Source: Streptomyces shenzhenensis
Lineage (GTDB): Bacteria > Actinomycetota > Actinomycetes > Streptomycetales > Streptomycetaceae
Length of the DNA stretch: 64,000 nt
Reading direction: 5' to 3'
Assembly (NCBI RefSeq): GCF_021462265.1
Contig: NZ_JAJONF010000013.1
Span: forward strand, 124,001 to 188,000
Part shown: positions 1-64,000 of the stretch, piece by piece
Layout of the letters: each line of letters begins with the position of its first letter
How positions within the stretch are numbered: the first letter of the stretch is position 1
Made by a program: the position numbers and the translations under genes
The notes under the pieces: generated by a model
What the model was told of the DNA's origin: nothing
What the model saw: the letters and a program-made list of their open reading frames with translations, nothing else
The model's database searches: none

Positions 1-264
<264 letters not shown>

Positions 265-388
265 CCGGGCGCGGACCGTCGTCGCTCTCCGCCCGAAAAC
301 GCCCCCGGTCGCTCGTCCCCCGGGCAGCCGCCCGTCGCGCACCCACCACCGACACGCACCCCCACCACCCCGACAGGAGACAAGGTCC

Positions 389-1846
389 ATGACCAGCATG
401 CAGCCCAAGCCGACGACGAACGACGCCGGAATCCCGGTCGCCAGCGACGACCATTCGCTGACCGTCGGCCCGGACGGCCCGATCCTGCTCCAGGACCACT
501 ACCTGATCGAGCAGATGGCCAACTTCAACCGGGAGCGGATCCCGGAGCGCCAGCCGCACGCCAAGGGAGCCGGCGCGTTCGGTTCCTTCGAGGTCACGAA
601 CGACGTCAGCGCCCACACCAAGGCCGCGGTGTTCCAGCCCGGCGCCCGTACCGAGGCGCTCATCCGGTTCTCCACCGTGGCCGGGGAACAGGGCAGCCCG
701 GACACCTGGCGTGATCCGCGCGGGTTCTCGCTGAGGCTGTACACCGCCGCGGGCAATCTCGACCTCGTCGGGAACAACACGCCGGTGTTCTTCATGCGGG
801 ACCCCCTGAAGTTCCAGCATTTCATCCGCTCCCAGAAGCGCCGCGCCGACAGCGGCCTCAGGGACAACGACATGCAGTGGGACTTCTGGACACTGTCCCC
901 GGAGTCGGCGCACATGGTGACCTGGCTGATGGGTGACCGGGGCATCCCGCGGACCTGGCGGCACATGAACGGGTACTCCAGCCACACCTACTCCTGGCTC
1001 AACGCCGCCGGCGAACTCTCCTGGGTCAAGTACCACTTCATCTCCGACCAGGGCATCGAGTGCCTCACCCAGGCCGAGGCGGACGAACTCGCCGGCAAGG
1101 ACGGTGACTACCACCGGCGTGACCTGTTCGAGGCGATCAGGCGCGGGGAGTACCCGAGCTGGACGCTGAAGGTGCAGATCATGCCGTTCGAGGACGCCAA
1201 GACCTACCGGTTCAACCCCTTCGACCTGACCAAGGTGTGGCCGCACGGCGACTACCCGCTGCACGAGGTGGGCCGGCTGACGCTGGACCGCAACGTGAGC
1301 GACTTCCACACCGAAATGGAGCAGGCCGCGTTCGAGCCCAACAACCAGGTGCCCGGCACCGGCCTGTCACCGGACAAGATGCTGCTGGCCCGAGGGTTCT
1401 CCTACGCCGACGCGCACCGGGCCCGGCTGGGGGTCAACTACAAGCAGATCCCGGTGAACTCGCCGAAGGTCGAGGTGCACTCCTACTCGAAGGACGGCGT
1501 GATGCGGATCCGCAACGCCTCCGACCCGGTGTACGCGCCGAACTCCTACGGCGGCCCGCAGGCCGACCCGGTCATCGCCGCGGAGGTGCGCTGGTCCGCC
1601 GACGGCGAGATGGTCCGCCAGGCGTACGCCCTGCGCCGTGACGACGACGACTGGGGACAGGCCGGCACCCTGGTCCGCGAGGTCCTCGACGACGCCGCGC
1701 GCGACCGGCTGGTGTCCAACATCGCCGGCCATCTGCTGGGTGGGGTGTCCGAACCGGTACTGGAACGTTCCTTCCAGTACTGGAAGAACGTGGACCAGCC
1801 GCTCGGCGAGCGGGTCGAGAAGGCCGTCCGCGACGGGCGGTCCTGA
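389..1846 (+). CDS. katA: Monofunctional haem catalase, small-subunit clade
   Basis: The 485-aa cytosolic enzyme converts hydrogen peroxide to water and oxygen. Landmarks are the distal histidine in [11 protein letters not shown] (about residue 55), the distal asparagine in [13 protein letters not shown] (about 130), and the proximal haem ligand region [23 protein letters not shown] (about 335-357) with its tyrosine. Length and ending fit the small-subunit clade, with no flavodoxin-like C-terminal extension. The ATG follows a GGAGAC purine stretch 8-10 bases upstream. No catalase-type Fur/CatR regulator gene is adjacent. A strong hairpin follows the stop codon, so it is probably transcribed alone. 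Confidence 0.96.
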
Positions 1847-1867
1847 CCGTCGGCCCACACCGCCCAT

Positions 1868-1894
1868 GGGCCCGGCGCCGCCCGCGCCGGGCCC
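1868..1894 (+). terminator. Hairpin terminator after catalase
   Basis: A perfect 11-bp GC stem (1868-1878 pairs with 1884-1894) with a 5-nt loop lies 21 bp after the catalase stop. There is no T-run, as is common for actinobacterial terminators. Confidence 0.75.
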
Positions 1895-1965
1895 GTCCCC
1901 TTGACGCCGGAACAGTGAGTGGTCCGGCATGGAACAGCCCAGTCTCTGGGCGGAACGCTGGCGCG

Positions 1966-2223
1966 ATGAACCGTCCGACGACATCCCCGTGCTACGAGAT
2001 CCGCGTGCGCGGTCACCTGAGCCCGACCCTGCTCGGCGCGTTTCCCGGCCTGCACGCCGAGACCGAGGGAGCCGCGACCGTGCTCACCGGGACGCTGCCC
2101 GACCAGTCCGCGCTGCACGGCGTGCTGGCACAGATCGAGTCGCTCGGCCTGGAGCTGACCGGTCTGCGCCGCCGCGGTGACCCGCCGGCGAACGGCCGGG
2201 GCCGCGGCGAGGGCCGTGCCTGA
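1966..2223 (+). CDS. Small hypothetical protein (85 aa)
   Basis: I do not recognise a named family. The protein starts MNRPTTSPCYEIRVRGHL and continues with alternating hydrophobic segments (LLGAFPGLHAE, ATVLTGTLPD, LHGVLAQIESLGLELTGL), which suggests a small alpha/beta ferredoxin-like fold. The start at 1966 is chosen because a GGGCGGA purine run lies upstream and because the frame before it looks like read-through; a GTG at 1915 would add 17 residues. It is separated from catalase by a terminator and converges with the regulator on the other strand, 8 bp away. Similar small proteins beside stress genes are common in Streptomyces, but the function is unknown. Confidence 0.6.
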   Translation: MNRPTTSPCYEIRVRGHLSPTLLGAFPGLHAETEGAATVLTGTLPDQSALHGVLAQIESLGLELTGLRRRGDPPANGRGRGEGRA

Positions 2224-2231
2224 GGCCCGGC

Positions 2232-4904
2232 TCAGGACCCGCGTGCGGAGGGCGCGAGCAGGCCCAGGGCCCGGGCCCGCTCCACAGCCTGGCTGCGGCT
2301 GTGCGTGCCGAGCTTCCCGTACAGGTGCCGCATGTGCGTCCGCACCGTGTTCACGGAAAGGGACAGCTCGTCCGCGATCTCCGGCGCGGGCAGGTTCGTC
2401 GGCAGGTAGCGCAGTACGCGGGTCTCGCTGTGGGTCAGCGGCTCGCGCAGCCGGGACGGGGTACCGGCCGCCGGTTCCCGCCGCTTGCCTGCCAGGAGGT
2501 CGAGGATCTCGCAGACCATGCCGGCGTGAGCGGTCCCGCGACGGGCATGGCGCTCGAGCAATGCCGGCACGGGGTGCAGGAGGAAGGGCAGCACGGTGGC
2601 GTCGGGCGCGGCGAGACCGAGCGCGCTTTCGAGGGTGCGTCGGGCGGCGGCCTGATCGCCGAGCGCGTCCCGGGCGATCGCGTCCAGCAGGAGGGGCTGG
2701 ACCAGCCAGCCGCGGGGTTCCATGAGCGGGGCGGAGCCGTCCAGGACGGGTGCGAGCGCGGCGGTCGCGGCCTGCGGGTCGTCCCGGGCGAGACGCAGCG
2801 CCGCAAGAGCGACCCGGGTCTCCCCGGTCTCGCGCTCACGCGGGTCCATCTCGGCCAGCGCCCGTTCGGCCCGTTCCACCTCGCCGAGCCGCACCAGGGT
2901 GTGCAGCTGGAACGCCCGCGCCTTCGTGGCGAGAGGATGCCGGGCGGCCACCAGACGGGTCACGCGCTCGGCGGCGCGGAAACCGGCCAGTGCGTCCTCG
3001 TCGCGGATCCGTGCGAGGTCGAGCAACCCGCGGCCGTAGTGCAGGATCAGGACGGTCACCGGGTCGGTCTCCTGACGCACCGCTCGCTCGGCCCGCTCCC
3101 ACCACGGCTCCGCCTCGTCGAGCCGTCCCCGCCAGAGCATGTGCAGGCCGAGCGCCACATGCGCGGCCGTGACGATCCGCTCGTCGGCCCAGCCGTGCCG
3201 GTGGGCCAGCTCCATGGCCTGCCGGCCACGCTCAGCGGCCACGGCGAGCTCCCGGCTGAGCGCCACGACCGCCCAGTGCGCCAGCCCCAGGACCTCCAGA
3301 TACGGCCGCCCGGTCCGACGGGCCAACGCGACGCCCCGTTCGAGATGCCGGTCCGCGTCCTCGTACCGCTGGGACCAGGTCTCGGCGATGCCCAGGCTGA
3401 TCAGAGCCAGAGCACGCAGCTCGGCCCCGCGTTCGAGCTCCGCGTCCAGCACCTCGCCCGAGCCGAGCAACCGCCGCGCCTCCTCGACCACGGCCGGCAG
3501 GTCGCCACGCTGGCGGGCCAGCAGCAGCCGCAGCACGGTCACCATCAGATCGACGTGCTCGCGCCGGTCCGCGCGCACCCTCTCCGGGCGGCGGGTGGCC
3601 AGGGCCAGCCGCCGCTCCACCTCCGCCAGCGAACCGTGCTCGGCTTCGTCGAGCGCCGCCAGCGCCGTGAGCTCCGCGTCGGCCGCGATCAGCTCGGCGG
3701 GGAAGCGGGCCAGCAGGGCGTGAGCCGCGGCGGCCTGCCCGTCAAGACCGAGGCCGATCCAGTGGTCCGACAGCAGACGGGCCGCCGGACCCCAGTCCCC
3801 CGCCGCCTGGGCGTGCCGGATGGCCTCCACCGGATACCCGTGCTCCGCGTACCAGCCGGCCGCGGCACGGTGCACCACGGCCACCTCCTCCGGAGCGGTA
3901 CGTCGCAGCTCCAGCTGGAGCAGGTCCGAGAACAGCGTGTGGTAGCGGAACCAGGACCGCCGCGCGTCCAGTGAGATCACGAACGCCCCGGCCTCTTCCA
4001 GGTCCTGCAGCACACGTTCGGCGCCCGAACCTCCCGTCAGCAGGTCGGCGAGCTCACCGTTGACCCGCTCCAGCACGCTGGTGCGCAACAGCACTCGCCG
4101 TACGTCCTCGCTCTGCCGCTCCATCACCTCGGCCAGCAGGTAGTCGGCCACGGTCCGCTCGCTGCCGGCGAATCCGGCCGCGAATCCCTCCGGGTCCGGA
4201 TGCCCCGCCAGCGACAGCGCGGCCAGCCGCAGCCCGGCGGCCCATCCCTCGGTCCGCTCGTGCAACCGCGCGAGGGTGGGCCCGGACAGCTCCACCCCGG
4301 CGCCCCGGAACAACGCTCCCGCCTCTTCCGGGCTGAACCGCAGACTGTCCGCCCGGATCTCGGTGAGTTGCGCCTCCAGCCGCAGCCGGTGCAGGCCCAG
4401 GCGCAGATCCCGCCGGGTGGCCAGCACGAACCGCAGCTGCGTCGGCGCGCGCAGCAGCAGCAGTTCCAGCTGGCGCTGCGCCTCCGCCGACCGCAGCTCG
4501 TGCAGGTCGTCGATGACCAGCCAGACCGGACCCGCCAGCGCCGCGAGGTCGTGCAGCAGCCGCTCGACGATGGTCCACCCGTCCGGCTCCGGCGCCTCCG
4601 TCAACGGCCGCACCAGGCCGGCCACGGCGTCCGTGGCCCGCAGCGCGTTGCACACGGCGATCCAGAACCGCTGCGGATCGCGTTCCTCGCGCTGCACGGA
4701 CACGCACGCGGCACGGTCCGCCAGGCCCGTGTCACGGATCCAGGAGCGCAGCAGGACCGTCTTCCCGCTGCCGGCCGGCGCCGAGAGCGTGGTGACGCGC
4801 GTGCCTGTGGCAAGGCGTGCGTACAGCGCGCGGCGGGAGACGACCCCTCCCGGGACAGCGGGCACGGTCCGAGTGTCGGCGCTCTGGGAAGTGCCTGTGC
4901 GCAT
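2232..4904 (-). CDS. MalT/LuxR-family ATP-dependent transcriptional regulator (LAL type)
   Basis: A cytosolic protein of about 890 aa. Near the N-terminus is a Walker A motif (SAPAGSGKTVLL, about residue 42) followed by a Walker B-like VWLVIDDLHELRS (about 120), i.e. a STAND-type ATPase. The middle is a long helical repeat region rich in Ala, Leu and Arg (TPR-like, about 330-800). The last ~70 residues are a LuxR HTH (LTHSETRVLRYLPTNLPAPEIADELSLSVNTVRTHMRHLYGKLG, abbreviated here to its position at about 820-865). This is the layout of MalT and other large ATP-binding LuxR regulators, activators that usually sense a small ligand. An ATG at 4952 is also in frame; neither start has a clear ribosome binding site. 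The target is unknown, and neighbouring genes give no hint beyond stress and carbohydrate functions. Confidence 0.88.
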   Translation of the reverse strand: MRTGTSQSADTRTVPAVPGGVVSRRALYARLATGTRVTTLSAPAGSGKTVLLRSWIRDTGLADRAACVSVQREERDPQRFWIAVCNALRATDAVAGLVRPLTEAPEPDGWTIVERLLHDLAALAGPVWLVIDDLHELRSAEAQRQLELLLLRAPTQLRFVLATRRDLRLGLHRLRLEAQLTEIRADSLRFSPEEAGALFRGAGVELSGPTLARLHERTEGWAAGLRLAALSLAGHPDPEGFAAGFAGSERTVADYLLAEVMERQSEDVRRVLLRTSVLERVNGELADLLTGGSGAERVLQDLEEAGAFVISLDARRSWFRYHTLFSDLLQLELRRTAPEEVAVVHRAAAGWYAEHGYPVEAIRHAQAAGDWGPAARLLSDHWIGLGLDGQAAAAHALLARFPAELIAADAELTALAALDEAEHGSLAEVERRLALATRRPERVRADRREHVDLMVTVLRLLLARQRGDLPAVVEEARRLLGSGEVLDAELERGAELRALALISLGIAETWSQRYEDADRHLERGVALARRTGRPYLEVLGLAHWAVVALSRELAVAAERGRQAMELAHRHGWADERIVTAAHVALGLHMLWRGRLDEAEPWWERAERAVRQETDPVTVLILHYGRGLLDLARIRDEDALAGFRAAERVTRLVAARHPLATKARAFQLHTLVRLGEVERAERALAEMDPRERETGETRVALAALRLARDDPQAATAALAPVLDGSAPLMEPRGWLVQPLLLDAIARDALGDQAAARRTLESALGLAAPDATVLPFLLHPVPALLERHARRGTAHAGMVCEILDLLAGKRREPAAGTPSRLREPLTHSETRVLRYLPTNLPAPEIADELSLSVNTVRTHMRHLYGKLGTHSRSQAVERARALGLLAPSARGS

Positions 4905-5624
4905 GGCGATCACGGTGAAGTCGACGGGGGAACGGTGCTCACTTCCGACCATCGCACAGGTCGGCGGTGAATTCCCGCCGACCTGCGCGACGGCCGGCCC
5001 TCACCGCGGTGGATCCCCCCACCGGCTGTGCGGCGGTTCACAGCGCCGGAGAACGGCTCGTACGGCCGTCGGGCCGCGGCGTGCGCCGGTTCACGGAACG
5101 TCCTCCCGTGGCCGGGGGGCACGGGTGACGGCCTGGACCGCTCGCGGTGTGACGGCGATCTGCGAGCTGCCGGCGAGGCACTCCGGCGTACCCCTCGACG
5201 ACCTGCCCCTCTGGCCTGTGGACTGGATTCGGTGGTGGAGGAGGAGCAGGTCATCGGTCAGGCCGCCCTGGCCCGGAGCGCGACCACCGTGGCCGAGGTG
5301 GTCGACGCGGAACTGGCCAGACTGGCACGCCAGTCGATCTCCGGCCTGCCGAGCGGTCCCGCTCATCTCGGCAGGAGACAGCCGGCCTCAAGCCCTGCCG
5401 GGGATCCCGTCCGGTCAAGGACGTCAGGGAGCGCCGGCTGTGTCATGGCGCGGGTACGGCGCGAGGACCGGACCACCGTTCGGTGCCGTCCGCGTGGTTG
5501 CCGTACGCCCGAAGTGCGGTCCGCCCGCCGCCGCTCGGACGACGAGGGGACCGCACCTCTGCCTGTGTTCACCGCAGGGCGCTCGGCACGGCGCGCAGGG
5601 GCGCCGGCCGAGTTCGGGCGGGTG
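4905..5624. other. Intergenic region without a supportable gene
   Basis: About 670 bp between the divergently read regulator and the end of the GH2 gene. A short plus-strand stretch (about 5220-5360) has coding-like composition (VVEEEQVIGQAALARSATTVAEVVDAELARLAR) but has no start, no partner sequence and no recognised domain; it may be gene debris. A 9-bp inverted repeat (ACAGCCGGC 5378-5386, GCCGGCTGT 5433-5441) flanks a 46-bp segment. Nothing else is clear. Confidence 0.4.
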
Positions 5625-8228
5625 TCAGGCGCACCCGGCCGGGGTCGCCCGCGACGCGTCGTCGATCAGCGCCCGCTGGGCGGCCCTGAGCCGTGCGACA
5701 TCGGGCTTGACGACCTTGCGGTCGTAGGTCAGCAGGCCGTTGAGCTCGCCCTCGACGTCCGAGATCTGGGTGTAGACCGCGCCGTTGGAGCCCTGACAGG
5801 CCAGCGCGTGGACCTCGGAGAGCTTGGTCAGGTAGTCGTCGGTGTAGGTGGCCGGGTCGACGTCCACGTAGGACTGCTGCACCGACCAGGCGTGTCCGGG
5901 CACGCCGAGGCCGAGGCCGCCGTACTCGCCGCTGACCAGGGCGCGCCGGCCGTCGGGGTGGGGTGGCAGGGCGGGTGAGGGGTAGCCGTGCTCGTCCATG
6001 ATGTCGCCGGTGCCGCCGTCGTCCCCGAGGTTGAGCCCGGACATGGAGTTGACCAGCCGGGTCGGGTCCCAGGCCTTGGCCTGGTCGGCGACCCGGGCCA
6101 TGTCGTACTGGCCCCAGCCCTCGTTGAAGGTGACCCACATGACGACGGACGGGCTGCTGATGTGCTCGTCGATCATCTGCCGCATCTCACGCTCGTACTC
6201 GGCGCGGGCCGCGGCACTCGGGTTCACCCCGGCCGTCATCGCGGGCATGTCCTGCCACACCAGCAGTCCCAGCCGGTCGGCCCAGTAGAACCAGCGGTCG
6301 GGCTCGACCTTGATGTGCTTGCGCACCGCGTTGAAGCCCATCTTCTTGTGCATCCGCAGGTCGTAGGCCAGGGCCTCGTCGGTCGGCGCGGTGTACAGAC
6401 CGTCCGGCCAGAAGCCCTGGTCGAGGGTGGCCATCATGAAGACGGGCTTGCCGTTGAGGACGGTGCGCGGCACGCCGTTCACCTTCTCGACGGCGATGGA
6501 GCGCATCCCGAAGTAGCTGCCGACGCGGTCGGCGCCGACGTTCACCTTCAGGCCGTACAGGAACGGGTCGTCCGGCGACCACAGGTGCGGCTTGCGGATG
6601 TGCAGGGTCAGGGGCGTGCCGGTGCGGCCGACGACGGTGGCCACCTTGTGCCTGCCCTCGTACGCCGTCGCCGTGACCGGCACGCCGTCGCGCACTCCCC
6701 GCGGCTCGACGGTCAGGGTGCCCGCGGCCACGTCCGGCGTGAGCTTGAGCGAGTCGACGTGGTCGGTGGCGACCGGTTCCATCCACACCGTCTGCCAGAT
6801 GCCCGAGGTCGGGGTGTACCAGATGCCGCTGGGGTCCAGGCGCTGCTTGCCGATCGGCGGGTTCTCGCCGTTCGCCGCGTCGGTCGGGTCGTAGACGCCG
6901 ACGATCAGCTCCTGGGTGCGGCCGGGCCTGAGGGCGTCGGTGACGTCGGCGCTGAACTTGTCGTAGCCGCCCTGGTGCTCGGCGACCTTGGTGCCGTTGA
7001 CGTACACCTCCGCCTTCCAGTCGACGGCGCCGAAGTTCAGCTGCAGGTGCTTGCCGGAGCCGATCCGCCAGCCGGACGGAACGGTGAAGGTGCGCCGGTA
7101 CCACATGCGGTCCTCGTGCCGTTCCAGACCGGAGAGCTGGGATTCGACGGGATAGGGGACGAGGATCCTCTCGCCGAGGTTCCTGCCCACCGGCGGCTGC
7201 TCGCCCGCCTTGGCCGCGGCGAACTGCCAGGTGCCGTTGAGGTTCTGCCAGGCACCGCGGGTGAGCTGGGGCCTCGGGTACTCGGGGTGGGCGTTGCGCG
7301 CGGAGACCTGGTCGGCCCACTTGGTGCGCAGCTCATAGGTGGACCTGTTGGCGCCGCTGCTCCAGAAGGCGCTGACAACGTTGCCGTCCGTCCTGGTCAG
7401 GCCGCCCTTTCCGTCGTAGCGGACGTCGGCTGTGCCGCGCGCGGTGCCGGTCTTGTTGCCCACGACCGGTTCCTTGAGGGCGACCAGTACCGTCCTCGGG
7501 TCCGCGGGGTCCAGCACGGCGTCGCCCAGCGGCCACTTGGCACCGCCGATCACCGCTTCGAGGTGGCCGGTCAGGCCGGCCGGGGGTGCGGCGAGCGGCT
7601 GCGCGAAGTCGAGCTTGAGGGTACGGCCGGTGCCCAGGACGGTGGTGGCGACGGCACCGTCGTAGTCGAAGCCGTCGGGCAGCCGGAACGCCGACTGCGG
7701 GACGGCCTCCTTGCTGCCGCCGGGCTCGGTCCAGCGCAGATGGAGGTTGGAGCCGCCGTAGTGCTCGAAGTACTCGACCTTGATGTCGTAGGCCTGGCCG
7801 GCGGTCAGCTCGACGGGCTGACTGGTCTGTTCGCGGTCCCAGTCGTCGACCCAGTGGTCGATGACCATCGTCCCGCCGACCCACAGCCGGAAGCCGTTGT
7901 CGCCGATGATCGAGAAGGTGGTGGGGCCGCTCTTCTCCGGCACGATCTTTCCGGTCCAGCGGACGCTGACGTCGTCCGACTGGCCGGTGGTGAAGGCGAG
8001 CCGGGGTTCGAGGTTGTCGAAGTCGAGGTTCGGGTCGAAGCCGGTCGCCTTGAGCTCGTGGAAGTCGAAGGCGCCGGGGGCGGACTGGGTGTAGTACTCG
8101 CCCTTGAGCCCGTGGATCTCCACGGGGTCGTCCGCCGCGGTCGCGGCGGGCGCCGCGGCGAGTCCCGCGGCGCCCAGCGCTGCGGCGAGCAGCAGGGCGA
8201 GGCGTTGCCTGAGAGGTCTGATGCGCAC
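5625..8228 (-). CDS. Secreted glycoside hydrolase family 2 enzyme with N-terminal PA14 domain
   Basis: 867 aa. A signal peptide (RLALLLAAALGAAGLAAAPAATAADD) predicts export. Residues about 38-185 form a PA14 carbohydrate-binding domain (GLKGEYYTQ, FSIIGDNGFRLWVGG, LHLRWTEPG). The GH2 core follows: sugar-binding jelly roll (WQNLNGTWQFA, WYRRTFTVPSGW), an immunoglobulin-like domain, then a TIM barrel with the acid/base glutamate in MWVTFNEGWGQYD (about 701) and the probable nucleophile glutamate in LVSGEYGGLG (about 767). GH2 members are retaining exo-enzymes such as beta-galactosidase, beta-glucuronidase or beta-mannosidase; the exact sugar cannot be read from sequence. An excellent AAGGAGG lies 5 bp before the ATG. 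It is divergent from the LacI gene with an operator-like palindrome between them. Confidence 0.93.
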   Translation of the reverse strand: MRIRPLRQRLALLLAAALGAAGLAAAPAATAADDPVEIHGLKGEYYTQSAPGAFDFHELKATGFDPNLDFDNLEPRLAFTTGQSDDVSVRWTGKIVPEKSGPTTFSIIGDNGFRLWVGGTMVIDHWVDDWDREQTSQPVELTAGQAYDIKVEYFEHYGGSNLHLRWTEPGGSKEAVPQSAFRLPDGFDYDGAVATTVLGTGRTLKLDFAQPLAAPPAGLTGHLEAVIGGAKWPLGDAVLDPADPRTVLVALKEPVVGNKTGTARGTADVRYDGKGGLTRTDGNVVSAFWSSGANRSTYELRTKWADQVSARNAHPEYPRPQLTRGAWQNLNGTWQFAAAKAGEQPPVGRNLGERILVPYPVESQLSGLERHEDRMWYRRTFTVPSGWRIGSGKHLQLNFGAVDWKAEVYVNGTKVAEHQGGYDKFSADVTDALRPGRTQELIVGVYDPTDAANGENPPIGKQRLDPSGIWYTPTSGIWQTVWMEPVATDHVDSLKLTPDVAAGTLTVEPRGVRDGVPVTATAYEGRHKVATVVGRTGTPLTLHIRKPHLWSPDDPFLYGLKVNVGADRVGSYFGMRSIAVEKVNGVPRTVLNGKPVFMMATLDQGFWPDGLYTAPTDEALAYDLRMHKKMGFNAVRKHIKVEPDRWFYWADRLGLLVWQDMPAMTAGVNPSAAARAEYEREMRQMIDEHISSPSVVMWVTFNEGWGQYDMARVADQAKAWDPTRLVNSMSGLNLGDDGGTGDIMDEHGYPSPALPPHPDGRRALVSGEYGGLGLGVPGHAWSVQQSYVDVDPATYTDDYLTKLSEVHALACQGSNGAVYTQISDVEGELNGLLTYDRKVVKPDVARLRAAQRALIDDASRATPAGCA

Positions 8229-8273
8229 GGATCCTCCTTGACTGAGGAAGGGTGGCGGCTCGTTGCTTCAGTC

Positions 8274-8289
8274 TGTACAACGTTGGAAG
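8274..8289. promoter_or_regulatory. LacI-type operator between GH2 and lacI genes
   Basis: TGTACAAC|GTTGGAAG is centred on CG and contains the perfect CAACGTTG core. It lies 46 bp upstream of the GH2 start and 97 bp upstream of the regulator start. It resembles the sites at 9432, 14211 and 14278 and the half-site TTTACATC/GATGTAAA they share. Confidence 0.6.
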
Positions 8290-8385
8290 GAACGGCAGTT
8301 GGCATGAGAGCACGGCTCCAGGCCGCTGTCCAGGGTCACGACGAAGCCCCGCGGGCGGGGCGCCCATCGACGCTGAGGAGATCCC

Positions 8386-9399
8386 TTGCGGGTCAGCCTG
8401 AAGGACGTGGCGGAACGCGCGGGCGTTTCGATCAAGACCGTGTCCAACGTAGTGAACAACTATCCGCACGTCACCCCGGGGATGCGGGCCCGGGTGCAGG
8501 CAGCCATCGACGAGCTCGGCTACCGGCCCAATCTGACCGCGCGTCACCTGCGCAAGGGGCGCACGGGGATCATCGCGCTGGCCGTTCCCGAGCTCGGCAA
8601 CCCGTACTTCGCCGAGCTGGCCGGCGCCGTGATCGACGCGGCCGCGGAGCACGAGTTCACCGTCCTGCTCGACCACACCGGCGGCGAGCGCGAGCAGGAG
8701 ATCCTGGTCAGCCAGGGCTTCCGGGCCCGGGTGATCGACGGGTTGATCCTCAGCCCGCTGGCCCTGGAGGCCGAGGACCTGCGGGGTCGGTCGGACGACG
8801 TACCGCTGGTGCTGCTCGGTGAGCGCGAGTACGACCTGCCCTTCGACCACATCGCCATCGACAACGTGGCGGCGGCCCGCTGCGCGGTGCGCCATCTGCT
8901 CGGCCGCGGCCGGACCCGGATCGCCTACCTCGGCGCGCGCACCGACTCCGTGAACCAGCCCGCCCACCTGCGACTGGACGGCTGGCGCGCGGAGTTGGCG
9001 GCGGCCGGGGTGCCCGCGCCGGACGGCCTGGTGGTGCCGGTCGGCGGCTGGGACCGCGACGACGGGGCGCGGGCGATGGCCGAGCTGCTGGACTCCGGCG
9101 TGCGCCCGGACGCCGTCTTCGCGTTCAACGACCTGATCGCGATCGGGGCCATGAGGGTGCTGCACGAGCGGGGCCTGAGGGTGCCCTGGGACGTGGCGGT
9201 GGTGGGCTTCGACGACATCGCCGAGGGGCGCTTCGGCGCCGTCACCCTGACCACCGTCTCGCCCGACAAACGGGCCATCGCCAAGATGGCCGTCGCCTCC
9301 CTGCTGCGCAGCCTGTCGGGCCGCGAGGAGCCCGGTGGACGCGAACTCATCGCCGAGTTCAGGCTCGTCGAGCGGGAGAGCACCCTGGGACGGCGGTGA
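8386..9399 (+). CDS. LacI/GalR-family transcriptional repressor
   Basis: 337 aa. The N-terminal HTH and hinge are classic (VSLKDVAERAGVSIKTVSNVVNN, then YRPNLTARHLRKGRTG), followed by a periplasmic-binding-like ligand domain (ALAVPELGNPYFAELAGAVIDAA; VFAFNDLIAIGAMRVL; VVGFDDIAEGRF). The start is a TTG, supported by a TGAGGAG ribosome binding site at 8374-8380 and because the protein begins exactly at the HTH. It sits between the divergent GH2 gene and a sugar ABC transporter operon, so it is the probable local repressor of both and of the GH31 gene; the inducer is probably a sugar imported by that transporter. Confidence 0.93.
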   Translation: MRVSLKDVAERAGVSIKTVSNVVNNYPHVTPGMRARVQAAIDELGYRPNLTARHLRKGRTGIIALAVPELGNPYFAELAGAVIDAAAEHEFTVLLDHTGGEREQEILVSQGFRARVIDGLILSPLALEAEDLRGRSDDVPLVLLGEREYDLPFDHIAIDNVAAARCAVRHLLGRGRTRIAYLGARTDSVNQPAHLRLDGWRAELAAAGVPAPDGLVVPVGGWDRDDGARAMAELLDSGVRPDAVFAFNDLIAIGAMRVLHERGLRVPWDVAVVGFDDIAEGRFGAVTLTTVSPDKRAIAKMAVASLLRSLSGREEPGGRELIAEFRLVERESTLGRR

Positions 9400-9431
9400 A
9401 CGAGATTTCGGACGGAAGGGTTTACAGGGCT

Positions 9432-9447
9432 TCTCCAACGATGTAAA
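9432..9447. promoter_or_regulatory. LacI-type operator before the sugar ABC operon
   Basis: TCTCCAAC|GATGTAAA has a perfect right half (GATGTAAA) and a 5/8 left half relative to TTTACATC. TTTACA at 9421-9426 and TGTAAA at 9442-9447 also form an inverted repeat. The site is about 100 bp before the binding-protein start. Confidence 0.55.
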
Positions 9448-9500
9448 AACCTCACCTGAACGACGTGCACGCCGAGTTGACCGCAAGAGCCAGCCTCCCC

Positions 9501-9512
9501 GAGAGCGCTCTC
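9501..9512. promoter_or_regulatory. Second palindrome (GAGAGCGCTCTC) before the sugar ABC operon
   Basis: A perfect 12-bp palindrome, 33 bp before the ATG at 9546. Its centre resembles LacI-family operators such as the CebR-type GGGAGCGCTCCC, but it differs from the CAACGTTG-type sites, so a second LacI protein may act here. Confidence 0.45.
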
Positions 9513-9545
9513 AGCTCTCCGGGGCCGCGCCGTTTGGGGACTCCC

Positions 9546-10643
9546 ATGAAGCCCATCGCACTTGTCCGTCACGCCTCCGCACGACACCTCCTCGCCGCCG
9601 GCCTCGTGACGAGCCTCGCGCTCGCGACCGGATGCACCAAGTCCGAAGACGACTCCGGCACGCAGAGCCCCGCCTCGCGGCAGGACGACGCCGGCCAGGT
9701 GGTCGCCTCGCCCGGCACCGGTTCGGGGCCGACCTGCGCCATCGACGCCTACGGCGGCCAGAAGCTCGACCTCAGGGGCGCCACCGTCGGCTTCTCCCAG
9801 TCCGAGAAGGAGGCCAACCCCTTCCGCATCGCGGAGACCGCCTCCATCAAGGCCGAGGCGCACAAGCGAGGCGTCAAACTGCTCACCGCCAACGCCCAGT
9901 CGCAGTTCTCCAAGCAGATCAGCGACGTCCAGGACCTCATCGCCAAGGGTGCGAACCTCCTGGTCGTCGCGCCGCTCAACTCCGACGGCTGGGAACCGGT
10001 GCTGCGCGCCGCGGCCGCCAGGCACATCCCGATCGTGACCATCGACCGCAAGATCAACGCCACCGCCTGCAAGGACTATGTGAGCTTCATCGGCTCCGAC
10101 TTCGCCGAGCAGGGCAGGCGCGCCGCGGACCAGATGATCGAGGCGACCGGCGGCAAGGGCGAGATCGCGATCCTGCTCGGCGCGGCCGGCAACAACGTGA
10201 CCACCGAGCGCACCAGGGGCTTCGAGGACCGCATCAAGGAGAAGGCGCCCGGCCTGAAGGTGGTGTTCCGGCAGACCGGCGAGTTCGCCCGCGAGAAGGG
10301 CCAGTCGGTCACCGAGAACCTCATCCAGTCCAAGCCCGGCATCACAGGGATCTACGCCGAGAACGACGAGATGGGCCTCGGCGCCGTCAACGCCCTCAAG
10401 GGTGCGGGCAAGAAGCCCGGCGACGTGAAGATCGTGACCATCGACGGCACCCGCAACGCCGTACAGGGCATCGTCGACGGCTGGATCTACGGTGTGATCG
10501 AGTCCAACCCCCGGTTCGGACCGCTCGCCTTCCAGACCCTCGACGCCTTCACCAAGGGCGAGAAGGTGGGCCAGGACATCGTTATCAAGGACAGTTCCTA
10601 CGCCAAGGCCAACGCCCAGTCGGACCTCGGCAAGGCCTACTGA
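9546..10643 (+). CDS. Sugar ABC transporter substrate-binding lipoprotein (YtfQ-like)
   Basis: 365 aa. A lipoprotein signal ends in the lipobox LATGC, so the mature protein is anchored outside the membrane. The mature part is a type I periplasmic-binding fold: ATVGFSQSEKEANPFRIAETASIKAEA, LIAKGANLLVVAPLNSDGWEP, HIPIVTIDRKI, GITGIYAENDEMGLGAVNAL. These phrases match the YtfQ group, which binds galactofuranose in E. coli. The ATG at 9546 has GGGGA just upstream; an upstream in-frame ATG at 9465 would give a non-signal N-terminus. First gene of a tightly packed four-gene transporter operon. Confidence 0.92.
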   Translation: MKPIALVRHASARHLLAAGLVTSLALATGCTKSEDDSGTQSPASRQDDAGQVVASPGTGSGPTCAIDAYGGQKLDLRGATVGFSQSEKEANPFRIAETASIKAEAHKRGVKLLTANAQSQFSKQISDVQDLIAKGANLLVVAPLNSDGWEPVLRAAAARHIPIVTIDRKINATACKDYVSFIGSDFAEQGRRAADQMIEATGGKGEIAILLGAAGNNVTTERTRGFEDRIKEKAPGLKVVFRQTGEFAREKGQSVTENLIQSKPGITGIYAENDEMGLGAVNALKGAGKKPGDVKIVTIDGTRNAVQGIVDGWIYGVIESNPRFGPLAFQTLDAFTKGEKVGQDIVIKDSSYAKANAQSDLGKAY

Positions 10644-10644
10644 C

Positions 10645-12162
10645 GTGCTCTCCGTCACCCATCTGTCCAAGACCTTCCCCGGTGTACGCGCCCTGACCGA
10701 CGTGGACTTCACCGCGCGCGCCGGGGAGGTGCACGCACTCGTCGGCGAGAACGGCGCGGGCAAGTCGACGCTCATCAAGGTCCTCACCGGTGTCCACCGG
10801 CCCGACGCCGGCGAGGTGAGGTACGACGGCGAACCGGTCCGCTTCAGCACGCCCCTGCAGGCCCAGCACGCGGGCATCTCCACCATCTACCAGGAGGTCA
10901 ACCTCGTCCCGCTGATGAGCGTGGCCCGCAACCTCTTCCTCGGCCGCGAACCGCTCGGCCGGCTGGGCCTCATCGACTTCCGGCGCCTGCACCGCGAGGC
11001 CGACGACGCCCTGCGCCGCCTCGGCGTCCGGGTCGACGTGCGCCGGCCGCTGCGCGAACTCGGCGTCGGCGCCCAGCAGATGGTCGCACTCGCCCGCGCC
11101 GTCGCCGTCGACGCCCGCGTCGTCGTCATGGACGAGCCGACCTCCTCCCTCGAACCACGCGAGGTCCAGACCCTGTTCGGGGTGATCCGCATGCTGCGCG
11201 AGCGCGGCGTCGCGGTGATCTATGTCAGCCACCGCATGGACGAGCTGTACGAGATCTGCGACACGGTCACCGTGCTGCGCGACGGACGTGTCGTGCACAG
11301 CGGCCCGCTCGCCGGACTCGACCGGCTGCGGCTGGTCGCCATGATGCTCGGGCGGGAGATCGGCGAGGTCCGCGCGGAGGGCCTGACCAAGTTCTCCGGA
11401 TCCCACGACCCGGCGGCCGAACCGGTACTGCGGGCCGCGGGACTGACGGTACGTCACCGTCTGGAGGACGTGTCGCTGACGCTGCGGCCGGGCGAGGTCG
11501 TGGGCCTCGGGGGCCTGCTCGGCTCGGGTCGCAGCGAGACCGCGAAGGCCATCGCCGGGGCGCTGCCCACCGACGCCGGCCGGGTCGTCGTCGCCGGGGT
11601 CCCGGTGCGCGCGGGCTCGACGGCCGCCGCCATCCGCGCCGGCATCAGCCTGCTGCCGGAGGACCGCAAGGCCGAAGGCATCGTGCCGGGCCTGTCGGTG
11701 CGCGAGAACATCGCGCTCGCCGCGCTGCCCGCGCTCTCCCGCTTCGGCCTCGTCGACGACGCCCGCGTCGACCGGATCGTCGAGACGTTCATGAAGAGGC
11801 TGCGCATCAAGGCCGCGGGCCCGCACCAGAAGGTCGGCGAGCTCTCCGGCGGCAACCAGCAGAAGGTGCTGCTAGCCCGCTGGCTCGCCCTGCGTCCCAA
11901 GGTGCTGCTGCTCGACGAGCCCACGCGCGGCATCGACGTCGGCGCCAAGGCGGAGGTGCAGGCGCTCATCGACGAACTCGCCGACGACGGGCTCGCCGTG
12001 CTGCTGATCTCCTCCGACACCGAGGAGCTGATCGAGGGCAGCGACCGGGTGGTGGTCCTCAAGGACGGCGTCGTCGTCAGCGAGCTGACCGGTGACGCGG
12101 TCACCGAGGACGCCCTGATGCGCGCCATCGCGGCCGTACCCGCTGGAGGGAGCGATGACTGA
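10645..12162 (+). CDS. Sugar ABC transporter ATP-binding protein, two ABC domains (YtfR-like)
   Basis: 505 aa, GTG start one base after the binding-protein stop. Two nucleotide-binding domains in one chain, as in RbsA/MglA/YtfR: the first has Walker A LVGENGAGKSTLIKVL (about 33), a degenerate signature (LGVGAQQMVALARAV) and Walker B VVVMDEPTSSLE; the second has a degenerate Walker A (GLLGSGRSETAKAIAG), signature LSGGNQQKVLLARWL and Walker B VLLLDEPTRGIDVG. It powers import of the monosaccharide bound by the upstream lipoprotein. It overlaps the next gene by 8 bp, indicating translational coupling. Confidence 0.95.
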   Translation: MLSVTHLSKTFPGVRALTDVDFTARAGEVHALVGENGAGKSTLIKVLTGVHRPDAGEVRYDGEPVRFSTPLQAQHAGISTIYQEVNLVPLMSVARNLFLGREPLGRLGLIDFRRLHREADDALRRLGVRVDVRRPLRELGVGAQQMVALARAVAVDARVVVMDEPTSSLEPREVQTLFGVIRMLRERGVAVIYVSHRMDELYEICDTVTVLRDGRVVHSGPLAGLDRLRLVAMMLGREIGEVRAEGLTKFSGSHDPAAEPVLRAAGLTVRHRLEDVSLTLRPGEVVGLGGLLGSGRSETAKAIAGALPTDAGRVVVAGVPVRAGSTAAAIRAGISLLPEDRKAEGIVPGLSVRENIALAALPALSRFGLVDDARVDRIVETFMKRLRIKAAGPHQKVGELSGGNQQKVLLARWLALRPKVLLLDEPTRGIDVGAKAEVQALIDELADDGLAVLLISSDTEELIEGSDRVVVLKDGVVVSELTGDAVTEDALMRAIAAVPAGGSDD

Positions 12163-13117
12163 ACTCACCCTGACCGGCGCCTCGTTGGACCGCGCCCGGC
12201 TGCTGCGCCTGTTCCAGGACTACGGCGTGTACGCGGGCGTCGTGGTGCTGCTGCTGTTCAACTTCGCCTTCACCCCGCACTTCGTGTCCGCGGAGAACTT
12301 CCGCACCCAGGCCGTCCAGGTCGCCCCCGTCCTCATCGTCGCGCTGGGCATGGCGCTGGCGATCGGCACCGAGGGCGTCGACCTCTCGGTGGGCTCGGTG
12401 ATGGCCCTGTCCACCTCCCTGCTGTCGCTCTACCTCGGCTACGGACCCTGGATCGCCGCGCTGACCGCGGTGCTCGGGGGCGTCGTGGTCGGCGTCGCCA
12501 ACGGCGCCCTGATCGCGTTCGTCGGCGTCCAGCCGATCGTCGCCACGCTCGCCCTGATGGTCGCCGGCCGCGGACTGGCCCTGGTCCTGCTGCCCCAGCT
12601 CAAGGACGTACGCGACCCCGGCATGGCGCGACTCGGCTCCGGTGCCGTCCTGGGCGTGCCCTACCTGGTCCTGATCGCGGCGGCACTCGCGCTCGTGGTG
12701 GCGTTCGTCGTCCGCCGCACCACCTTCGGCCGGCAGGTGCTGGCCATCGGCGACAGCCGCGCCGCGGCCCGGCTCGCCGGACTCCCCGTACGCCGCGTGC
12801 TGGTCGTGGTCTACGTCTGCGGCGGCGCCCTGGCCGCGGTCGCGGGCGTGCTCGCCACCGCCCGCCTCGCCGCCAGCGACCCCACTTCCCTCGGCACCCT
12901 GATGGAACTGTCCGCGATCACCGCCGTGGTCGTCGGCGGCACCCCGCTGAGCGGCGGCCGGGTGCGGGTCGGCGGCACCGTCGCGGGCGCCGTCCTCATC
13001 CAGCTGCTCACCACCACGCTCATCAAGCACGATCTGCCGCCGTCCTGGACCCAGATCGCCCAGGCCGTGGTGATCGTCCTCGCCGTCTACGCGGCCCGGG
13101 AACGAGGCAGGCGATGA
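12155..13117 (+). CDS. Sugar ABC transporter permease (YtfT-like)
   Basis: 320 aa integral membrane protein of the BPD_transp_2 type (RbsC/YtfT). Many hydrophobic helices and the family phrase ALAIGTEGVDLSVGSVMAL near residue 65 and AVVVGGTPLSGG near 260 are seen. It overlaps the ATPase gene by 8 bp and the next permease by 4 bp (ATGA). Confidence 0.93.
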   Translation: MTELTLTGASLDRARLLRLFQDYGVYAGVVVLLLFNFAFTPHFVSAENFRTQAVQVAPVLIVALGMALAIGTEGVDLSVGSVMALSTSLLSLYLGYGPWIAALTAVLGGVVVGVANGALIAFVGVQPIVATLALMVAGRGLALVLLPQLKDVRDPGMARLGSGAVLGVPYLVLIAAALALVVAFVVRRTTFGRQVLAIGDSRAAARLAGLPVRRVLVVVYVCGGALAAVAGVLATARLAASDPTSLGTLMELSAITAVVVGGTPLSGGRVRVGGTVAGAVLIQLLTTTLIKHDLPPSWTQIAQAVVIVLAVYAARERGRR

Positions 13118-14145
13118 CCACGCACACCGAAGAGACCGGCAGGTCCGCCGGCACCGTGAGCCCGCAGGCCGGCGACCCCGCGCGGGCCGGACGTTCCGAG
13201 CGGCTGAGCGCGCTCGCCCAGCAGCACGGCGCCCTGGTCACCCTCGTGACGGCCATGGCCGTGGCGTCACTGAGCTTCGACACCTTCCTGACCGGGGACA
13301 ACCTGGAGAACATGGCGCTGTCCTCGGCGTTCCTCGCCGTGGTGGCACTCGGGATGACATTCGTGATCGTGACGGGCGGCATCGATCTGTCGGTCGGGTC
13401 GCTGTTCGCCCTCGGCGGTGTGCTGGCGGCCTGGGGCTCGCGGTACGGAACGGTGGTCGCGCTGCTGCTGCCGCTGGCCGTGTGCGGTCTGATCGGGCTG
13501 GTGAACGGCCTGTTGATCGCACGTGTACGGCTGGCGCCGTTCATCGTCACCCTGGCCGCCATGCTGGGCGCCCGGGGCATTCTGCTGGCGATCACCGACG
13601 AGGGTTCGACGACGTATCTCGTCGACAAGGACTCGTTCTTCGCACGGCTCGGGCAGGGTTCGCTGCTCGGTGTCGGGGTGCCCGTGTGGATCACCGTGGT
13701 GCTGTTCGTGCTCGGTGCCGTCGTGCTGCGGCGGACCCGGTTCGGGCAGTACGTGTACGCGGTCGGCGGCAACGAGGACGCGGGGGCCCTGATGGGCGCG
13801 CCGGTGGCCCGGACGAAGGTCTCCGTCTACACGCTGTCGGGGCTGTGCGCCGGGCTCGCCGGGGCACTGAACGCGGCCTGGCTGGTGTCGGGCGTGACCA
13901 TTCTCGGCACCGGCATGGAACTGGAGGCGATCTCGGCCGTGGTCATCGGCGGGACCCTGCTCAGTGGCGGCTTCGGGTTCATCAGCGGCTCGCTCGTCGG
14001 GGTGCTGCTGCTGAAGGTCATCCAGAACGTGATCAACCAGATCGGCTCGCTCGACTCCGCCTACCAACAGGTGGTCAGCGGCGCCTTCCTGGCCGTGGTC
14101 GTCGTCGCCCAGACCTTGCTGGGCCGCAGGCGCAGAGTGCTGTGA
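13114..14145 (+). CDS. Sugar ABC transporter permease (YjfF-like)
   Basis: 343 aa, second membrane subunit of the same importer. The family motif VIVTGGIDLSVGSLFALGG lies near residue 85 and AVVIGGTLLSGGFGFISGS near 275. Two different permeases plus one fused ATPase and one binding protein reproduce the ytfQ-ytfR-ytfT-yjfF arrangement. The N-terminal ~35 residues are polar and cytoplasmic. Confidence 0.93.
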   Translation: MTTHTEETGRSAGTVSPQAGDPARAGRSERLSALAQQHGALVTLVTAMAVASLSFDTFLTGDNLENMALSSAFLAVVALGMTFVIVTGGIDLSVGSLFALGGVLAAWGSRYGTVVALLLPLAVCGLIGLVNGLLIARVRLAPFIVTLAAMLGARGILLAITDEGSTTYLVDKDSFFARLGQGSLLGVGVPVWITVVLFVLGAVVLRRTRFGQYVYAVGGNEDAGALMGAPVARTKVSVYTLSGLCAGLAGALNAAWLVSGVTILGTGMELEAISAVVIGGTLLSGGFGFISGSLVGVLLLKVIQNVINQIGSLDSAYQQVVSGAFLAVVVVAQTLLGRRRRVL

Positions 14146-14210
14146 GGGCCGACTGCCGCCGCCGGGGACCGGGGGCCGGACGCGCGCCCCCCGGCGACCG
14201 ATCAACTCCT

Positions 14211-14226
14211 TTGACAACGTTGCCTG
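14211..14226. promoter_or_regulatory. LacI-type operator upstream of the GH31 gene (site 1)
   Basis: TTGACAAC|GTTGCCTG contains the same CAACGTTG core as the site before the GH2 gene, and the TTGACA inside it could serve as a -35 box, so a bound repressor would block polymerase. Confidence 0.55.
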
Positions 14227-14277
14227 TTACGGGCGTGGACAGAGGAAAGGCCGCGTGGTGTCATTCCTCAGGACGCC

Positions 14278-14293
14278 TTTACATCGATGCATG
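14278..14293. promoter_or_regulatory. LacI-type operator upstream of the GH31 gene (site 2)
   Basis: TTTACATC|GATGCATG has a perfect left half of TTTACATCGATGTAAA. Its first 12 bases match the reverse complement of the site at 9436-9447 at 11 of 12 positions. Confidence 0.5.
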
Positions 14294-14377
14294 CGCCCGG
14301 TCCGCAGCTCGGGCGCAGTCGTCACCGCATGACCATTGCGCTCCCCGGAGCGCCGCCGTCGTGAGATGGAGCGTGCC

Positions 14378-17300
14378 GTGAGACCTTCATGGTCCAGATC
14401 GTTTCGCAAGTTGCGCAGACCCGCCGTGGTACACCTCGCGACCGGTGCGGCGGTGGCCCTCTGCCTGGCCGCCCCGGGCGTCGCGGCAGCCGGCACCGCG
14501 CACCGGCCGGCCCGCGCCGCCACGGTGACGGTGCAGGACGCCCGCTTCGAGGTGCTGTCACCGACACTGATCCGGACCGAGTACGCCGGGGACGACCAGT
14601 TCGAGGACCGGCCCACCTTCAACGCGGTCGGCCGGGACTCCTTCGCCCCGCCGCAGTACAGCTCGTCCGTCCGCGACGGGGTCCTGACCATCACCACCAG
14701 CGCCCTGACCCTGCGCTACCGGGTCGGCTCCGGACCCTTCACCGCGGACAACCTCACCACCGAGTTCAAGGCGGGGAACACACCGGTGACGGCGGCGCCC
14801 TGGCAGCATGCCGTGTGCGGCGTCGGGGCCCTGTGCGAGGCCGAGGACCAGGTGTACGACGGTCCCGGTCTGGCCACGGACCACGGCGGATACACCGGCA
14901 AGGGTTTCCTCGCGGGTTTCGAGGTCGACAACAACTCCTTCTCCGCGGACGTGCGGGCGCCGTCGGCCGGCAGCTACGAGTTCGCCGTGCGCTACGCCAA
15001 CGCGGTCGGCAGCGACGGCCGTCACGAGACCCGCACCCTCAGCCTCGGCGTGGACGGCGGTGCCGAGCGGACGTTCTCCCTTCCCGAGACGTCCGACTGG
15101 AACACCTGGGACGTGGCCCGTCTGCCGTTGACACTCGGCGCCGGCCCGCACACCGTCACGCTGCGCCGCACCGCCACCGACTCCGGAAGCGTCAACATCG
15201 ACAGCCTCGCCCTGCTCAGTCCGGGAGCCGCCTATCCCTCCCGGGAGCAGAGCGCGCCGGCCGGCTGCCGGTTCGGCACCAGCTGCGAGGCCGAAGACGC
15301 CCTGCTGTCGGGTTCCGCGACCATCGCCACCGACCACAAGGGCCATGCCGGCTATGGCTTCACCGCGGAACTGAACCAGGGATCGCGGGTCTCGGACCGG
15401 ATCACGGGCGTACCCGACGACGGCACCTACCTGCTGCACCTGCGGTACGCCAACGGGACGGGCGGCGACGGTCTCCATCAGGCACGGACGATGGACGTCG
15501 GCACCGGCAGTGGTGCCTCGCGCACCCTCACTCTTCCCGCCACGGACAACTGGGACAGTTGGCAGTCGGCGTCCGTGCCCGTGGAGTTGAAGGCGGGCAC
15601 CGACGAGATCACCCTGTCCTGTCCGGAGGCCACCAGCTGTCACGTCAACGTCGACACCCTCGCACTGAGCCCGCAGGGCGAGCCCGGCCCCGCACCTCAT
15701 CTCGCCCTGGGTGGCTACCGGCGCAGCCTGGACGGACTCAACGGCGACAGCGATCCCACTCCCTGGACCACTCCCGGACTCCTGCACCGCGACGGCTGGT
15801 ACCTGCTCGACGACACGCCCTCCGCGGTCTACGACCCCGCCGCCAAGAAGACCTCCGCGCGCCCCGCGCACGGCGGCCGGCCCTACCAGGACGGCTACTT
15901 CTTCGGCTTCGGACACGACTACCGGCAGGGCCTGTCGGACCTCGCCACTCTGACCGGACCGTCACAGTTGCTGCCGCGCTGGGCCTACGGCGTCTGGTAC
16001 TCCGAGTACATCGACCGCACCGCGAGCGACTACGAGAACACCATCCTGCCCGCGTTCCGTGCCGCCGGCGTACCCCTGGACGTGCTGGTCACGGACACGG
16101 ACTTCAAGTCGCCCAGCACATGGAGCGGCTGGAACTTCGACCCGGCCAAGTTCCCCGATCCGAAGGCGTTCTTCGACTGGTCGGCCGGCGAAGGGCTGTA
16201 CAACACCTTGAACGTGCACCCGAGCATCCTCGGCTCCGACCCGCAGTTCGCGGCAGCGCAGGCCACGGCCAAGGGCAAGCTGCGCCAGGGCGGATGTGCG
16301 GCCGGCCCGGACTGCTACGTCTTCGACTTCGGTGATCCCGACCAGCTGAAGGCCTACCTCGATCTGCACCGGCCGATGGACCGGGCCGGCAACGACTTCT
16401 GGTGGCTCGACTGGTGCTGCGACGCCTCGCGCTCCTCGCAGGCAGGTGTCACCCCGGACGCGTGGATCAACCAGAAGTACGCCGACCTCACCGCGGAGAC
16501 CGGCAGCCGGGGCTTCGTCCTCTCCCGCGCCTACGGATCCCTGCAGGCCGGCGGTTACAGCGGAGGAGTCGGCCTGCCCACCGGCCCCTGGGCCGACAAG
16601 CGGAGCACCCTGCACTTCTCCGGTGACACGACGTCGAACTGGGGCACGCTGCGCGCCGAGATCGGCTACACGCCAGGGGAGTCGGCCGCCACCGGCCTGG
16701 CCGCCGTCAGCCATGACATCGGCGGTCACAACGACCCGTACGGCATCCCCGGGTCGGAGACGTACACCTCCGGCGGCCAGACCCACCGCACCACCAGACT
16801 GCCCGACGACCTGTACGCCCGATGGGTGCAGTTCGGCACCTTCCAGCCCATCGACCGCCTGCACAGCAACCACAGCGACCGTCTTCCGTGGCAGTACGGC
16901 TCCGCGGCACGGCAGTCGGCCGAGAAGTTCCTGCGGCTGCGCGAGTCCCTGGTGCCGTACACGTACACCCTGGCCCAGGAGGCCAACGCCACCGGAACCC
17001 CGATCGTGCGGCCGCTGTACCTGCAGTACCCGGAGGAGGACGACGCCTACGCCAAGGCGGACAGCGAGTACCTCTACGGTCCGGACATGCTGGTCGCCCC
17101 CGTCACCTCACCCGGCACCAGCACCACCACGCCGGTGTGGTTCCCGCCGGGCCGGTGGACGGACTACTTCACCGGACAGACCTACACCGCGCCCGCGGGC
17201 GGCGCGACACAGGACGTCGCGACCACACTGGACACCATGCCGGTCTTCGTCCGCGCGGGCGGGATCGTCGCCACCCGGTCCGACGATGTTCCCCACGACG

Positions 17301-17668
17301 CGCACAGTCCGCTGGACAAGATCAGCGTCACGGTGGCCCCGGGAGCGTCGGGTGCCTTCTCCCTCTACGAGGACGACGGCGTCAGCTCCGTCGCCGGACG
17401 CTCGGCGACCACCCGGATCCGCTACACCGAGCACAAGGACGCGCATGTGCTGCGGATCGGGCCCGCCAGGGGGACGTTCCGGGGACAGGCCGGCCGCCGC
17501 ACCTGGACCGTGTCCTTCCTCGGGGTGGAACAACCCCCGCGGCAGGTCGTCACGGACGGCGCACAGCTGTCGAAGTCGGCATGGCACTGGGACGCCGGCC
17601 GTCATGTCCTGCGGATCAGCATGTCCGCGCACAGCATCCGCGGTGCCATGACCATCAGGTACCGGTAG
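14378..17668 (+). CDS. Secreted glycoside hydrolase family 31 enzyme with two CBM35-like inserts
   Basis: About 1,096 aa from the GTG at 14378, which has GGAG 6-7 bp upstream; an ATG at 14366 and a TTG at 14336 are also in frame. A signal peptide (VVHLATGAAVALCLAAPGVAAAG) predicts secretion. After a mutarotase-like N-domain start (DARFEVLSPTLIRTEYAGD) come two repeats that begin with CEAED and end with NIDSLALL / NVDTLAL, about 130 residues each, typical of CBM35-like carbohydrate modules; the N-domain then resumes (YRRSLDGLNGD). The TIM barrel carries WWLDWCCD (probable nucleophile Asp, about 677) and HFSGDTTSNW (probable acid/base Asp, about 748). C-terminal beta domains follow. GH31 enzymes are retaining alpha-glycosidases; the WLDWCCD version is far from classical alpha-glucosidases (WxDMNE). 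Confidence 0.9.
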   Translation: MRPSWSRSFRKLRRPAVVHLATGAAVALCLAAPGVAAAGTAHRPARAATVTVQDARFEVLSPTLIRTEYAGDDQFEDRPTFNAVGRDSFAPPQYSSSVRDGVLTITTSALTLRYRVGSGPFTADNLTTEFKAGNTPVTAAPWQHAVCGVGALCEAEDQVYDGPGLATDHGGYTGKGFLAGFEVDNNSFSADVRAPSAGSYEFAVRYANAVGSDGRHETRTLSLGVDGGAERTFSLPETSDWNTWDVARLPLTLGAGPHTVTLRRTATDSGSVNIDSLALLSPGAAYPSREQSAPAGCRFGTSCEAEDALLSGSATIATDHKGHAGYGFTAELNQGSRVSDRITGVPDDGTYLLHLRYANGTGGDGLHQARTMDVGTGSGASRTLTLPATDNWDSWQSASVPVELKAGTDEITLSCPEATSCHVNVDTLALSPQGEPGPAPHLALGGYRRSLDGLNGDSDPTPWTTPGLLHRDGWYLLDDTPSAVYDPAAKKTSARPAHGGRPYQDGYFFGFGHDYRQGLSDLATLTGPSQLLPRWAYGVWYSEYIDRTASDYENTILPAFRAAGVPLDVLVTDTDFKSPSTWSGWNFDPAKFPDPKAFFDWSAGEGLYNTLNVHPSILGSDPQFAAAQATAKGKLRQGGCAAGPDCYVFDFGDPDQLKAYLDLHRPMDRAGNDFWWLDWCCDASRSSQAGVTPDAWINQKYADLTAETGSRGFVLSRAYGSLQAGGYSGGVGLPTGPWADKRSTLHFSGDTTSNWGTLRAEIGYTPGESAATGLAAVSHDIGGHNDPYGIPGSETYTSGGQTHRTTRLPDDLYARWVQFGTFQPIDRLHSNHSDRLPWQYGSAARQSAEKFLRLRESLVPYTYTLAQEANATGTPIVRPLYLQYPEEDDAYAKADSEYLYGPDMLVAPVTSPGTSTTTPVWFPPGRWTDYFTGQTYTAPAGGATQDVATTLDTMPVFVRAGGIVATRSDDVPHDAHSPLDKISVTVAPGASGAFSLYEDDGVSSVAGRSATTRIRYTEHKDAHVLRIGPARGTFRGQAGRRTWTVSFLGVEQPPRQVVTDGAQLSKSAWHWDAGRHVLRISMSAHSIRGAMTIRYR

Positions 17669-17686
17669 CGGACCGGCGAAGCCGAA

Positions 17687-17720
17687 GGGGTCCCGCGCGG
17701 CCGACGCCGCGCGGGACCCC
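17687..17720. terminator. Strong hairpin terminator after GH31
   Basis: A perfect 14-bp GC-rich stem (17687-17700 with 17707-17720) and a 6-nt loop, 18 bp after the GH31 stop. It also separates this gene from the converging cupredoxin gene. Confidence 0.85.
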
Positions 17721-17759
17721 CGCGCCGTCACCCGAGCCTGGACTCGGCCTTGCCGGGAC

Positions 17760-17801
17760 GGACCGTGGCGCGGGCGGGAAGGACCGTGGCCGGGGCGGGA
17801 A
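17760..17801. repeat. Two-copy 21-bp direct repeat
   Basis: GGACCGTGGCGCGGGCGGGAA at 17760-17780 is followed directly by a near copy at 17781-17801 (two differences) and by a partial third copy. It is intergenic and has no evident function. Confidence 0.6.
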
Positions 17802-17856
17802 GGACCGCGCTGTCCTGATGCCGGCCGGACCGGCGCACCGCCGCCGATTCCTTCAC

Positions 17857-18468
17857 TCACCGAGTGACGTCCAGCTCTGTGTACATCCCGGCCGCGTAGT
17901 GGCCCCGGACATTGCACAGCAGCTCATAGCGGCCCGGCTGCAGCGTCACCGTGGTCCAGGACGCCGCACCGGGGGCGATGCCGTCTCCGGTACCGCTGCC
18001 GCAAGTGCGCGACGCCTCGCCGAGGCTGCCTGCTTCCGATACCCGGCCGTCGGAGCCGATGGCACGTTCGCCGGCGGCCTGGCCCGCCGGCAGCGGCAGC
18101 ACGATCACCTCGTGGGCGAGAGTTCCCGCGTTGACAACCCGTATGGTCACCTTTCCCGCCGGGATCGTCGCGGGGTGGGCCACCATGCGCATCATGCCCG
18201 TGCCGTACCAGCCGGGACGGCCGTTGTCCGGCACGGACCGGTTCGGGCCGCTCATCATGCGTCCCATGTCCCACACGGTCACATCGACGGCACTGCCCTG
18301 CGCGGCCGGTGCGCTGCACCGTGTGCTCTGCCCTCGCCAGGAGGCCGGTCCCGTCCGGTGGAAGGCGCCGGACGCGGCCATCAGACCGGTCGTGGCGACA
18401 CCCAGCACCAAGGCCGCGGCGGCGATGGCGATCGCCGACCGCACTCCTCGGCGAGGGTGCGCGTTCAC
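17857..18468 (-). CDS. Membrane-anchored or secreted cupredoxin-like protein
   Basis: 203 aa from a GTG that overlaps the stop of the upstream SHOCT gene (GTGA). A single N-terminal hydrophobic segment (AIAIAAAALVLGVATTGLMAA) is a signal or anchor. The rest is a cupredoxin-like beta sandwich: the histidine in LAHEVIVLPL and the C-terminal cluster LLCNVRGHYAAGM give the Cys, His and Met pattern of a type I copper site. DVTVWDMGRMM adds methionines that may also bind copper. The likely role is extracytoplasmic copper binding or electron transfer. A longer open frame upstream exists but belongs to other coding regions. Transcribed with the SHOCT protein. Confidence 0.82.
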   Translation of the reverse strand: MNAHPRRGVRSAIAIAAAALVLGVATTGLMAASGAFHRTGPASWRGQSTRCSAPAAQGSAVDVTVWDMGRMMSGPNRSVPDNGRPGWYGTGMMRMVAHPATIPAGKVTIRVVNAGTLAHEVIVLPLPAGQAAGERAIGSDGRVSEAGSLGEASRTCGSGTGDGIAPGAASWTTVTLQPGRYELLCNVRGHYAAGMYTELDVTR

Positions 18469-18740
18469 CGGTGCTCCCGAAGCAGCGCGAGCCGGCGTTT
18501 GTACTCGTCGTCGTCGATCTCCCCGCGTGCGAACCGCTCGGCGAGCAGGTTCTCGGCGTGTCGCTCCTGCCACCCGCCCGCACCGGACGGTGCAGGGGGA
18601 CCGGACTGCTGGTGATGCGCACCGGTGAGGTAGCGCACAAGTGCGACGAGCCCGATGATCAGGACGGCCCAGAACAGCACCATGAAAACCGTCATGACGA
18701 TCCAGCCGCCCCAGCCCCATCCGTCTCCGTACCACATCAT
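18465..18740 (-). CDS. Small SHOCT-domain membrane protein
   Basis: 91 aa. It starts MMWYGDGWGWGGWIVMTVFMV with one membrane helix (residues about 12-38) and ends with a SHOCT (short C-terminal) motif, LLAERFARGEIDDDEYKRRLALLRE. Such proteins often accompany copper or oligomerising membrane proteins in Streptomyces, but the function is not defined. A GGGAAG ribosome binding site precedes the ATG. It is translationally coupled (4-bp overlap) to the downstream cupredoxin, which suggests joint action at the membrane. Confidence 0.82.
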   Translation of the reverse strand: MMWYGDGWGWGGWIVMTVFMVLFWAVLIIGLVALVRYLTGAHHQQSGPPAPSGAGGWQERHAENLLAERFARGEIDDDEYKRRLALLREHR

Positions 18741-19004
18741 GCCGATCACTTCCCTCGGCTGAACTGCTCCAGTGCCACCAGGATGGATCAGCGAGACCTC
18801 GATCGAGCTGGGCCACTGTTCCCGGGTACAGGGCCGGAAGACCCAACGGCCCACCCGGCTCCGCCGCCCGCAGCCGTACGGAAACCCTTCGCGGAGCACG
18901 ACGTTCCGCCCAGGCGTCCACCACCCCGGGTCTCCGCCGTCGCCTCGCGGCCGCCTCTCCGGACCGGCACCCCCGCCCCGTACCCGAGGAACGCGTCGCG
19001 GTGG

Positions 19005-19883
19005 TCACTCCTTGCCGCGGACCACCGCGACGGAGCAGTGCGCGTGATGCAGCAGGGCCTGGCTGACCGAGCCGAGCAGCAGGCCGGTGAAACCGCCGCG
19101 TCCACGTGCCCCGGCCACGACGAGCTGCGCGTCATGACTCGCCTCGATCAGCGCCGGGCGGATCCGGGAGCGCACCAGTCGCCGCTCCACGGTGACCTGC
19201 GGGTAGCGCGTCAGCCACGGGGCCGTGGTCTCGTCCAGCAGCCGTTGCTCCTCCTCGCGGAGCCGGTCGATGTCGACCACCATGTTCAGCGGGTCGCCCG
19301 GCCCCTCGTAGGCCCGTTCGCTCCAGGTGTTCCACACGTGCAGGGCCAGCACATCCGCGCCTCGCATCGACGCTTCGGCGAAGGCGAACTCGACAGCTCG
19401 TCCGCCGGCCGGGGAGCCGTCCACCGCCAGCAGGACGGGACCGTCCGGGTTCGGCGTGTCCCGCACCACCAGCACCGGGCAGTGGCCGTACGCGGCCAGG
19501 TGCACGGCGGTGGAACCGAGGAGCAGGCTGCCGAACGCGCCCAGACCGCGGCTGCCCACCACGACGAGCGAAGCGGTGCGCGACTCGATCTCCAGCACCA
19601 TCAGCGGCTCGCCGACGGTGACCTCGCGGGTGATGTCCACCTGCGGCGCGACCTCGCGTGCCCGCTGCTCGGCCTTGGCCAGCGTGCCGTCCACCAGTTC
19701 GCGCACCCCCGCCCTGGCGGGATCCCAGGGCGCTCCACCGGGTGGTGGATGGATCGAGGGCCACCCGAAGGCGTGCACCAGCCGCAGGCCGACCCCGCTC
19801 AGCGCCGCCTCGCGTGCCGCCGTCCCGACCGCGTCCAGGCTGGACGGTGAGCCGTCGACTCCCACGACGACCGGTTTCGACAT
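19005..19883 (-). CDS. Universal stress protein with two UspA domains
   Basis: 292 aa, cytosolic. Domain 1 starts KPVVVGVDGSPSSLDAV and ends with the ATP-binding-type motif VVVGSRGLGAFGSLLLGSTAVHL; domain 2 starts GPVLLAVDGSPAGGRAV and ends VVAGARGRGGFTGLLLGSVSQALL. The G-x2-G-x9-G(S/T) pattern is present in both halves, so both may bind ATP. Tandem Usp proteins are common in actinobacteria under hypoxia or stress control. GAGGAGG sits just before the ATG; longer in-frame starts upstream are not needed. Probably monocistronic. Confidence 0.93.
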   Translation of the reverse strand: MSKPVVVGVDGSPSSLDAVGTAAREAALSGVGLRLVHAFGWPSIHPPPGGAPWDPARAGVRELVDGTLAKAEQRAREVAPQVDITREVTVGEPLMVLEIESRTASLVVVGSRGLGAFGSLLLGSTAVHLAAYGHCPVLVVRDTPNPDGPVLLAVDGSPAGGRAVEFAFAEASMRGADVLALHVWNTWSERAYEGPGDPLNMVVDIDRLREEEQRLLDETTAPWLTRYPQVTVERRLVRSRIRPALIEASHDAQLVVAGARGRGGFTGLLLGSVSQALLHHAHCSVAVVRGKE

Positions 19884-20211
19884 GCCGCACCTCCTCACAG
19901 TGACCATGTTGCGCAGGTCTGTCCGTCTCCCGTCCATCCTCCGCCGCTCTGCCGGGCGGCGCAGCGGCTCCCGGATCCGGCACCCGTCCCCAGAGTGGAG
20001 ACCGCCCCGGGCGCCACGCCGGTCAGCCCCTCCCGAGCGGGACCGAGACGGCGGCCTCGGTACCGTACGCGTCCCGGCGGATGCGGCACAGCCGCGACCG
20101 CCGCGCCGACAGGCGACAGGCGACAGGCGACAGGCGACAGGCGAGGACCACTGGCCCGGAGGCGGGCGGACCGGCTCCCTCCTCGGCCGGGACGGACGCG
20201 GACGAGGATGC
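19884..20211. other. Intergenic region with a tandem heptamer
   Basis: 328 bp between the universal stress gene and the end of the ferredoxin-like gene. The only clear structure is the heptamer array at 20108-20142; I see no gene. Confidence 0.5.
20108..20142. repeat. Five tandem copies of a 7-bp repeat (GACAGGC)
   Basis: Five perfect head-to-tail copies of GACAGGC. Because 7 is not a multiple of 3, copy-number change would alter spacing or frame; here it is intergenic. It is a candidate hypervariable locus. Confidence 0.85.
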
Positions 20212-20610
20212 TCAGTCCTCCCCGCGCTGTCGCACACGCCGTGACGGGGCGAACTCGTACAGGTCCAGGACGGCGGGCGGGTCGGCGAGTCCGGGGCCGC
20301 CGGCCGCGACCCAGGCGGCGATGTCGGACGTCGCGTCGGGGTCGTTGACCAGTCCGAGCCAGACGGGCCGTCCGCCTGCGGCCCGGCCGGCGGAGGACGG
20401 CTGGACGACGACGACATTCGCGTGCTCACAGGCGTCCAGGCAGTTCACGGCCCGGACCCGGGCGAGCGCGCCCAGTTCGGACTTGAGCGTGGCGAGCTGG
20501 GCGGCGTGATCGACACCGGGGATCTTGTCGGTGCCGCAGCAGCAGCCCCGGCACACGGTGACCGTGCACCGGGGCTCGCCCTGCGCAGCGGGTGCCCTGC
20601 GGCGGCTCAT
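20212..20610 (-). CDS. Thioredoxin-like (2Fe-2S) ferredoxin-domain protein
   Basis: 132 aa, cytosolic. The N-terminal half has CTVTVCRGCCCGTDK and later NCLDACEHANVVVV, the cysteine spacing of thioredoxin-like 2Fe-2S ferredoxins, where C-x(n)-C and C-x3-C pairs hold the cluster. The ATG overlaps the stop of the P-type ATPase gene (ATGA), so it is translated as the second gene of that operon. Its role with a metal efflux pump is not known; electron transfer, metal sensing or buffering are options. Confidence 0.82.
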   Translation of the reverse strand: MSRRRAPAAQGEPRCTVTVCRGCCCGTDKIPGVDHAAQLATLKSELGALARVRAVNCLDACEHANVVVVQPSSAGRAAGGRPVWLGLVNDPDATSDIAAWVAAGGPGLADPPAVLDLYEFAPSRRVRQRGED

Positions 20611-22592
20611 TCGGCGGCCCGCCGCCAGGCCGCTTCGCGCAGCAGGCGCAGTCCGTTGAGGCCGACGATCACGGTGGAACCCTCGTGGCCTGCCACACCG
20701 AGGGGCAGCGGCAGGGTGCCGATCAGGTCCCAGGCGACCAGGCCGGCGACGAAGAGGCCCGCGATCACCAGGTTCTGCACGACCAGCCCGCGGGCCCGCC
20801 GGGACAGCGCGATCACGGACGGGACCGCACGGAGTTCGTCGCGCACGACCACCGCGTCGGCGGTCTCCAGCGCGAGGTCGGAGCCCGCCCGGCCCATGGC
20901 GACGCCGGTGTGGGCGGCGGCCAGGGCGGGCGCGTCGTTGACGCCGTCGCCGACGACCAGCACCTTGCGGCCGCTGTCTTCCAGTTCCCGTACGGCGGCC
21001 ACCTTGTCCTCGGGCAGCAGCCCGGCCCGCACGTCCCCGATGCCGACCCCGGCGGCGAGGCGTGCCGCGGCACGCGGGTTGTCGCCGGTCAGGAGGAGGG
21101 GTGCCGATCCCACGAGAGCGGTCAGCGCGGAGACGGTGGCATCCGCGTCGGCACGCAGCCGGTCGGCGATGCCCAGCAGCCCGGCCGGAACGCCGTCCAC
21201 GGTGACCACGACGGCGGTCCGGCCGCCGTCCTCCAGTTCGGCGGCGACCACCGCGGCGCTCGCGGCTCGCGAGTCCCCGGCCCGCACCCCGGCGAGCAGC
21301 CGTGCCGGTGCCCCGACGGAGATCTTCCGGCCGCCGGCGGTCGCGGTGACCCCGATGCCGGGTGTGGAGGTGAAGTCCTCCGCGACCGGCAGGGCGAGGC
21401 CCTGGTCCCGGGCCGCCTCGACCACGGCGCGGGCCAGCGGGTGCTCGCTCGGGTGCTCGGCCACGACGGCGAGCGCCAGCAGCTCTCTCTCGTCCAGCCC
21501 GGATCCGGCGAGCGGGCGGATGTCGGTGACGTGTGGGGTGCCCTCGGTCAGGGTGCCCGTCTTGTCCAGCGCGACCGCGTCGACCTCGCCGAGCCGCTCC
21601 ATGACCACCGCGGACTTGACCAGTACGCCGTGGCGTCCGGCGTTGGCGATCGCGGACAGCAGCGGAGGCATGGTGGCGAGGACGACCGCGCACGGCGAGG
21701 CGACGATCATGAAGGTCATCGCGCGCAGCAGCGAGCCGGTCGGCGCGGCGCCGAAGGCGAGCGGGACGAGGAAGACGGCGAGGGTCGCGGCGACCATGCC
21801 GAGCGAGTAGCGCTGTTCGACCTTCTCGATGAACAGCTGGGTGGGCGCCTTGGTCTCGGAGGCCTCCTCCACCATGCGCACGATCCGGGCGATCACCGAG
21901 TCGGCGGCGTCCCGCTCGACCCGGACGCGCAGCGCGCCGGTGCCGTTGAGGGTGCCCGCGAAGACCTCGTCACCCACCGCCTTGGCGGCCGGCAGCGGCT
22001 CGCCGGTGATGGTCGCCTGGTCCACGGCGCTCGCGCCGTCCAGTACCCGGCCGTCCGCGCCGACCCGCTCACCGGGCCGCACGAGGATCGTGTCGCCGAC
22101 GGTCAGCGCCTCGACGGTGACCGTCTCCTCGTCCCCGGTCGCCGTCAGCCGCGTCGCCGTGGCCGGTGCCAGATCGAGCAGACCGCGCACCGAGTCGGCG
22201 GTGCGGGCGGTGGCCAGCGCCTCCAGGGCGCCGGAGGTCGCGAAGATGACGATCAGCAGCGCGCCGTCCGTCACCTGCCCGATCGCCGCCGCGCCGAGGG
22301 CGGCCACCACCATCAGCAGGTCGACGTCGAGGGTCTTGTCCCACAGCGCCTGGAGCCCGGCCCAGCCCGGTTCCCAGCCGCCGGCCGCATAGGCCAGCGT
22401 GTACAGCGGGCCCCAGGCCCAAGCCGGGGCGCCGGTCAGCTGCAGGGGCAGCGCCACCAGGAAGAACCCCAGAGCGGCGAGCGCCCAACGAGCCTCGGGC
22501 AACGCGAGGACGCGGGTCCCGCGAGGCGTGGTGCGCTCTCGCGCGGACGTGTCCTGGCCGCGGGTCGGCGGGGCGAGGGTGGCGGAGGTCAT
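20607..22592 (-). CDS. P1B-4-type heavy-metal efflux ATPase (Co/Fe/Ni class)
   Basis: 661-aa inner-membrane pump with no N-terminal metal-binding domain. It shows the phosphorylation motif DKTGTLTEGTPHV (about residue 352), TGE (TITGEPLP), TGDN and GDGVNDAPALAAA. The ion-pathway signature is SPC (MIVASPCAVVLATMPP) in the sixth helix and HEGSTVIVGLNGLRLL in the last, which defines subgroup P1B-4 (CtpD, CzcP, CoaT relatives), normally exporting Co2+, Fe2+, Ni2+ or Zn2+. The divergent ArsR gene with a Zn/Co-type metal site and the operator between them indicate metal-induced expression. Start at the ATG 22592; the N-terminus is Thr/Arg rich before the first helix. Confidence 0.93.
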   Translation of the reverse strand: MTSATLAPPTRGQDTSARERTTPRGTRVLALPEARWALAALGFFLVALPLQLTGAPAWAWGPLYTLAYAAGGWEPGWAGLQALWDKTLDVDLLMVVAALGAAAIGQVTDGALLIVIFATSGALEALATARTADSVRGLLDLAPATATRLTATGDEETVTVEALTVGDTILVRPGERVGADGRVLDGASAVDQATITGEPLPAAKAVGDEVFAGTLNGTGALRVRVERDAADSVIARIVRMVEEASETKAPTQLFIEKVEQRYSLGMVAATLAVFLVPLAFGAAPTGSLLRAMTFMIVASPCAVVLATMPPLLSAIANAGRHGVLVKSAVVMERLGEVDAVALDKTGTLTEGTPHVTDIRPLAGSGLDERELLALAVVAEHPSEHPLARAVVEAARDQGLALPVAEDFTSTPGIGVTATAGGRKISVGAPARLLAGVRAGDSRAASAAVVAAELEDGGRTAVVVTVDGVPAGLLGIADRLRADADATVSALTALVGSAPLLLTGDNPRAAARLAAGVGIGDVRAGLLPEDKVAAVRELEDSGRKVLVVGDGVNDAPALAAAHTGVAMGRAGSDLALETADAVVVRDELRAVPSVIALSRRARGLVVQNLVIAGLFVAGLVAWDLIGTLPLPLGVAGHEGSTVIVGLNGLRLLREAAWRRAAE

Positions 22593-22678
22593 CGGAGCGG
22601 AAGTCCTTCACGACGGGCGGTACGGCGAGGCTGCGGGCGCCGTACGCCTCGGCTCCGCACCCCTCACCGTACAGGACC

Positions 22679-22706
22679 ACATGAAGACTCATTCATGTGT
22701 TCATGT
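22679..22706. promoter_or_regulatory. ArsR/SmtB operator between pump and regulator genes
   Basis: ACATGAA at 22679-22685 and TTCATGT at 22692-22698 form a perfect inverted repeat with a 6-bp spacer, followed by another half-site (TTCATGT 22700-22706). ATGAA-N6-TTCAT is the usual layout for ArsR/SmtB dimers. It lies 25-50 bp before the regulator start and about 90 bp before the pump start. Confidence 0.75.
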
Positions 22707-22730
22707 CCGCGGGTCCGTAGGATGAAGCCC

Positions 22731-23120
22731 ATGGGCCATGGAGCTGACGCCGAGAACACCACCGCCGCCACCGCGCGCGAGCGACTGGAGACCGTCGGCG
22801 CAGCCGACGTGGCCACCACGCTCCAGGCGCTCGCCACCCCCTCCCGGCTGCGCATCCTGGCCCGGCTGCAGGAAGGCCCGTGCGCGGCGACCGAACTCGC
22901 CGACGCCGTCGGCATGGAACAGTCCGCCTGCTCCCACCAGTTGCGCCTGCTGCGCAACCTCGGCCTGGTCACCGGCGAGCGCCGCGGCCGCTCGGTCATC
23001 TACGCCCTCTACGACAACCACGTCGCCGAACTGCTGGAGCAGGCCCTCCACCACGTCGAGCACCTGCGCCTCGGCCTGCGGGACACCCCGGTCACCGCGG
23101 AGGCGGCCGGGGCCCGCTGA
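22731..23120 (+). CDS. ArsR/SmtB-family metal-sensing repressor
   Basis: 129 aa. A winged HTH (LATPSRLRILARLQEGPCAATELADAVGMEQSACSHQLRLLRNLGLV) is followed by the alpha-5 metal site D-N-H-x10-H-x2-H (DNHVAELLEQALHHVEH), as in SmtB, CzrA and NmtR, which sense Zn, Co or Ni. It should repress itself and the divergent P1B-4 pump. Start: AGGAT at 22719-22723 favours the ATG at 22731; the ATG at 22722 would add three residues. Confidence 0.92.
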   Translation: MGHGADAENTTAATARERLETVGAADVATTLQALATPSRLRILARLQEGPCAATELADAVGMEQSACSHQLRLLRNLGLVTGERRGRSVIYALYDNHVAELLEQALHHVEHLRLGLRDTPVTAEAAGAR

Positions 23121-23445
23121 GCCGCACCCGGACGCCGCCGCCAGGGCACAGCACGCCCCTCAGCGAGCTCCGCGCAACAGCCCAGGCCCCCCCTCCCCGG
23201 CCCTCAGGGGGCCAGTTGGCGCGAGTTGCCGAATTCTCAGCCGCGATCGGCGGACGTGCGGATCCGGCGGCAGCGTGAGGGATTCCGGTCGTCCGGGCAA
23301 ACCGTCGGCACACTGGGCCAGTCGGTACCCGTCTCGATTGTTGAGATGGCCACACCCATCATGCGGACGCACCCTTGGGGCGGGCGCCCCCTTCTGCCAC
23401 TATCCCTAGCAACCAGGTAGGAAAACTAGGGATCGAGGGGTGGCC
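23121..23445. other. Intergenic region holding the sulfur-operon promoter
   Basis: 325 bp. I see no gene before the leader peptide. Near its right end lie TTGGGG (23375-23380) and CACTAT (23398-23403) with a 17-bp spacer, a plausible promoter, overlapped by the operator described separately. Confidence 0.5.
23400..23433. promoter_or_regulatory. Probable Rrf2 operator, ssu operon
   Basis: CTATCCCTAG, 16 bp, CTAGGGAT. CCTAG and CTAGG are inverted and exactly 16 bp apart. In gene orientation the same arrangement (CTATTCCTAG-N16-CTAGGGAA) occurs before the DszC-like gene at 28744-28777, on the other side of the rrf2 gene. The left arm overlaps the proposed -10 box, so binding would repress. Confidence 0.7.
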
Positions 23446-23547
23446 GTGGGAGCGCTCAGCTGCGCGGACCGGGTGCTGCCCGTGCTGACCTCGCGTCGTC
23501 ATATCGACTTCGGCCGTACGTCCAGCGCTTTCTGTCGTCCGGTCTGA
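23446..23547 (+). CDS. Sulfur-type leader peptide (RRHID family)
   Basis: A 33-aa ORF (GTG 23446; shorter versions from GTG 23473 or 23482) ending in LTSRRHIDFGRTSSAFC plus RPV. The RRHID(L/F)-x-R-x-x-SAxC pattern is the signature of a well known class of actinobacterial putative leader peptides found before sulfur and cysteine genes. It ends 61 bp before ssuA. The cysteine codon near the end suggests that ribosome stalling senses cysteine supply. It is too short for most gene finders and translates in the same direction as the transporter. Confidence 0.7.
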   Translation: MGALSCADRVLPVLTSRRHIDFGRTSSAFCRPV

Positions 23548-23608
23548 GACCTCAGCGCGCCGTTCCGCACCTCTTTGATCACCCCTTCTCCCCTGAGAGG
23601 ACACCTCT

Positions 23609-24718
23609 GTGTCTGCCGCAAGACCGCTCACCGCCCTGCGCACCCTCGCCGTCATGGCCGCGCTTCCCCTCCTGCTCACCGCCTGCGGCTACGGCTCCCA
23701 GGCCACCGATGACGGCAAGCAGACCCCGGCGGCCGCGGCAGGCGCCAAGAAGCTCTCCGCCGGCGAAGTGAAGATCGGCTACTTCCCCAACCTCACGCAC
23801 GCCACCGCTCTGGTGGGTGTTCAGGAGGGCCTGTTCCAGAAGGAGCTCGGCGGCACCACGATCAAGGCCTCGACCTTCAACGCCGGTCCGTCCGAGATCG
23901 AGGCGCTGAACGCCGGATCCATCGACATCGGCTGGATCGGCCCCTCCCCCGCCATCAACGGCTACACCAAGTCGAACGGCAACAGCCTGCGCATCATCGG
24001 TGGTTCCGCCTCCGGCGGCGTGAAGCTGGTCGTCAACCCGAAGAAGATCAAGTCCCTGAAGGACGTCAAGGGCAAGAAGATCGCCACGCCTCAGCTCGGC
24101 AACACCCAGGACGTCGCGTTCCTCAACTGGATCGCGGACCAGGGCTGGAAGGTCGACGCCGAGAGCGGCAAGGGCGACGTCTCCGTCATCCGCACCGACA
24201 ACAAGATCACCCCGGACGCCTACAAGTCCGGTTCCGTCGACGGCGCCTGGGTGCCCGAACCGACCGCGTCCAAGCTGGTCGCCGAGGGCGGCAAGGTGCT
24301 GCTCGACGAGTCGGCACTGTGGCCCGACAAGAAGTTCGTGATCACGAACATCATCGTGTCGCAGAAGTTCCTCAAGGAGCACCCGGACGTCGTCGAGGCC
24401 GTGCTGCGCGGTTCGGTGAAGACCAACGCGTGGATCAACGCCAACCCGGACGCGGCGAAGGCCGCCGCCAACAAGGCGCTGGAAACGCTGTCCGGCAAGG
24501 CGCTGCCCGCCGATGTCATCGACCCGGCCTGGAAGTCCATCACCTTCCTCGACGACCCGCTGGCCGCCACCCTCAACACCGAGGCGGAGCACGCGGTCAA
24601 GGCGGGCCTGCTGGACAAGCCCGATCTGAAGGGCATCTACGACCTCACGCTCCTCGACAAGGTCCTCAAGGCCGACGGCAAGAGCGAGGTCGACGACGCC
24701 GGTCTCGGCGCCGAGTAA
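23609..24718 (+). CDS. ssuA: Sulfonate-type ABC transporter substrate-binding lipoprotein
   Basis: 369 aa. The signal ends in LLLTACGYG (lipobox LTAC). The mature protein is an NMT1/SsuA-like binding protein: EVKIGYFPNLTHATALVGVQEGLFQKELG, STFNAGPSEIEALNAGSIDIGWIGPSPAINGY, KKIATPQLGNTQDVAFLNW. Family members bind alkanesulfonates, taurine or related sulfur esters. GTG start with GAGAGGA 8-9 bp upstream. First structural gene of the operon behind the RRHID leader peptide and the Rrf2-type operator, both pointing to sulfur-starvation control. The symbol is assigned by family and context, not by a proven substrate. Confidence 0.87.
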   Translation: MSAARPLTALRTLAVMAALPLLLTACGYGSQATDDGKQTPAAAAGAKKLSAGEVKIGYFPNLTHATALVGVQEGLFQKELGGTTIKASTFNAGPSEIEALNAGSIDIGWIGPSPAINGYTKSNGNSLRIIGGSASGGVKLVVNPKKIKSLKDVKGKKIATPQLGNTQDVAFLNWIADQGWKVDAESGKGDVSVIRTDNKITPDAYKSGSVDGAWVPEPTASKLVAEGGKVLLDESALWPDKKFVITNIIVSQKFLKEHPDVVEAVLRGSVKTNAWINANPDAAKAAANKALETLSGKALPADVIDPAWKSITFLDDPLAATLNTEAEHAVKAGLLDKPDLKGIYDLTLLDKVLKADGKSEVDDAGLGAE

Positions 24719-24758
24719 CCAGGAACCGGACCCGATGAGTTCCCAGGAGGTGACGACC

Positions 24759-25556
24759 ATGGCGACCACGATCACCAGGAACGCGGCGGACGCCGCGGCG
24801 GTGACGTACGCCGCTCGTGTCGAGCACGTCTCGAAGTCCTTCCCCGCACCGGGCGCGCCCGGGGGACGGCAACTCGTGCTGGACGACATCACGCTCGACG
24901 TCGCGCCGGGCGAGTTCGTCACCCTCCTGGGGGCCTCCGGCTGCGGCAAGTCCACGCTGCTCAACCTGGTCGCGGCGCTGGACCAGCCGTCCAGCGGCAC
25001 GATCGCCACGGACGGCCGGCCCGCCCTGATGTTCCAGGAACACGCGCTGTTCCCGTGGCTGACCGCGGGCAAGAACATCGAACTCGCCCTGAAGCTGCGC
25101 GGGGTCGCGGGGCCGGAGCGCCGGGCGGAGGCGGAACGGCTGCTGGAACTCGTACGGCTTCAGGACGCCCATCGCAAGCGGGTGCACGAACTGTCGGGTG
25201 GTATGCGCCAGCGGGTCGCTCTGGCCCGGGCGCTGGCCCAGGACAGCCGTCTGCTGCTGATGGACGAGCCGTTCGCCGCGCTGGACGCCATCACCCGTGA
25301 CGTGCTGCACGACGAGCTGACCCGCATCTGGGGTGAGACGGGGCTGTCGGTGCTGTTCGTGACGCACAACGTGCGCGAGGCGGTACGGCTGGCCCAGCGG
25401 GTGGTGCTGCTGTCCTCCCGTCCGGGCCGCGTCGCCCGGGAATGGACCGTCGGCATTCCGCAGCCCCGCCGCATCGAGGACAGCGCGGTCGCCGAGCTGT
25501 CCGTCGAGATCACCGAGGAACTGCGTGGGGAGATCCGCCGCCATGGCCGGCACTGA
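24759..25556 (+). CDS. ssuB: Sulfonate-type ABC transporter ATP-binding protein
   Basis: 265 aa. Walker A LLGASGCGKSTLLNLV, Q-loop region MFQEHALFPWLTAGKNIELAL, signature LSGGMRQRVALARAL and Walker B LLLMDEPFAALD are intact. The FQEHALFPWLT and THNVREAVRLAQRV phrases are typical of the nitrate/sulfonate/taurine (SsuB/TauB) group. The start at 24759 is set by AGGAGG at 24745-24750; an earlier ATG at 24735 lies before that site. It follows ssuA by 40 bp and overlaps ssuC by 14 bp. Confidence 0.92.
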   Translation: MATTITRNAADAAAVTYAARVEHVSKSFPAPGAPGGRQLVLDDITLDVAPGEFVTLLGASGCGKSTLLNLVAALDQPSSGTIATDGRPALMFQEHALFPWLTAGKNIELALKLRGVAGPERRAEAERLLELVRLQDAHRKRVHELSGGMRQRVALARALAQDSRLLLMDEPFAALDAITRDVLHDELTRIWGETGLSVLFVTHNVREAVRLAQRVVLLSSRPGRVAREWTVGIPQPRRIEDSAVAELSVEITEELRGEIRRHGRH

Positions 25557-26475
25557 CACCGGCGTCGGCGCCGAGAAGGACGGCTCCACGGTGGCCGAGC
25601 AGCACCGGGACGCCTATGGTCTGGCGGGGCTGGAAGCCGGCCTCGACGCCCTGGACTCGGTGCGGTCCGGCCGTACGCCGCTGCGCGAGACCCTGATGCG
25701 CAAGGTCCTGCCCCCCGTCACCGCCGTGGTGCTGGTGCTGGCCGGCTGGCAACTGCTGGTGTGGGCGAACGTCGCCCCCGACTACAAGCTGCCCGCGCCC
25801 GCCGACGTGTGGGGCGAGGTCCGCGCCGCCTGGCTCCAGGGCACTCTCGTCGGCTACATCTGGACATCCGTCTCGCGTGGCCTGCTCGGCTTCCTGCTGG
25901 CGCTGGCCATCGGTACGCCGCTGGGCCTGCTGGTGGCCCGGGTGGCGTTCGTCCGGGCGGCCGTCGGGCCCGTCCTGTCCGGCCTGCAGTCGCTGCCGTC
26001 GGTGGCCTGGGTGCCGCCCGCGGTGATCTGGCTGGGCCTGGACGACTCGATGATGTACGCCGTGATCCTGCTCGGCGCGGTCCCGTCCATCGCCAACGGC
26101 CTCGTCGCGGGCATCGACCAGATCCCGCCGCTGTTCCTGCGGGCCGGCCGGACGATGGGCGCGACCGGGCTCCGCGGGGCCTGGCACATCGTGATGCCGG
26201 GGGCGCTGCCCGGCTATCTGGCGGGACTCAAGCAGGGCTGGGCGTTCTCCTGGCGGTCCCTGATGGCCGCCGAGATCATCGCCTCCTCGCCCGATCTGGG
26301 CGTCGGCCTGGGCCAGTTGCTGGAGAACGGGCGCAACAACTCCAGCATGCCCCAGGTGTTCCTGGCCATCTTCCTGATCCTGCTCGTCGGCGTCGCCATA
26401 GATCTGCTGATCTTCAGCCCGCTGGAGCGGTGGGTGCTGCGCGGCCGCGGCCTGCTGGTCACCCGCCCGGCCTGA
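25543..26475 (+). CDS. ssuC: Sulfonate-type ABC transporter permease
   Basis: 310 aa, about six membrane helices after a ~65-residue polar N-terminus. The BPD_transp_1 family contact loop is present (AGRTMGATGLRGAWHIVMPGALPGYLAGLKQGWAFSW; EAA-like loop around residue 205-225). GGGGAG upstream supports the ATG at 25543. Last gene of the ssuABC-like operon; no SsuD monooxygenase follows, but a flavin monooxygenase of another family is encoded 0.9 kb away on the other strand. Confidence 0.92.
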   Translation: MAGTDTGVGAEKDGSTVAEQHRDAYGLAGLEAGLDALDSVRSGRTPLRETLMRKVLPPVTAVVLVLAGWQLLVWANVAPDYKLPAPADVWGEVRAAWLQGTLVGYIWTSVSRGLLGFLLALAIGTPLGLLVARVAFVRAAVGPVLSGLQSLPSVAWVPPAVIWLGLDDSMMYAVILLGAVPSIANGLVAGIDQIPPLFLRAGRTMGATGLRGAWHIVMPGALPGYLAGLKQGWAFSWRSLMAAEIIASSPDLGVGLGQLLENGRNNSSMPQVFLAIFLILLVGVAIDLLIFSPLERWVLRGRGLLVTRPA

Positions 26476-26609
26476 ACGCCGACGTCCGCGAGGCCGCGGT
26501 ACTGTCACTGACCCGCCACCGTGCCGTCGAGGACGCCCGAGCGGCCCTGGCCGCCGCGACGACGGACTCGGACGCGGACGTCAGGGCCTGTGCGGCGCGG
26601 GCGCTGTGA
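26475..26609 (+). pseudogene. Fragment of a HEAT-repeat protein
   Basis: Directly after the ssuC stop, in another frame, 44 codons read NADVREAAVLSLTRHRA... DSDADVRACAARAL before a stop. The DxDVRxxAAxAL periodicity is that of HEAT/PBS-lyase repeats. There is no start of its own, so this looks like the 3' end of a gene whose remainder was lost when the ssu operon was placed here. Confidence 0.5.
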
Positions 26610-26833
26610 CCGCGACCTCCCGTGCGGCCAGGCGACGCCCCCGGACGACGGCCCGCCAGGGCGTCCGGGGAGTTCCCCCGGCCTGGCTGCCGCCGACAGC
26701 GGCGAGGAACTCCGCACCGGGCACGGTACCGATGCCCAGCGCGCTCAGGGCGCTGTCGGTGCGTTCACGCTCGCGAGACCGGCCCTCGATGAGCTGGTCC
26801 GTCCCGGAGATCCGCCTGCCGGCCGGACGCCGG

Positions 26834-27292
26834 TCAGGGGTTCGTCCAGGCCTCGGGGTCCTCCGCGAGGCTCAGGACCTCGTCGGGCAGCTTGGCCGCC
26901 GCCACGTGGGCCAGGGTGACCTCGCCGAGAATCTTGCGGACGTTGGCGCGTACGGCGATCCACAGCGGCAGCAGGGATTCCGCGGGACCACCGTAGGAGA
27001 GCTCGGGCGGGCGCACCCCCCGCACCGACACCAGGGGGCCGTCCGCCACCCGGATGACGTCCGCGATGGCGATCGAGTCCGCCGGGCGGGCGAGCCTGAA
27101 GCCGCCCTTTCCGCCCCGCTGGCTGACCACGAGACCACCCCGGCGCAGGTCGCCGAGGATACCCTCCAGGAATTTGTGCGGGATCCCCTGCGCCGTGGCG
27201 ATCGCCTCGGCCTTGAGCGAGGCCTCGTCGCCTGCCGCGGCCAGCTCCAGGGCCGCCCGCACCGCATAGTCCGCCCGCGCCGAGATCCGCAT
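26834..27292 (-). CDS. Rrf2-family repressor without cluster cysteines (CymR-like)
   Basis: 152 aa. It begins MRISARADYAVRAALELA, the standard Rrf2 N-terminus, with an HTH around residues 25-45 (KAEAIATAQGIPHKFLEGILGDLRRGGLV) and wing SQRGGKGGFRLARP. The protein contains no cysteine at all, so it cannot hold the Fe-S cluster of IscR/NsrR and resembles CymR, which senses sulfur status through O-acetylserine or the CysK protein. It lies between the ssu operon and the DszC-like gene, whose promoters share one operator, so it is the probable regulator of both. Start chosen at 27292 because the conserved domain begins there. Confidence 0.88.
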   Translation of the reverse strand: MRISARADYAVRAALELAAAGDEASLKAEAIATAQGIPHKFLEGILGDLRRGGLVVSQRGGKGGFRLARPADSIAIADVIRVADGPLVSVRGVRPPELSYGGPAESLLPLWIAVRANVRKILGEVTLAHVAAAKLPDEVLSLAEDPEAWTNP

Positions 27293-27340
27293 GCCGCGAT
27301 TATCCCTCACAGCCGTGTCCGCCCGTCACCGGCTGCGCCG

Positions 27341-28564
27341 TCAGGCGGGAAGGGTGAAGGACGGATGGGCGCCGTTGAGGAAGTAGTCCCCGATCTCGCG
27401 CAGTCTGTGGGCGGCCGGTTCGCGCAGGGTGTGGGTCCGGGCGTTGCGCCAGAAGCGGTCGAAGCCGTGCCGCGTGGAAGCGGCGTCGGCGCCGACGACG
27501 TCCAGGACACGGGTGGTGATCTCCTGCGCGGCCCGGGAGGCCGCGGTCTCGGCCGCGCTCGCGAGGACGGCGATCTCCGCGCACTCCTCGTCGTCGGCGT
27601 CCTCGCCCCGCGCAAGGCCGCGCAACAGGGCGTCCACCGCCTGGTCGGCGAGAGCGGACGCGGCACGTGCGCCGACGGCGAGCTCGCCGTACACGGTCAG
27701 CGCGTACGGATCCTGCGGCGGGCCGCCCGGCCAGGGCTGGGGCGAGAAGGGCTGCCAGGGCGACCGCACGGCCCTTCCGTGCTCATGGACCTCAGCCAGC
27801 AGTCCCTCGGCGATGCCGAGACAGAACTGGGCGGAGACCAGGCGCGCGGTCGGCGCGGCGAGAGAAGCGAAGGGTGACAGGACGCCCTCGTCCGGCGAGA
27901 GGGTGCCGAACACGTCGTCCGCCGCGACCGGCACGGAGTCGAACTCCACGGCGCCACCGGCTGCCAGCCGCTGCCCGAAGGTGTCCCCGCCGCTGCCGCT
28001 CACGACACCCGGGTGGGTGGGGTCGACGAGGACGGCCAGCGGCTCACCGGTGCCGTACCCGGCGGCTCGGACCACCAGCCGGTCGGCGATCCCGACGCCG
28101 GTGGCATACCTCTGACAGCCGCTCAGCAGACAGCCGCCCCCCGTGGGCGTCAGGATGAGCGGCGGTTCATGTGAGGCGATACCGCCTCCCCAGCACCACT
28201 GCCCCTGCGCGGACTCCCGCTCGACCCGGGCGGCGCGTGCGGGGTCGGCGAAGAAACGGGCGCTGAAGGACAGGAAGTAGTGGTGGCCCAGCAGGTGGCC
28301 GATGGCCCCGTCGGCCGCGGCGACGGTCCGGACGACCGCGTAGGCGGTGCGCCAGTCCGCGCCTCCTCCCCCGTGCCCGGCCGGTGCCAGCAAGGTCAGC
28401 AGCCCCGACTCGCGCAGCTGTGCGACCTCGTCGAGCGGTGCTTTGCCGGCCTGTTCGCGCTCGGCCGCGTCCGTGGCCAGGTCGTCCGCCATCTCGCGGG
28501 CTATGTGCAGCCAGTCGACCCGCGCGGCTCCCGCGTCGGTCACCTCGTCCGCCGTCACCGTCAT
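27341..28564 (-). CDS. DszC/SfnB-like flavin-dependent monooxygenase (acyl-CoA dehydrogenase fold)
   Basis: 407 aa. Acyl-CoA-dehydrogenase-like fold (AREMADDLATDAAEREQAGKAP; HHYFLSFSARFF; WCWGGGIASHEPPL; RVLDVVGADAASTRHGFDRFWRNARTHTLREPAAHRLREIGDYFLNG). The C-terminal RNARTHTLRxPxxHKxxxIGxxxLNG pattern and the HHYF segment match the DszC/SfnB branch, which uses reduced FMN to oxygenate organosulfur compounds rather than dehydrogenating acyl-CoA. With ssuABC nearby it probably releases sulfur from an imported organosulfur substrate. The ATG at 28564 overlaps the stop of a 19-codon leader ORF (ATGA); a GTG at 28603 is less likely. Confidence 0.83.
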   Translation of the reverse strand: MTVTADEVTDAGAARVDWLHIAREMADDLATDAAEREQAGKAPLDEVAQLRESGLLTLLAPAGHGGGGADWRTAYAVVRTVAAADGAIGHLLGHHYFLSFSARFFADPARAARVERESAQGQWCWGGGIASHEPPLILTPTGGGCLLSGCQRYATGVGIADRLVVRAAGYGTGEPLAVLVDPTHPGVVSGSGGDTFGQRLAAGGAVEFDSVPVAADDVFGTLSPDEGVLSPFASLAAPTARLVSAQFCLGIAEGLLAEVHEHGRAVRSPWQPFSPQPWPGGPPQDPYALTVYGELAVGARAASALADQAVDALLRGLARGEDADDEECAEIAVLASAAETAASRAAQEITTRVLDVVGADAASTRHGFDRFWRNARTHTLREPAAHRLREIGDYFLNGAHPSFTLPA

Positions 28565-28620
28565 GTCCGGACCCGCTTCGTGCGACGGCGGCTGTCGCTG
28601 CACCTCAGTGCTGTGGTCAT
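28561..28620 (-). CDS. 19-aa leader ORF coupled to the monooxygenase gene
   Basis: MTTALRCSDSRRRTKRVRT, ATG at 28620 with a strong GAAGGAAG ribosome binding site 7 bp upstream. Its TGA overlaps the ATG of the downstream gene as ATGA, and the downstream gene has no good ribosome binding site of its own, so its translation likely depends on this ORF. It holds one cysteine codon followed by an arginine-rich tract. A regulatory leader is likely; stalling at Cys or Arg codons is inferred. Confidence 0.6.
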   Translation of the reverse strand: MTTALRCSDSRRRTKRVRT

Positions 28621-28743
28621 GGCGTCTTCCTTCAGGGGAACGAGGACGGCGCGGTACCTGGCGAGGCGGCGTGGGAGTGCGGCGGTGCGCGGGGACGCGT
28701 CGGCTCGACCATCCTCACCCTCCTCTCCGACCACCGTCAACAC

Positions 28744-28777
28744 TTCCCTAGTATTTCGATAGGAAAACTAGGAATAG
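28744..28777. promoter_or_regulatory. Probable Rrf2 operator, monooxygenase gene
   Basis: On the minus strand: CTATTCCTAG, 16 bp, CTAGGGAA. It matches the site at 23400-23433 in arms and spacing. GTGAAT and TATTCC with a 17-bp spacer give a possible promoter whose -10 box overlaps the left arm. Confidence 0.68.
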
Positions 28778-28927
28778 CGGTGCGCTCCGGCTGATTCACG
28801 CTCCCGGATGGCGAGTTCACGATCCCGGGCGGCCGGGTGTCCGTCCCGGCCCCGAGGCTTGTCGGCGGGGACGTGCCGGCGCCCGCGGTGCGTGGCGGCG
28901 GCTCGCCGTGACGCCGTACCCCGTCCC

Positions 28928-29035
28928 TGCCTGCTCGACGACCCCGACGCCCCCGACAGCATCGTCGACCTGCTCGTCCCGGCACTGCGGGAACAGGGGA
29001 CCCACCGCAGGGAGTACACCGGTACCGCCCTGCGC
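28928..29035 (+). pseudogene. C-terminal remnant of an LLM-class FMN monooxygenase (DszA/NtaA type)
   Basis: The frame reads DSIVDLLVPALREQGTHR followed by REYTGTALR. This matches the usual end of DszA/NtaA/SnaA-type flavin monooxygenases (VDxxVPxLQxRGxxRxxYxGxTLR). No start or body of the gene is present. It sits beside the DszC-like gene, its natural functional partner in organosulfur degradation. Confidence 0.5.
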
Positions 29036-29178
29036 TGCGCGAATTCCTCACCGCCCTGCGGCAGTTGACCGAGACCGGCACGGCCGACTTCCACGGCGAG
29101 CTGCTCACCGCCACCACCCCCGTCCCGGCGCGGGTACCGGGTGCCGAGAGCGGTGTGCCCCTGCTGGTAGCGGCGATG
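29035..29178 (+). pseudogene. Internal remnant of a second LLM-class (F420-type) oxidoreductase
   Basis: In the next frame the sequence reads LREFLTALRQLTETGTADFHG, then ELLTA...PARVPGAESGVPLLVAAMGP. This is the middle of LLM F420-dependent oxidoreductases (xxFHGxxLTA...PLLVAAMGPxALRxAGExADG); it breaks off before the conserved AGExADG part. The fusion point with the preceding remnant is within LR / ctgcg, so two LLM genes seem to have recombined and decayed. Confidence 0.5.
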
Positions 29179-29266
29179 GGGCCGCCTGGATCCGCCGGTG
29201 CCACCTCGGACACGGCGTTCGCGCAGCAGAACGGAACAGCCGGAGACGTCGGTGTCGGGCAGAGCC

Positions 29267-29872
29267 TCAGCGGCGGTGGACGCTGACGGCATAGCCGCCG
29301 CCGTCGTAAGGGACCGCGTCCCAGGTGGCGAAGCGGTCCACCAGGGCGAGGCCGGCCGCGGCGCAGCACTCGTCGTACTCCGGCAGGGTGATGCCGGGCG
29401 GCACCGGCAAGTGGGCCTCGTCCAGCCCGAAGCCCGCGACCATCAGACCGCCCGGGCGCAGGGCCGTGGCCAGGCGCTTGACCACCGCGGCCTCGGTCCC
29501 GGCGGCAAGCAGCGGGAAGACGTTACCCGCAGCCACCACGAGATCGAAGTCCGCTGCGAGGCCGAGCGAGGACGGCTCGAACTCGGTCAGATCGGCCTGG
29601 AACCACGGCAGGCCGGGCGCCTGCCTCTGCGCCTCCGCGAGCATCGACGCATCAAGATCCACCCCGACGCACTCGTACCCGAGTTCCGCGAGCCGGATCA
29701 TGACCCGCCCGGTCCCGCACCCGGCGTCCAGCACCTGCGCTCCGGCAGGCACCAGCGCTGCGCAGAACCGCGCCTCGCCGTGCACGTCCTTCCCGCTGCG
29801 GGCCAGAGCCGCGAACCGTGCGGCATACCCCTGCCCGGACGTCCCCCCGGTCAACTCCTGCCAACGGCTCAT
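29267..29872 (-). CDS. Class I SAM-dependent methyltransferase
   Basis: 201 aa, cytosolic. Motif I VLDAGCGTGRVMIRLAELG (about residue 46), acidic end of strand 2 in GVDLDASML, motif II-like DFDLVVAAGNVFPLL and motif III-like LRPGGLMVAGFGL are all present. The substrate is unknown. A GTG at 29881 would add three residues. It stands alone; the upstream side shows no obvious operator. Confidence 0.88.
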   Translation of the reverse strand: MSRWQELTGGTSGQGYAARFAALARSGKDVHGEARFCAALVPAGAQVLDAGCGTGRVMIRLAELGYECVGVDLDASMLAEAQRQAPGLPWFQADLTEFEPSSLGLAADFDLVVAAGNVFPLLAAGTEAAVVKRLATALRPGGLMVAGFGLDEAHLPVPPGITLPEYDECCAAAGLALVDRFATWDAVPYDGGGYAVSVHRR

Positions 29873-29882
29873 GACGCCCACT

Positions 29883-30220
29883 ATAGGTCGACCACGTGCC
29901 ATTACGTCCGGCCAGGTCAGGCAGGGTGCCCACGTACCTTGCCCTTGCCCTTGGTAGGTTCTGGGCGGTGACGCCGGGGCTCTCGTCGCCGCGCATACCG
30001 ACATGCGGCCGGACCTCGACGGACGGGGCACCGGTCCGCGCCGGCGCTCAACCCCAGATCCGTGCAGGGACGTTCGGTAGGGATCCGGGACTGCGTCGCG
30101 TCTCCGGACGGCAGCCGGCGAATCGCGTCCTGCCACGTACCCGATACGCCCCGGCACACCCCGATGCGCACGACCGTGGAGCCGGCCGGCCGTGAACGGA
30201 CCGGCCGGCTCCACGTCCGG
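29883..30220. other. Intergenic region
   Basis: 338 bp between the methyltransferase start and the MFS transporter end. Apart from the terminator near its right end I see no gene or repeat of note. Confidence 0.4.
30178..30212 (-). terminator. Hairpin terminator of the MFS gene
   Basis: A perfect 12-bp stem (30178-30189 with 30201-30212) with an 11-nt loop, just 3' of the transporter stop on the minus strand. Confidence 0.75.
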
Positions 30221-31927
30221 TCACTCCCCGGCGGCGGCGAGGGCGGCCAGCTCGCGGTCGACCGCGAGCTGGTGCGCCTCGGCGTCCTCACGCGCCTTCT
30301 TCGGGCTCCAGCGACCTGCCATCACGAAGACGAAGGGCAGGAAGAGCACCTGGCCGCCGACGCAGATCCACCACCAGTCGCGCCACTCGCCGGGCCCGTC
30401 CTTCGACGCCTTCTGGACCTTGGCGCCGTACTCCCGCAGCAGCTTCAGCTGCGGCGCCGCCTTCTGCACGACTCCGAGGTTCTCCGCGCCGACCTCCCGG
30501 ACGGCGCGGGCGCCCAGCGCGGGTGGCACGGTGGCAGGGGTGTACTTGTCCAGCTCGGCGAAGAGCTCCGGGTGCGCGTTGACGATGGCCAGCGCGGACG
30601 CCGCCTGCACCGAGGCGACCTTGACCTCGGCGCCGTGCTCCACAAGCGGGGTCGCGGAGGTGACCAGCACCGGGATGAAGGCAGCGGAGACGGCGACCAC
30701 GATGCGCACCGTCCAGCCCCACACTGCCAGGCCCGCCGCGGTCGCCGCCGGGTTGTGCCTCTCCACGGTCTCGGTGAAGCTCGCCATCCAGGGCGCGTAG
30801 GCGATGCCGCTGAAGACGCCGATGCCGATGAACAGCCAGGCGAAGGTGTAGTAGTCGGTCGTCGGGTGGGTGGCGCGGGTGGCGAAGACCGCGGTCATCA
30901 CGACGGAGCCGGCCCCGCCGACCATCATGAAGGGCTTGCGCACCTTCAGCCGGTCCGAGAGCAGGCCGACCAGGACCAGGGAGACGGCGTTCGCCCCCCA
31001 GTACCAGTTGGCCAGCGCGTTGGTGCGCTGCTCGCTGTAGCCGAAGGTGGTCGCGAAGTAGACGACGAAGTTGCCGACCGCCGCGTAGTACAGCAGCAGG
31101 AACACGGCGATGGCGAAGGCCGAGCCCAGCACGTCCAGGCGCATCATCTGCCGCCACTCGCCGCGGCGCACCGCCTCGGTGTCCAGCCCCTTGGCGCGAG
31201 CCTCGACCAGCGCCCGGTCCCGCAGCGACACCATGATCTGGTCGCGCAGCGCCGGGGACAGCTCGCGCAGCGCGAAGATCGCGACGACGAAGACGACGAA
31301 CCCGGCGATCGCCGAGTAGCGCAGTTCGTCCTGCCAGGTGGCGCTGTCGAGGGTGTTGCTGGTGACGGTGGTGACCACCAGGGAGCCGATGACCGGGCCC
31401 ATCGTCCAGTACCCCATCGCGGTGGCCCGGCCGAGCTGCGGGGAGAAGTCCCTGATCAGCGCGGGGGTGGCTACCAGCACGATGCCCTCGATGAAGCTGA
31501 CGAGTGCGAAGAGCACCAGATAGGTGGTCTTGGTCGCCGCGTTCGGCAGCCCGAAGAAGACCAGCAGCGCGGCGATCAACAGCCCGTAGACCACCAGGTT
31601 CGCCCGGCCCCAGCGGTCCGCCAGACCGGCCACGAGCGAGGCGAAGGCCCCGATCGCGTTGCCGATCACCGAGACCCAGACGAAGTAGCGGTAGGTCATG
31701 TCGAAGTGCGTGATGATCGACGTCGCCACCGCGTACTGGATGTACAGCATGTAGTACAGCACGACGGTGGTGGCGACCACGATCGCGAGATACGCCAGAC
31801 GCCGACCGGTGGGCGGGTAGTCCGCCAGGTCCCGGCGGTACAGCCGGGCCAGCGGGCCGCGGGCGCCCGCGGCGGGCACATCGGGCGCGGGTCTGTCGGC
31901 GTCGAACGTCGTCGGAGTGGCGGACAT
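30221..31927 (-). CDS. MFS transporter with a large C-terminal extracellular loop
   Basis: 568 aa, about 12 membrane helices. The MFS loop 2-3 motif appears as GLADRWGRANLVVYG and later LLSDRLKVRKPFMMVGG. Between the last two helices there is an unusually long hydrophilic segment (about residues 410-510: VEHGAEVKVASVQAASALAIVNAHPEL..., KAAPQLKLLREYGAKVQKASKD), then one more helix and a charged tail. The substrate is unknown. AGGAGGA precedes the ATG. An 18-bp perfect palindrome about 95 bp upstream suggests repression by a TetR protein not encoded next to it. Confidence 0.88.
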   Translation of the reverse strand: MSATPTTFDADRPAPDVPAAGARGPLARLYRRDLADYPPTGRRLAYLAIVVATTVVLYYMLYIQYAVATSIITHFDMTYRYFVWVSVIGNAIGAFASLVAGLADRWGRANLVVYGLLIAALLVFFGLPNAATKTTYLVLFALVSFIEGIVLVATPALIRDFSPQLGRATAMGYWTMGPVIGSLVVTTVTSNTLDSATWQDELRYSAIAGFVVFVVAIFALRELSPALRDQIMVSLRDRALVEARAKGLDTEAVRRGEWRQMMRLDVLGSAFAIAVFLLLYYAAVGNFVVYFATTFGYSEQRTNALANWYWGANAVSLVLVGLLSDRLKVRKPFMMVGGAGSVVMTAVFATRATHPTTDYYTFAWLFIGIGVFSGIAYAPWMASFTETVERHNPAATAAGLAVWGWTVRIVVAVSAAFIPVLVTSATPLVEHGAEVKVASVQAASALAIVNAHPELFAELDKYTPATVPPALGARAVREVGAENLGVVQKAAPQLKLLREYGAKVQKASKDGPGEWRDWWWICVGGQVLFLPFVFVMAGRWSPKKAREDAEAHQLAVDRELAALAAAGE

Positions 31928-32020
31928 ACGGCTCCTCCTGGGAGTACCTGGAAACCGGGGATCGCGTCGGTGCGACGGGGGCGCGGTGCGGCCCGGCTCC
32001 GAGAGCGTGGCCAGAGGCTA

Positions 32021-32038
32021 GTACCGACTAGTCGGTAC
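32021..32038. promoter_or_regulatory. Perfect 18-bp palindrome, TetR-type operator
   Basis: GTACCGACTAGTCGGTAC is fully self-complementary. It lies 94 bp upstream of the MFS start. Perfect palindromes of this size with a central ACTAGT are typical TetR-family sites. Confidence 0.65.
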
Positions 32039-32777
32039 GCCTAGGGGTCTGCACAAAGTCGTTCACCCGCTTCATCACCCGGCTCCGACGGGTCGGGCGG
32101 GACCCGCCGGCGGGCCGTCGCTCCGGCGATGCCAGAAGGCAGCGCAGGTCAGCGCGGGTGCCGCAGCCGAACCCATAGCGGTCCAGGCCTGCTTCACCAG
32201 TGCCCCGGCTCACCGTCCAGGGTTTCGGGCCGGACGGTGACGAACTGCGCGCGTCGGCGATCCTGGACCTCGCGCTGGGCGACCCGGTCACCGCCACCGT
32301 GCGGGTCGGCGGGCCCAACGGTGACGTCCTGCGCCTGGCCGGCGTACCGGTTGCCGTGCCGGGCGGTTCCACAGGCCGCTTCGCGCTGGACATCCGACTG
32401 CCCGAGGCAATGAACGACACGGGTATGACGCGGCACGAACTCCTGGGCGCCATGACCCACGAGTCCGGATGGCGGCTGTCGGTCTCGGTGGCGGATCCGG
32501 CCTCGGCGCGGCATGCGCCCGGCACGGCATCGTCACGGGGGCGGGCATACGGGAGAGCGAGGCGAACCGGGCATGGGGCCAATGGCCGTGATCCGCGGCA
32601 GAAGACGCACCGTCCTGGCCGCTGCCGGGACCGCGACAGTCCCACTGCGGCTTGCCGCAGTGGCGTGACGTAGGTCCGCACCTGGCCGGGATGGGGCCGG
32701 GCCGTCAACGAGTACCCGTACGCCGCGTGATCCGCAGCGATGAGGAGGCGAGCCCCCGAAGTCGCTGCCGGGTGTTC
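32039..32777. other. Long region with only an uncertain gene
   Basis: About 740 bp between the MFS promoter and the end of the HEAT-like gene. A coding-like plus-strand stretch (32200-32490) is listed separately. The rest shows no start/stop pattern, repeat or RNA structure that I can support. Confidence 0.35.
32200..32673 (+). CDS. Uncertain hypothetical protein, possibly a gene fragment
   Basis: From a GTG at 32200 the first ~95 codons have strong third-position GC and a sensible beta-rich protein (LRASAILDLALGDPVTATVRVGG, PVAVPGGSTGRFALDIRLPEAM), while the last ~50 codons look non-coding (Arg/Ser rich). No ribosome binding site is seen. It may be a truncated gene that has read through into unrelated sequence. 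No family recognised. Confidence 0.3.
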   Translation: MPRLTVQGFGPDGDELRASAILDLALGDPVTATVRVGGPNGDVLRLAGVPVAVPGGSTGRFALDIRLPEAMNDTGMTRHELLGAMTHESGWRLSVSVADPASARHAPGTASSRGRAYGRARRTGHGANGRDPRQKTHRPGRCRDRDSPTAACRSGVT

Positions 32778-33251
32778 TCAGTCGGTCAGTGCGGAGGCGA
32801 GTTCCGCGGTGGCCCGGACGAGTTCGGTGTCCGGTTCGACGAGCAGTCGCTGGATGGTGCCGCGGTTGGCGCGCACGGCTTGGCGGGCTTCGCGTTCCCA
32901 CCCCACGTAGTTGTCGCGACGGTGCAGCAGTTTCGGGTAGGCGGCGGCCGTCTTCTCCCACTGCCGGGCGTCGGCGATGTTCTTCAGCAGTTGGACGATC
33001 TCCACGCGGCAGGTGACGTGAGGGAGCCGGGCGAGTTCCCACAGGAACGGGACCGTGGCGGCGGTTGCCTGTTCCACGACGAAGCCGTACTGGCAGATCC
33101 GCTCGCGCAATTCGCTGATCGCGTTCCGTGCCGTGGCCGTGTCACCCCAGGCGATGCTGTTGAGCAGCAACGGGATGGCTGTGGCAGGGCCGCGGGAGTC
33201 CTTGATCTCATGCCAGGGCACCTGCCCCACGTTCGTGAGTGGCGTTGCCAT
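32778..33251 (-). CDS. Hypothetical HEAT-like helical protein
   Basis: 157 aa, cytosolic. Helical throughout, with repeated leucine/alanine helices and phrases such as LLLNSIAWGDTATARNAISELRERI, VPFLWELARLPHVTCRVEIVQLLKNIA and LVRATAELASALTD, resembling HEAT-type repeats. No catalytic motif. Similar small proteins occur widely in Streptomyces without known function. The ATG at 33251 is favoured because the preceding frame is not coding-like. Confidence 0.7.
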   Translation of the reverse strand: MATPLTNVGQVPWHEIKDSRGPATAIPLLLNSIAWGDTATARNAISELRERICQYGFVVEQATAATVPFLWELARLPHVTCRVEIVQLLKNIADARQWEKTAAAYPKLLHRRDNYVGWEREARQAVRANRGTIQRLLVEPDTELVRATAELASALTD

Positions 33252-33342
33252 TTCCGCTCCTGATACAGGCGTCGGATGCTGGGGGTTCGTCGGTTCCGTC
33301 GAAGCGGCGGGTATCGTGCCGGGACTTCTCACGGCAGTCGCG

Positions 33343-33903
33343 TCAGGGCCGGGGGGTGGCCGGCAGCAGGGCCCAGACGGTCTTGCCCGCCGGGGAGTGC
33401 CGCACCCACCCCCAGTCCTCGGACACGGCCTCGACGATGCGCAGCCCGCGGCCGTTCTCCTCCAAGGAGCCGGTGGCACGGGGGTACACGGGCGGCCGGT
33501 CACTCGGGTCGGTGACGGCGCACATCAGGTGGCCGGCTTCGAGACAGAGCTCCAGCCACACATCGGCCTCGCCGTCCGGAGCCTGGGGTACGGCGTGTGT
33601 CACCGCGTTCGCGGCCAGTTCGGTGACGACGACGGCGGCGTCGTCGCTCAAGTGGTCGAGCGACCAGCGGCACAGGGTGCGGTGGGTGAAGGTCCGCGCC
33701 TGCGCGAAGCCCTGCCTGCTGCCGGTGATGCGCACGGCGGCGGAGCTGGGCGCCCCGCGCAGCGGCTCAGGCTCCCGGCGGGCCTCGTGGCTCGGGAAGC
33801 CGGGGGGCGCCGCGCCGGCGAGCGGACCGGCCCCAGCGATCCGACCCGGCCGTGGCGCAGACCCGCCGGGAATGCGAGGCGCTTGGTGCACGGGTAATGA
33901 CAC
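33343..33903 (-). CDS. RsbW-like ATP-binding regulatory protein (HATPase_c)
   Basis: 186 aa. After a ~50-residue Pro/Gly/Arg-rich N-terminus comes the GHKL fold: N box VVVTELAANAVTHAV (about 91-105), G1 box MCAVTDPSDRPP, G2 box ENGRGLRIVEAVSEDWGW. These are RsbW/SpoIIAB-like anti-sigma or regulatory kinases. It is divergent from a DUF397 gene followed by an XRE/DUF5753 gene, the recurrent Streptomyces trio of the abaA/whiJ type involved in developmental control. A TTGCAC/GATAAT promoter (18-bp spacer) on the minus strand overlaps the palindrome at 33989. Confidence 0.88.
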   Translation of the reverse strand: MSLPVHQAPRIPGGSAPRPGRIAGAGPLAGAAPPGFPSHEARREPEPLRGAPSSAAVRITGSRQGFAQARTFTHRTLCRWSLDHLSDDAAVVVTELAANAVTHAVPQAPDGEADVWLELCLEAGHLMCAVTDPSDRPPVYPRATGSLEENGRGLRIVEAVSEDWGWVRHSPAGKTVWALLPATPRP

Positions 33904-33988
33904 GGCGTCTCCCTGATGTGACGTCAGGACTGGGCGTCGACACTGCGGTTGACGCCCCCGCTATTATCCACTCCGTCAGCGCCGTTGT

Positions 33989-34008
33989 GCAATTTCACGG
34001 GAAATTGC
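33989..34008. promoter_or_regulatory. Palindrome GCAATTTC-ACGG-GAAATTGC between the RsbW-like and DUF397 genes
   Basis: Perfect 8-bp arms with a 4-bp spacer; AT-rich in a GC-rich genome. Its left arm contains the -35 (TTGCAC on the minus strand) of the RsbW-like gene, whose -10 (GATAAT) is at about 33965. It is the probable binding site of the XRE regulator encoded nearby. Confidence 0.65.
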
Positions 34009-34108
34009 GCGCAGAGTGGCCGAACGCAGGAGTGTGGGGCGCGGCGCCGCCCCCGCCCGAGCGGGCGGTCGCATACACGCGCGGCAGAACGTCAGCAAGG
34101 AGAGTGCG

Positions 34109-34339
34109 GTGCCATCAGTGTCAAACGGAGTCCGGGCGAGTTCATTGGCGGCCTGCTGGATCAAGAGCCGGCACAGCAACGCCGAGGGCAACTGCGTCGA
34201 GGTGGCCCCTCTGGGCGACGGAGGTATAGCCATCCGCAACTCCCGTGACCCCGACGGGCCCGCCCTTGTCTACACACCGGCGGAACTGGCCGCCTTCCTG
34301 GCCGGCGCGAAGGAGGGGGAGTTCGACCACCTGGTGTGA
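34109..34339 (+). CDS. DUF397 protein
   Basis: 76 aa. The core WIKSRHSNAEGNCVEVAPLGDGGIAIRNSRDPDGPALVYTPAELAAFLAGAKEGEFD is the DUF397 domain (abbreviated: W-x-K-S-x-x-S, NCVEVA, RDSK-like RDPDGP, F-x-x-F). These small proteins pair with XRE/DUF5753 regulators in Streptomyces and may act as their antagonists, toxin/antitoxin-like partners or effectors. GTG at 34109 with AAGGAGAG upstream. Followed after 98 bp by its XRE partner. Confidence 0.9.
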   Translation: MPSVSNGVRASSLAACWIKSRHSNAEGNCVEVAPLGDGGIAIRNSRDPDGPALVYTPAELAAFLAGAKEGEFDHLV

Positions 34340-34437
34340 AGCGGAGGCGGGCATCTCCACTTCGGCCAACACGTCCGGAAGCGGCCGACGGGATGCGATA
34401 ATGCTGTATGTCTTCTGCTGGTCGACAGGGAGTCAGG

Positions 34438-35358
34438 ATGTCCGCCGAGTCACCTCGCGCCTCCCGCCTCGAACCCTATCTGAGCCGGACCGAGCCCGCC
34501 CCCACTCTGTTGAAGATGCTGGTGGGCGTGCAGTTGGCGGGCATCCGCGAGGGCGCCGGCTTCGCACAGGAACAGGCGGCGCGCGCCCTCGGGTTCAGTC
34601 CGGCGAAACTGTCGCGCATCGAGGCGGGCAAGGGGCGCAGGCCACCCACGGAAAGCGATGTCCGCGCGCTGCTCGAACTCTACAAGGCCGACGACTACGA
34701 GGCGTCGGTCCTGCTCAAGCTGCTGGAGCGTGCCGGTGAGCCGGGCTGGTGGCAGCGCTACGACAAGCGGCTGATGCCCGAGTGGTTCGACCGGCTGGTG
34801 GGACTGCAGGAGGCGGCCGCCGCCATCCGTACCTTCGAGATCCAGTACGTGCCGGGCCTGCTGCAGACGGCGGCCTACACCAGGGCGGTGGTGGAGCGCG
34901 GGCTACCGACGGCGCCGGCCTGCGAGGTGCAGCGCCGTGTGGAGCTGCGCATGCGCCGACGGGAGCTACTGCATCGCGCGGACGCCCCGCAACTGTGGGC
35001 GGTCATAGACGAGTCGGTCCTGCTGCGCGTCCTGGGCAGCCGTGCGGTGATGCGCGAACAGCTGGAGTACCTCGTCGAGATGGCCGGGCTGCCCCATGTG
35101 ACCGTGCAGATCGTGCCGCTGGACCTGACGAACGCCTCCGCGCCGGCCATCCCGGTCACCTACCTGCGCTTCGGCGGACTCGACCTGCCCGACATCGTCT
35201 ACCTGGAGCACATCAGGAGCGCGAACTTCCTGGAGGACCGCGACGAGACGGAGGAGTACCGGGTGGCCCTGGACCGGCTGGCCGACGAGGCCCTCAACCC
35301 TCGCGAGTCCCTGGCCCTGCTGCGCGACACGCTGGAACAGCGCTACCCCGCTCCGTGA
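34438..35358 (+). CDS. XRE-family regulator with DUF5753 domain (WhiJ-like)
   Basis: 306 aa. An HTH_31/XRE domain lies at about residues 22-80 (LAGIREGAGFAQEQAARALGFSPAKLSRIEAGKG), then a DUF5753 domain (IRTFEIQYVPGLLQTAAYTRAV; LWAVIDESVLLRVLGS; MREQLEYLVEMAGLPHVTVQIVPL). This is the WhiJ/BldB-associated regulator class. GGGAG before the ATG at 34438 supports that start over the one at 34408. It probably binds the palindrome upstream of the DUF397 gene and forms a regulatory unit with the DUF397 and RsbW-like proteins. Confidence 0.92.
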   Translation: MSAESPRASRLEPYLSRTEPAPTLLKMLVGVQLAGIREGAGFAQEQAARALGFSPAKLSRIEAGKGRRPPTESDVRALLELYKADDYEASVLLKLLERAGEPGWWQRYDKRLMPEWFDRLVGLQEAAAAIRTFEIQYVPGLLQTAAYTRAVVERGLPTAPACEVQRRVELRMRRRELLHRADAPQLWAVIDESVLLRVLGSRAVMREQLEYLVEMAGLPHVTVQIVPLDLTNASAPAIPVTYLRFGGLDLPDIVYLEHIRSANFLEDRDETEEYRVALDRLADEALNPRESLALLRDTLEQRYPAP

Positions 35359-35403
35359 CTCCGCGTCAGGTCCGGCGAAAGAGCCGGCGATCCTGACGCG
35401 GAG
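35359..35403. terminator. Bidirectional hairpin terminator
   Basis: A 12-bp perfect outer stem (35359-35370 with 35392-35403) plus an inner CCGGC/GCCGG stem, between two converging genes. Confidence 0.85.
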
Positions 35404-35415
35404 CTGCGCCCTTTC

Positions 35416-36237
35416 CTACCGGATGCGTCCGACGCCGCCGAACTCGATCCATTCCTGCGTGAGCTGACGGGGCACCACCTCGGAATCCGGTCGCCAGGTG
35501 GACACCTCCACCAGCCCCGGTTCGAGAACGTCCATGCCCTCGAACCACTCCGCGACGTCGTTTTCCTGGCGTACCCGGCCCCAGTGCCCCTGGGTCACCT
35601 GATCCATGAAGCCGGTGACGAAGTCCCGTACCTCGGCATCCTCGCTGACCAGCTGGCACATCACCATGAAGCTGCCCGGCACGAGCGGTCGGGCCACCCG
35701 GCGGGCCACGGCGAGCGGGCCGTCACTCTCGCTGTCCGGGATGCAGTGGAACACCGAGTTGAACAGCACGGCCACCGGCTGCGTGAAGTCGATCAGGCGC
35801 TTCGTGTCGGGGTGGGAGAAGATCGCGTCGGTGTCCCGCATGTCGGCGTGGATGACCGCGGTGCGCTCGTTCTGCTCCAGCAGGGCGCGGCCGTGCACCA
35901 GGACCATCGGGTCGTTGTCGACGTACACCACCCGGGAAGACGGGTCGACCTGCTGCGCCACCTGGTGCACGTTGTCCTGGGTGGGCAGCCCGGATCCATG
36001 GTCGAGGAACTGCCGGATGCCGTACTCGGCCGCCAGCGTCCTGACCACCCGCTGCAAAAAGCGCCGGTTGTTCAGCGCCAGTGCGCGGGTGCTGGGCACG
36101 ACCTTGTCCAGTTCCTCACAGGCTGCCCGGTCGGCCGCGTAGTTGTCCTTGCCGCCCAGGTAGTGGTCGTACATGCGCGCGGCCGTGGGCACCGTGGCAT
36201 CGATCGACGTGGACAGTTGCTTTCCAGGCTGCATCAT
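35416..36237 (-). CDS. SAM-dependent methyltransferase, DUF574/Methyltransf_19 family
   Basis: 273 aa. The family N-terminus is clear: PTAARMYDHYLGGKDNYAADR (about residues 15-35), then FLDHGSGLPTQDNVHQVA and VVYVDNDPMVLVHGRALL, which are the SAM-binding motifs of this actinobacterial family. The ATG at 36237 (or 36234) follows a GGGGGA; an upstream start at 36282 is less likely. Many paralogues exist in Streptomyces, often near XRE/DUF397 regulators as here; substrates are unknown. Confidence 0.92.
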   Translation of the reverse strand: MMQPGKQLSTSIDATVPTAARMYDHYLGGKDNYAADRAACEELDKVVPSTRALALNNRRFLQRVVRTLAAEYGIRQFLDHGSGLPTQDNVHQVAQQVDPSSRVVYVDNDPMVLVHGRALLEQNERTAVIHADMRDTDAIFSHPDTKRLIDFTQPVAVLFNSVFHCIPDSESDGPLAVARRVARPLVPGSFMVMCQLVSEDAEVRDFVTGFMDQVTQGHWGRVRQENDVAEWFEGMDVLEPGLVEVSTWRPDSEVVPRQLTQEWIEFGGVGRIR

Positions 36238-36503
36238 TCCCCCAGCTCCCAGCCGCGCCAACCGGACTGGCCCGACAGTCAACCCATCCTAGGGAAAGGG
36301 TATTTGGCGATGCCAGCCCGATCGAGGGATACGGAGCCGTCCGAGGCACCACCGAGTACCGCCCACTCGGCCGGACCGCCACGTCGTAGCGGTGAAGTCG
36401 TCGCCGCCGACACGGATCGGACACGGGCCGCCCCCGCAGGACCTGGGACGCGGCCGTCACCCCGAGCCGGTCACGGTGAGGCGGCGGTCCCGGTGACTGC
36501 ACA

Positions 36504-37043
36504 ATGGGGTCCGTGGCCACCGCTCCGATCGCTCGTCATGTGCTCCGCGCCAGGGACCTCGCGGACGCCCGCTACGCCGAGGCACTCACCGTGGCCGACA
36601 TGGCCGCGGCCGCCGCGTTGTCCCCGGCCCACTTCAGCCGCTGCTTCAAGGCCGCCTTCGGTGAGTCGCCGCACCAGTACCTGCTGACCCGACGCCTGGA
36701 GCGGGCCGCCGCCCTGCTCCTTGCGACCGACTGGACGGTGGCCGCGGTCGGCGTCGCCGTCGGTGTGCGGAGCATCGGTTCGTTCACGACGAGTTTCCGC
36801 AGGATGTACGGGATGACCCCGCAGGCGTACCGGGATGCGCACCCTCCCGCCGCACGGCATGTGCGCATCCCCCGCTGTGTGGCGATGGCCTACGGACGGC
36901 CGCGGAACCGCACGTTTCGAGAAGACACGGGGTCGCCGGCTTGCCTAGCGTCGAATGCAGGCAACGGACCAGGGAGCGACCATGACAAGGATCAAGATCG
37001 CCAACACGCAGTTCTGGGTGCACGACCAGGACGAGGCGCTTGA
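36504..37043 (+). CDS. AraC-family transcriptional regulator (short form)
   Basis: 179 aa. Two HTHs of the AraC domain occupy residues about 8-115 (LTVADMAAAAALSPAHFSRCFKAAFGESPHQYLLTRRLERAAALL; WTVAAVGVAVGVRSIGSFTTSFRRMYGMTPQAYR). There is no N-terminal effector domain. The last ~25 residues (NGPGSDHDKDQDRQH...) run 62 bp into the next gene in a different frame and look like read-through, so the natural end may have been lost. AraC/VOC gene pairs of this kind are frequent in actinobacteria. Confidence 0.85.
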   Translation: MGSVATAPIARHVLRARDLADARYAEALTVADMAAAAALSPAHFSRCFKAAFGESPHQYLLTRRLERAAALLLATDWTVAAVGVAVGVRSIGSFTTSFRRMYGMTPQAYRDAHPPAARHVRIPRCVAMAYGRPRNRTFREDTGSPACLASNAGNGPGSDHDKDQDRQHAVLGARPGRGA

Positions 37044-37419
37044 CTTCTACACGCAGAAGCTCGGCTGGGAGGTCCGGGCGGACGTGACGATGGAGGCATG
37101 GAACTTCCGGTGGCTGTGCGTCGCCCCGCCCGGCGGGGAGGGTCCGGCGCTGGTGCTGATGCCGGTACCGGGGCAGCCGATGCTGGACGAGGCGAGCAGT
37201 GCCCAGCTGTCGGATCTGGTGGCCAAGGGCGCGGGCGGCACGCTGTTCCTGGAGACCGACGACTGCAAGGCCGCGTACGACGAACTGTCCGCCCGCGGTG
37301 TCGCGTTCAACGACCCGCCAACGGTGCAGCCGTACGGGATCGACACCTCGTTCCGGGACCCGTCGGGCAACAATATCCGGCTCACACAGGTACTGGAGTT
37401 CGACCCGCGACGGCACTGA
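36982..37419 (+). CDS. VOC-family (glyoxalase/bleomycin-resistance-like) protein
   Basis: 145 aa, a single vicinal-oxygen-chelate domain: IKIANTQFWVHDQDEALDFYTQKLGWEVRAD at the start and FRDPSGNNIRLTQ at the end. Metal-type residues (H13 in WVHDQD, and E135 in the C-terminal LEFD segment) may be present, but the activity cannot be read. The ATG at 36982 is set by AGGGAGCG upstream. Translated from inside the 3' end of the AraC gene, so it is probably the regulated target. Confidence 0.88.
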   Translation: MTRIKIANTQFWVHDQDEALDFYTQKLGWEVRADVTMEAWNFRWLCVAPPGGEGPALVLMPVPGQPMLDEASSAQLSDLVAKGAGGTLFLETDDCKAAYDELSARGVAFNDPPTVQPYGIDTSFRDPSGNNIRLTQVLEFDPRRH

Positions 37420-37698
37420 CCCACATCCGCAGGCGTGCTTCCCGACCTGACGCGCGACGTACTGCAACGGCCTCGAAGGCGATTGGCCGGAGCCCCTCCG
37501 CAGTCGCCGCGGGAGGGCGTGAAAGCTCGGCTGCGGCTCGCCGTCGCCCCGCCCGGATGTTGCGGGTGATGAATGGCGGACGCCGTCCGTCCTCGCTCGG
37601 CCTCGCTCCGGGGAGACCTGTGCTTGAGCCACGCCCACGCTCAGGACGTTCGCCTCGATCACAGTCACGCGACGCCGGGCGTCAGCCGGGCCTCGCCG

Positions 37699-38763
37699 TC
37701 AGGCCGGCGGGGCGGGGAGGTCCGCGGCCGTGAGCCAGCGCCGCCCGGCGTCCAGGTGCGCGGCCGCCCGCGGAAGGCCGCGAAGCGGCTCGGACAGCGT
37801 CGCCAGGGCGTCGCTCAGAGCGGCGGTGGGCACGCCGCGGGCGTGGAGGAACTCCACGCCGAAGGAGAGATAGCCGGTGAGGACCTGCGGATCGTCGACG
37901 TAGTTCGCCGCGGCCACGACGTCCGGGAGACGGCCGAGGTCCTCCAGAACGGCCTCGGCGTGCTCCGCACGCGGGTCTCGCAGCCGTGGGTACCGCTCCA
38001 GCAGGCGGGCGAGCAGTCGCCGCAGCAACTCGGGCCGCTGCCGGACGATCCGGGAGTACTCGTCGTCGGCGAGGTGTTCCAGGGGCGCCGCTTCCCGTGG
38101 GGTCTGCGGCCACCGCCCGGCGAGCGTGTCGGCTGCGACGGCCGGATCGGGCGCGTACAGGTCGGCTCCGAGCGTGCGGGCCCAGACGCCTCCCGGTCCG
38201 AAGCCCGAGCCGCCCGCGAGCACCGGCGTCCCGGCGCGCCGGCAGCACTCGACGAGGTGGTGTGCGGCAGGCAGGCGCACCGGGATCATGCACGACAGGC
38301 CCACCAGGTCGGGCCCCTGCCGGTGCATGTGGGACACCAGGCGCGGGGCGAGGACGTTGGCGCCCAGGAACGTCACGTCGAAGCCGCGCAGCCGCAGCAC
38401 CTCGGCGGCGATCCGTGCGGGCAGGGTGTGGCACTCCCCCTCGGTGCACGCGAACAGGACCCGGCGGGCCGGTGCCCGGTCCCGGGGCCGCAGCTCGGCG
38501 GCCGCGGCGGCCACGCCGCTCACCACGCGCTCGCTCACATGGGTGGCGGCGTGCTCCTGCGCCACGCTCCACTCCGTGGACACCCATCGAGCGCCGACAG
38601 CGGCCTGTGCCGGGGCGATCAGGCGGAGCAGAATGTCCTCCGGCGTGACCCCGGCCCTCAGCAGGTCCAGGGCGAGGGCGGTGGCCCCGGTCTCGTCGGC
38701 GTGGGCGAGGTGGTCGTCGAAGGCGGCACGGACCCCCGGCGTGACGGCGGACGCGCCGGTCAC
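37699..38763 (-). CDS. Cobalamin-binding protein with CarH-type W-x9-E-H motif
   Basis: 354 aa from a GTG that overlaps the stop of the PP2C gene (GTGA). Residues about 10-85 are the helical cap that precedes B12 domains and contain W60-x9-E70-H71 (RWVSTEWSVAQEHAATH), the motif that marks CarH/LitR-type adenosylcobalamin photoreceptors. Residues about 100-190 form the Rossmann-like B12 domain: the lower-ligand histidine H112 in EGECHTLPARI, GLSCMIP and LAGGSGFG. A C-terminal helical domain of about 130 residues follows. There is no MerR DNA-binding domain, so it cannot act as CarH does. Its partner is a SpoIIE-type phosphatase in the same operon, hence probable light- or B12-controlled signalling. 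Confidence 0.85.
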   Translation of the reverse strand: MTGASAVTPGVRAAFDDHLAHADETGATALALDLLRAGVTPEDILLRLIAPAQAAVGARWVSTEWSVAQEHAATHVSERVVSGVAAAAAELRPRDRAPARRVLFACTEGECHTLPARIAAEVLRLRGFDVTFLGANVLAPRLVSHMHRQGPDLVGLSCMIPVRLPAAHHLVECCRRAGTPVLAGGSGFGPGGVWARTLGADLYAPDPAVAADTLAGRWPQTPREAAPLEHLADDEYSRIVRQRPELLRRLLARLLERYPRLRDPRAEHAEAVLEDLGRLPDVVAAANYVDDPQVLTGYLSFGVEFLHARGVPTAALSDALATLSEPLRGLPRAAAHLDAGRRWLTAADLPAPPA

Positions 38764-40415
38764 CGCGGGGCTCCGGCGGCGCCGGACGAACCGGGCGAGG
38801 GGGACGACGACTGGATCGCCAGCACCGCGATGTCGTCGTGGGCACGTCCGGCCAGCCACTCGGCGACGCGCAGGGCGATCCGCTCGGCGATCGCACCGGC
38901 CGGCATCCCCGCGCAGCCCGCCAGGTCGTGCGCGAGCCGCTCCGCCCCGTACTCCTCGGCACCGGTGGGGCCGCCCCGTGCCTCGGTGACCCCGTCGCTG
39001 TACAGCAGGATCAGCTCGTCGGGCGCCAGGCTGACTCCGGCCTGGCCGAATTCCGCGTCGGGCAGGGCCGCGACCAGCATCCCGCCCACGTCCACAGCCT
39101 CCACGGTGCCACCGCGGCGCAGCACCAGCGGCGGCAGATGTCCGCCACCGGCGAGTACGACGTCCAGGGTGCCCTGGGCGCCCGGGCGGGCCGTGCCCAT
39201 GACCAGGCTGGCGAACCGGCCCGAGTCCGCCTCCAGCAGCGACTGGTTGAGTACGTCGAGTACCCGCAGTGGCCGGGACTCGACGAGGGTCAGGGTCCGC
39301 AGGCTCTGACGGACGTGACCGGAGAGAACGGCCGCCTCGACGCCCTTGCCACAGACGTCCCCCAGGGTGAACTTCACGCCCCCGCCGCCGTCCCGCGCAG
39401 GTTCCACCTGGTAGAAGTCGCCGCCGAAGCCCAGTGCATCCGGGGCGGGACGGTAGGCGGCGCCCAGCCGCACCCCCGGCACCTCGGGCAGCGGCGCCGG
39501 ATCGAGGCCCGACTGGAGGACGGCCGCGGTATGGGCCTGCTCGGCGTAGAGGGCGGCGGTCGACAGCGCCGTACCGGCCCGGAAGGCGAAGTCACGCACC
39601 AGGGCGGCGTCCGCTGCGGGCCGGCCCCCGGCCCGGGCCGAACGGACGAGAACCAGAGCCCCCGCCGGGGCCCCGCTACCCGGCAGTGCCGTCACCAGCG
39701 ACTCCCCTCCCTTGCCCGGGTCCGGGGGCGCCGCCCCGCCGAGCGCGCCGAGCCCGTCCGGCCGGCAGGGGGCGGGCCGCGGCGACAGACCCGTCAGGGC
39801 CCTCCCCAGTTGCGGCACCCGATCGAGGGAGGACACCGGCAACACGCCGGACTCCACCGCCGCGCCCGGCGCGGCGCAACGGTGCCAGTCCGCGTGGCCC
39901 CCGCGCGGCGGCAGTACGAGCAGCGCGGCGTCCGCCAGGGCCGGTACGGCGAGTTCCACCACGCTCCGGGCGGTGCGGCCGTGGTGCAGCGAGGCCCCCA
40001 GCCGTCGGCCCGCCTCGCTCAGGAACGCCGCCCGGAACCGCTCGGCTCGTAGCTCGGCCGCGCATCGGCGGACCCCGGTCTCGTCACTGACGAGCCACAC
40101 CGAGCAGTCCTGCACCGTGCTCCGGTGGCCGCTCAGCCGCCGGCCGAGGAATTCGGCGTCGAAGCGCACCGCGGAGGCGACGACCGCCTGTCCCAGGGGG
40201 CCGGCGGTCGCGGGGTCCGGGGTCGTCCCCGGCCGCAGCCCCGGAAAGTAGACGGCGGTCCGGCCGTTGCACCAGCGGACCACGCCGGAGGCGTCGCAGA
40301 CCACGACCGCCTGGTCGACGAGGTCGAGCAGGGTGTCCAACAGCTTCCGCCCGGGACGGCCCGGCGCTTGCCCGCTGCCGTGCGAGGCCGGGTTCCGGGC
40401 CCTCGTGCCCGTCAC
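38760..40415 (-). CDS. SpoIIE-type PP2C phosphatase with PAS- and GAF-like sensor domains
   Basis: 551 aa. The N-terminal ~100 residues are PAS-like (LLDLVDQAVVVCDASGVVRWCNGRTAVYFPGL), the next part GAF-like (about 130-290), and the last ~230 residues are a PP2C/SpoIIE domain: GFGGDFYQV, FTLGDVCGKGVEAAVLSGHVRQSL, ELILLYSDGVTEA and HDDIAVLAI carry the metal-binding aspartates. Such phosphatases dephosphorylate anti-anti-sigma factors in partner-switching. The GTG at 40415 has GAGG about 8 bp upstream. Translationally coupled with the B12-binding protein, which may be its sensor. An AT-rich promoter-like stretch lies about 110 bp upstream (40524-40556). Confidence 0.9.
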   Translation of the reverse strand: MTGTRARNPASHGSGQAPGRPGRKLLDTLLDLVDQAVVVCDASGVVRWCNGRTAVYFPGLRPGTTPDPATAGPLGQAVVASAVRFDAEFLGRRLSGHRSTVQDCSVWLVSDETGVRRCAAELRAERFRAAFLSEAGRRLGASLHHGRTARSVVELAVPALADAALLVLPPRGGHADWHRCAAPGAAVESGVLPVSSLDRVPQLGRALTGLSPRPAPCRPDGLGALGGAAPPDPGKGGESLVTALPGSGAPAGALVLVRSARAGGRPAADAALVRDFAFRAGTALSTAALYAEQAHTAAVLQSGLDPAPLPEVPGVRLGAAYRPAPDALGFGGDFYQVEPARDGGGGVKFTLGDVCGKGVEAAVLSGHVRQSLRTLTLVESRPLRVLDVLNQSLLEADSGRFASLVMGTARPGAQGTLDVVLAGGGHLPPLVLRRGGTVEAVDVGGMLVAALPDAEFGQAGVSLAPDELILLYSDGVTEARGGPTGAEEYGAERLAHDLAGCAGMPAGAIAERIALRVAEWLAGRAHDDIAVLAIQSSSPSPGSSGAAGAPR

Positions 40416-40957
40416 CGGTCCCGTACCTCGCAAGGGCCGGCCCGGGCACAAGGCGGAACACCGCCGACTGCCTCGCCAGCCGGTGCAGGAGACATGTGCA
40501 CCGCCGCTTCACACTCTGGCACCCAATAAATCCCTTTAATACTTTTTCCACCTTACAGCCTGGACTCGCCGGGTCCCGATGGCAGGACACCCGTGGCCGA
40601 CCGCGAACCGGGGCCGCGGCGGCGTGGTACGCAGGCGGGGACGCAGGCCGGACCGGACGCCTCCGGCGGGCACAGCCGCACTCGGGCTCGCGCGGATCAC
40701 CAGGTCGGCTTCGTCCCGCACGCCGCGCAGGCACCGCGGCGGTACATCCTGGTGAACCAGAGCACCCCGCCCACGCTGGGGCCGCCTCGGCGGTGGACGA
40801 CGGGGCTTCCGTCACCTTCGCGGGACGGGATGCCTGGTCGCACCCGCAAACGCCGGTCCGAGCCGCGCCCTGCACCGGCCCGCCTCTACGACCAGCTCAG
40901 GAACATTCGCAGATGTACCGCCGGCAGAAGAGGAACCCCCTCGTCGTTGTCGGCCGT
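40416..40957. other. Intergenic region with AT-rich promoter island
   Basis: 542 bp between the phosphatase operon start and the drmC stop. 40524-40556 is strikingly AT-rich for this genome (runs such as AATAAATCCCTTTAATACTTTTT) and probably holds the minus-strand promoter of the phosphatase operon. I see no gene. It marks the left border of the defence island. Confidence 0.45.
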
Positions 40958-41722
40958 TCAGTGCTGAAGAGGCTTCAGTACGCCCAGGCGTTGCAACTCC
41001 ACAATGTGTTCGGCTGCACGTCGGGGCGCTTCTCCGCCGGTGATCAGCACACCGGCTTCGATGTTGCGCCTGGCGGCTGACTCAGTCAGGTTGGCGCTGC
41101 CGAGGAAGAGCGTGTGGCGATCGACGACGGCGAGCTTGGCGTGCTGGCGGGAGCCGACCTGCCGGGCCGGGTCCCGGGCCCAGGTCCACAACTTCACTCC
41201 GGGAACCGACGTGAAGGCGTCGGCGGGCTCCTTCCCCGAAAGGAGCCCGCCGGCGCCGGCCAGGGTCTCGACCACGACGTGCGTCTGCACGCCTCTGTCC
41301 ACCGCCTCTGTCAGGGCACGTGTCAGGGCGGGGTAGGCACGAGCCGCGTACGTCATGGCCAGCAGTTCGTGCTGGGCCTCATTGATGACCTCGATGAGCA
41401 CCTGGGCGGTGGCGCGGACGGGTACGGCAGGTGTGGAGGGACCGCTCCACACCGTGCGGACCTGGACCGCGTCCCGGGCCTTCTTCCGAGCGGCGACGTA
41501 GCCGCGCAGATAGGCGGCCGCCTCGGCCGGCGGCACCGACTCCGACTCGATCGCGTCGCACAGTCGTGCCACGGCCTCGCCGACCGCCGGTGTGGCCAGT
41601 GCGGTCAGGATCCGTTCCCTGGAGCGTGCCCGAGCGAGCAGACCGACCAGGTCCTTGCTGCGGGAGAGCCCGAGGACGGCCACGGCGGCCTCGGCAGCGG
41701 CCTCGAACCCGGGTCGGCTCAC
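40958..41722 (-). CDS. drmC: DrmC-like phospholipase D-fold protein (DISARM)
   Basis: 254 aa from a GTG that overlaps drmB's stop (GTGA). The C-terminal half has a phospholipase-D catalytic motif, HAKLAVVDRHTLFLGSANLTESA (H-x-K-x4-D-x6-GSxN, about residues 195-215). The N-terminal half is helical. One HKD per chain implies a dimeric active site, as in PLD-type nucleases. Size, position and order (drmA-drmB-drmC) match DISARM DrmC, a protein that was reported to be dispensable in some DISARM assays. Confidence 0.85.
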   Translation of the reverse strand: MSRPGFEAAAEAAVAVLGLSRSKDLVGLLARARSRERILTALATPAVGEAVARLCDAIESESVPPAEAAAYLRGYVAARKKARDAVQVRTVWSGPSTPAVPVRATAQVLIEVINEAQHELLAMTYAARAYPALTRALTEAVDRGVQTHVVVETLAGAGGLLSGKEPADAFTSVPGVKLWTWARDPARQVGSRQHAKLAVVDRHTLFLGSANLTESAARRNIEAGVLITGGEAPRRAAEHIVELQRLGVLKPLQH

Positions 41723-43614
41723 GGCAGGAGACCGACCGGTGTCAGCACCGGTTCCTTGTCCCCGGCCAGCGGGACGAGGAACCGACGGTCCAGGAACCGG
41801 TTGCCGCGTTCGCACGTCGTTTCCGACACGAACAGACAGACGTGGCACGCGGCTCCGTGGAGGAAGTCGGCCGGGTCGTGCGGCAGGCGCTCGGCGCAGA
41901 GCGGATCGGCCGAGCAGTGACCGGCGTCGGTCAGGGCCCGGCGTACGATCCGGTCGAACTCGCGTTCCTCGGCGAGGGAGACCAGACCGCCCAAGGTGCC
42001 CTCGGAGTCCGGAACCGCGGTGTAGATGAGGATGCCCGTCCTCGGGTGCTGTTCGTCTCCCGCGTATATTCGCTCGGCGAGCGAGGCGGAGTTGTACCCG
42101 CATTCCAGGGCGATGGTGCGGATCAGCAGGTGGGACAAGGTGTGCAGGGCGATGTACCGTGCTCCGGGCCAGCCGTGGTAGGGGTCGAAGTCACTCGTCT
42201 TGCGGTCCGACCTGCGGTTGGCCCGGAAGCGTGCGTACGCCTCCCTATGCGCCTCCATCTGCGCGGACTTCTCCGTTCGGGCGGCCCACTCGGCCATCAG
42301 ACCGTCCCGTACCCGCAGGAAGACGCCCTCGCCGCGCACCTCGCTCGCCGGCACCCAGTTCCGGGCTCCGCGGGACAGATCGACGCGCTTGGCGATCTCC
42401 GGGGATTCCGGGTCGGGCGCGTCGAGCCGGGTGAACCCGATCAGTGCCCGTGCCTCGCGCAGCCGCTCGACCTGCCTGATGTCGGCGAACAACTCGCTCA
42501 GATGGGTCGGCACCGGGACCTGGCGCAGCGCGAAGTCGTCGCTGGGAGCAGGGACGGGTCCGGAGAGCGCGTCCCATTCCGGTCCGAAGAGGTCGGCCTG
42601 GACGTCGGGCGCGGAGGGAGCCGGTCCGGCCGTCCCCTGTTTGCGCGCCGCGATGGCCGCGACCACGGTGTCAGCGTCGAACTCCTTCAGGAAGGCGAAC
42701 TTCGGCATGCGCGCCATGAAGTCGAACTGCATACGGTCCTCGATGAGTTCGAGGTCGGGCCAGTGGTCGTCGAGGAGCTTGTCGATGTCGCCGCCCTGCG
42801 CCTTGGGCAGGGCCAGCGCGCTGAGGGTGAGTGGAAACCACTGGTTGGAGGCGCCCGCAACCATCAGGACGGACTCCTGCGCGCAGCCGTTCGACTCGAA
42901 GGTGCCCAGGTGCGGGTGCCGCCCGCGGCATGAAGGCAGGTTGCGGCGGCCCCGTTCCCCCATGGCTTCCCGGATGTTGCGCTTGACGCCGCAGGCGACG
43001 CACTCGATGGTGACGTTGGCGGCCTGGTTGCCGCCGTGGTCCTTCATGCGCAGCTTCGGACGTGGAGTCTTGCCGCAGGTCTGACCGTGGTGGACGTACG
43101 CGGTGTACGGGAACTCGTCGAGATGCCCTGCGGTGCAGACCAGGGTGAAGCGGGCGGCCACGGCGAGTGGCTTGCCCCGCTTGCAGTCGTGGACGAACTT
43201 CGCCTCGTGCGGTGTCCGCGGATTGGGGTTGATGAACGCGAACTCTCCGGAGTCGACGGCCGCCAGCACGTTGCACGCGGTGCAGCGCAGCCACTGCGGG
43301 AAGGGCGTGACGGGCACGCCGATTCCCTGGGCCGCCCAGCCCTTCGGGTCCGTGTCGGCGCCCTCCAGCCAGGGAGCGGCCCGCAACTGCTCGACCTGTC
43401 CGCGGCCGTAGCGCTGGAGGGACCGGTTGACCGCGGCACGGAGGCGGGGCTCGTCGATGTCGTAGTCGGTGATCCCGGAGTAACTCCAGGAATCGATACC
43501 GCGGATGAGGACCGAGAAGTTCGGCAGGTCGACGAGGGCGCCGACACCGGCGGTGAACATGAGGTGGCTGGGCCGTACGGCACCGACCCTGCGGTTGCCG
43601 GCGTGGGTGCTCAT
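41719..43614 (-). CDS. drmB: DrmB, DUF1998-containing DISARM protein
   Basis: 631 aa. It begins RPSHLMFTAGVGALVDLPNFSVLIRG, has two cysteine-rich clusters (RCTACNVLAAVD, and VTIECVACGVKRNIREAMGERGRRNLPSC), and ends in the DUF1998 domain: LIRTIALECGYNSASLAERIY, GILIYTAVPDSEGTLGGLVSL, and the zinc-like cysteines HGAACHVCLFVSETTCERGNRFLDR. DUF1998 proteins act with the DrmA-type helicase (compare MrfB with MrfA). The ATG overlaps the drmA stop (ATGA), and its own stop overlaps drmC, so drmABC is translated as one coupled operon. Confidence 0.93.
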   Translation of the reverse strand: MSTHAGNRRVGAVRPSHLMFTAGVGALVDLPNFSVLIRGIDSWSYSGITDYDIDEPRLRAAVNRSLQRYGRGQVEQLRAAPWLEGADTDPKGWAAQGIGVPVTPFPQWLRCTACNVLAAVDSGEFAFINPNPRTPHEAKFVHDCKRGKPLAVAARFTLVCTAGHLDEFPYTAYVHHGQTCGKTPRPKLRMKDHGGNQAANVTIECVACGVKRNIREAMGERGRRNLPSCRGRHPHLGTFESNGCAQESVLMVAGASNQWFPLTLSALALPKAQGGDIDKLLDDHWPDLELIEDRMQFDFMARMPKFAFLKEFDADTVVAAIAARKQGTAGPAPSAPDVQADLFGPEWDALSGPVPAPSDDFALRQVPVPTHLSELFADIRQVERLREARALIGFTRLDAPDPESPEIAKRVDLSRGARNWVPASEVRGEGVFLRVRDGLMAEWAARTEKSAQMEAHREAYARFRANRRSDRKTSDFDPYHGWPGARYIALHTLSHLLIRTIALECGYNSASLAERIYAGDEQHPRTGILIYTAVPDSEGTLGGLVSLAEEREFDRIVRRALTDAGHCSADPLCAERLPHDPADFLHGAACHVCLFVSETTCERGNRFLDRRFLVPLAGDKEPVLTPVGLLP

Positions 43615-46600
43615 CGCTGTGCCTTCCTGGCCGTGTCGGCCGTGAGGGGCCCGTACTCGTCACTGTCCACGGTGGTCGCCGTGTCGGGGTCGGCGTCGGA
43701 CTCGGTCGCGGGCGTGCCGAACGTCCAGTCGGGTCCGCCGCCCGAGGGTTCTTCCAGGAATGCTCCGCCGCCGGGCAGGAGCAGGTTGATCTCGTTCTCC
43801 GTCTCACGCATCGACATGCCGACGGTCAGTTCGGTCCACCGTGATCCGTCGGCGCGCCTGAGCAGTCCGTTCACGACGGTCGTCTTGTGCTTCTCCTTGC
43901 GGTAGCCGAGCGCTGAGGTGCTCTCGTCGCGCTTGCGGCGCCATTCGTCCTTCAGCCGGTCCAGCCGTTCGCTCAGGTACTGGCGGGGCTGGTCGCCGCC
44001 CACCCGTTCGGCGCGTTCCAGAAGCCGCCGTTCGACGTCCTGCGCGAGCGGCCCGTCGAGGTCGACGTGGTGGGCGTCGAGGTTGCGGGAGGTGTCGTAG
44101 GTCGCGTGCCGCAGCGCGGCGACGTAGGTGGCGGCGACGCCCCGGTCGAGTGCGCGGCGGGTGTACGGGGTGACGGACAGTGCCTCCACCTGGCGGTAGA
44201 ACGTCGCGTGGTAGTGCTCGAAGTCCTCGTAGTGCGCGAGGTCGCGGGGCCGCGACCAGTTGTAGAGGGTCACCACCAGACCTGGGCGCCTGGCGTCACG
44301 GCCGACCCGAGAGGACGCCTGGATGTACTCGGCGGTGTTCTTGGGCTGGCCGACGACCAGCATCAGGCCGAAGCGGGAGACGTCGACACCGACCTGCAGC
44401 ATGGAGGTGGCGAGGACCACGTCGACGGCCTGTCGGACGGCCGGTGTCATGGAGGCGCGGGGTTCGCGCTTCTCTTTCATGGCGGTCGCGTACTCGCGGA
44501 TGAAGGCGCGCCGCCGCACGGACGTGTCACGCTCGGGGTCGAACTCGATCTCCAGCCGTTTCAGGGCGGCTCCGATGTCCGCCGAGGAGATACGGGAGGT
44601 CAGCTCCTGGATGCTGAGCATCCCCGTTCTGCTCACGATGCGGTCCGAGAGCGTGTCCTGGCCCTTGCGGCTGCCGTTGGCACGCACCCGGGTGGTGATG
44701 TCGTCGTCCATGTACCTTCGCATGCCGGCGAGTTCGCGGGTCGCGTTGAAGTAGCCGACGAGGGTCATGTACGGGTCCGCGGGGCTGCCGTAGTCGTCGA
44801 ACAGCTGCTGTCCCGCGAGCAGCAGGATCTCCGCGACGCGGATCTCGGCGGCTTTCAGTCGTGTTCCGTGCGCGCACACGCCGAGGTAGCGACGGCCCGG
44901 GTTCTCCCGGCTCAGTTCCACCTGCCGCGAGAAGAAGGTGTCGCCGACGTCCAGCACCTGGGGCGGGAAGACGGCGACCTCGCGGCCGAAGACACCGCGC
45001 ACCTGGTCGGCGGCCCGCTTGGTGGTCGCGGTGGAGGCGACGATCTTGGGGCCGGTCTCTTGGCGCCGGCCGTGGGCGTCGGTGAAGCTCCACGTGCACA
45101 ACTGGTCGACGGCGCCTTCGAAGAGGCCCACGGTGGTGCCGAGTGCCCCGGATATCAGGTGCAGCTCGTCCTGGATGATCAGGTCCGGCGGCCGCAGACG
45201 GGTGACGGGTTGGGCGGTGACGCCGGGCAGGGCGCCCCGGGCGTTGTGCCGGCCACCGCAGCCCGTCTTGGCGTCCAGGTCGTCGTGCCGGTACCCGTGG
45301 CGGGGGCAGAGCTCGGTGACCCTGCCGAACAGCAGGCCCGCGTAGCCGTTCCAGGGGAGCTGGGCGAACTTGTCGACCGTGGCGATCAGCAGCGAGGGCG
45401 CCAGCCGGTAGATCTCCTCGTCGACGGTGAGGACCGGGATCCCCTCCCCGAGCGATTCGCGACGGGAGAAGGGGCAGCTGTCCTGCCCCTCCCCGCGCGG
45501 GCAGTACAGCAGGATGCGGCGGCGGCCTTCGTCGTACTCCATGTTCGAGCGGGCCGTCAGTCCGCTGCCGCACCAGGGGCAGGTGAGGACCTGCAGGACG
45601 CGGGCGTACTTGTCGCTGGCGCTCTCCTTGGCCTCGGCGATCTGTTCCTTCGCCTCGTCGAACCAGTTCGGCGAGACGGAGGTGCCCACCCAGAGTCCGA
45701 TGCGGAAGGGAGTGGAGCCCCAGCGCCGGTCCCGTGCGAACTCCTCGCGGCGCAGCACCTCGCAGGCGCTCACCAGGGCGGCGGCGCGCTGGAACTGTTG
45801 GGCGGTCAGCAGTCGCAGGGTGTAGCGCATGAGCACGCCCACCCCGGCCTCGCCGCTGCGGGCCTCGGCTCCCGAGCCGATCGTTCCCTGCAGGCGTCTC
45901 AGCGCGAAGGTGTAGGCGGCCAGGCCCAGATACGCCTCGGTCTTGCCGCCACCGGTCGGGAAGAAGAGCAGATCGACGAGGGCTGCCCGGCCGGTGCCGC
46001 GGTGCGGGTGTCCGGGCTGGGTGAGGGAGGCGATGTTCAACAGTACGAAGGCGAGCTGGAACGGGCGCCAACTGGCTGCCGTTTTGCCCTTGGCATGCAC
46101 CTCCTCCTGGGCCTCCCGATAGGAAAGGGGGTCGTTCTCACGGCCGGCGCGGGCGGCCGCGACGGCGGTGTTGCGCCGCTGCAGGGCCATGGCCCGGTTG
46201 GCGAACCGGAAGGCCGCCAGGGCCGTTTCGTCGGCCAGGAGCCGGTCGATGCCGAGGGTGATGCGGTCACAGACCTCGAGTGCCTGCTCGATCGCGACCT
46301 CGGCCGATTCGCGCAGGTCGCCGGGGAGTGAGCGGGCTGCCCGGCGCTGCTGCTCCAGCCAGGCGCCGTACCCGTCGGCCAGCGGTGCCAGGGCCGCGCC
46401 GAGATCGGCCCGGCGGTCGGGCACGGCGAGCGCGGCCAGTTCGTCCATGCCCAACTCCAGCCCGCGGAGCAGGTCCTGGTCCTCGAGTGCCGGAGCGGTC
46501 GTCGCCCTCACGTCGTACTCGGGAAGCCAGACGGTCGTCAGCCGGTGGGCATTGCGTTCGCCGGCGCGGACGTGCGCGTGCACGGCCACGTTGCGGCCCT

Positions 46601-47438
46601 TGGCGTGGCTCAGGCTGTCCCGGTAGAGGAGACGCAGCCGCCGTTCCTCGGAGTCCTCGGGCACTTTGCCGCCGGCCGTGTCGAGGGGATCGTCGACCGG
46701 CAGGAAGACGGCGGCCTGGTCGTCGGGAAAGGCGGTGACGTCGATCTCGGCCTGGAAGAGCCAGTGGGCGTCGCGTGCGTCCCGGCTGTCCGGCTGCCGG
46801 TTCACCAGGGCCAGCTCGACTATCCGCAGGTCCTCGGCGTCCGCGCGACCCGTGTGCCGGCGTACCTGCACGTCGAGGACGACGGCTTCGCCGTCGAGTT
46901 CGACGGCCCGGTCGCTCCCGCCGGTCACGTCGATGTCCACCAGGTGCTCGACGGGCCGACGCGACCAGACCCTGCGGGTCGTCCCCCGCTCGGTGGCTTC
47001 CTCCGACTGCGTGTACCGCCCCCAGCGGACCACGGCACTGAGCGTGCCGACGGATGCCGGGACGGTGAAGGACAGCCCCATGGACGACGCCCAGATGTGC
47101 CCGGCGGCCTGCGGGCTCAGCCGGTCCTGCAGAGCACTGTCGTCACCTTCCTGCTCGTCGCCCGACTCGCCGTCCGCGCTCTGTGCCGCCGCCCGGGCGA
47201 TCCCTTCCGTGGTGACGGCCTGGGGGCGGGGACCGAGCATGCCGACCAGGTAACGGTCGCGCGGCCCGGAGGAGGCGCTCGGCAGGGTCTCCGTCTCGCC
47301 GTCCCACGGACCGAGCAGGTCCCGGCGGATGTAGGTCACAAGTGCGTCCCGGACCTCGTAGGAGTCCCCGGCCCGGAATGTCTGGGGAACTTCGTCGAGC
47401 GGGTGCGGGACAGCGGCCTGGGCAGGCTGGGCCGGCAT
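43611..47438 (-). CDS. drmA: DrmA, SF2 helicase of DISARM
   Basis: 1,275 aa. Walker A LLFFPTGGGKTEAYLGLAAY lies near residue 490, DEAD-type box IIQDELHLISGALG near 760, and motifs V/VI LQVGVDVSRFGLMLVVGQPKNTAEYIQASSRVGRDARRPGLVV near 1030-1070 (key residues Q-x-x-S-R-x-x-R). A four-cysteine segment (TCPWCGSGL...YCPRGEGQDSC) sits between the lobes. This is the DrmA/MrfA type. AAAGGA precedes the ATG. A promoter with -35 TTGTGT and -10 TATATT (17-bp spacer) lies upstream with the shared operator inside the spacer. Confidence 0.95.
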   Translation of the reverse strand: MPAQPAQAAVPHPLDEVPQTFRAGDSYEVRDALVTYIRRDLLGPWDGETETLPSASSGPRDRYLVGMLGPRPQAVTTEGIARAAAQSADGESGDEQEGDDSALQDRLSPQAAGHIWASSMGLSFTVPASVGTLSAVVRWGRYTQSEEATERGTTRRVWSRRPVEHLVDIDVTGGSDRAVELDGEAVVLDVQVRRHTGRADAEDLRIVELALVNRQPDSRDARDAHWLFQAEIDVTAFPDDQAAVFLPVDDPLDTAGGKVPEDSEERRLRLLYRDSLSHAKGRNVAVHAHVRAGERNAHRLTTVWLPEYDVRATTAPALEDQDLLRGLELGMDELAALAVPDRRADLGAALAPLADGYGAWLEQQRRAARSLPGDLRESAEVAIEQALEVCDRITLGIDRLLADETALAAFRFANRAMALQRRNTAVAAARAGRENDPLSYREAQEEVHAKGKTAASWRPFQLAFVLLNIASLTQPGHPHRGTGRAALVDLLFFPTGGGKTEAYLGLAAYTFALRRLQGTIGSGAEARSGEAGVGVLMRYTLRLLTAQQFQRAAALVSACEVLRREEFARDRRWGSTPFRIGLWVGTSVSPNWFDEAKEQIAEAKESASDKYARVLQVLTCPWCGSGLTARSNMEYDEGRRRILLYCPRGEGQDSCPFSRRESLGEGIPVLTVDEEIYRLAPSLLIATVDKFAQLPWNGYAGLLFGRVTELCPRHGYRHDDLDAKTGCGGRHNARGALPGVTAQPVTRLRPPDLIIQDELHLISGALGTTVGLFEGAVDQLCTWSFTDAHGRRQETGPKIVASTATTKRAADQVRGVFGREVAVFPPQVLDVGDTFFSRQVELSRENPGRRYLGVCAHGTRLKAAEIRVAEILLLAGQQLFDDYGSPADPYMTLVGYFNATRELAGMRRYMDDDITTRVRANGSRKGQDTLSDRIVSRTGMLSIQELTSRISSADIGAALKRLEIEFDPERDTSVRRRAFIREYATAMKEKREPRASMTPAVRQAVDVVLATSMLQVGVDVSRFGLMLVVGQPKNTAEYIQASSRVGRDARRPGLVVTLYNWSRPRDLAHYEDFEHYHATFYRQVEALSVTPYTRRALDRGVAATYVAALRHATYDTSRNLDAHHVDLDGPLAQDVERRLLERAERVGGDQPRQYLSERLDRLKDEWRRKRDESTSALGYRKEKHKTTVVNGLLRRADGSRWTELTVGMSMRETENEINLLLPGGGAFLEEPSGGGPDWTFGTPATESDADPDTATTVDSDEYGPLTADTARKAQR

Positions 47439-47504
47439 GCGGTGGGTCCTTTCGGACAGGTCCGTTGCGATTCGGGCGGGTGGCGATGGTGTGACGGCAT
47501 CAGA

Positions 47505-47533
47505 AATATAGATTGTTGACTGAGTTCACACAA
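47505..47533 (-). promoter_or_regulatory. drmA promoter
   Basis: On the minus strand, TTGTGT (complement of 47528-47533), 17 bp, TATATT (complement of 47505-47510). The spacer contains the island operator described at 47514-47530. Confidence 0.6.
47514..47530. promoter_or_regulatory. Island operator A (drmA / RelE-UvrD divergent region)
   Basis: TGTTGACTGAGTTCACA is a 17-bp near-palindrome: arms TGTTGACT and TGTGAACT (reverse complement of AGTTCACA) around a central G. Its last 15 bases are identical to operator C at 55992-56006. Confidence 0.75.
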
Positions 47534-47620
47534 TGATTCCCGAAGGCTCCGTCGCCCGGCATCCCGATCAGTCTCTAGTCTGGTGCTCGCCCACCGCCCG
47601 CCCGTGACCCGAGGACGCCC

Positions 47621-49792
47621 ATGCCCCGTCTCGCCCTCTCCGACGACTTCGTCGCGGACCTGATCTCGTTGCAGAGACCGGTTCAGAAGGACGTCAACGA
47701 CGCGATCCAGATGTTCCGGGGCCTGACCGTGCCTCAGCTGCACTCCAGCAAGGGCATGCATCTGGAGAAGCTCGAAGGAGCGCGCGACCCCCGGATCCGC
47801 ACGATCCGGATCACCCGGTTCTACCGGGGGGTCCTCCTCGCCCCGGACGACGGGAGCGGATTGTACACACTGCTGCGGGTCGCACCGCACGACGAGGCGA
47901 TCAACTGGGCCTGCAAGCGCGCCTACTCGGTCAACGGGGCCACCGGCGGACTGGAGGTCCGCAATGTCGAGGCGCTCGAACAGATGGAGACCTACTTCGA
48001 GACGAAGGCGGTCGAGACACCGGCACGTCTGTTCGCTCAGTACTCCGACACCGTGCTGCGCGATCTGGGCATCGACGATCAGGTGCTGCGGCTGGCGCGG
48101 GTGTGCGTCACGGTGGACGACCTCACGGTCATGGCGCCGCCCATGATGCCCGCCGACCAGTACGAGGTGCTGGAGTACCTGGCGGCCGAATACTCGCCCG
48201 AGGACGTCTGGGAGCAGTTGATCGCTCCGCGCGGGCAGACGGTTCGCACGGCCGAGGACCGGCCGGCCGTCACGCTCAGCGAGGCGATCCTCAACACGCC
48301 CGACCGCATCGTGGAAGTCACCGGCCCCGGTGAGCTGGAGCGCATCCTCACCGAGGACTTCACCCGTTGGCGTGTCTTCCTGCATCCCACCCAGCGCCGG
48401 TACGCCTATCATCCCGGATTCAACGGACCGGCTCAGGTGACGGGCGGCCCGGGCACCGGCAAGACCGTCGTCGCGCTGCACCGGGTCCGGCATCTGCTGC
48501 GCTCCGGGCACGAGAGTGACCGGATCCTGCTCACCACCTTCACCAACGCCATGGCGGCCGCCCTGCGGGACAGCCTCGCACTGCTGCTCGGCGACGCCGA
48601 CGCCCACTTGCTCGACCGGGTCGACGTCACGACGGTGGACTCGCTGGCCGCCCGGGTCATACGGGAGGCGAGGGGCAGCTCACCGAAGCCCTTGTCGGCG
48701 GCGGCCGAGAAAAGCGCCTGGACCCGTGCCGCCGCCCGCGAGGACCTGCCATGGTCGGAGCGCTTCCTCTCCCAGGAGTTCCGCAGCGTCGTCCTGGCTC
48801 AAGGCCTGCGGACGCCCGAGGAGTATCTGCGCTGCGTGCGCAGGGGGCGCGGCACGCAGGTCGGACGGGTGCAGCGAGCGCGGCTGTGGCGGGTGATGGA
48901 GCGGTTCACGGCGGACCTGACCGCGCGCGACTCGGCGACGTACACGATGCTCTGTGACCAGGCCGCCCGGATCCTGGCCGACAAGGGGCCGCGCTACCGG
49001 CACGTCGTGGTGGACGAGGCACAGGACCTGCACCCGGCCCAGTGGCGGGTGCTGCGCGCCTGCGTCGCCGAACAGGCCGACGACCTGTTCCTCGTCGGTG
49101 ATCCTCACCAGCGCATCTACGACTCGCGGGTCTCGCTCCGCTCGCTGGGCGTCCAGGTGCGGGGGCGCACGTCCCGCCTGCGTGTCAACTACCGCAGCAC
49201 CGAGGAGATCCTGCGCTGGTCGGCGTCGCTCCTGGACGGTCAGCCGGTGGGCCGGCTCGGTGAGGACGACGACGAAGAAGGCGGCCGCGACTCGCTGCAC
49301 GGCTACCGTTCCGAGCTGCACGGCCGCGTTCCGGTGGCCCGGGGCCATGCCAGTCAGGACGACGAACTGCGGGCGCTGGTGGAGCAGATCCGGGTCTGGG
49401 TGGACCAGGACGGCGTGAGGCCCTCCGAGGTGGCGGTGTGCGCCCGGTTCAACACGCTGGTTGACGCGGTCGTCACGCGTCTGCGCCGGGAGGGGGTACC
49501 GGCGGTCGCGGTCAGGGACGACCCGGGGCCGGAGGTGTCCGGTGTGCGCGTGGCGACGATGCACGCGATGAAGGGACTGGAGTTCCGCTGCGTGGCCGTC
49601 GTGGGCGTGACGTCGAGCGTGCTCCCCTTCGCTCCGCAGGTGACGCCCGCCGACGAGGACGTCGTTCAGCACCGCTCCGATCTGCTGGCCGAGCACTGCC
49701 TGCTCTTCGTCGCCTGCACACGGGCACGTGACGCGCTGGCCATCTCCTGGAGCGGTCAGCGCAGCCGCCTGCTGGACCCGGTCGCCGACTGA
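47621..49792 (+). CDS. UvrD/Rep-type SF1 helicase with N-terminal RelE-like domain
   Basis: 723 aa. Residues about 1-105 resemble the RelE/ParE toxin fold (FVADLISLQRPVQKDVNDAIQMF; DPRIRTIRITRFYRGVLL; YTLLRVAPHDEAINWA). The helicase starts after a linker: Walker A VTGGPGTGKTVVALHRV (about 277), VVVDEAQDLHPAQWRVL (about 462), LVGDPHQRIYDSRVSLRSLG, and C-terminal motifs VRVATMHAMKGLEFRCVAVVG (about 643) and FVACTRARDALAISWSG. It is complete. It reads divergently from drmA with the shared operator between the two starts, and converges on the large helicase-nuclease gene. GAGGA precedes the ATG. The role is probably nucleic-acid processing in the same defence response (inference). Confidence 0.88.
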   Translation: MPRLALSDDFVADLISLQRPVQKDVNDAIQMFRGLTVPQLHSSKGMHLEKLEGARDPRIRTIRITRFYRGVLLAPDDGSGLYTLLRVAPHDEAINWACKRAYSVNGATGGLEVRNVEALEQMETYFETKAVETPARLFAQYSDTVLRDLGIDDQVLRLARVCVTVDDLTVMAPPMMPADQYEVLEYLAAEYSPEDVWEQLIAPRGQTVRTAEDRPAVTLSEAILNTPDRIVEVTGPGELERILTEDFTRWRVFLHPTQRRYAYHPGFNGPAQVTGGPGTGKTVVALHRVRHLLRSGHESDRILLTTFTNAMAAALRDSLALLLGDADAHLLDRVDVTTVDSLAARVIREARGSSPKPLSAAAEKSAWTRAAAREDLPWSERFLSQEFRSVVLAQGLRTPEEYLRCVRRGRGTQVGRVQRARLWRVMERFTADLTARDSATYTMLCDQAARILADKGPRYRHVVVDEAQDLHPAQWRVLRACVAEQADDLFLVGDPHQRIYDSRVSLRSLGVQVRGRTSRLRVNYRSTEEILRWSASLLDGQPVGRLGEDDDEEGGRDSLHGYRSELHGRVPVARGHASQDDELRALVEQIRVWVDQDGVRPSEVAVCARFNTLVDAVVTRLRREGVPAVAVRDDPGPEVSGVRVATMHAMKGLEFRCVAVVGVTSSVLPFAPQVTPADEDVVQHRSDLLAEHCLLFVACTRARDALAISWSGQRSRLLDPVAD

Positions 49793-49800
49793 GACACCGC

Positions 49801-49835
49801 GGCCCTGTCACCTGTGCGGTACGGGTGACAGGGCC
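49801..49835. terminator. Bidirectional hairpin terminator
   Basis: A perfect 12-bp stem (49801-49812 with 49824-49835) and an 11-nt loop in the 57-bp gap between the converging helicase genes. Confidence 0.85.
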
Positions 49836-49849
49836 GACGGTCGGAGAGC

Positions 49850-52800
49850 TCAGGCTCTTATCTCCCGGACGACGACCGTGCGCCTCTTGCCCAGGGACGC
49901 GTCGTACGAGATCTCGCGTCCGGTGGGCTGCCACATCAGCGCATGGCCGAGGGGGGACGACGGGGAGACGATGTCCGCCTCCTCGGTGGGCAGTTCGGCG
50001 ACGGTGTACAGGGTCTCCTCGTCGATGTCACCGTCGAACTCCAGGACCAGAAGCGCGCCCGGGATCACCACGTCCGGCGCGGTCGTCTCCCGCCCGATGC
50101 CGACGGAGTCGAGGAACATCCGCAGGAAGGTGAGACGCTTCGCGCGCCGGTCACGCTGGTCGGCCCGTGTCCTCCTGAGGAAGACGAGTTGCGCCGCGTC
50201 GGCCCCGTCGGGAGTGTCGTCGGGAGCATCGAGAGCCGCCTGCAGTTGCTGCGCCTCCCGCACCAGCCGCTGAAAGGCCGCGGCGGGGATCTGCCGGACC
50301 GGCAGTGAGCTCCGCGTGGCCGGGCCCGGCCCGGCCGGCGCGACGCCGGGCTCCGCCGGCCGGGCGGGGCCCCCGGAGGGGCCGGTGTCGGCGCGGTTCT
50401 TCGACGACACCCCGGACGACACCCCGGACGGCATCGCCGCAGCGGACATCGCCTCCGTGGCCGGACCGTGCAGCAACCCGCGCGGATCCACGGGCGCCGG
50501 TACGGCCTCCACGTCGGTGGCCACCGTCGCCGTTCCCGTGCCGCCCGAGTCCTCGCTCGGTTCGCTCCCGCGCTCGGTCGCCGCGCCTTCGTCGTCCGGC
50601 TCCGTGCCGGCGCGCCCGGTGTCGGCCGCGGTGCCCGACTGCTCCGTCTCCTCCCGCACCGGCTCGATGCCCAGCCGTTCCAGCTCGGCCCACAGGGGCG
50701 CCAGCGCCTGCTCGCGGTCGAGGTGGAATCGGCTGCCCCGGATCCGGACGAACGTCCAGTCGACGCGTTCGAGGTCGCGCTGCCTGGCCGCCGCGGTGGA
50801 GGCGTCCTCGCCCTCGGCGAAGGCGTCACCGTCGCAGGCGACCGCGAGCCGGCGCGTCCCGCCCTCCACCACCAGATCGAGGGTGTGGCGCCCCACCTTG
50901 TATCCCGGGCGGACCCGGTAGCCCCGAGCCGTCAGTTCCAGGTACACCTGCTGCTGGAACAGGCTGTCGAACGCTTCGTGCCTGACGTCGGGCAGGACCT
51001 CTCTCTCGACCGCGGCGGTGTCCTCCTCCGCGGGCCGGGTGAGGTGGTCGAGCCACCGTCGGCGCAGGTCGTTCTCGTGGAACTGTTCGGCGCGCGCGCT
51101 GTGGAACACCCACACCTGGTCCTGGGCGCGCGAGGCCGCCACGTTGATCCGTTGCTCGTAGGTCTTGCCGTTGAACCCTCCCGGCACGGACCCGGCGCCC
51201 GTGGACGGTGAGTTGACGCAGGAGACGAACATGACGTGCCGCTCGTCGCCCTGGAAGTCCTCGGCGTCGCCGACCCGGATGCGGCGCGCCTCGCGCTGCT
51301 CGTAGTCGAGGCGGTCGGCCAGCAGGTTCTCCAGTTCGGTCAGGTGGCCCTTGCCCGCGCGGAGGCTGATGATCCCCATGGTCTTCCCGTCGTAGGCGGG
51401 GTCGGTGCAGCACCGCACGACGGCGTCGACGAGTGCCTCGGCCTCGGCGGGGTTGCACAGCCGGGAGTTGACGCCGAGGGCTTCACCGTGTTCGACGTGC
51501 ACGGTGCGGACCGGGGGCAGCCGGTCGGCCCCGTACTGCCGCAGGGGCAGCAGATGGCGGTTGTAGCAGAGGTCGTTGGAGAAGGAGATGATCTCCGGCA
51601 TGCACCGGAAGTGCTCCTTGAGCATGAGGGTGCCGCGGCCCGCCGAAAGCGCTTCGGTGAGGTCGAAGAAGCTGGAGTCGGGGCCGAACAGGCTGCGGAC
51701 GTCCGGTTCCAGCGCGGTGAGCAGGCGGTCCCTGAGGTGGAAGTACTCGTCCTGCTTGAGGCCGACGTTGGACGGGCTGACCTGCTTGCTGTCGCCGACG
51801 ACGACCATCCGGTCGGCGAGCCAGCTCAGCAGCATGGCCTCCAGGCCGGACTGGCTGGCCTCGTCGACGATCACGACGTCGAACATGCCGGGCCGGTCCA
51901 TGGGCACCGTCTCGGCGACCTGGTGCAACGGCATGATCCACGCCGGTACCGCCGTCTGCGCCTTGCGCAGGGCGGCCTGGGCGTCGCGCCGGTAGCGGTG
52001 CTGGTACTTGCCCTTGATGCGCCGGGCGGCCTGCTGGTAGGCGCTGAGCGCCCGGGACTGGTCGCCGGTGAGCAGGCCGAGGCAGCGGTGCCAGGCGCGG
52101 GCGGCGGCGAGCCGGGCGAGCATGATGCGGGCCTCGTCGTCCGCCTCCGTCAGCCGCTTGCGCAGGGCGCGTTCGGCCTCGGGGTCGGTCAGCCGCTTCA
52201 TGCGCTCCCGCCACGCGGACCAGGCCCAGGCCTCGGCCAGCGCCGGCAGCCAGGTCTCCCAGGCGGTGTCCTCGTGCGTGGTCGTGACGCGCTCGGCCAG
52301 AGCCGGGAACGCCTCGCGGACACAGGTGAGGGCCGTGTCGTGTTCGGCCCGCAGCCGCGCGGCCTCCCGCACCTCGGCCATCTCTTCGCTGAACGAGCGG
52401 TAACCTTCGGGGTCCCGGTCGCGTACGGCGTCCAGGGCGCGCACGACCGCGGGTGCGGCACCGGGCCGGTCGCTCCAGGCGCGCAGCAGTTCCTCGGTGT
52501 CCGCGACGACCTTGCGGGACCCTTCGGCCGCGCGCAGCGTCGTCGCCGCACGCAGCAGGGTGCGCACGGCGTGCTCGACGGGGGCGTTGTGCCAGGTGGC
52601 GACGGCGAGCCCCGGTGAGGTGGCCGCGGCGGTCAGGACGTCGGTACGTGCGGCGGCGACGGCGAGCAGCGCGTCGAGCACCTCCGCCTCCTGACGCAGC
52701 CGTGCGAGGCGCGGCCCGTGTCCGTGCCAGGCGGCGGCCGGAGTGCCCCACTCGGACTCCACCTGAGCCAGACGCAGTTCGAGCTGGACACGGGCGAGGA

Positions 52801-55765
52801 CGACAGCCGCCGTCGGGACGTCCTCCGGAGTACGTCCGTCGACCCGTACGGCGTCGACGAACGCGCCGACCGTCTTCGCCAGCTTGGAGCGCATGCCGAG
52901 GGGTCCGCGCAGCTTCTGGCCCTGACCGAGCCCGTCGTGCAGAGCTGTGGCCTGGGCGAGCGCCGTGGCCGGGTCGTACTGGTCCAAGCCGCTGACCATG
53001 GCCGTGCCCAGCGTGGCGAGCGAGGCGTCGACGGCGGCGAGGGCCTCGGAGACGGCGGCCCGCCGGCTGCGCGCCTGCCAGTCCTGGCCCTCGGTCACCT
53101 CCTTCAGCAGTACCGCGGCCCAGTCGCCGGCCGGAGCGGCGAGGGACGCGGCACGGGCACGGGCGGCGGAGAAGGCGTCGAGCGCCGAGGACAGCCGCTG
53201 CTGTTCGGCCTCGCTCAGGCTCCGCACGGCCGCGTCGTACTCCGCGCACAGGGCATCCTGGCGCGCGGCGGCGTGCGCGTCCTCGGCCGACCGCACGACC
53301 CGCACGGCCTCCTCGAAGTCACCGGGGCTCGGCAGCTCGGAGGGGCCGGGCACCTCGGCGGCCAGGGCCTGGTGGTGCGGGGTGTAGGCGCGGGTGGCGT
53401 GCAGCAGGCGCAGGGCCTCGCCGGCGGTCAGGGCGGGCTGCTCCTGCGGGACGGGGCCGAGCCAGTCGTATCGTCCCGTCTCCGCGGTGAGGCGCTCGGC
53501 GATCTCCTGGAGGCTGCCGCTGTAGTCGCCGATCTCCGTCTCGAAGCGGTGGGTTTCCTGCTCGCGCAGCACCGCGAGGTCGCGCAGCATGGCCTGCTGA
53601 GCGGCCCGGGCCCTGGCGAGTCGTGACTGGAGCGCCTTGACCGCCTTCCGGGAGGCCTTCTCGTCGTAGCCGGCGTACTCACTGAGGATCTTGTGCACGG
53701 ACGCCTCCAGCTCGCGCTGGGCGGCGGCGCCGTCCTCGGTACGGCTCACGCAGAGGTCGCGGATGGACTCCGGAAGCTTGTCCCGCAGTACGCGCAGGGC
53801 GCGCGGGGTGTGGCTGGTGATGAGGACCCGCTTGCCCTGGGCGAGCAGGTCCGTGACCAGGTTGGCGATGGTGTGCGTCTTGCCGGTGCCGGGCGGACCC
53901 TGGACGACGACGAGCCGGTTGGCGCGCAGGCGTTCGGCGATCGTGCGCTGCTCCTCGTTGGCGGGCAGGGCGAAGTACATCTCGTCGCTGTCGGTCGCGG
54001 TCCCGCCCTCCGCCGCCGCGAGGTCGGCCGCGGTGAGCGCGCCGTCGCGGCCCGCGATGTAGCTGAGCAGCTCGGTGGGCGGGGTGCCCGCGTCGATCTG
54101 CCGGGCGATGGCCTTGAGCGCGTCCATGGTCGAGCGGCGGCTGCGTTCCCGCAGGACGAGTGCGGGGGTGAGTCCCACCTGCGGAACGTCGAGGCTGCGC
54201 GGCTTGGCCCGCTCCACGGTCGGGGCGTAGCTGCCGGCGCTGTGCGCGGCGTTGACCCAGCTGCGCAGGGCGGTGTGCACGGCGTCGAGGTGTTCGGGGT
54301 CCGTCACGTCCGAGGCGCCTTCCAGCACCTCGACGATCTCCTCCCGCACGGGGCCCGGCACGTGCTGGGCCCCTTCGAGCATGCCCTCTTCGAGTTCCAG
54401 CCCGGCACCGGTCGGATCGGGGGCGGCGGTGAGCGTGCCGGTGGACGGATCGAGCCGGAGGATGGCCCGGTGGGTCACGAGGTGCCGTTCCACCCGCTGT
54501 CCCGCGGCCGTCTGCCAGGTCAGGCGGCCGAGGCCGAGGACGAGCTCGTAGGCCTCACCGAGGTTGGCGGCGTCCTCGTGCATCTTGTGCAGCCGGTCGT
54601 ACAGCCTGACGACGGGGTCGATCGCGCGCCGCCGCTCCGCCCAGGCGAGCCATTCCTGTTCCCAGGCGGCGTACAGCTTCTCGATCTTCTCTCGTTGGGG
54701 GTGCTCGTCCAGCTCGTGGTAGGTCTTGTCGAGCGGGATGCCCTGCGACCAGTCGGGAAACTCCGGTTCGATGCGGCGGCGCAGGTGCGGGGCGCGGGTC
54801 TGCTTGAAGTCGCGGATGCGGTTCTCGTCCACCCAGGGGACGAGCAGAGTCCTGAGGTGCGGCGCGTCCTCGCGCTCGGGGCGGGTGACGGTCAGCCAGG
54901 CCGGCTCGTCGGCGCCGAGCATGCCGTCGATCATCACCTCGACACCGTCGTCGTCGGGCAGTTCATCGAACCACACGGCGCCGGCCGCGCCGTCCAGCGT
55001 GCGAACGGGGCGCGTCTTCGACTCCTCCGCCTCGGCGAGGAAGCGGAAGATCTGCCGCACGCGCGCGGAGTCGAGCTCGTCGCCGGAGAGCTGAGGCGCG
55101 GGCGGCGGCGTGACCTGTCGCCCCGGGCCGGCCGACTGCGCGGGGATGGCGTGGAGCGTGGCACGGGTGCTGTGCTGCTGCTCGAATCCGCCGGCGGGGA
55201 TACCGAGGCCGCCGCCGGACTCGGCCTGGGTGCCGCTGTCGCGGGACAAGGACGCGGCGCCGGTGCCGAGGGTGGCCGACACGGCGGTCGGGGCCGTGGT
55301 GAAGGTGACACGCTCCCGGTCGTGTGCATCCCGGAAACGGACCTCGATGTCCAGGTCGTCGGCGGTTCCGGCCGGGATGCTGTAGGCCCACGTGGCGGAG
55401 AGCCTGCGTCCCGTGCGCAGGGTGCCTTCCAGTTCGTCGTCGAGCAGATCACCGCTGTGGTCCTGCACCTGACGGGCCGTCTTGCCGTAGGGGCCGCCGC
55501 GCACCAGCAGGCTGATGCCGTCCACGGCGACGGGCCGCCCGGTGCCGTTGCTCAGGTGCAGGGTGCAGCGCACCAAGTCGTCACCCGGCCGGTACCCGTG
55601 GCTGTCGTCGGCGTCGGCCAGTTCGTACGGCATGACGTCGTCCACGCGTACGTACAGGCCGTCGTCGTACTGGTAGACGGAACCGACCGGCCGCAGGCCG
55701 TCACCCGGCACGCTCTCGTCCTGACTCACACGCCCCACCCCACTGTGTGCAGAGGGCCAGCTCAT
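49850..55765 (-). CDS. Upf1-like SF1 helicase with REase-type nuclease domain and GreA-like C-terminus
   Basis: About 1,971 aa from the ATG at 55765 (a GTG at 55729 is an alternative; a frame to 55900 would swallow the operator). N-terminal beta domain (YQYDDGLYVRVDDVMPYELAD, about 20-140). Helicase lobe 1: VVQGPPGTGKTHTIANLV (about 622) and, after a ~600-residue helical insertion, VVIVDEASQSGLEAMLLSWLADRMVVVGDSKQVSPSN (about 1,300). Lobe 2: GDAEDFQGDERHVMFVS and INVAASRAQDQVWVFHS. A restriction-endonuclease-like domain follows (FQQQVYLELTARGYRVRPGYKVGRHTLDLVVEG... ACDGD, about 1,610-1,690). After a low-complexity linker comes a GreA/GreB-type C-terminal domain (LYTVAELPTEEADIVSPSSPLGHALMW, about 1,915-1,971). 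Confidence 0.87.
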   Translation of the reverse strand: MSWPSAHSGVGRVSQDESVPGDGLRPVGSVYQYDDGLYVRVDDVMPYELADADDSHGYRPGDDLVRCTLHLSNGTGRPVAVDGISLLVRGGPYGKTARQVQDHSGDLLDDELEGTLRTGRRLSATWAYSIPAGTADDLDIEVRFRDAHDRERVTFTTAPTAVSATLGTGAASLSRDSGTQAESGGGLGIPAGGFEQQHSTRATLHAIPAQSAGPGRQVTPPPAPQLSGDELDSARVRQIFRFLAEAEESKTRPVRTLDGAAGAVWFDELPDDDGVEVMIDGMLGADEPAWLTVTRPEREDAPHLRTLLVPWVDENRIRDFKQTRAPHLRRRIEPEFPDWSQGIPLDKTYHELDEHPQREKIEKLYAAWEQEWLAWAERRRAIDPVVRLYDRLHKMHEDAANLGEAYELVLGLGRLTWQTAAGQRVERHLVTHRAILRLDPSTGTLTAAPDPTGAGLELEEGMLEGAQHVPGPVREEIVEVLEGASDVTDPEHLDAVHTALRSWVNAAHSAGSYAPTVERAKPRSLDVPQVGLTPALVLRERSRRSTMDALKAIARQIDAGTPPTELLSYIAGRDGALTAADLAAAEGGTATDSDEMYFALPANEEQRTIAERLRANRLVVVQGPPGTGKTHTIANLVTDLLAQGKRVLITSHTPRALRVLRDKLPESIRDLCVSRTEDGAAAQRELEASVHKILSEYAGYDEKASRKAVKALQSRLARARAAQQAMLRDLAVLREQETHRFETEIGDYSGSLQEIAERLTAETGRYDWLGPVPQEQPALTAGEALRLLHATRAYTPHHQALAAEVPGPSELPSPGDFEEAVRVVRSAEDAHAAARQDALCAEYDAAVRSLSEAEQQRLSSALDAFSAARARAASLAAPAGDWAAVLLKEVTEGQDWQARSRRAAVSEALAAVDASLATLGTAMVSGLDQYDPATALAQATALHDGLGQGQKLRGPLGMRSKLAKTVGAFVDAVRVDGRTPEDVPTAAVVLARVQLELRLAQVESEWGTPAAAWHGHGPRLARLRQEAEVLDALLAVAAARTDVLTAAATSPGLAVATWHNAPVEHAVRTLLRAATTLRAAEGSRKVVADTEELLRAWSDRPGAAPAVVRALDAVRDRDPEGYRSFSEEMAEVREAARLRAEHDTALTCVREAFPALAERVTTTHEDTAWETWLPALAEAWAWSAWRERMKRLTDPEAERALRKRLTEADDEARIMLARLAAARAWHRCLGLLTGDQSRALSAYQQAARRIKGKYQHRYRRDAQAALRKAQTAVPAWIMPLHQVAETVPMDRPGMFDVVIVDEASQSGLEAMLLSWLADRMVVVGDSKQVSPSNVGLKQDEYFHLRDRLLTALEPDVRSLFGPDSSFFDLTEALSAGRGTLMLKEHFRCMPEIISFSNDLCYNRHLLPLRQYGADRLPPVRTVHVEHGEALGVNSRLCNPAEAEALVDAVVRCCTDPAYDGKTMGIISLRAGKGHLTELENLLADRLDYEQREARRIRVGDAEDFQGDERHVMFVSCVNSPSTGAGSVPGGFNGKTYEQRINVAASRAQDQVWVFHSARAEQFHENDLRRRWLDHLTRPAEEDTAAVEREVLPDVRHEAFDSLFQQQVYLELTARGYRVRPGYKVGRHTLDLVVEGGTRRLAVACDGDAFAEGEDASTAAARQRDLERVDWTFVRIRGSRFHLDREQALAPLWAELERLGIEPVREETEQSGTAADTGRAGTEPDDEGAATERGSEPSEDSGGTGTATVATDVEAVPAPVDPRGLLHGPATEAMSAAAMPSGVSSGVSSKNRADTGPSGGPARPAEPGVAPAGPGPATRSSLPVRQIPAAAFQRLVREAQQLQAALDAPDDTPDGADAAQLVFLRRTRADQRDRRAKRLTFLRMFLDSVGIGRETTAPDVVIPGALLVLEFDGDIDEETLYTVAELPTEEADIVSPSSPLGHALMWQPTGREISYDASLGKRRTVVVREIRA

Positions 55766-55836
55766 GACCCGTTCGGTGACATCTCGCCCAGCCGCCTCAA
55801 GCCGCCAACAAGCGCCCCCCGGCGCGCGACCTTGTA

Positions 55837-55853
55837 TGTGAACTGAGCACACG
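55837..55853. promoter_or_regulatory. Island operator B (upstream of the helicase-nuclease gene)
   Basis: TGTGAACTGAGCACACG matches the palindromic consensus TGTnnACT-G-AGTnnACA in 8/8 left-arm and 5/8 right-arm positions compared with operator A. It is 72 bp before the ATG at 55765. Confidence 0.5.
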
Positions 55854-55989
55854 CGGCGAGAGTACCAGCAACCCCTGACAACACACGCCCCTGGGACCAA
55901 CCGTGCCGCAAGCTCAACGGCGTGCGATCAAGCAGCGACTTCAGCGGGCCCCGGCATCACGACAGAGCCACCTTGACGAGAGAGAAAGT

Positions 55990-56006
55990 CATTGACTGAG
56001 TTCACA
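55990..56006. promoter_or_regulatory. Island operator C with promoter for the DGQHR gene
   Basis: CATTGACTGAGTTCACA is identical to operator A over 15 bp (TTGACTGAGTTCACA). TTGACT (55992-55997) and CAGGAT (56016-56021) with an 18-bp spacer form a likely promoter for the plus-strand gene, so the operator covers the -35 box. Confidence 0.75.
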
Positions 56007-56076
56007 ATTACACGGCAGGATCTCAAGCGCGTCACCCATTGTGCGTGACGTCGTTCCGGAGGAGGGCAATCGCGCC

Positions 56077-56916
56077 ATGGACATGCAAGTGGTCGACGTC
56101 TCGCCCCAGTTGGCGGCACAGTGGCTGACCAGCAACACCAACAACCGACCGCTCAGCAAGGGCACGGTGCAGCAACTGGCCGGCCAGATCCAGCGTGGTG
56201 AGTGGCAGTTGACTCACCAGGGGATCGCCTTCGACGAGGACGGTGTCCTGATCGACGGACAGCACCGCCTGGCGGCCATCGTCAAGGCGGGAGTCGCCGT
56301 GCGGCTGACCGTCACGCGCGGTGTGCCGCGCACCGCGTTCACCGTGATGGACACGGGCCGCAAGCGCACCGGGCGCGACGCACTCGCCCTCGCGGGCGAG
56401 GCCAACGCGACCCATCTGGCGGCAGCCCTGCGAGGACTGCACCTGTACCGGACCGCACCGAACTCCTCCTGGAGCGGCGGATCGTCGGTCACGAGCAACG
56501 ACCAGCTCCTGGACGTGCTCGGCAAGCACCCCGGTGTCCGCGACGCCCTGCAGCGCGGCATCGCCTTGAACCGCGGATGCCGCATCACCGTCACGGCCGC
56601 GACGATCGGCTGGTACATCACCACCGAGGCGCGGCCCGACGTCGACCAGTCCGCGTGGGAGGAGGGAGTCGTCACCGGCGCGCGTCTGGAGCCGGGCGAC
56701 CCGCGCCTCACGCTGCGCAACACCATGCTCAACCTGGCACTGGGCAACGCACACCGGCGCCGCGACGACTCACGTGAGCACCTGCTCTACTACCTCAAGG
56801 CGTGGAACGCGTGGGTCGAGGGCCGCAGCATCAAGCTGCTGCGCCGCTCCCCCAACGAGACGATGCCCCGCGTCTCCAGTCGCTCGGCTCTGACGCCGGC
56901 GGACAACAGCGCCTGA
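56077..56916 (+). CDS. DGQHR-motif protein (DndB / ParB-nuclease-like)
   Basis: 279 aa. The N-terminal domain is ParB/DndB-like: NRPLSKGTVQQLAGQIQRGEWQLTHQGIAFDEDG, then the hallmark LIDGQHRLAAIV (about residues 62-73) and a C-terminal helical part (LLDVLGKHPGVRDALQRG; HLLYYLKAWNAWVEGRSIKLLRR). DGQHR proteins include DndB, the regulator of DNA phosphorothioation genes, the DpdB partner of 7-deazaguanine systems, and phage proteins. GGAGGG lies 10 bp before the ATG. It is the first gene of an operon with the GmrSD-like gene (104 bp gap), under the operator shared with drmA, so it is a candidate regulator or sensor. Confidence 0.83.
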   Translation: MDMQVVDVSPQLAAQWLTSNTNNRPLSKGTVQQLAGQIQRGEWQLTHQGIAFDEDGVLIDGQHRLAAIVKAGVAVRLTVTRGVPRTAFTVMDTGRKRTGRDALALAGEANATHLAAALRGLHLYRTAPNSSWSGGSSVTSNDQLLDVLGKHPGVRDALQRGIALNRGCRITVTAATIGWYITTEARPDVDQSAWEEGVVTGARLEPGDPRLTLRNTMLNLALGNAHRRRDDSREHLLYYLKAWNAWVEGRSIKLLRRSPNETMPRVSSRSALTPADNSA

Positions 56917-57020
56917 AAAGGCATAGATTAAGCGGACAGCCCCCTGTCGCGAGAGACACCCGGACATGGATGGGCCGGGCCTGTGGCACTCGGCAGGGGG
57001 ACACGCGGGAAAGGAGGCGC

Positions 57021-59570
57021 ATGCGCGCCCAGGAAATCACCTTCCTCAAGCTCGTCCAAGGGGACAAGCAGTTCCAGGTGCCGCTCTACCAGCGCACGTA
57101 CAGCTGGGGCAGGGAACAGCTCCAGCGGCTGTGGGAGGACGTCGGGGAACTCGTCGAACAGCATCTGGCCGGCGAGACGGCGGCGCCGCACTTCCTGGGT
57201 TCCGTGGTGCTCGCACCGGGCCAGATCCAGGCAGGCGGGGTGCAGAGATGGCTGGTGGTGGACGGGCAGCAGCGGCTCACCACGCTGATGCTGGCCTTCA
57301 CGGCGCTGCGCGACCACCTGAAGGAGACGGGTGACGCGCGCGGTGTGGACCGGGTGCACCGCCAGATACTGGTCAACGAGTTCCACGAGGGCGCGGACCA
57401 CTACCGTTTGCTTCCCACGCAGGCCGACCGTGAGGCGTACACCGCCTGTGTCCAGTCCCGGGCCGACGCCGGCGGTGGCGACAACATCGGGGCCGCCTAC
57501 CGGTTCTTCCGCGGTGCGCTCGCCGAGGGCCACGAGGCGAACGACGTGCAGTGGACCGCCACGGTCGAGACGGTCCTCAAGGATCTGCTCTCCATCGTGG
57601 AGATCACCGCCGAGTCCGGCGACAACGTCTACCGGATCTTCGAGTCGATCAATAACACGGGTGTCGGGCTCAGCCAGAGCGACCTCCTGCGCAACTACGT
57701 CTTCATGCTGCTGCCCAAGCGAGGCGAACGGATCTACCAGGAGCTGTGGCTGCCCATGCAGCAGAGCCTGGGCCCGAAGAACCTCGAACTGCTGGTCTGG
57801 CTCGACCTGGTGGTACGTGGCCACTACAAGACCAAGCAGAGCGAGATCTACCGGGAGCAGCAGAAACGGCTCCAGCCGCTGGCCGGCGACGAGGACGCGC
57901 TGCAGCACGAGATCGAACAGCTGGCCGAGCGGGCCGGCAGGTTCCTGCGCATCGTCGAGCCCGCTCGTGAGCAGTCCCCCGCCCTGCGCGCGGTCCTGGA
58001 ACGCCTGGCCTCCTGGGGCGGCCAGACGCACTACCCGCTCGCCCTGCACCTGCTGGACCTGCTCGCGGCAGGCCGGACGACACCCGACGACGCGGCGCAG
58101 GCGCTCGGCTACGTCGAGTCCTACCTGGTACGGCGCCTGATCTGCCAGACGCCGACGACCGGCCTCAACCGGATCTTCATGGAGGCGCCGAAGGAGCTGG
58201 AGACCGACCGGCCCGCCGCCGAGGCGGTACGGCGGTTCCTGTCCGGCCGTCGCCGCCGCTGGCCGAGCGACGAGGAGCTGCGCGAGGCGATCCGCACCAA
58301 GCCGTTCTACTGGAGCGGCCGGCCTCCGCAACGCAGTTACATCCTGCGCCGGCTGGAGGAGAGCTACCGCCCCTCCGAGCCGGTGGACTTCGCCAGGGCG
58401 TCCCTGAGCGTGGAGCACGTCCTGCCGCAGCGACCCGCTCCGGCGTGGTTCGACCTCCTCTCCGAGGAGACGGAGCCGAACCAGGCTCCGCAGGAACTGC
58501 ACGACCTGCTGGTGCACACCCTCGGCAACCTCACGCTGACCGGCGACAACTCCAAACTGTCCAACCACCCCTTCGAGCGCAAGCAGCAGATCCTCGACTC
58601 CAGCGCCCTGCGCATGAACCTTGAGATCGCCTCGGCGCAGCGCTGGGGCAAGGCGGAGATCCTGGCGCGTGCCGACCGCCTGTCCGAGCGCGCGGTGGGC
58701 CTGTGGCCCGGCCCGATCGGCGGGGTGAAATCGGCCGGTGAGGAGTCCCCGGGCTGGGCCGAGCTGCGGGCCGCGCTGGTGGCGATGCCGAGCGGCACGT
58801 GGACGACGTACGGCGATGTCGCCGAGCTGATCGGCAGCCACCCGGTGGCCGTCGGAGCGTACCTGGGCGGCAACTCGACGGTGATCGGCGCCTACCGGGT
58901 GCTCACCTCGGAAGGCAAGATCTCTCCTTCCTTCCGCTGGCCGGACGGCGACGACCGACAGCCGCCGCAGGAGCTGCTGACGAGCGAGGGCGTGCGCTTC
59001 GACACCTGGGGCCGGGCACACCGCTCGCAACGCCTGACCGCGGCGGAGCTGGCCACCCTGCTGGGGAAGGACGTCGCACAGCCCACGGCGCACGATCCGC
59101 TCCCCGAGGGGGAGGATGCGGCGGCAGCCGAGCGCTTCCGCACCCAGTTGCAGGAGCACTGGCCGGACGCGCAACCCGGCGTCATGGGGGCCCTCGACTT
59201 CTGGCGCCGGCAGGGCGGTTACGTCAACTACGGCCGCTATGAGGAGACCAGTTGCTTCCCGATGCTGGACGCCGGGACGAGCCGTAGCCAGCACCTGCTC
59301 TGGCCGGTCGCGATCTACCCGGTGAGCGGCACGGTAGAGGTGGTCTTCCAATACCTGAAGTCCCGCACGCCCTTCGACGACACCGAACAGCGCCGGGAAC
59401 TGCTGAACCGCCTGAACGAGATCGACGGCATCGACCTGCCCGAGGCGAAGCTGGAACTGCGTCCCTCCTTCCCGGTGACGGTCTTCGCCGGGCACGGTGA
59501 CGAGATCTGCGAGGTGCTGGACTGGTTCGTGGGGGTGGCGGCGCTGGATCTGGCGCGGCGGCGGGACTGA
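57021..59570 (+). CDS. GmrSD-type restriction protein (DUF262-DUF1524) fused to alkyltransferase-like domain
   Basis: 849 aa. DUF262 (residues about 5-240): VPLYQRTYSW, WLVVDGQQRLTTLMLAF and FESINNTGVGLSQSDLLRNYVF. DUF1524 HNH-type nuclease (about 445-560): SVEHVLPQ and HTLGNLTLTGDNSKLSNHPF. These are the GmrSD/SspE modules, where DUF262 hydrolyses NTP and DUF1524 cuts modified DNA. Residues about 585-650 resemble the DNA-binding domain of O6-alkylguanine transferases (PSGTWTTYGDVAELIG, GAYLGGNSTVIGAYRVLTSEGKIS), lacking the PCHR cysteine, so it is ATL-like. A further C-terminal domain (about 690-849) is unrecognised. AAGGAGG precedes the ATG. Confidence 0.87.
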   Translation: MRAQEITFLKLVQGDKQFQVPLYQRTYSWGREQLQRLWEDVGELVEQHLAGETAAPHFLGSVVLAPGQIQAGGVQRWLVVDGQQRLTTLMLAFTALRDHLKETGDARGVDRVHRQILVNEFHEGADHYRLLPTQADREAYTACVQSRADAGGGDNIGAAYRFFRGALAEGHEANDVQWTATVETVLKDLLSIVEITAESGDNVYRIFESINNTGVGLSQSDLLRNYVFMLLPKRGERIYQELWLPMQQSLGPKNLELLVWLDLVVRGHYKTKQSEIYREQQKRLQPLAGDEDALQHEIEQLAERAGRFLRIVEPAREQSPALRAVLERLASWGGQTHYPLALHLLDLLAAGRTTPDDAAQALGYVESYLVRRLICQTPTTGLNRIFMEAPKELETDRPAAEAVRRFLSGRRRRWPSDEELREAIRTKPFYWSGRPPQRSYILRRLEESYRPSEPVDFARASLSVEHVLPQRPAPAWFDLLSEETEPNQAPQELHDLLVHTLGNLTLTGDNSKLSNHPFERKQQILDSSALRMNLEIASAQRWGKAEILARADRLSERAVGLWPGPIGGVKSAGEESPGWAELRAALVAMPSGTWTTYGDVAELIGSHPVAVGAYLGGNSTVIGAYRVLTSEGKISPSFRWPDGDDRQPPQELLTSEGVRFDTWGRAHRSQRLTAAELATLLGKDVAQPTAHDPLPEGEDAAAAERFRTQLQEHWPDAQPGVMGALDFWRRQGGYVNYGRYEETSCFPMLDAGTSRSQHLLWPVAIYPVSGTVEVVFQYLKSRTPFDDTEQRRELLNRLNEIDGIDLPEAKLELRPSFPVTVFAGHGDEICEVLDWFVGVAALDLARRRD

Positions 59571-59648
59571 GACCTTGCCGCTTTCCCCGCGTTGAGGCAC
59601 ACCCGCCCGGCGGGGGCGGAGCCGACCCGCGCGAAGGCCCTCTCGCAC

Positions 59649-59685
59649 CACCCCCACTATCGTCTTATTGACGATAATGGGGGTG
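59649..59685. promoter_or_regulatory. Long imperfect palindrome upstream of the ADP-ribosylglycohydrolase gene
   Basis: Arms 59649-59664 and 59670-59685 (16 bp, one mismatch) flank a TTATT loop; the inner part is TATCGTC-N5-GACGATA. It could be an operator, since it sits about 160 bp before the gene start in a promoter position, or a terminator of the upstream gene. NrtR-type (Nudix) regulators control ADP-ribosylglycohydrolase genes in other bacteria. Confidence 0.5.
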
Positions 59686-59843
59686 TCGTGCAAGGCTGAC
59701 AAGGCGTCAAGCGCCGCAGACCGCGACCTGCGGGACGGACGCCGCACCCTTCCTCCCGTCCCGGCCGCCCCGAACGGGATCCCACCTGACGCCCCGCCGA
59801 CCGGGCCTGCCCGCCGCGCGCCACCGAACACCTGGAGTTATCC

Positions 59844-62519
59844 GTGGCCGATACACGCATACCGAACCCCCGCCTCGACGCGCGCGGAGCCGACCGGGCC
59901 GCAGGGGTACTGCTCGGCGCCGCGGTGGGCGACGCGTTGGGCGTGCCGTACGAGTTCCAGGCGACCCTTCGGGACGACCAGCAGCCGCGGATGATCGGCG
60001 GCGGCCTGGGACCGTACAAGCCCGGTGAGTACTCCGACGACACCCAGATGCAGGTGTGCATCGCCGAGGTGGCGGCGACCGGGGCCGATCTGCGCGGCCC
60101 CGACGCCCTCGACGCGATCGCGGCCGGCTTCCGGCGCTGGCTCGCCGGGGGCGCCAGCGACGTCGGCAACCAGACCAAAGCCGTCCTGTCGGCCGCGGAC
60201 CACGCGTCCGGGACCGCGGGCGCGGCGATGCTGGGAGCCGCCCGCGACTACGCCGCCCGCCACCCCCAGAGCGCGGGCAACGGCTCGCTGATGCGCACCG
60301 GCATCGTCGCGCTCGCCCATCTCGGGGACGCGGCCGCCATGGCCGAGGCGGCCGTCGCGGTCAGCGCGCTCACCCACCCGGACCCCGACTGCGCCGACGC
60401 CTGCGTGCTGTGGTGCTCGGGCATCCGCACCGCCGTGCTGGAGGGGACCTTCGACGGCGTACACGCCGGCCTGGACCTGCTGCCGGCTGACCGCCGAGCT
60501 CTCTGGGTGGAGCGGCTGGACGAGGCGGAGGCCCACCCCCCGCACCACTTCTCCCCCAACGGCTGGGTCGTCTCCGCGCTCCAGGCCGCCTGGTCGGCGA
60601 TCACCCGCACCCCCGTCCCCGAACTGGCCCCCGCCGAGCAGAGCTTCCCCGCCCAGCACCTGAGTCTGGCCCTGGAGGCGGCGGTCCGGGCCGGGAACGA
60701 CACCGACACCGTCGCGGCGATCGCCGGCGCCCTGCTCGGCGCGCGCTGGGGCTGCTCCGGCATCCCGCTGGAGTGGCAGCAGGCCGTGCACGGCTGGCCC
60801 GGTCTCACCGGCGTCGACCTGGTGCGCCTGGCGGTGCGCACCGCCCGGGGCGGGCAGGACGACGGCGATGGCTGGCCCTCGGCGGCCCGCGTCCCCGTCC
60901 CGGCCGGCGCGCACCGCGGCTTCGCCGTGCCCCACCCGCACGACCCCGGGGTGTTGCTGGGCAACCTCGCCCTGCTCCAAGGGGCCGAGCCGGTCGCCGT
61001 CGACGCGGTGGTGTCGCTGTGCCGCATGGGCGCGGCCCCGGTGCTGCCCGACGCCGACGCCGAGCACGTGCGCGTCTGGCTGGTGGACAACGACGGCGAC
61101 AACGCCAACCTGCACTACGTGGTGGACCAGGCCGCCCGTGAGGTGCTGCGGCTGCGTGGCGCGGGCAAGCGGGTCCTGCTCCACTGCGCCGCCGGCCAGA
61201 GCCGTACCCCGGCCGTCGCCGCCGTGTACAGCCACCTTGCCACCGGCGCGGACGCCGGGACCGCGCTGAAGGAACTGCGTGAGGTGCTGGTGCACGGTTG
61301 GCAACTGTCGGCGCACGTCGAACTGCTGGAGGCCGTGCATGCGTTGGCCGGTCCGCCGGTCGACAGCCAGGCTTCGCTGTTCAGCTGGCCCGAAGAGGAG
61401 GACGGGGAGCAGGAGGCTTTGCCGGACGTTGCCCTTGAGCCGGAGGTACAGACCGAGTTCCTGAGGGAGAAGTGGGCGGCCTCGCGTGTCCGAGGACTGC
61501 TGCTCGGCCTGGCCGTGGGCGACACCCTCGGTGCGGCCCGGGGCAAGCTGCCCGCCGACGTCTCGTTGCGGGCCGGGGTGAGCACCCAGTTGGCCTGTTT
61601 CACGGCCGAGGGGACGATCCGCGCGTTCGTGCGGGGTGACCACAAGGGGATCTGCTCACCCTCGGGGGTGGTGTGGCACGCCTACCGCCGGTGGGCTGAT
61701 CTGCAGGGCATAGAACTGCTGGATCACCCCGGGTCTGGGCAAGGGGGAGCGTGGCCGGACGGTTGGCTCGCTCAGGTGCCCATGCTGGCGCAGCGGCGGG
61801 GTTCGGCGCCCGCGACCGTCACCGCCCTGTCCGGAAGCGGGTCGGGCAGCCTGGGGAACCCCACCGCCAGCCGTGGCTGCCACGCCCTCACTCGTACCCT
61901 GCCTGTCGCCGTGGCCGTGGCCGGGCACGGCTCGGACTACTGGGTCGACGAAGCTCGCGCGATGGCCGCCCTCACCCACGGCGACCCCGCCGCGCAGTCC
62001 GCTGCCGCCCACGCGGTCGTGCTGGCCGCGCGCTGCCTGACCAGTGGGGCTCGACCGCAGGTGCGGCGTGCCTTGAGGGAGGGCATCCGCTTCCTTCGCG
62101 AGGTCATGACCGGCGCCGAACTGGAGCAGCTCACCAGGGCACTCGATCGTGCCGGCACTCATCCCGCCGACGCGAACTTCCTCGCCCACGTCGCGCCGGA
62201 CGCCACCGCCCCCTCCGCTTTGCTGGGCGGTGTGTACGTCGCCGCGTCCTTCCCGGAGCGGGATCAGGTGACCGACGCGCTGCACTTCGCCGCCGGGGCG
62301 CCGGACGGCGACTCGGTCGCCTGCGTGGCCGGCGCGCTGCTCGGAGCGGCGCACGGCGCGGAGGCGCTGCCGGTCGATCTGGTGAGCCGGCACGAACTGG
62401 CCTGGGTGCTCGACACCTTGGCCCGCGACCTCATCGCCCAGATCACCGACTCGCCCAGCGGCAGCGAGTACACCGCCGGCTGGGACCCGCACTGGTGGGG
62501 CCGCTACCCCGGCTGGTGA
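59844..62519 (+). CDS. ADP-ribosylglycohydrolase - dual-specificity phosphatase - ADP-ribosylglycohydrolase fusion
   Basis: 891 aa. Domain 1 (about 12-320) is an ADP-ribosylglycohydrolase: GVLLGAAVGDALGVPYEF, GEYSDDTQMQVCIAE, NGSLMRTG and the Mg-binding-type GNDTDTVAAIAGALLGARWG. Domain 2 (about 350-500) is a cysteine phosphatase: VLLHCAAGQSRTPAVAAVYSH (C-x5-R). Domain 3 (about 545-885) is a second, degenerate glycohydrolase: VRGLLLGLAVGDTLGAARG, NPTASRGCHALTRTLPVAVAV, and ATDVACVAGALLGAAHG-like GDSVACVAGALLGAAHG, lacking the SDDT motif (it has ECFTAEGTI-like ACFTAEGT). The domains suggest processing of ADP-ribosylated or phosphorylated substrates. GTG start with GGAG about 10 bp upstream. 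Confidence 0.88.
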   Translation: MADTRIPNPRLDARGADRAAGVLLGAAVGDALGVPYEFQATLRDDQQPRMIGGGLGPYKPGEYSDDTQMQVCIAEVAATGADLRGPDALDAIAAGFRRWLAGGASDVGNQTKAVLSAADHASGTAGAAMLGAARDYAARHPQSAGNGSLMRTGIVALAHLGDAAAMAEAAVAVSALTHPDPDCADACVLWCSGIRTAVLEGTFDGVHAGLDLLPADRRALWVERLDEAEAHPPHHFSPNGWVVSALQAAWSAITRTPVPELAPAEQSFPAQHLSLALEAAVRAGNDTDTVAAIAGALLGARWGCSGIPLEWQQAVHGWPGLTGVDLVRLAVRTARGGQDDGDGWPSAARVPVPAGAHRGFAVPHPHDPGVLLGNLALLQGAEPVAVDAVVSLCRMGAAPVLPDADAEHVRVWLVDNDGDNANLHYVVDQAAREVLRLRGAGKRVLLHCAAGQSRTPAVAAVYSHLATGADAGTALKELREVLVHGWQLSAHVELLEAVHALAGPPVDSQASLFSWPEEEDGEQEALPDVALEPEVQTEFLREKWAASRVRGLLLGLAVGDTLGAARGKLPADVSLRAGVSTQLACFTAEGTIRAFVRGDHKGICSPSGVVWHAYRRWADLQGIELLDHPGSGQGGAWPDGWLAQVPMLAQRRGSAPATVTALSGSGSGSLGNPTASRGCHALTRTLPVAVAVAGHGSDYWVDEARAMAALTHGDPAAQSAAAHAVVLAARCLTSGARPQVRRALREGIRFLREVMTGAELEQLTRALDRAGTHPADANFLAHVAPDATAPSALLGGVYVAASFPERDQVTDALHFAAGAPDGDSVACVAGALLGAAHGAEALPVDLVSRHELAWVLDTLARDLIAQITDSPSGSEYTAGWDPHWWGRYPGW

Positions 62520-64000
62520 CCAGCGGCAGCAGCCCTGTCGGCGGCGCTCTGGTCGTCCGATGGCAGGAGAGCGGCGGCCGCGGTGCGCAGCAGGCGGACG
62601 AGTTCGGGTGTGTCGGCCGCGGGGTCGTGCGCGTACAGCAGGTTGCTGGCGAGCATGGCGCGTTCGGCGGTCGTGCCCTGCTGGAAGTCCGCCGAGTCGG
62701 CCAGCCCGGCCGCCCAGGCCGGAACGGCGGCCTTCCACTGCTCCCGCTGCCGCTCCAGGAGGAGTTCGGTCCGCCCGGCCCGCGCCTTGGTGAGGGCGCG
62801 CCGGATGTAGAGGGACTGCACGGGGCAGTCGGAGCCGAACATGCTGCGTGCGACCTCAGCGCCCCGGCGGTCCTGAGCTGAGGGCGTCTGACCCGCCAGG
62901 TACTGCTCGTCGTTGAGCAGGGCCTCGCGCAGTTCCTTTCCCCACCGCTTGAGGTGGGGAAAGGAGGACTGCTCTTCCCGCACGGCCCTGATGCTCTGCT
63001 CCCACCCCTTCAGCCAGCGGTCGAGTTCCTCCGCCCAGTCAGCCTGGACCCGGTAACGATGCACCTTGTCGCCAGAGCGGAACGCCGCGGTGAACCCGCT
63101 CAGTTCGTCATCGTGCCGCGCCGCTTCCGCCCGCGCACCCTTCAGACCGCGCAGACCGGGATGCTTCAGGTCGCGCGCTCCGTCAAGGCGCCTGGCCCAG
63201 CCGCCGTGATACCGCTCGATCACGACTTGGTCCGGCAGCTGCGCAGCGACCTCCTGAAAGAACGATTCGCGGTCGTCCCAGTCGACGATCGAGGTGCGAG
63301 CATCTTCCGGGACCGGCCCGCTTGAGCGGGATTCCGCGATGACGTCGACAGCGGGCCGGTCGCGGCCTGTGCGGACAGCCGCCGGATCGTCCAGCAGACC
63401 GTGCAGCCCCGCGAGCAGCAGTTCGAGCTTCTCCGCCACCGACCGCTGGTCCTCGAGCCATTCCAGGGCGCGATCGTTGCCCTGCACCTGGACACTGAAG
63501 CTGCCGTCCCTGCCGAGGAAGTCGGATCCCGGGGTGCATCCGTAGGCGGCGAGTTCTTCGGTGGCCGCCTTGATGACGCAGGCGTCCCGATCCCCCGGAG
63601 AACCGGCCACAGCGGTCACGGGCAGGGAGAAGGTCAGCGTGTCCACGTAGGTGGCGTTGCCCGGCAGCCCCAGATCGTCGTACAGCTCGATGGTGTACTC
63701 ACCCGGGCCGACGCTGCCGATGTAGGCACTCACCCAGCCGTAGACGCGACAGCCGCCGTCGCCCTCGTCGTACCCGTCTGCGTCACCTTCGTCGTCCCCT
63801 TCGCCCACAGGACCCTCCACGGAGTCCGTCGCCCAGGCCTTCCATGCCTCATCCGGATCACCACCTGCGGCCTCCAGCCAGCCGTTGGGGTCAGCCAGAC
63901 CGTGATGGACGGCAGCGGAGGCGAAGCCGACGGCGTCACGGGCACGGATACCGACGATGTCCGGGTCGATGCCCGCACGAACCAGGATGTCGGCGTCTTC
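62504..64000 (-). CDS. Unrecognised large protein, C-terminal part (cut by window edge)
   Basis: The minus-strand frame is open to the right edge, so the N-terminus is outside the window. At least 498 residues are visible. They start EDADILVRAGIDPDIVGIRARDAVGFASAAVHHGLADPNGWLEAAGG, continue with an acidic stretch (VGEGDDEGDADGYDEGDGG), a beta-rich domain (YGWVSAYIGSVGPGEYTIELYDDLG), and long helical regions rich in Trp/Arg (WAEELDRWLKGWEQSIRAVREEQ). I do not recognise a family. It converges with the glycohydrolase gene, overlapping its stop by 16 bp. Part of the same island by position only. Confidence 0.75.
   Translation of the reverse strand, partial: EDADILVRAGIDPDIVGIRARDAVGFASAAVHHGLADPNGWLEAAGGDPDEAWKAWATDSVEGPVGEGDDEGDADGYDEGDGGCRVYGWVSAYIGSVGPGEYTIELYDDLGLPGNATYVDTLTFSLPVTAVAGSPGDRDACVIKAATEELAAYGCTPGSDFLGRDGSFSVQVQGNDRALEWLEDQRSVAEKLELLLAGLHGLLDDPAAVRTGRDRPAVDVIAESRSSGPVPEDARTSIVDWDDRESFFQEVAAQLPDQVVIERYHGGWARRLDGARDLKHPGLRGLKGARAEAARHDDELSGFTAAFRSGDKVHRYRVQADWAEELDRWLKGWEQSIRAVREEQSSFPHLKRWGKELREALLNDEQYLAGQTPSAQDRRGAEVARSMFGSDCPVQSLYIRRALTKARAGRTELLLERQREQWKAAVPAWAAGLADSADFQQGTTAERAMLASNLLYAHDPAADTPELVRLLRTAAAALLPSDDQSAADRAAAAGHQPG

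Follow-up and report, generated by a model that had tools for sequence, protein, structure and literature searches.

Gene Content of the Locus

The window (the whole 64,000-nucleotide stretch of Streptomyces shenzhenensis DNA analyzed, located on contig C35) carries drmC, drmB, and drmA, a divergent gene for a UvrD-family helicase with a RelE-like domain, and genes for a helicase-nuclease, a DGQHR-containing protein, and a GmrSD-type endonuclease (Table 1). These names, including the literal DGQHR motif and the ATL-like domain, had been given in the original prediction and hold, with the GreA-like end of the helicase-nuclease being a weak match. The true start of drmC is uncertain, and its frame overlaps drmB. 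The AF2 model of the N-terminal domain of the UvrD-family protein has a pLDDT of 85, and Foldseek matches this domain to RelE/YoeB toxins; no Pfam toxin family was matched by it. No family was found in Pfam or PADLOC for the DGQHR protein, whose gene is possibly cotranscribed with that of the GmrSD-type protein, the two frames overlapping. The 546-aa gene at the window edge gave no family match in profile searches.

The longest frame of the helicase-nuclease opens at TTG 55900 and encloses the 55837 site (see below), with later starts at 55765, 55738, and 55729; the real start is probably 55765 or slightly later. In G131, no start is listed for this frame ahead of the site, and in G289 one is; since the two differ in this respect, a promoter position of the 55837 site for the helicase-nuclease is only probable.

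Class 1 DISARM comprises drmD, drmMI, drmA, drmB, and drmC. The gene set had been thought to match no described system; drmABC turned out to be half of class 1 DISARM, the rest (drmMI and drmD, C35:198998-206559) residing 27 kb further right. All five genes match PADLOC models (DrmD with E = 0, DrmMI with 2e-109 on its C-terminal piece), the DrmMI frame being open over 1439 aa. The drmD gene has its own copy of the element described below, and a site lies beside drmD in 11 of 12 loci with DrmD at least 78% identical (GRAAVSNW-search set). Nothing fitting was found on DISARM with regulators, with a kinase and regulon, or with Streptomyces among the matches listed in literature covered by titles and abstract openings, with subscription papers mostly outside this coverage.

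Table 1. Features of the locus in window coordinates. PWM scores refer to a matrix of 86 sites that come mostly from the same genomes; the pattern, the matrix, and the protein cut-off were all chosen after seeing the data.
Feature	Position	Strand	Basis
drmC, PLD-like	40958..42103	-	PADLOC DrmC 2e-111; NCBIfam DISARM_DrmC_I
drmB, MZB domain	41719..43614	-	Pfam MZB; PADLOC DrmB 3e-71
drmA helicase	43611..47438 (C35:167611-171438)	-	PADLOC DrmA 2.7e-296
Putative operator site, divergent drmA/UvrD promoter	47514..47530	-	TGTGAACTCAGTCAACA on - strand; PWM 31.5
UvrD-family helicase, RelE-like N-terminal domain (residues 1-120)	47621..49792	+	Pfam UvrD-helicase
Helicase with MTES_1575 nuclease domain, weak GreA-like C-terminus	49850..55900	-	Profile matches
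Putative operator site, left of pair between helicase-nuclease and DGQHR	55837..55853	+	TGTGAACTGAGCACACG; PWM 26.3
Putative operator site, right of pair between helicase-nuclease and DGQHR	55990..56006	-	TGTGAACTCAGTCAATG on - strand; PWM 32.1
DGQHR-containing protein	56041..56916	+	Literal IDGQHR in translation; orthologs adjoin GmrSD
GmrSD-type endonuclease (DUF262+DUF1524) with ATL-like DNA_binding_1 domain	56802..59570	+	Pfam GmrSD_N, GmrSD_C; PADLOC Orf5/HEC-06
546-aa gene	62504..64000, continuing past window edge to 64144	-	Gene call

The Putative Operator Element

The 15-bp sequence TTGACTGAGTTCACA occurs exactly at 47516-47530 and 55992-56006; both copies and the weaker one at 55837, all reported earlier, were found again by the window scan. 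No further copy of TTGACTGAGTTCACA with up to 3 mismatches is present in the window (expected 0.41; 5 of 100 shuffles reach 2), and the near-palindrome TGTNNACTNAGTNNACA, with up to 2 mismatches allowed, is found three times in the window, the 55837 copy included (expected 0.43; none of 100 shuffles reaches 3). The evidence for clustering is modest from the window by itself and strong at the genome scale. With up to 2 mismatches, TGTGAACTNAGTNNACA gives 18 strand-matches in the 10.66 Mb genome (6 for the reversed-pattern control), of which 11 represent 8 distinct places inside C35:171514-206672 and the remaining 7 lie one each on 7 other contigs. Nine distinct strong sites were recorded in the 119.6 kb read, all within C35:171514-209145 (38 kb), six of them right of position 64000, i.e., beyond the window edge. 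A search for TGTGAACT in Streptomyces found nothing fitting in titles and abstract openings of the literature, most subscription papers being outside coverage.

In the island, the element overlaps likely -35/spacer regions. The earlier placement of the sites on promoter elements is well grounded for drmA, where the 17-mer is followed, 3 bp further on, by TATATT, ~75 bp ahead of the drmA start; for the DGQHR gene, the TTGACT of the 55990 site could serve as the -35. The 55990 site is oriented towards the helicase-nuclease, and the 55837 site, present in relatives as TGTGAACTnAGCACAC[AG], towards DGQHR. The putative operator of the 546-aa gene lies just beyond the window (64165-64181), and sites outside the window also precede the drmD, kinase, PASTA-protein, CoiA-like, and HTH-methyltransferase genes. 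Hence, the proposed single regulon of seven genes stands as one operator family and falls as a closed set, since the site precedes further genes outside the window.

Conservation and Modularity

Across 11 aligned drmA/UvrD promoters (DrmA at least 84% identical), all of which contain the 47514 site, the motif has 15 invariant columns out of 17 vs. 33 among the 172 other columns. Eighteen genomes have DrmA at least 62% identical, and drmA is preceded by the site in 12 of them, namely, in all 11 with DrmA at least 84% (counting G000) and in G085; it is absent there from G225 and from five genomes with DrmA at 62-64%. The order drmC-drmB-drmA-UvrD-helicase-DGQHR-GmrSD is kept in nine of nine relatives (DrmA at least 84%, at least 20 kb read), and the gap between helicase and DGQHR harbors two sites in eight of the nine (some of them weak) and one in G230. 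The helicase of G099 is short.

The flanking genes and drmABC, supposed to be inseparable, proved to be separable: in G131, UvrD, helicase-nuclease, DGQHR, and GmrSD are all present with sites and there is no DrmA match, and neither a helicase-nuclease match, nor a DGQHR match, nor a site cluster was found in the five DISARM loci with DrmA at 62-64%. A weak matrix site in one of these loci (G110; score 16.3) is devoid of the AG core and was taken as chance. Since G131 keeps site-bearing genes without DrmA, a modular regulon is suggested instead of a single seven-gene system. The gene following the site better than drmA does is that of the HTH-methyltransferase.

The HTH-Methyltransferase and Its Kinase Partner

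The fusion of an HTH domain and an adenine methyltransferase is encoded at C35:209223-211208 (85223-87208 in the window frame), 21 kb right of the window, and its gene has the element in its own promoter. The protein has a Pfam N6_Mtase match (N6-adenine, type I HsdM-like) with the motifs DPACG and NPPFN; at its N-terminus, a mad1-like HTH is weakly matched at residues 9-59 (1.1e-6), HTH_17 stays below its cut-off, and the AF2 model has helices at 11-18 and 22-31.

In 295 genomes drawn from a single genus, Streptomyces, the exact pattern TGTGAACTNAGYNNAC has 55 matches vs. 3 for the reversed control. Among the 34 genomes encoding the HTH-methyltransferase, 22 contain this pattern, vs. 5 of the 261 lacking the protein (odds ratio 94; the Fisher p of 4e-20 is too small because the genomes are related), the island-type protein being defined after looking by an alignment start within the first 10 residues and E below 1e-130. 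Several of the other 12 HTH-methyltransferase genomes carry variants of the pattern, and all 13 genomes with at least two exact matches have the protein. As many as 42 of the 55 matches lie within 47.6 kb of its gene on the same contig, with eight more on other contigs of such genomes and five in genomes lacking the protein. The DISARM locus of G039 was counted as having no methyltransferase nearby; a 47% copy is encoded on a different contig of this genome.

Upstream of the HTH-methyltransferase gene, TGTGAACnnnGTCAA was found in 30 of 30 loci read from the 295-genome set (30 of 35 island-type places; left out were G117, G003, G039, G087, and the second copy in G029). A set of 80 loci retrieved with GRAAVSNW as the search word, apparently overlapping the former by at least four loci (SID9727, B-S-A12, S. 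blattellae, S. hygroscopicus), was split by identity into 52 island-type and 28 core-type loci (L239-L267 except L265). Its own-promoter TGTGAACnnnGTCAA counts are 34 of 52, 23 of 28 (a similar site), and 57 of 80 overall. Eleven of the 52 island-type loci have no matrix own-promoter site; nine of these eleven are at 44-47% identity, and in seven of them a site is present at the kinase. For the 52 loci, control sequences were shuffled as two-base blocks in 5 rounds. The core-type relatives, ~41% identical, have own-promoter sites mostly of the form TGTGAACCGAGTCAACA; the view of TGTGAACCGAGTCAACA as a probably unrelated core sequence was rejected, its surroundings being the HTH-methyltransferase promoter. 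The segment GVGRAAVSNWRRRH is common to both types; within the 80-locus set, its identity is partly built in by the search word.

A convergent kinase lies at most 6 kb away in 32 of the 52 island-type loci, in 31 of them with a site at the kinase 5' end; loci of the latter kind include Nocardia and Umezawaea. Core loci, too, have a Ser/Thr kinase (26 of 28), which makes it a second gene, besides that of the methyltransferase, common to core and island loci. As for carriage of the protein by phages or plasmids, none of 139 IMG/VR stretches matching a search word encoded a relative, and PLSDB gave no match at E 1e-80. Among the literature matches listed (titles and abstract openings; subscription papers mostly outside coverage), nothing fitting was found on an HTH-methyltransferase in phage defense.

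Candidate Regulators and Proposed Mechanism

Since the element closely follows the HTH-methyltransferase across related bacteria, this enzyme probably controls the entire set. Thus, the 17-bp element TGTGAACTnAG[TC]nnAC[GA] is likely the operator of a modular defense regulon, with the fusion protein as its most likely ligand; DNA binding by this protein and the sign of control are presumed.

A binder from outside the island, i.e., a core HTH-methyltransferase paralog or an unrelated host factor, seems distinctly unlikely as the main one. The own-promoter sites of the core-type relatives and the single exact matches in each of five genomes without the island-type protein speak for it, and cross-talk is plausible because the recognition segment is common to both types; however, no genome without the island-type protein has two or more exact matches, and the 28 core loci (571,501 bases) contain only 2 sites outside their own promoters. 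The XRE-DUF5753 (WhiJ-like) regulator encoded at C35:197810-198724, with DUF397-like and HATPase neighbors, is a very improbable ligand, although it is part of the island, adjoins drmMI in several relatives, and has a DNA-binding WhiJ paralog, WhiJ9 (PMC10294661). Its association with the exact pattern is weak (10 of 36 genomes with it vs. 17 of 259 without; p 4e-4), none of its orthologs of 79-85% identity in G211, G214, and G057 is accompanied by an exact match, and its own promoter has no site in this genome. The WhiJ9 target given in the same paper, direct repeats CGXXCTCAAC, is unlike the palindromic element. The XRE-DUF5753 protein was rejected as the main candidate for its poor tracking of the site.

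It is hardly probable, too, that the element is a mere promoter variant (a -35 whose spacer is conserved for a single sigma factor) that duplication has spread, and no operator. TTGTGA-N16 to N18-[CG]ATACT is present at four island promoters, and the element overlaps the -35 in several classes, but its near-palindromic core is kept in either orientation and with differing -10 sequences, and it follows one protein across genera.

With the HTH-methyltransferase as the regulator, its dimer would bind via the N-terminal HTH, covering the -35 and spacer, and would repress its own gene together with the drmABC, drmMI-drmD, helicase-nuclease, DGQHR-GmrSD, and kinase promoters. By analogy with M.SsoII, autorepression is favored; M.SsoII also stimulates its partner gene, which counts against a plain repression model. 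The level of defense genes would depend on how much free methyltransferase is present, which would let methylation come before attack, as in SsoII-type restriction-modification. The partner Ser/Thr kinase may set methyltransferase activity.

A more speculative, and on balance unlikely, extension is that the protein is a self/non-self gauge serving at once as an epigenetic marker, a sensor, and a switch. As long as the genome is fully methylated, the free enzyme would occupy the operators and hold the island down; unmethylated phage DNA would titrate it onto methylation sites, or the partner kinase would inactivate it, and DISARM, nucleases, and kinases would then be released together. The result would be a plug-in defense regulon that has its origin in a core methyltransferase-kinase pair and is shared by several actinomycete genera.

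The regulation of defense islands is much less known than their action (PMC12255303). If true, the proposed control would carry the concept of regulatory methyltransferases beyond two-gene restriction systems to an island with DISARM and kinases, and the element would become a sequence tag for finding further defense genes near such methyltransferases.

Comparison with Known Systems

Class 1 DISARM genes usually form one contiguous locus, whereas here they constitute two separate blocks with a common putative operator and are supplemented with UvrD, helicase-nuclease, DGQHR, GmrSD-ATL, and kinase genes bearing or adjoining sites. MADS is similar in that the fusion matches mad1 (HTH) and mad2 (methyltransferase) and the kinases match mad6, and differs in that the mad1 and mad2 parts are fused here; in the part of the island genes scanned, none of the remaining mad genes was recognized as such, with mad8 matched in the helicase-nuclease (7e-10) and mad5 weakly in a relative. 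No paper on MADS defense was found among the literature matches listed. The island XRE-DUF5753 gene with its HATPase and, by eye, DUF397-like neighbors resembles the WhiJ/BldB/AbaA-type triads, but it tracks the site poorly.

RptR of an E. coli defense island is likewise a dedicated regulator controlling defense genes via a palindromic site, but it is a small helical repressor acting at one promoter with TAGCTA repeats, i.e., another protein and site (PMC12255303). A parallel is found in SsoII/Ecl18kI, where the methyltransferase likewise has an N-terminal HTH and the promoter of its gene contains a palindromic element, the N-terminal domain of M.SsoII binding a 15-bp palindrome and repressing its own gene (PMC6100179). 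Those enzymes belong to the cytosine-5 family, whereas the fusion described here is an adenine, type I-like methyltransferase with a C-terminal specificity-like region; their target is one restriction gene, and the candidate targets here are many genes of several systems.

Candidate Operator Sites in the Defence Island

Pattern searches of the window confirmed the positions of the two 15-bp copies of the candidate operator, and of its weaker third copy, reported in the original prediction. Two matches of this 15-mer within the window are moderately unlikely by chance (5 of 100 shuffles reach two). Over the whole genome, 11 of the 18 strand-matches to TGTGAACTNAGTNNACA (at most two mismatches) fall inside one 35-kb stretch of C35, the contig harboring the window, and the reversed-pattern control gave 6 matches; an additional variant of the site was found at C35:209129. 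Since the window counts alone are moderate, it is this genome-wide clustering that makes the site family non-random. A weight matrix applied to 119.6 kb of C35 returned nine distinct strong sites (score of at least 22), all within 171514–209145 (see the table), and zero sites in window 1–40000 at threshold 14; the matrix was partly built from these same sites, hence the clustering claim is based on the pattern searches. The paired sites at window 55837–56006 point at each other by orientation, which suggests overlapping divergent transcripts of the helicase-nuclease and DGQHR genes.

Candidate operator sites and associated genes (window coordinate = C35 coordinate − 124000; values above 64000 lie to the right of the window)
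Feature	Window frame	C35	Adjacent gene or basis
Site	47514		drmA/UvrD
Site	55837		helicase-nuclease/DGQHR
Site	55990		helicase-nuclease/DGQHR
Site	64165		546-aa unknown gene
Site	66750		PASTA protein gene
Site	69083		near frameshifted CoiA-like copy and OGG-like gene
Site	71882		CoiA-like gene
Site	82656		drmD
Site	85129		HTH-methyltransferase gene; kinase gene on opposite side
drmMI		about 198998–203317	profile match and open frame
drmD		203314–206559	profile match
HTH-methyltransferase homologue		209223–211208	in island, beside the site at 209129

Clear PADLOC matches were obtained for drmA, drmB, and drmC; with drmMI and drmD situated 27 kb to the right of them, the set represents a split class 1 DISARM. 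The UvrD protein carries a RelE-like N-terminal fold (predicted structure, fold comparison), and profile searches assigned an MTES_1575 domain and a weak GreA-like end to the helicase-nuclease, and PD-T4-6 and mad6 models to two Ser/Thr kinases. The genes called CoiA-like after their sequence motifs matched no family in profile searches; the two minus-strand copies (C35:192366–193098 and 193939–195806, locus L018) come after sites 69083 and 71882 and look frameshifted compared with a 780-aa gene of another Streptomyces genome, G131. HATPase, XRE-DUF5753, and DUF397-like genes resembling WhiJ/BldB/AbaA triads (C35:195938–198927) adjoin drmMI. Directly 3' of the GmrSD gene lies a gene for an ADP-ribosylglycohydrolase with a weak dual-specificity phosphatase domain (window 59844–62519), for which no site of its own was found. 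The genome also contains a second DrmA-like helicase (39%; G000:C177:30942–32810) of a kind common to many Streptomyces.

The HTH-Methyltransferase as a Candidate Regulator

A scan of 295 Streptomyces genomes revealed, among the matches listed, a conserved TGTGAACCGAGTCAACA in many genomes besides the clusters; wherever its surroundings were examined, it was the promoter of a gene encoding an HTH and N6-adenine methyltransferase protein. The exact pattern TGTGAACTNAGYNNAC gave 55 matches in 27 genomes vs. 3 for the reversed control. It occurred in 22 of the 34 genomes possessing the island-type methyltransferase (34/295 by an analyst-chosen cut-off) vs. 5/261 lacking it, in 10/36 with the XRE protein vs. 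17/259 without, and in 12/18 with DrmA of at least 62% vs. 15/277 without, the p-values of these comparisons being inflated by kinship among genomes. As many as 42 of the 55 matches lie within 47.6 kb of the methyltransferase gene on the same contig; eight are on other contigs of methyltransferase-bearing genomes, and five in genomes without the gene.

Own-promoter sites were found by an AG-core rule in 24/30 island-type loci of this set, and the upstream sequence of the other six shows TGTGAACnnnGTCAA, a form present in 30/30. A second set of 80 loci from several genera yielded the strict form within 320 bp in 34/52 island-type loci and 23/28 core-type ones (relatives about 41% identical); the whole 1.64 Mb contains 76 strict forms. 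By matrix, 41/52 island-type loci have an own-promoter site, and these 52 loci hold 110 sites vs. a shuffled mean of 0.2; a convergent kinase was found within 6 kb in 32/52, and 31 of these kinases carry a site at the 5' end. Site-bearing genera include Nocardia, Umezawaea, Actinoplanes, Actinomadura, Nonomuraea, and Herbidospora.

The island proteins recurring in the 28 core-type loci are the methyltransferase and a kinase (kinase match in 26/28; otherwise, one weak DrmD-like match), so the deep unit is a methyltransferase–kinase pair, and the island looks like its defence-recruited form. A Ser/Thr kinase gene comes after the core HTH-methyltransferase gene (L023, L239–L267), codirectional and starting 2.6–3.0 kb past the methyltransferase start in 22 loci. 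Because just two matrix sites in the core-type loci lie outside the methyltransferase promoter, the core kinase has no separate site and may be expressed from the methyltransferase's transcript. In the core promoter, an inverted repeat larger than the site, TGTGAACCG-N8-CGGTTCACA, often overlaps it (L023 around 1501; L239–L267). The main argument for the methyltransferase as the binder, drawing on partial annotation of the core-locus genes, is that of the two common proteins only it has a DNA-binding head.

This protein matches N6_Mtase in Pfam (HTH_17 is below cut-off), and its PADLOC matches are to type I methyltransferase and specificity models and to mad1 and mad2; relatives with known structures comprise subunits of type I methyltransferases, PacII M, and M.BseCI. 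DPACG is present in 12/12 aligned sequences, NPPFN in 11/12, and NPPAN in one. In the AF2 model (pLDDT 80.5, pTM 0.61), a helical head at the N-terminus precedes the methyltransferase core, and the C-terminal part is interpreted as specificity-like; domain placement is uncertain.

Conservation and Modularity

In regions from 22 other Streptomyces genomes, the order drmC-drmB-drmA-UvrD-helicase-DGQHR-GmrSD is kept in 9/9 relatives whose DrmA reaches 84% or higher and for which at least 20 kb of sequence was covered (G032, G099, with a short helicase match, G197, G136, G157, G009, G230, G065, and G179; G116 is covered only at the drmA end). The expected conservation of the motif upstream of orthologous genes was borne out: all nine have the drmA site, and eight have two sites, some weak, in the helicase/DGQHR gap (one in G230). 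Across 11 aligned drmA/UvrD intergenic regions, 15/17 motif columns are invariant vs. 33/172 elsewhere. The drmA site is present in G085 (DrmA 72%) and was found neither in G225 (74%) nor in five loci at 62–64%. Sites at drmD also occur in G230, G179, and G225, and in 11/12 second-set loci with DrmD of at least 78%.

The proposed single regulon holds as a real operator family with shared control, and fails as a new seven-gene system. In G131, sites accompany the UvrD, helicase-nuclease, DGQHR, and GmrSD genes although no DrmA match is present, which speaks against a closed set. Nor are the flanking genes inseparable from drmABC: the five DISARM loci with DrmA of 62–64% show no helicase-nuclease or DGQHR match in 40 kb, retain UvrD in 5/5 and GmrSD in 4/5, and hold 0, 0, 0, 0, and 1 (weak) sites per 60 kb. 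Each of 16 methyltransferase-bearing regions has 2 to 9 sites, a count biased by derivation of the matrix from those 16. In G156, G003, and G022, sites occur at kinase genes next to DrmD-like genes and a very long gene (1.77–1.79 kaa; L063–L064, L068, and L067, respectively), DruE-like in the two scanned, G156 and G003. The DrmD-like helicase of G156 matches DpdE, and DrmMI-like methyltransferase and RelE-UvrD-like proteins are also present there; these loci are possibly an undescribed DISARM-related system. Overall, the site is a real family of predicted operators, judged by sequence and presumably protein-bound, and what it delimits is a modular defence regulon, linked to the methyltransferase and including a split DISARM.

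Proposed Mode of Control and Comparison with M.SsoII

At several promoters, the sites overlap the probable -35 element and the spacer, which fits repression. The methyltransferase's own promoter reads TGTGAACAnAGTCAATG then GTAGTAG, that of drmA in most relatives TGTGAACTnAGTCAACG then TATATT, and four others TTGTGA-N16 to N18-[CG]ATACT. The target genes would, somewhat more probably than not, be repressed via the site. M.SsoII is reported to use a 15-bp palindrome to repress its own gene and to stimulate the nuclease gene, its two functions being mutually exclusive (PMC6100179). M.SsoII thereby offers a precedent for repression, namely, that of its own gene from a palindrome.
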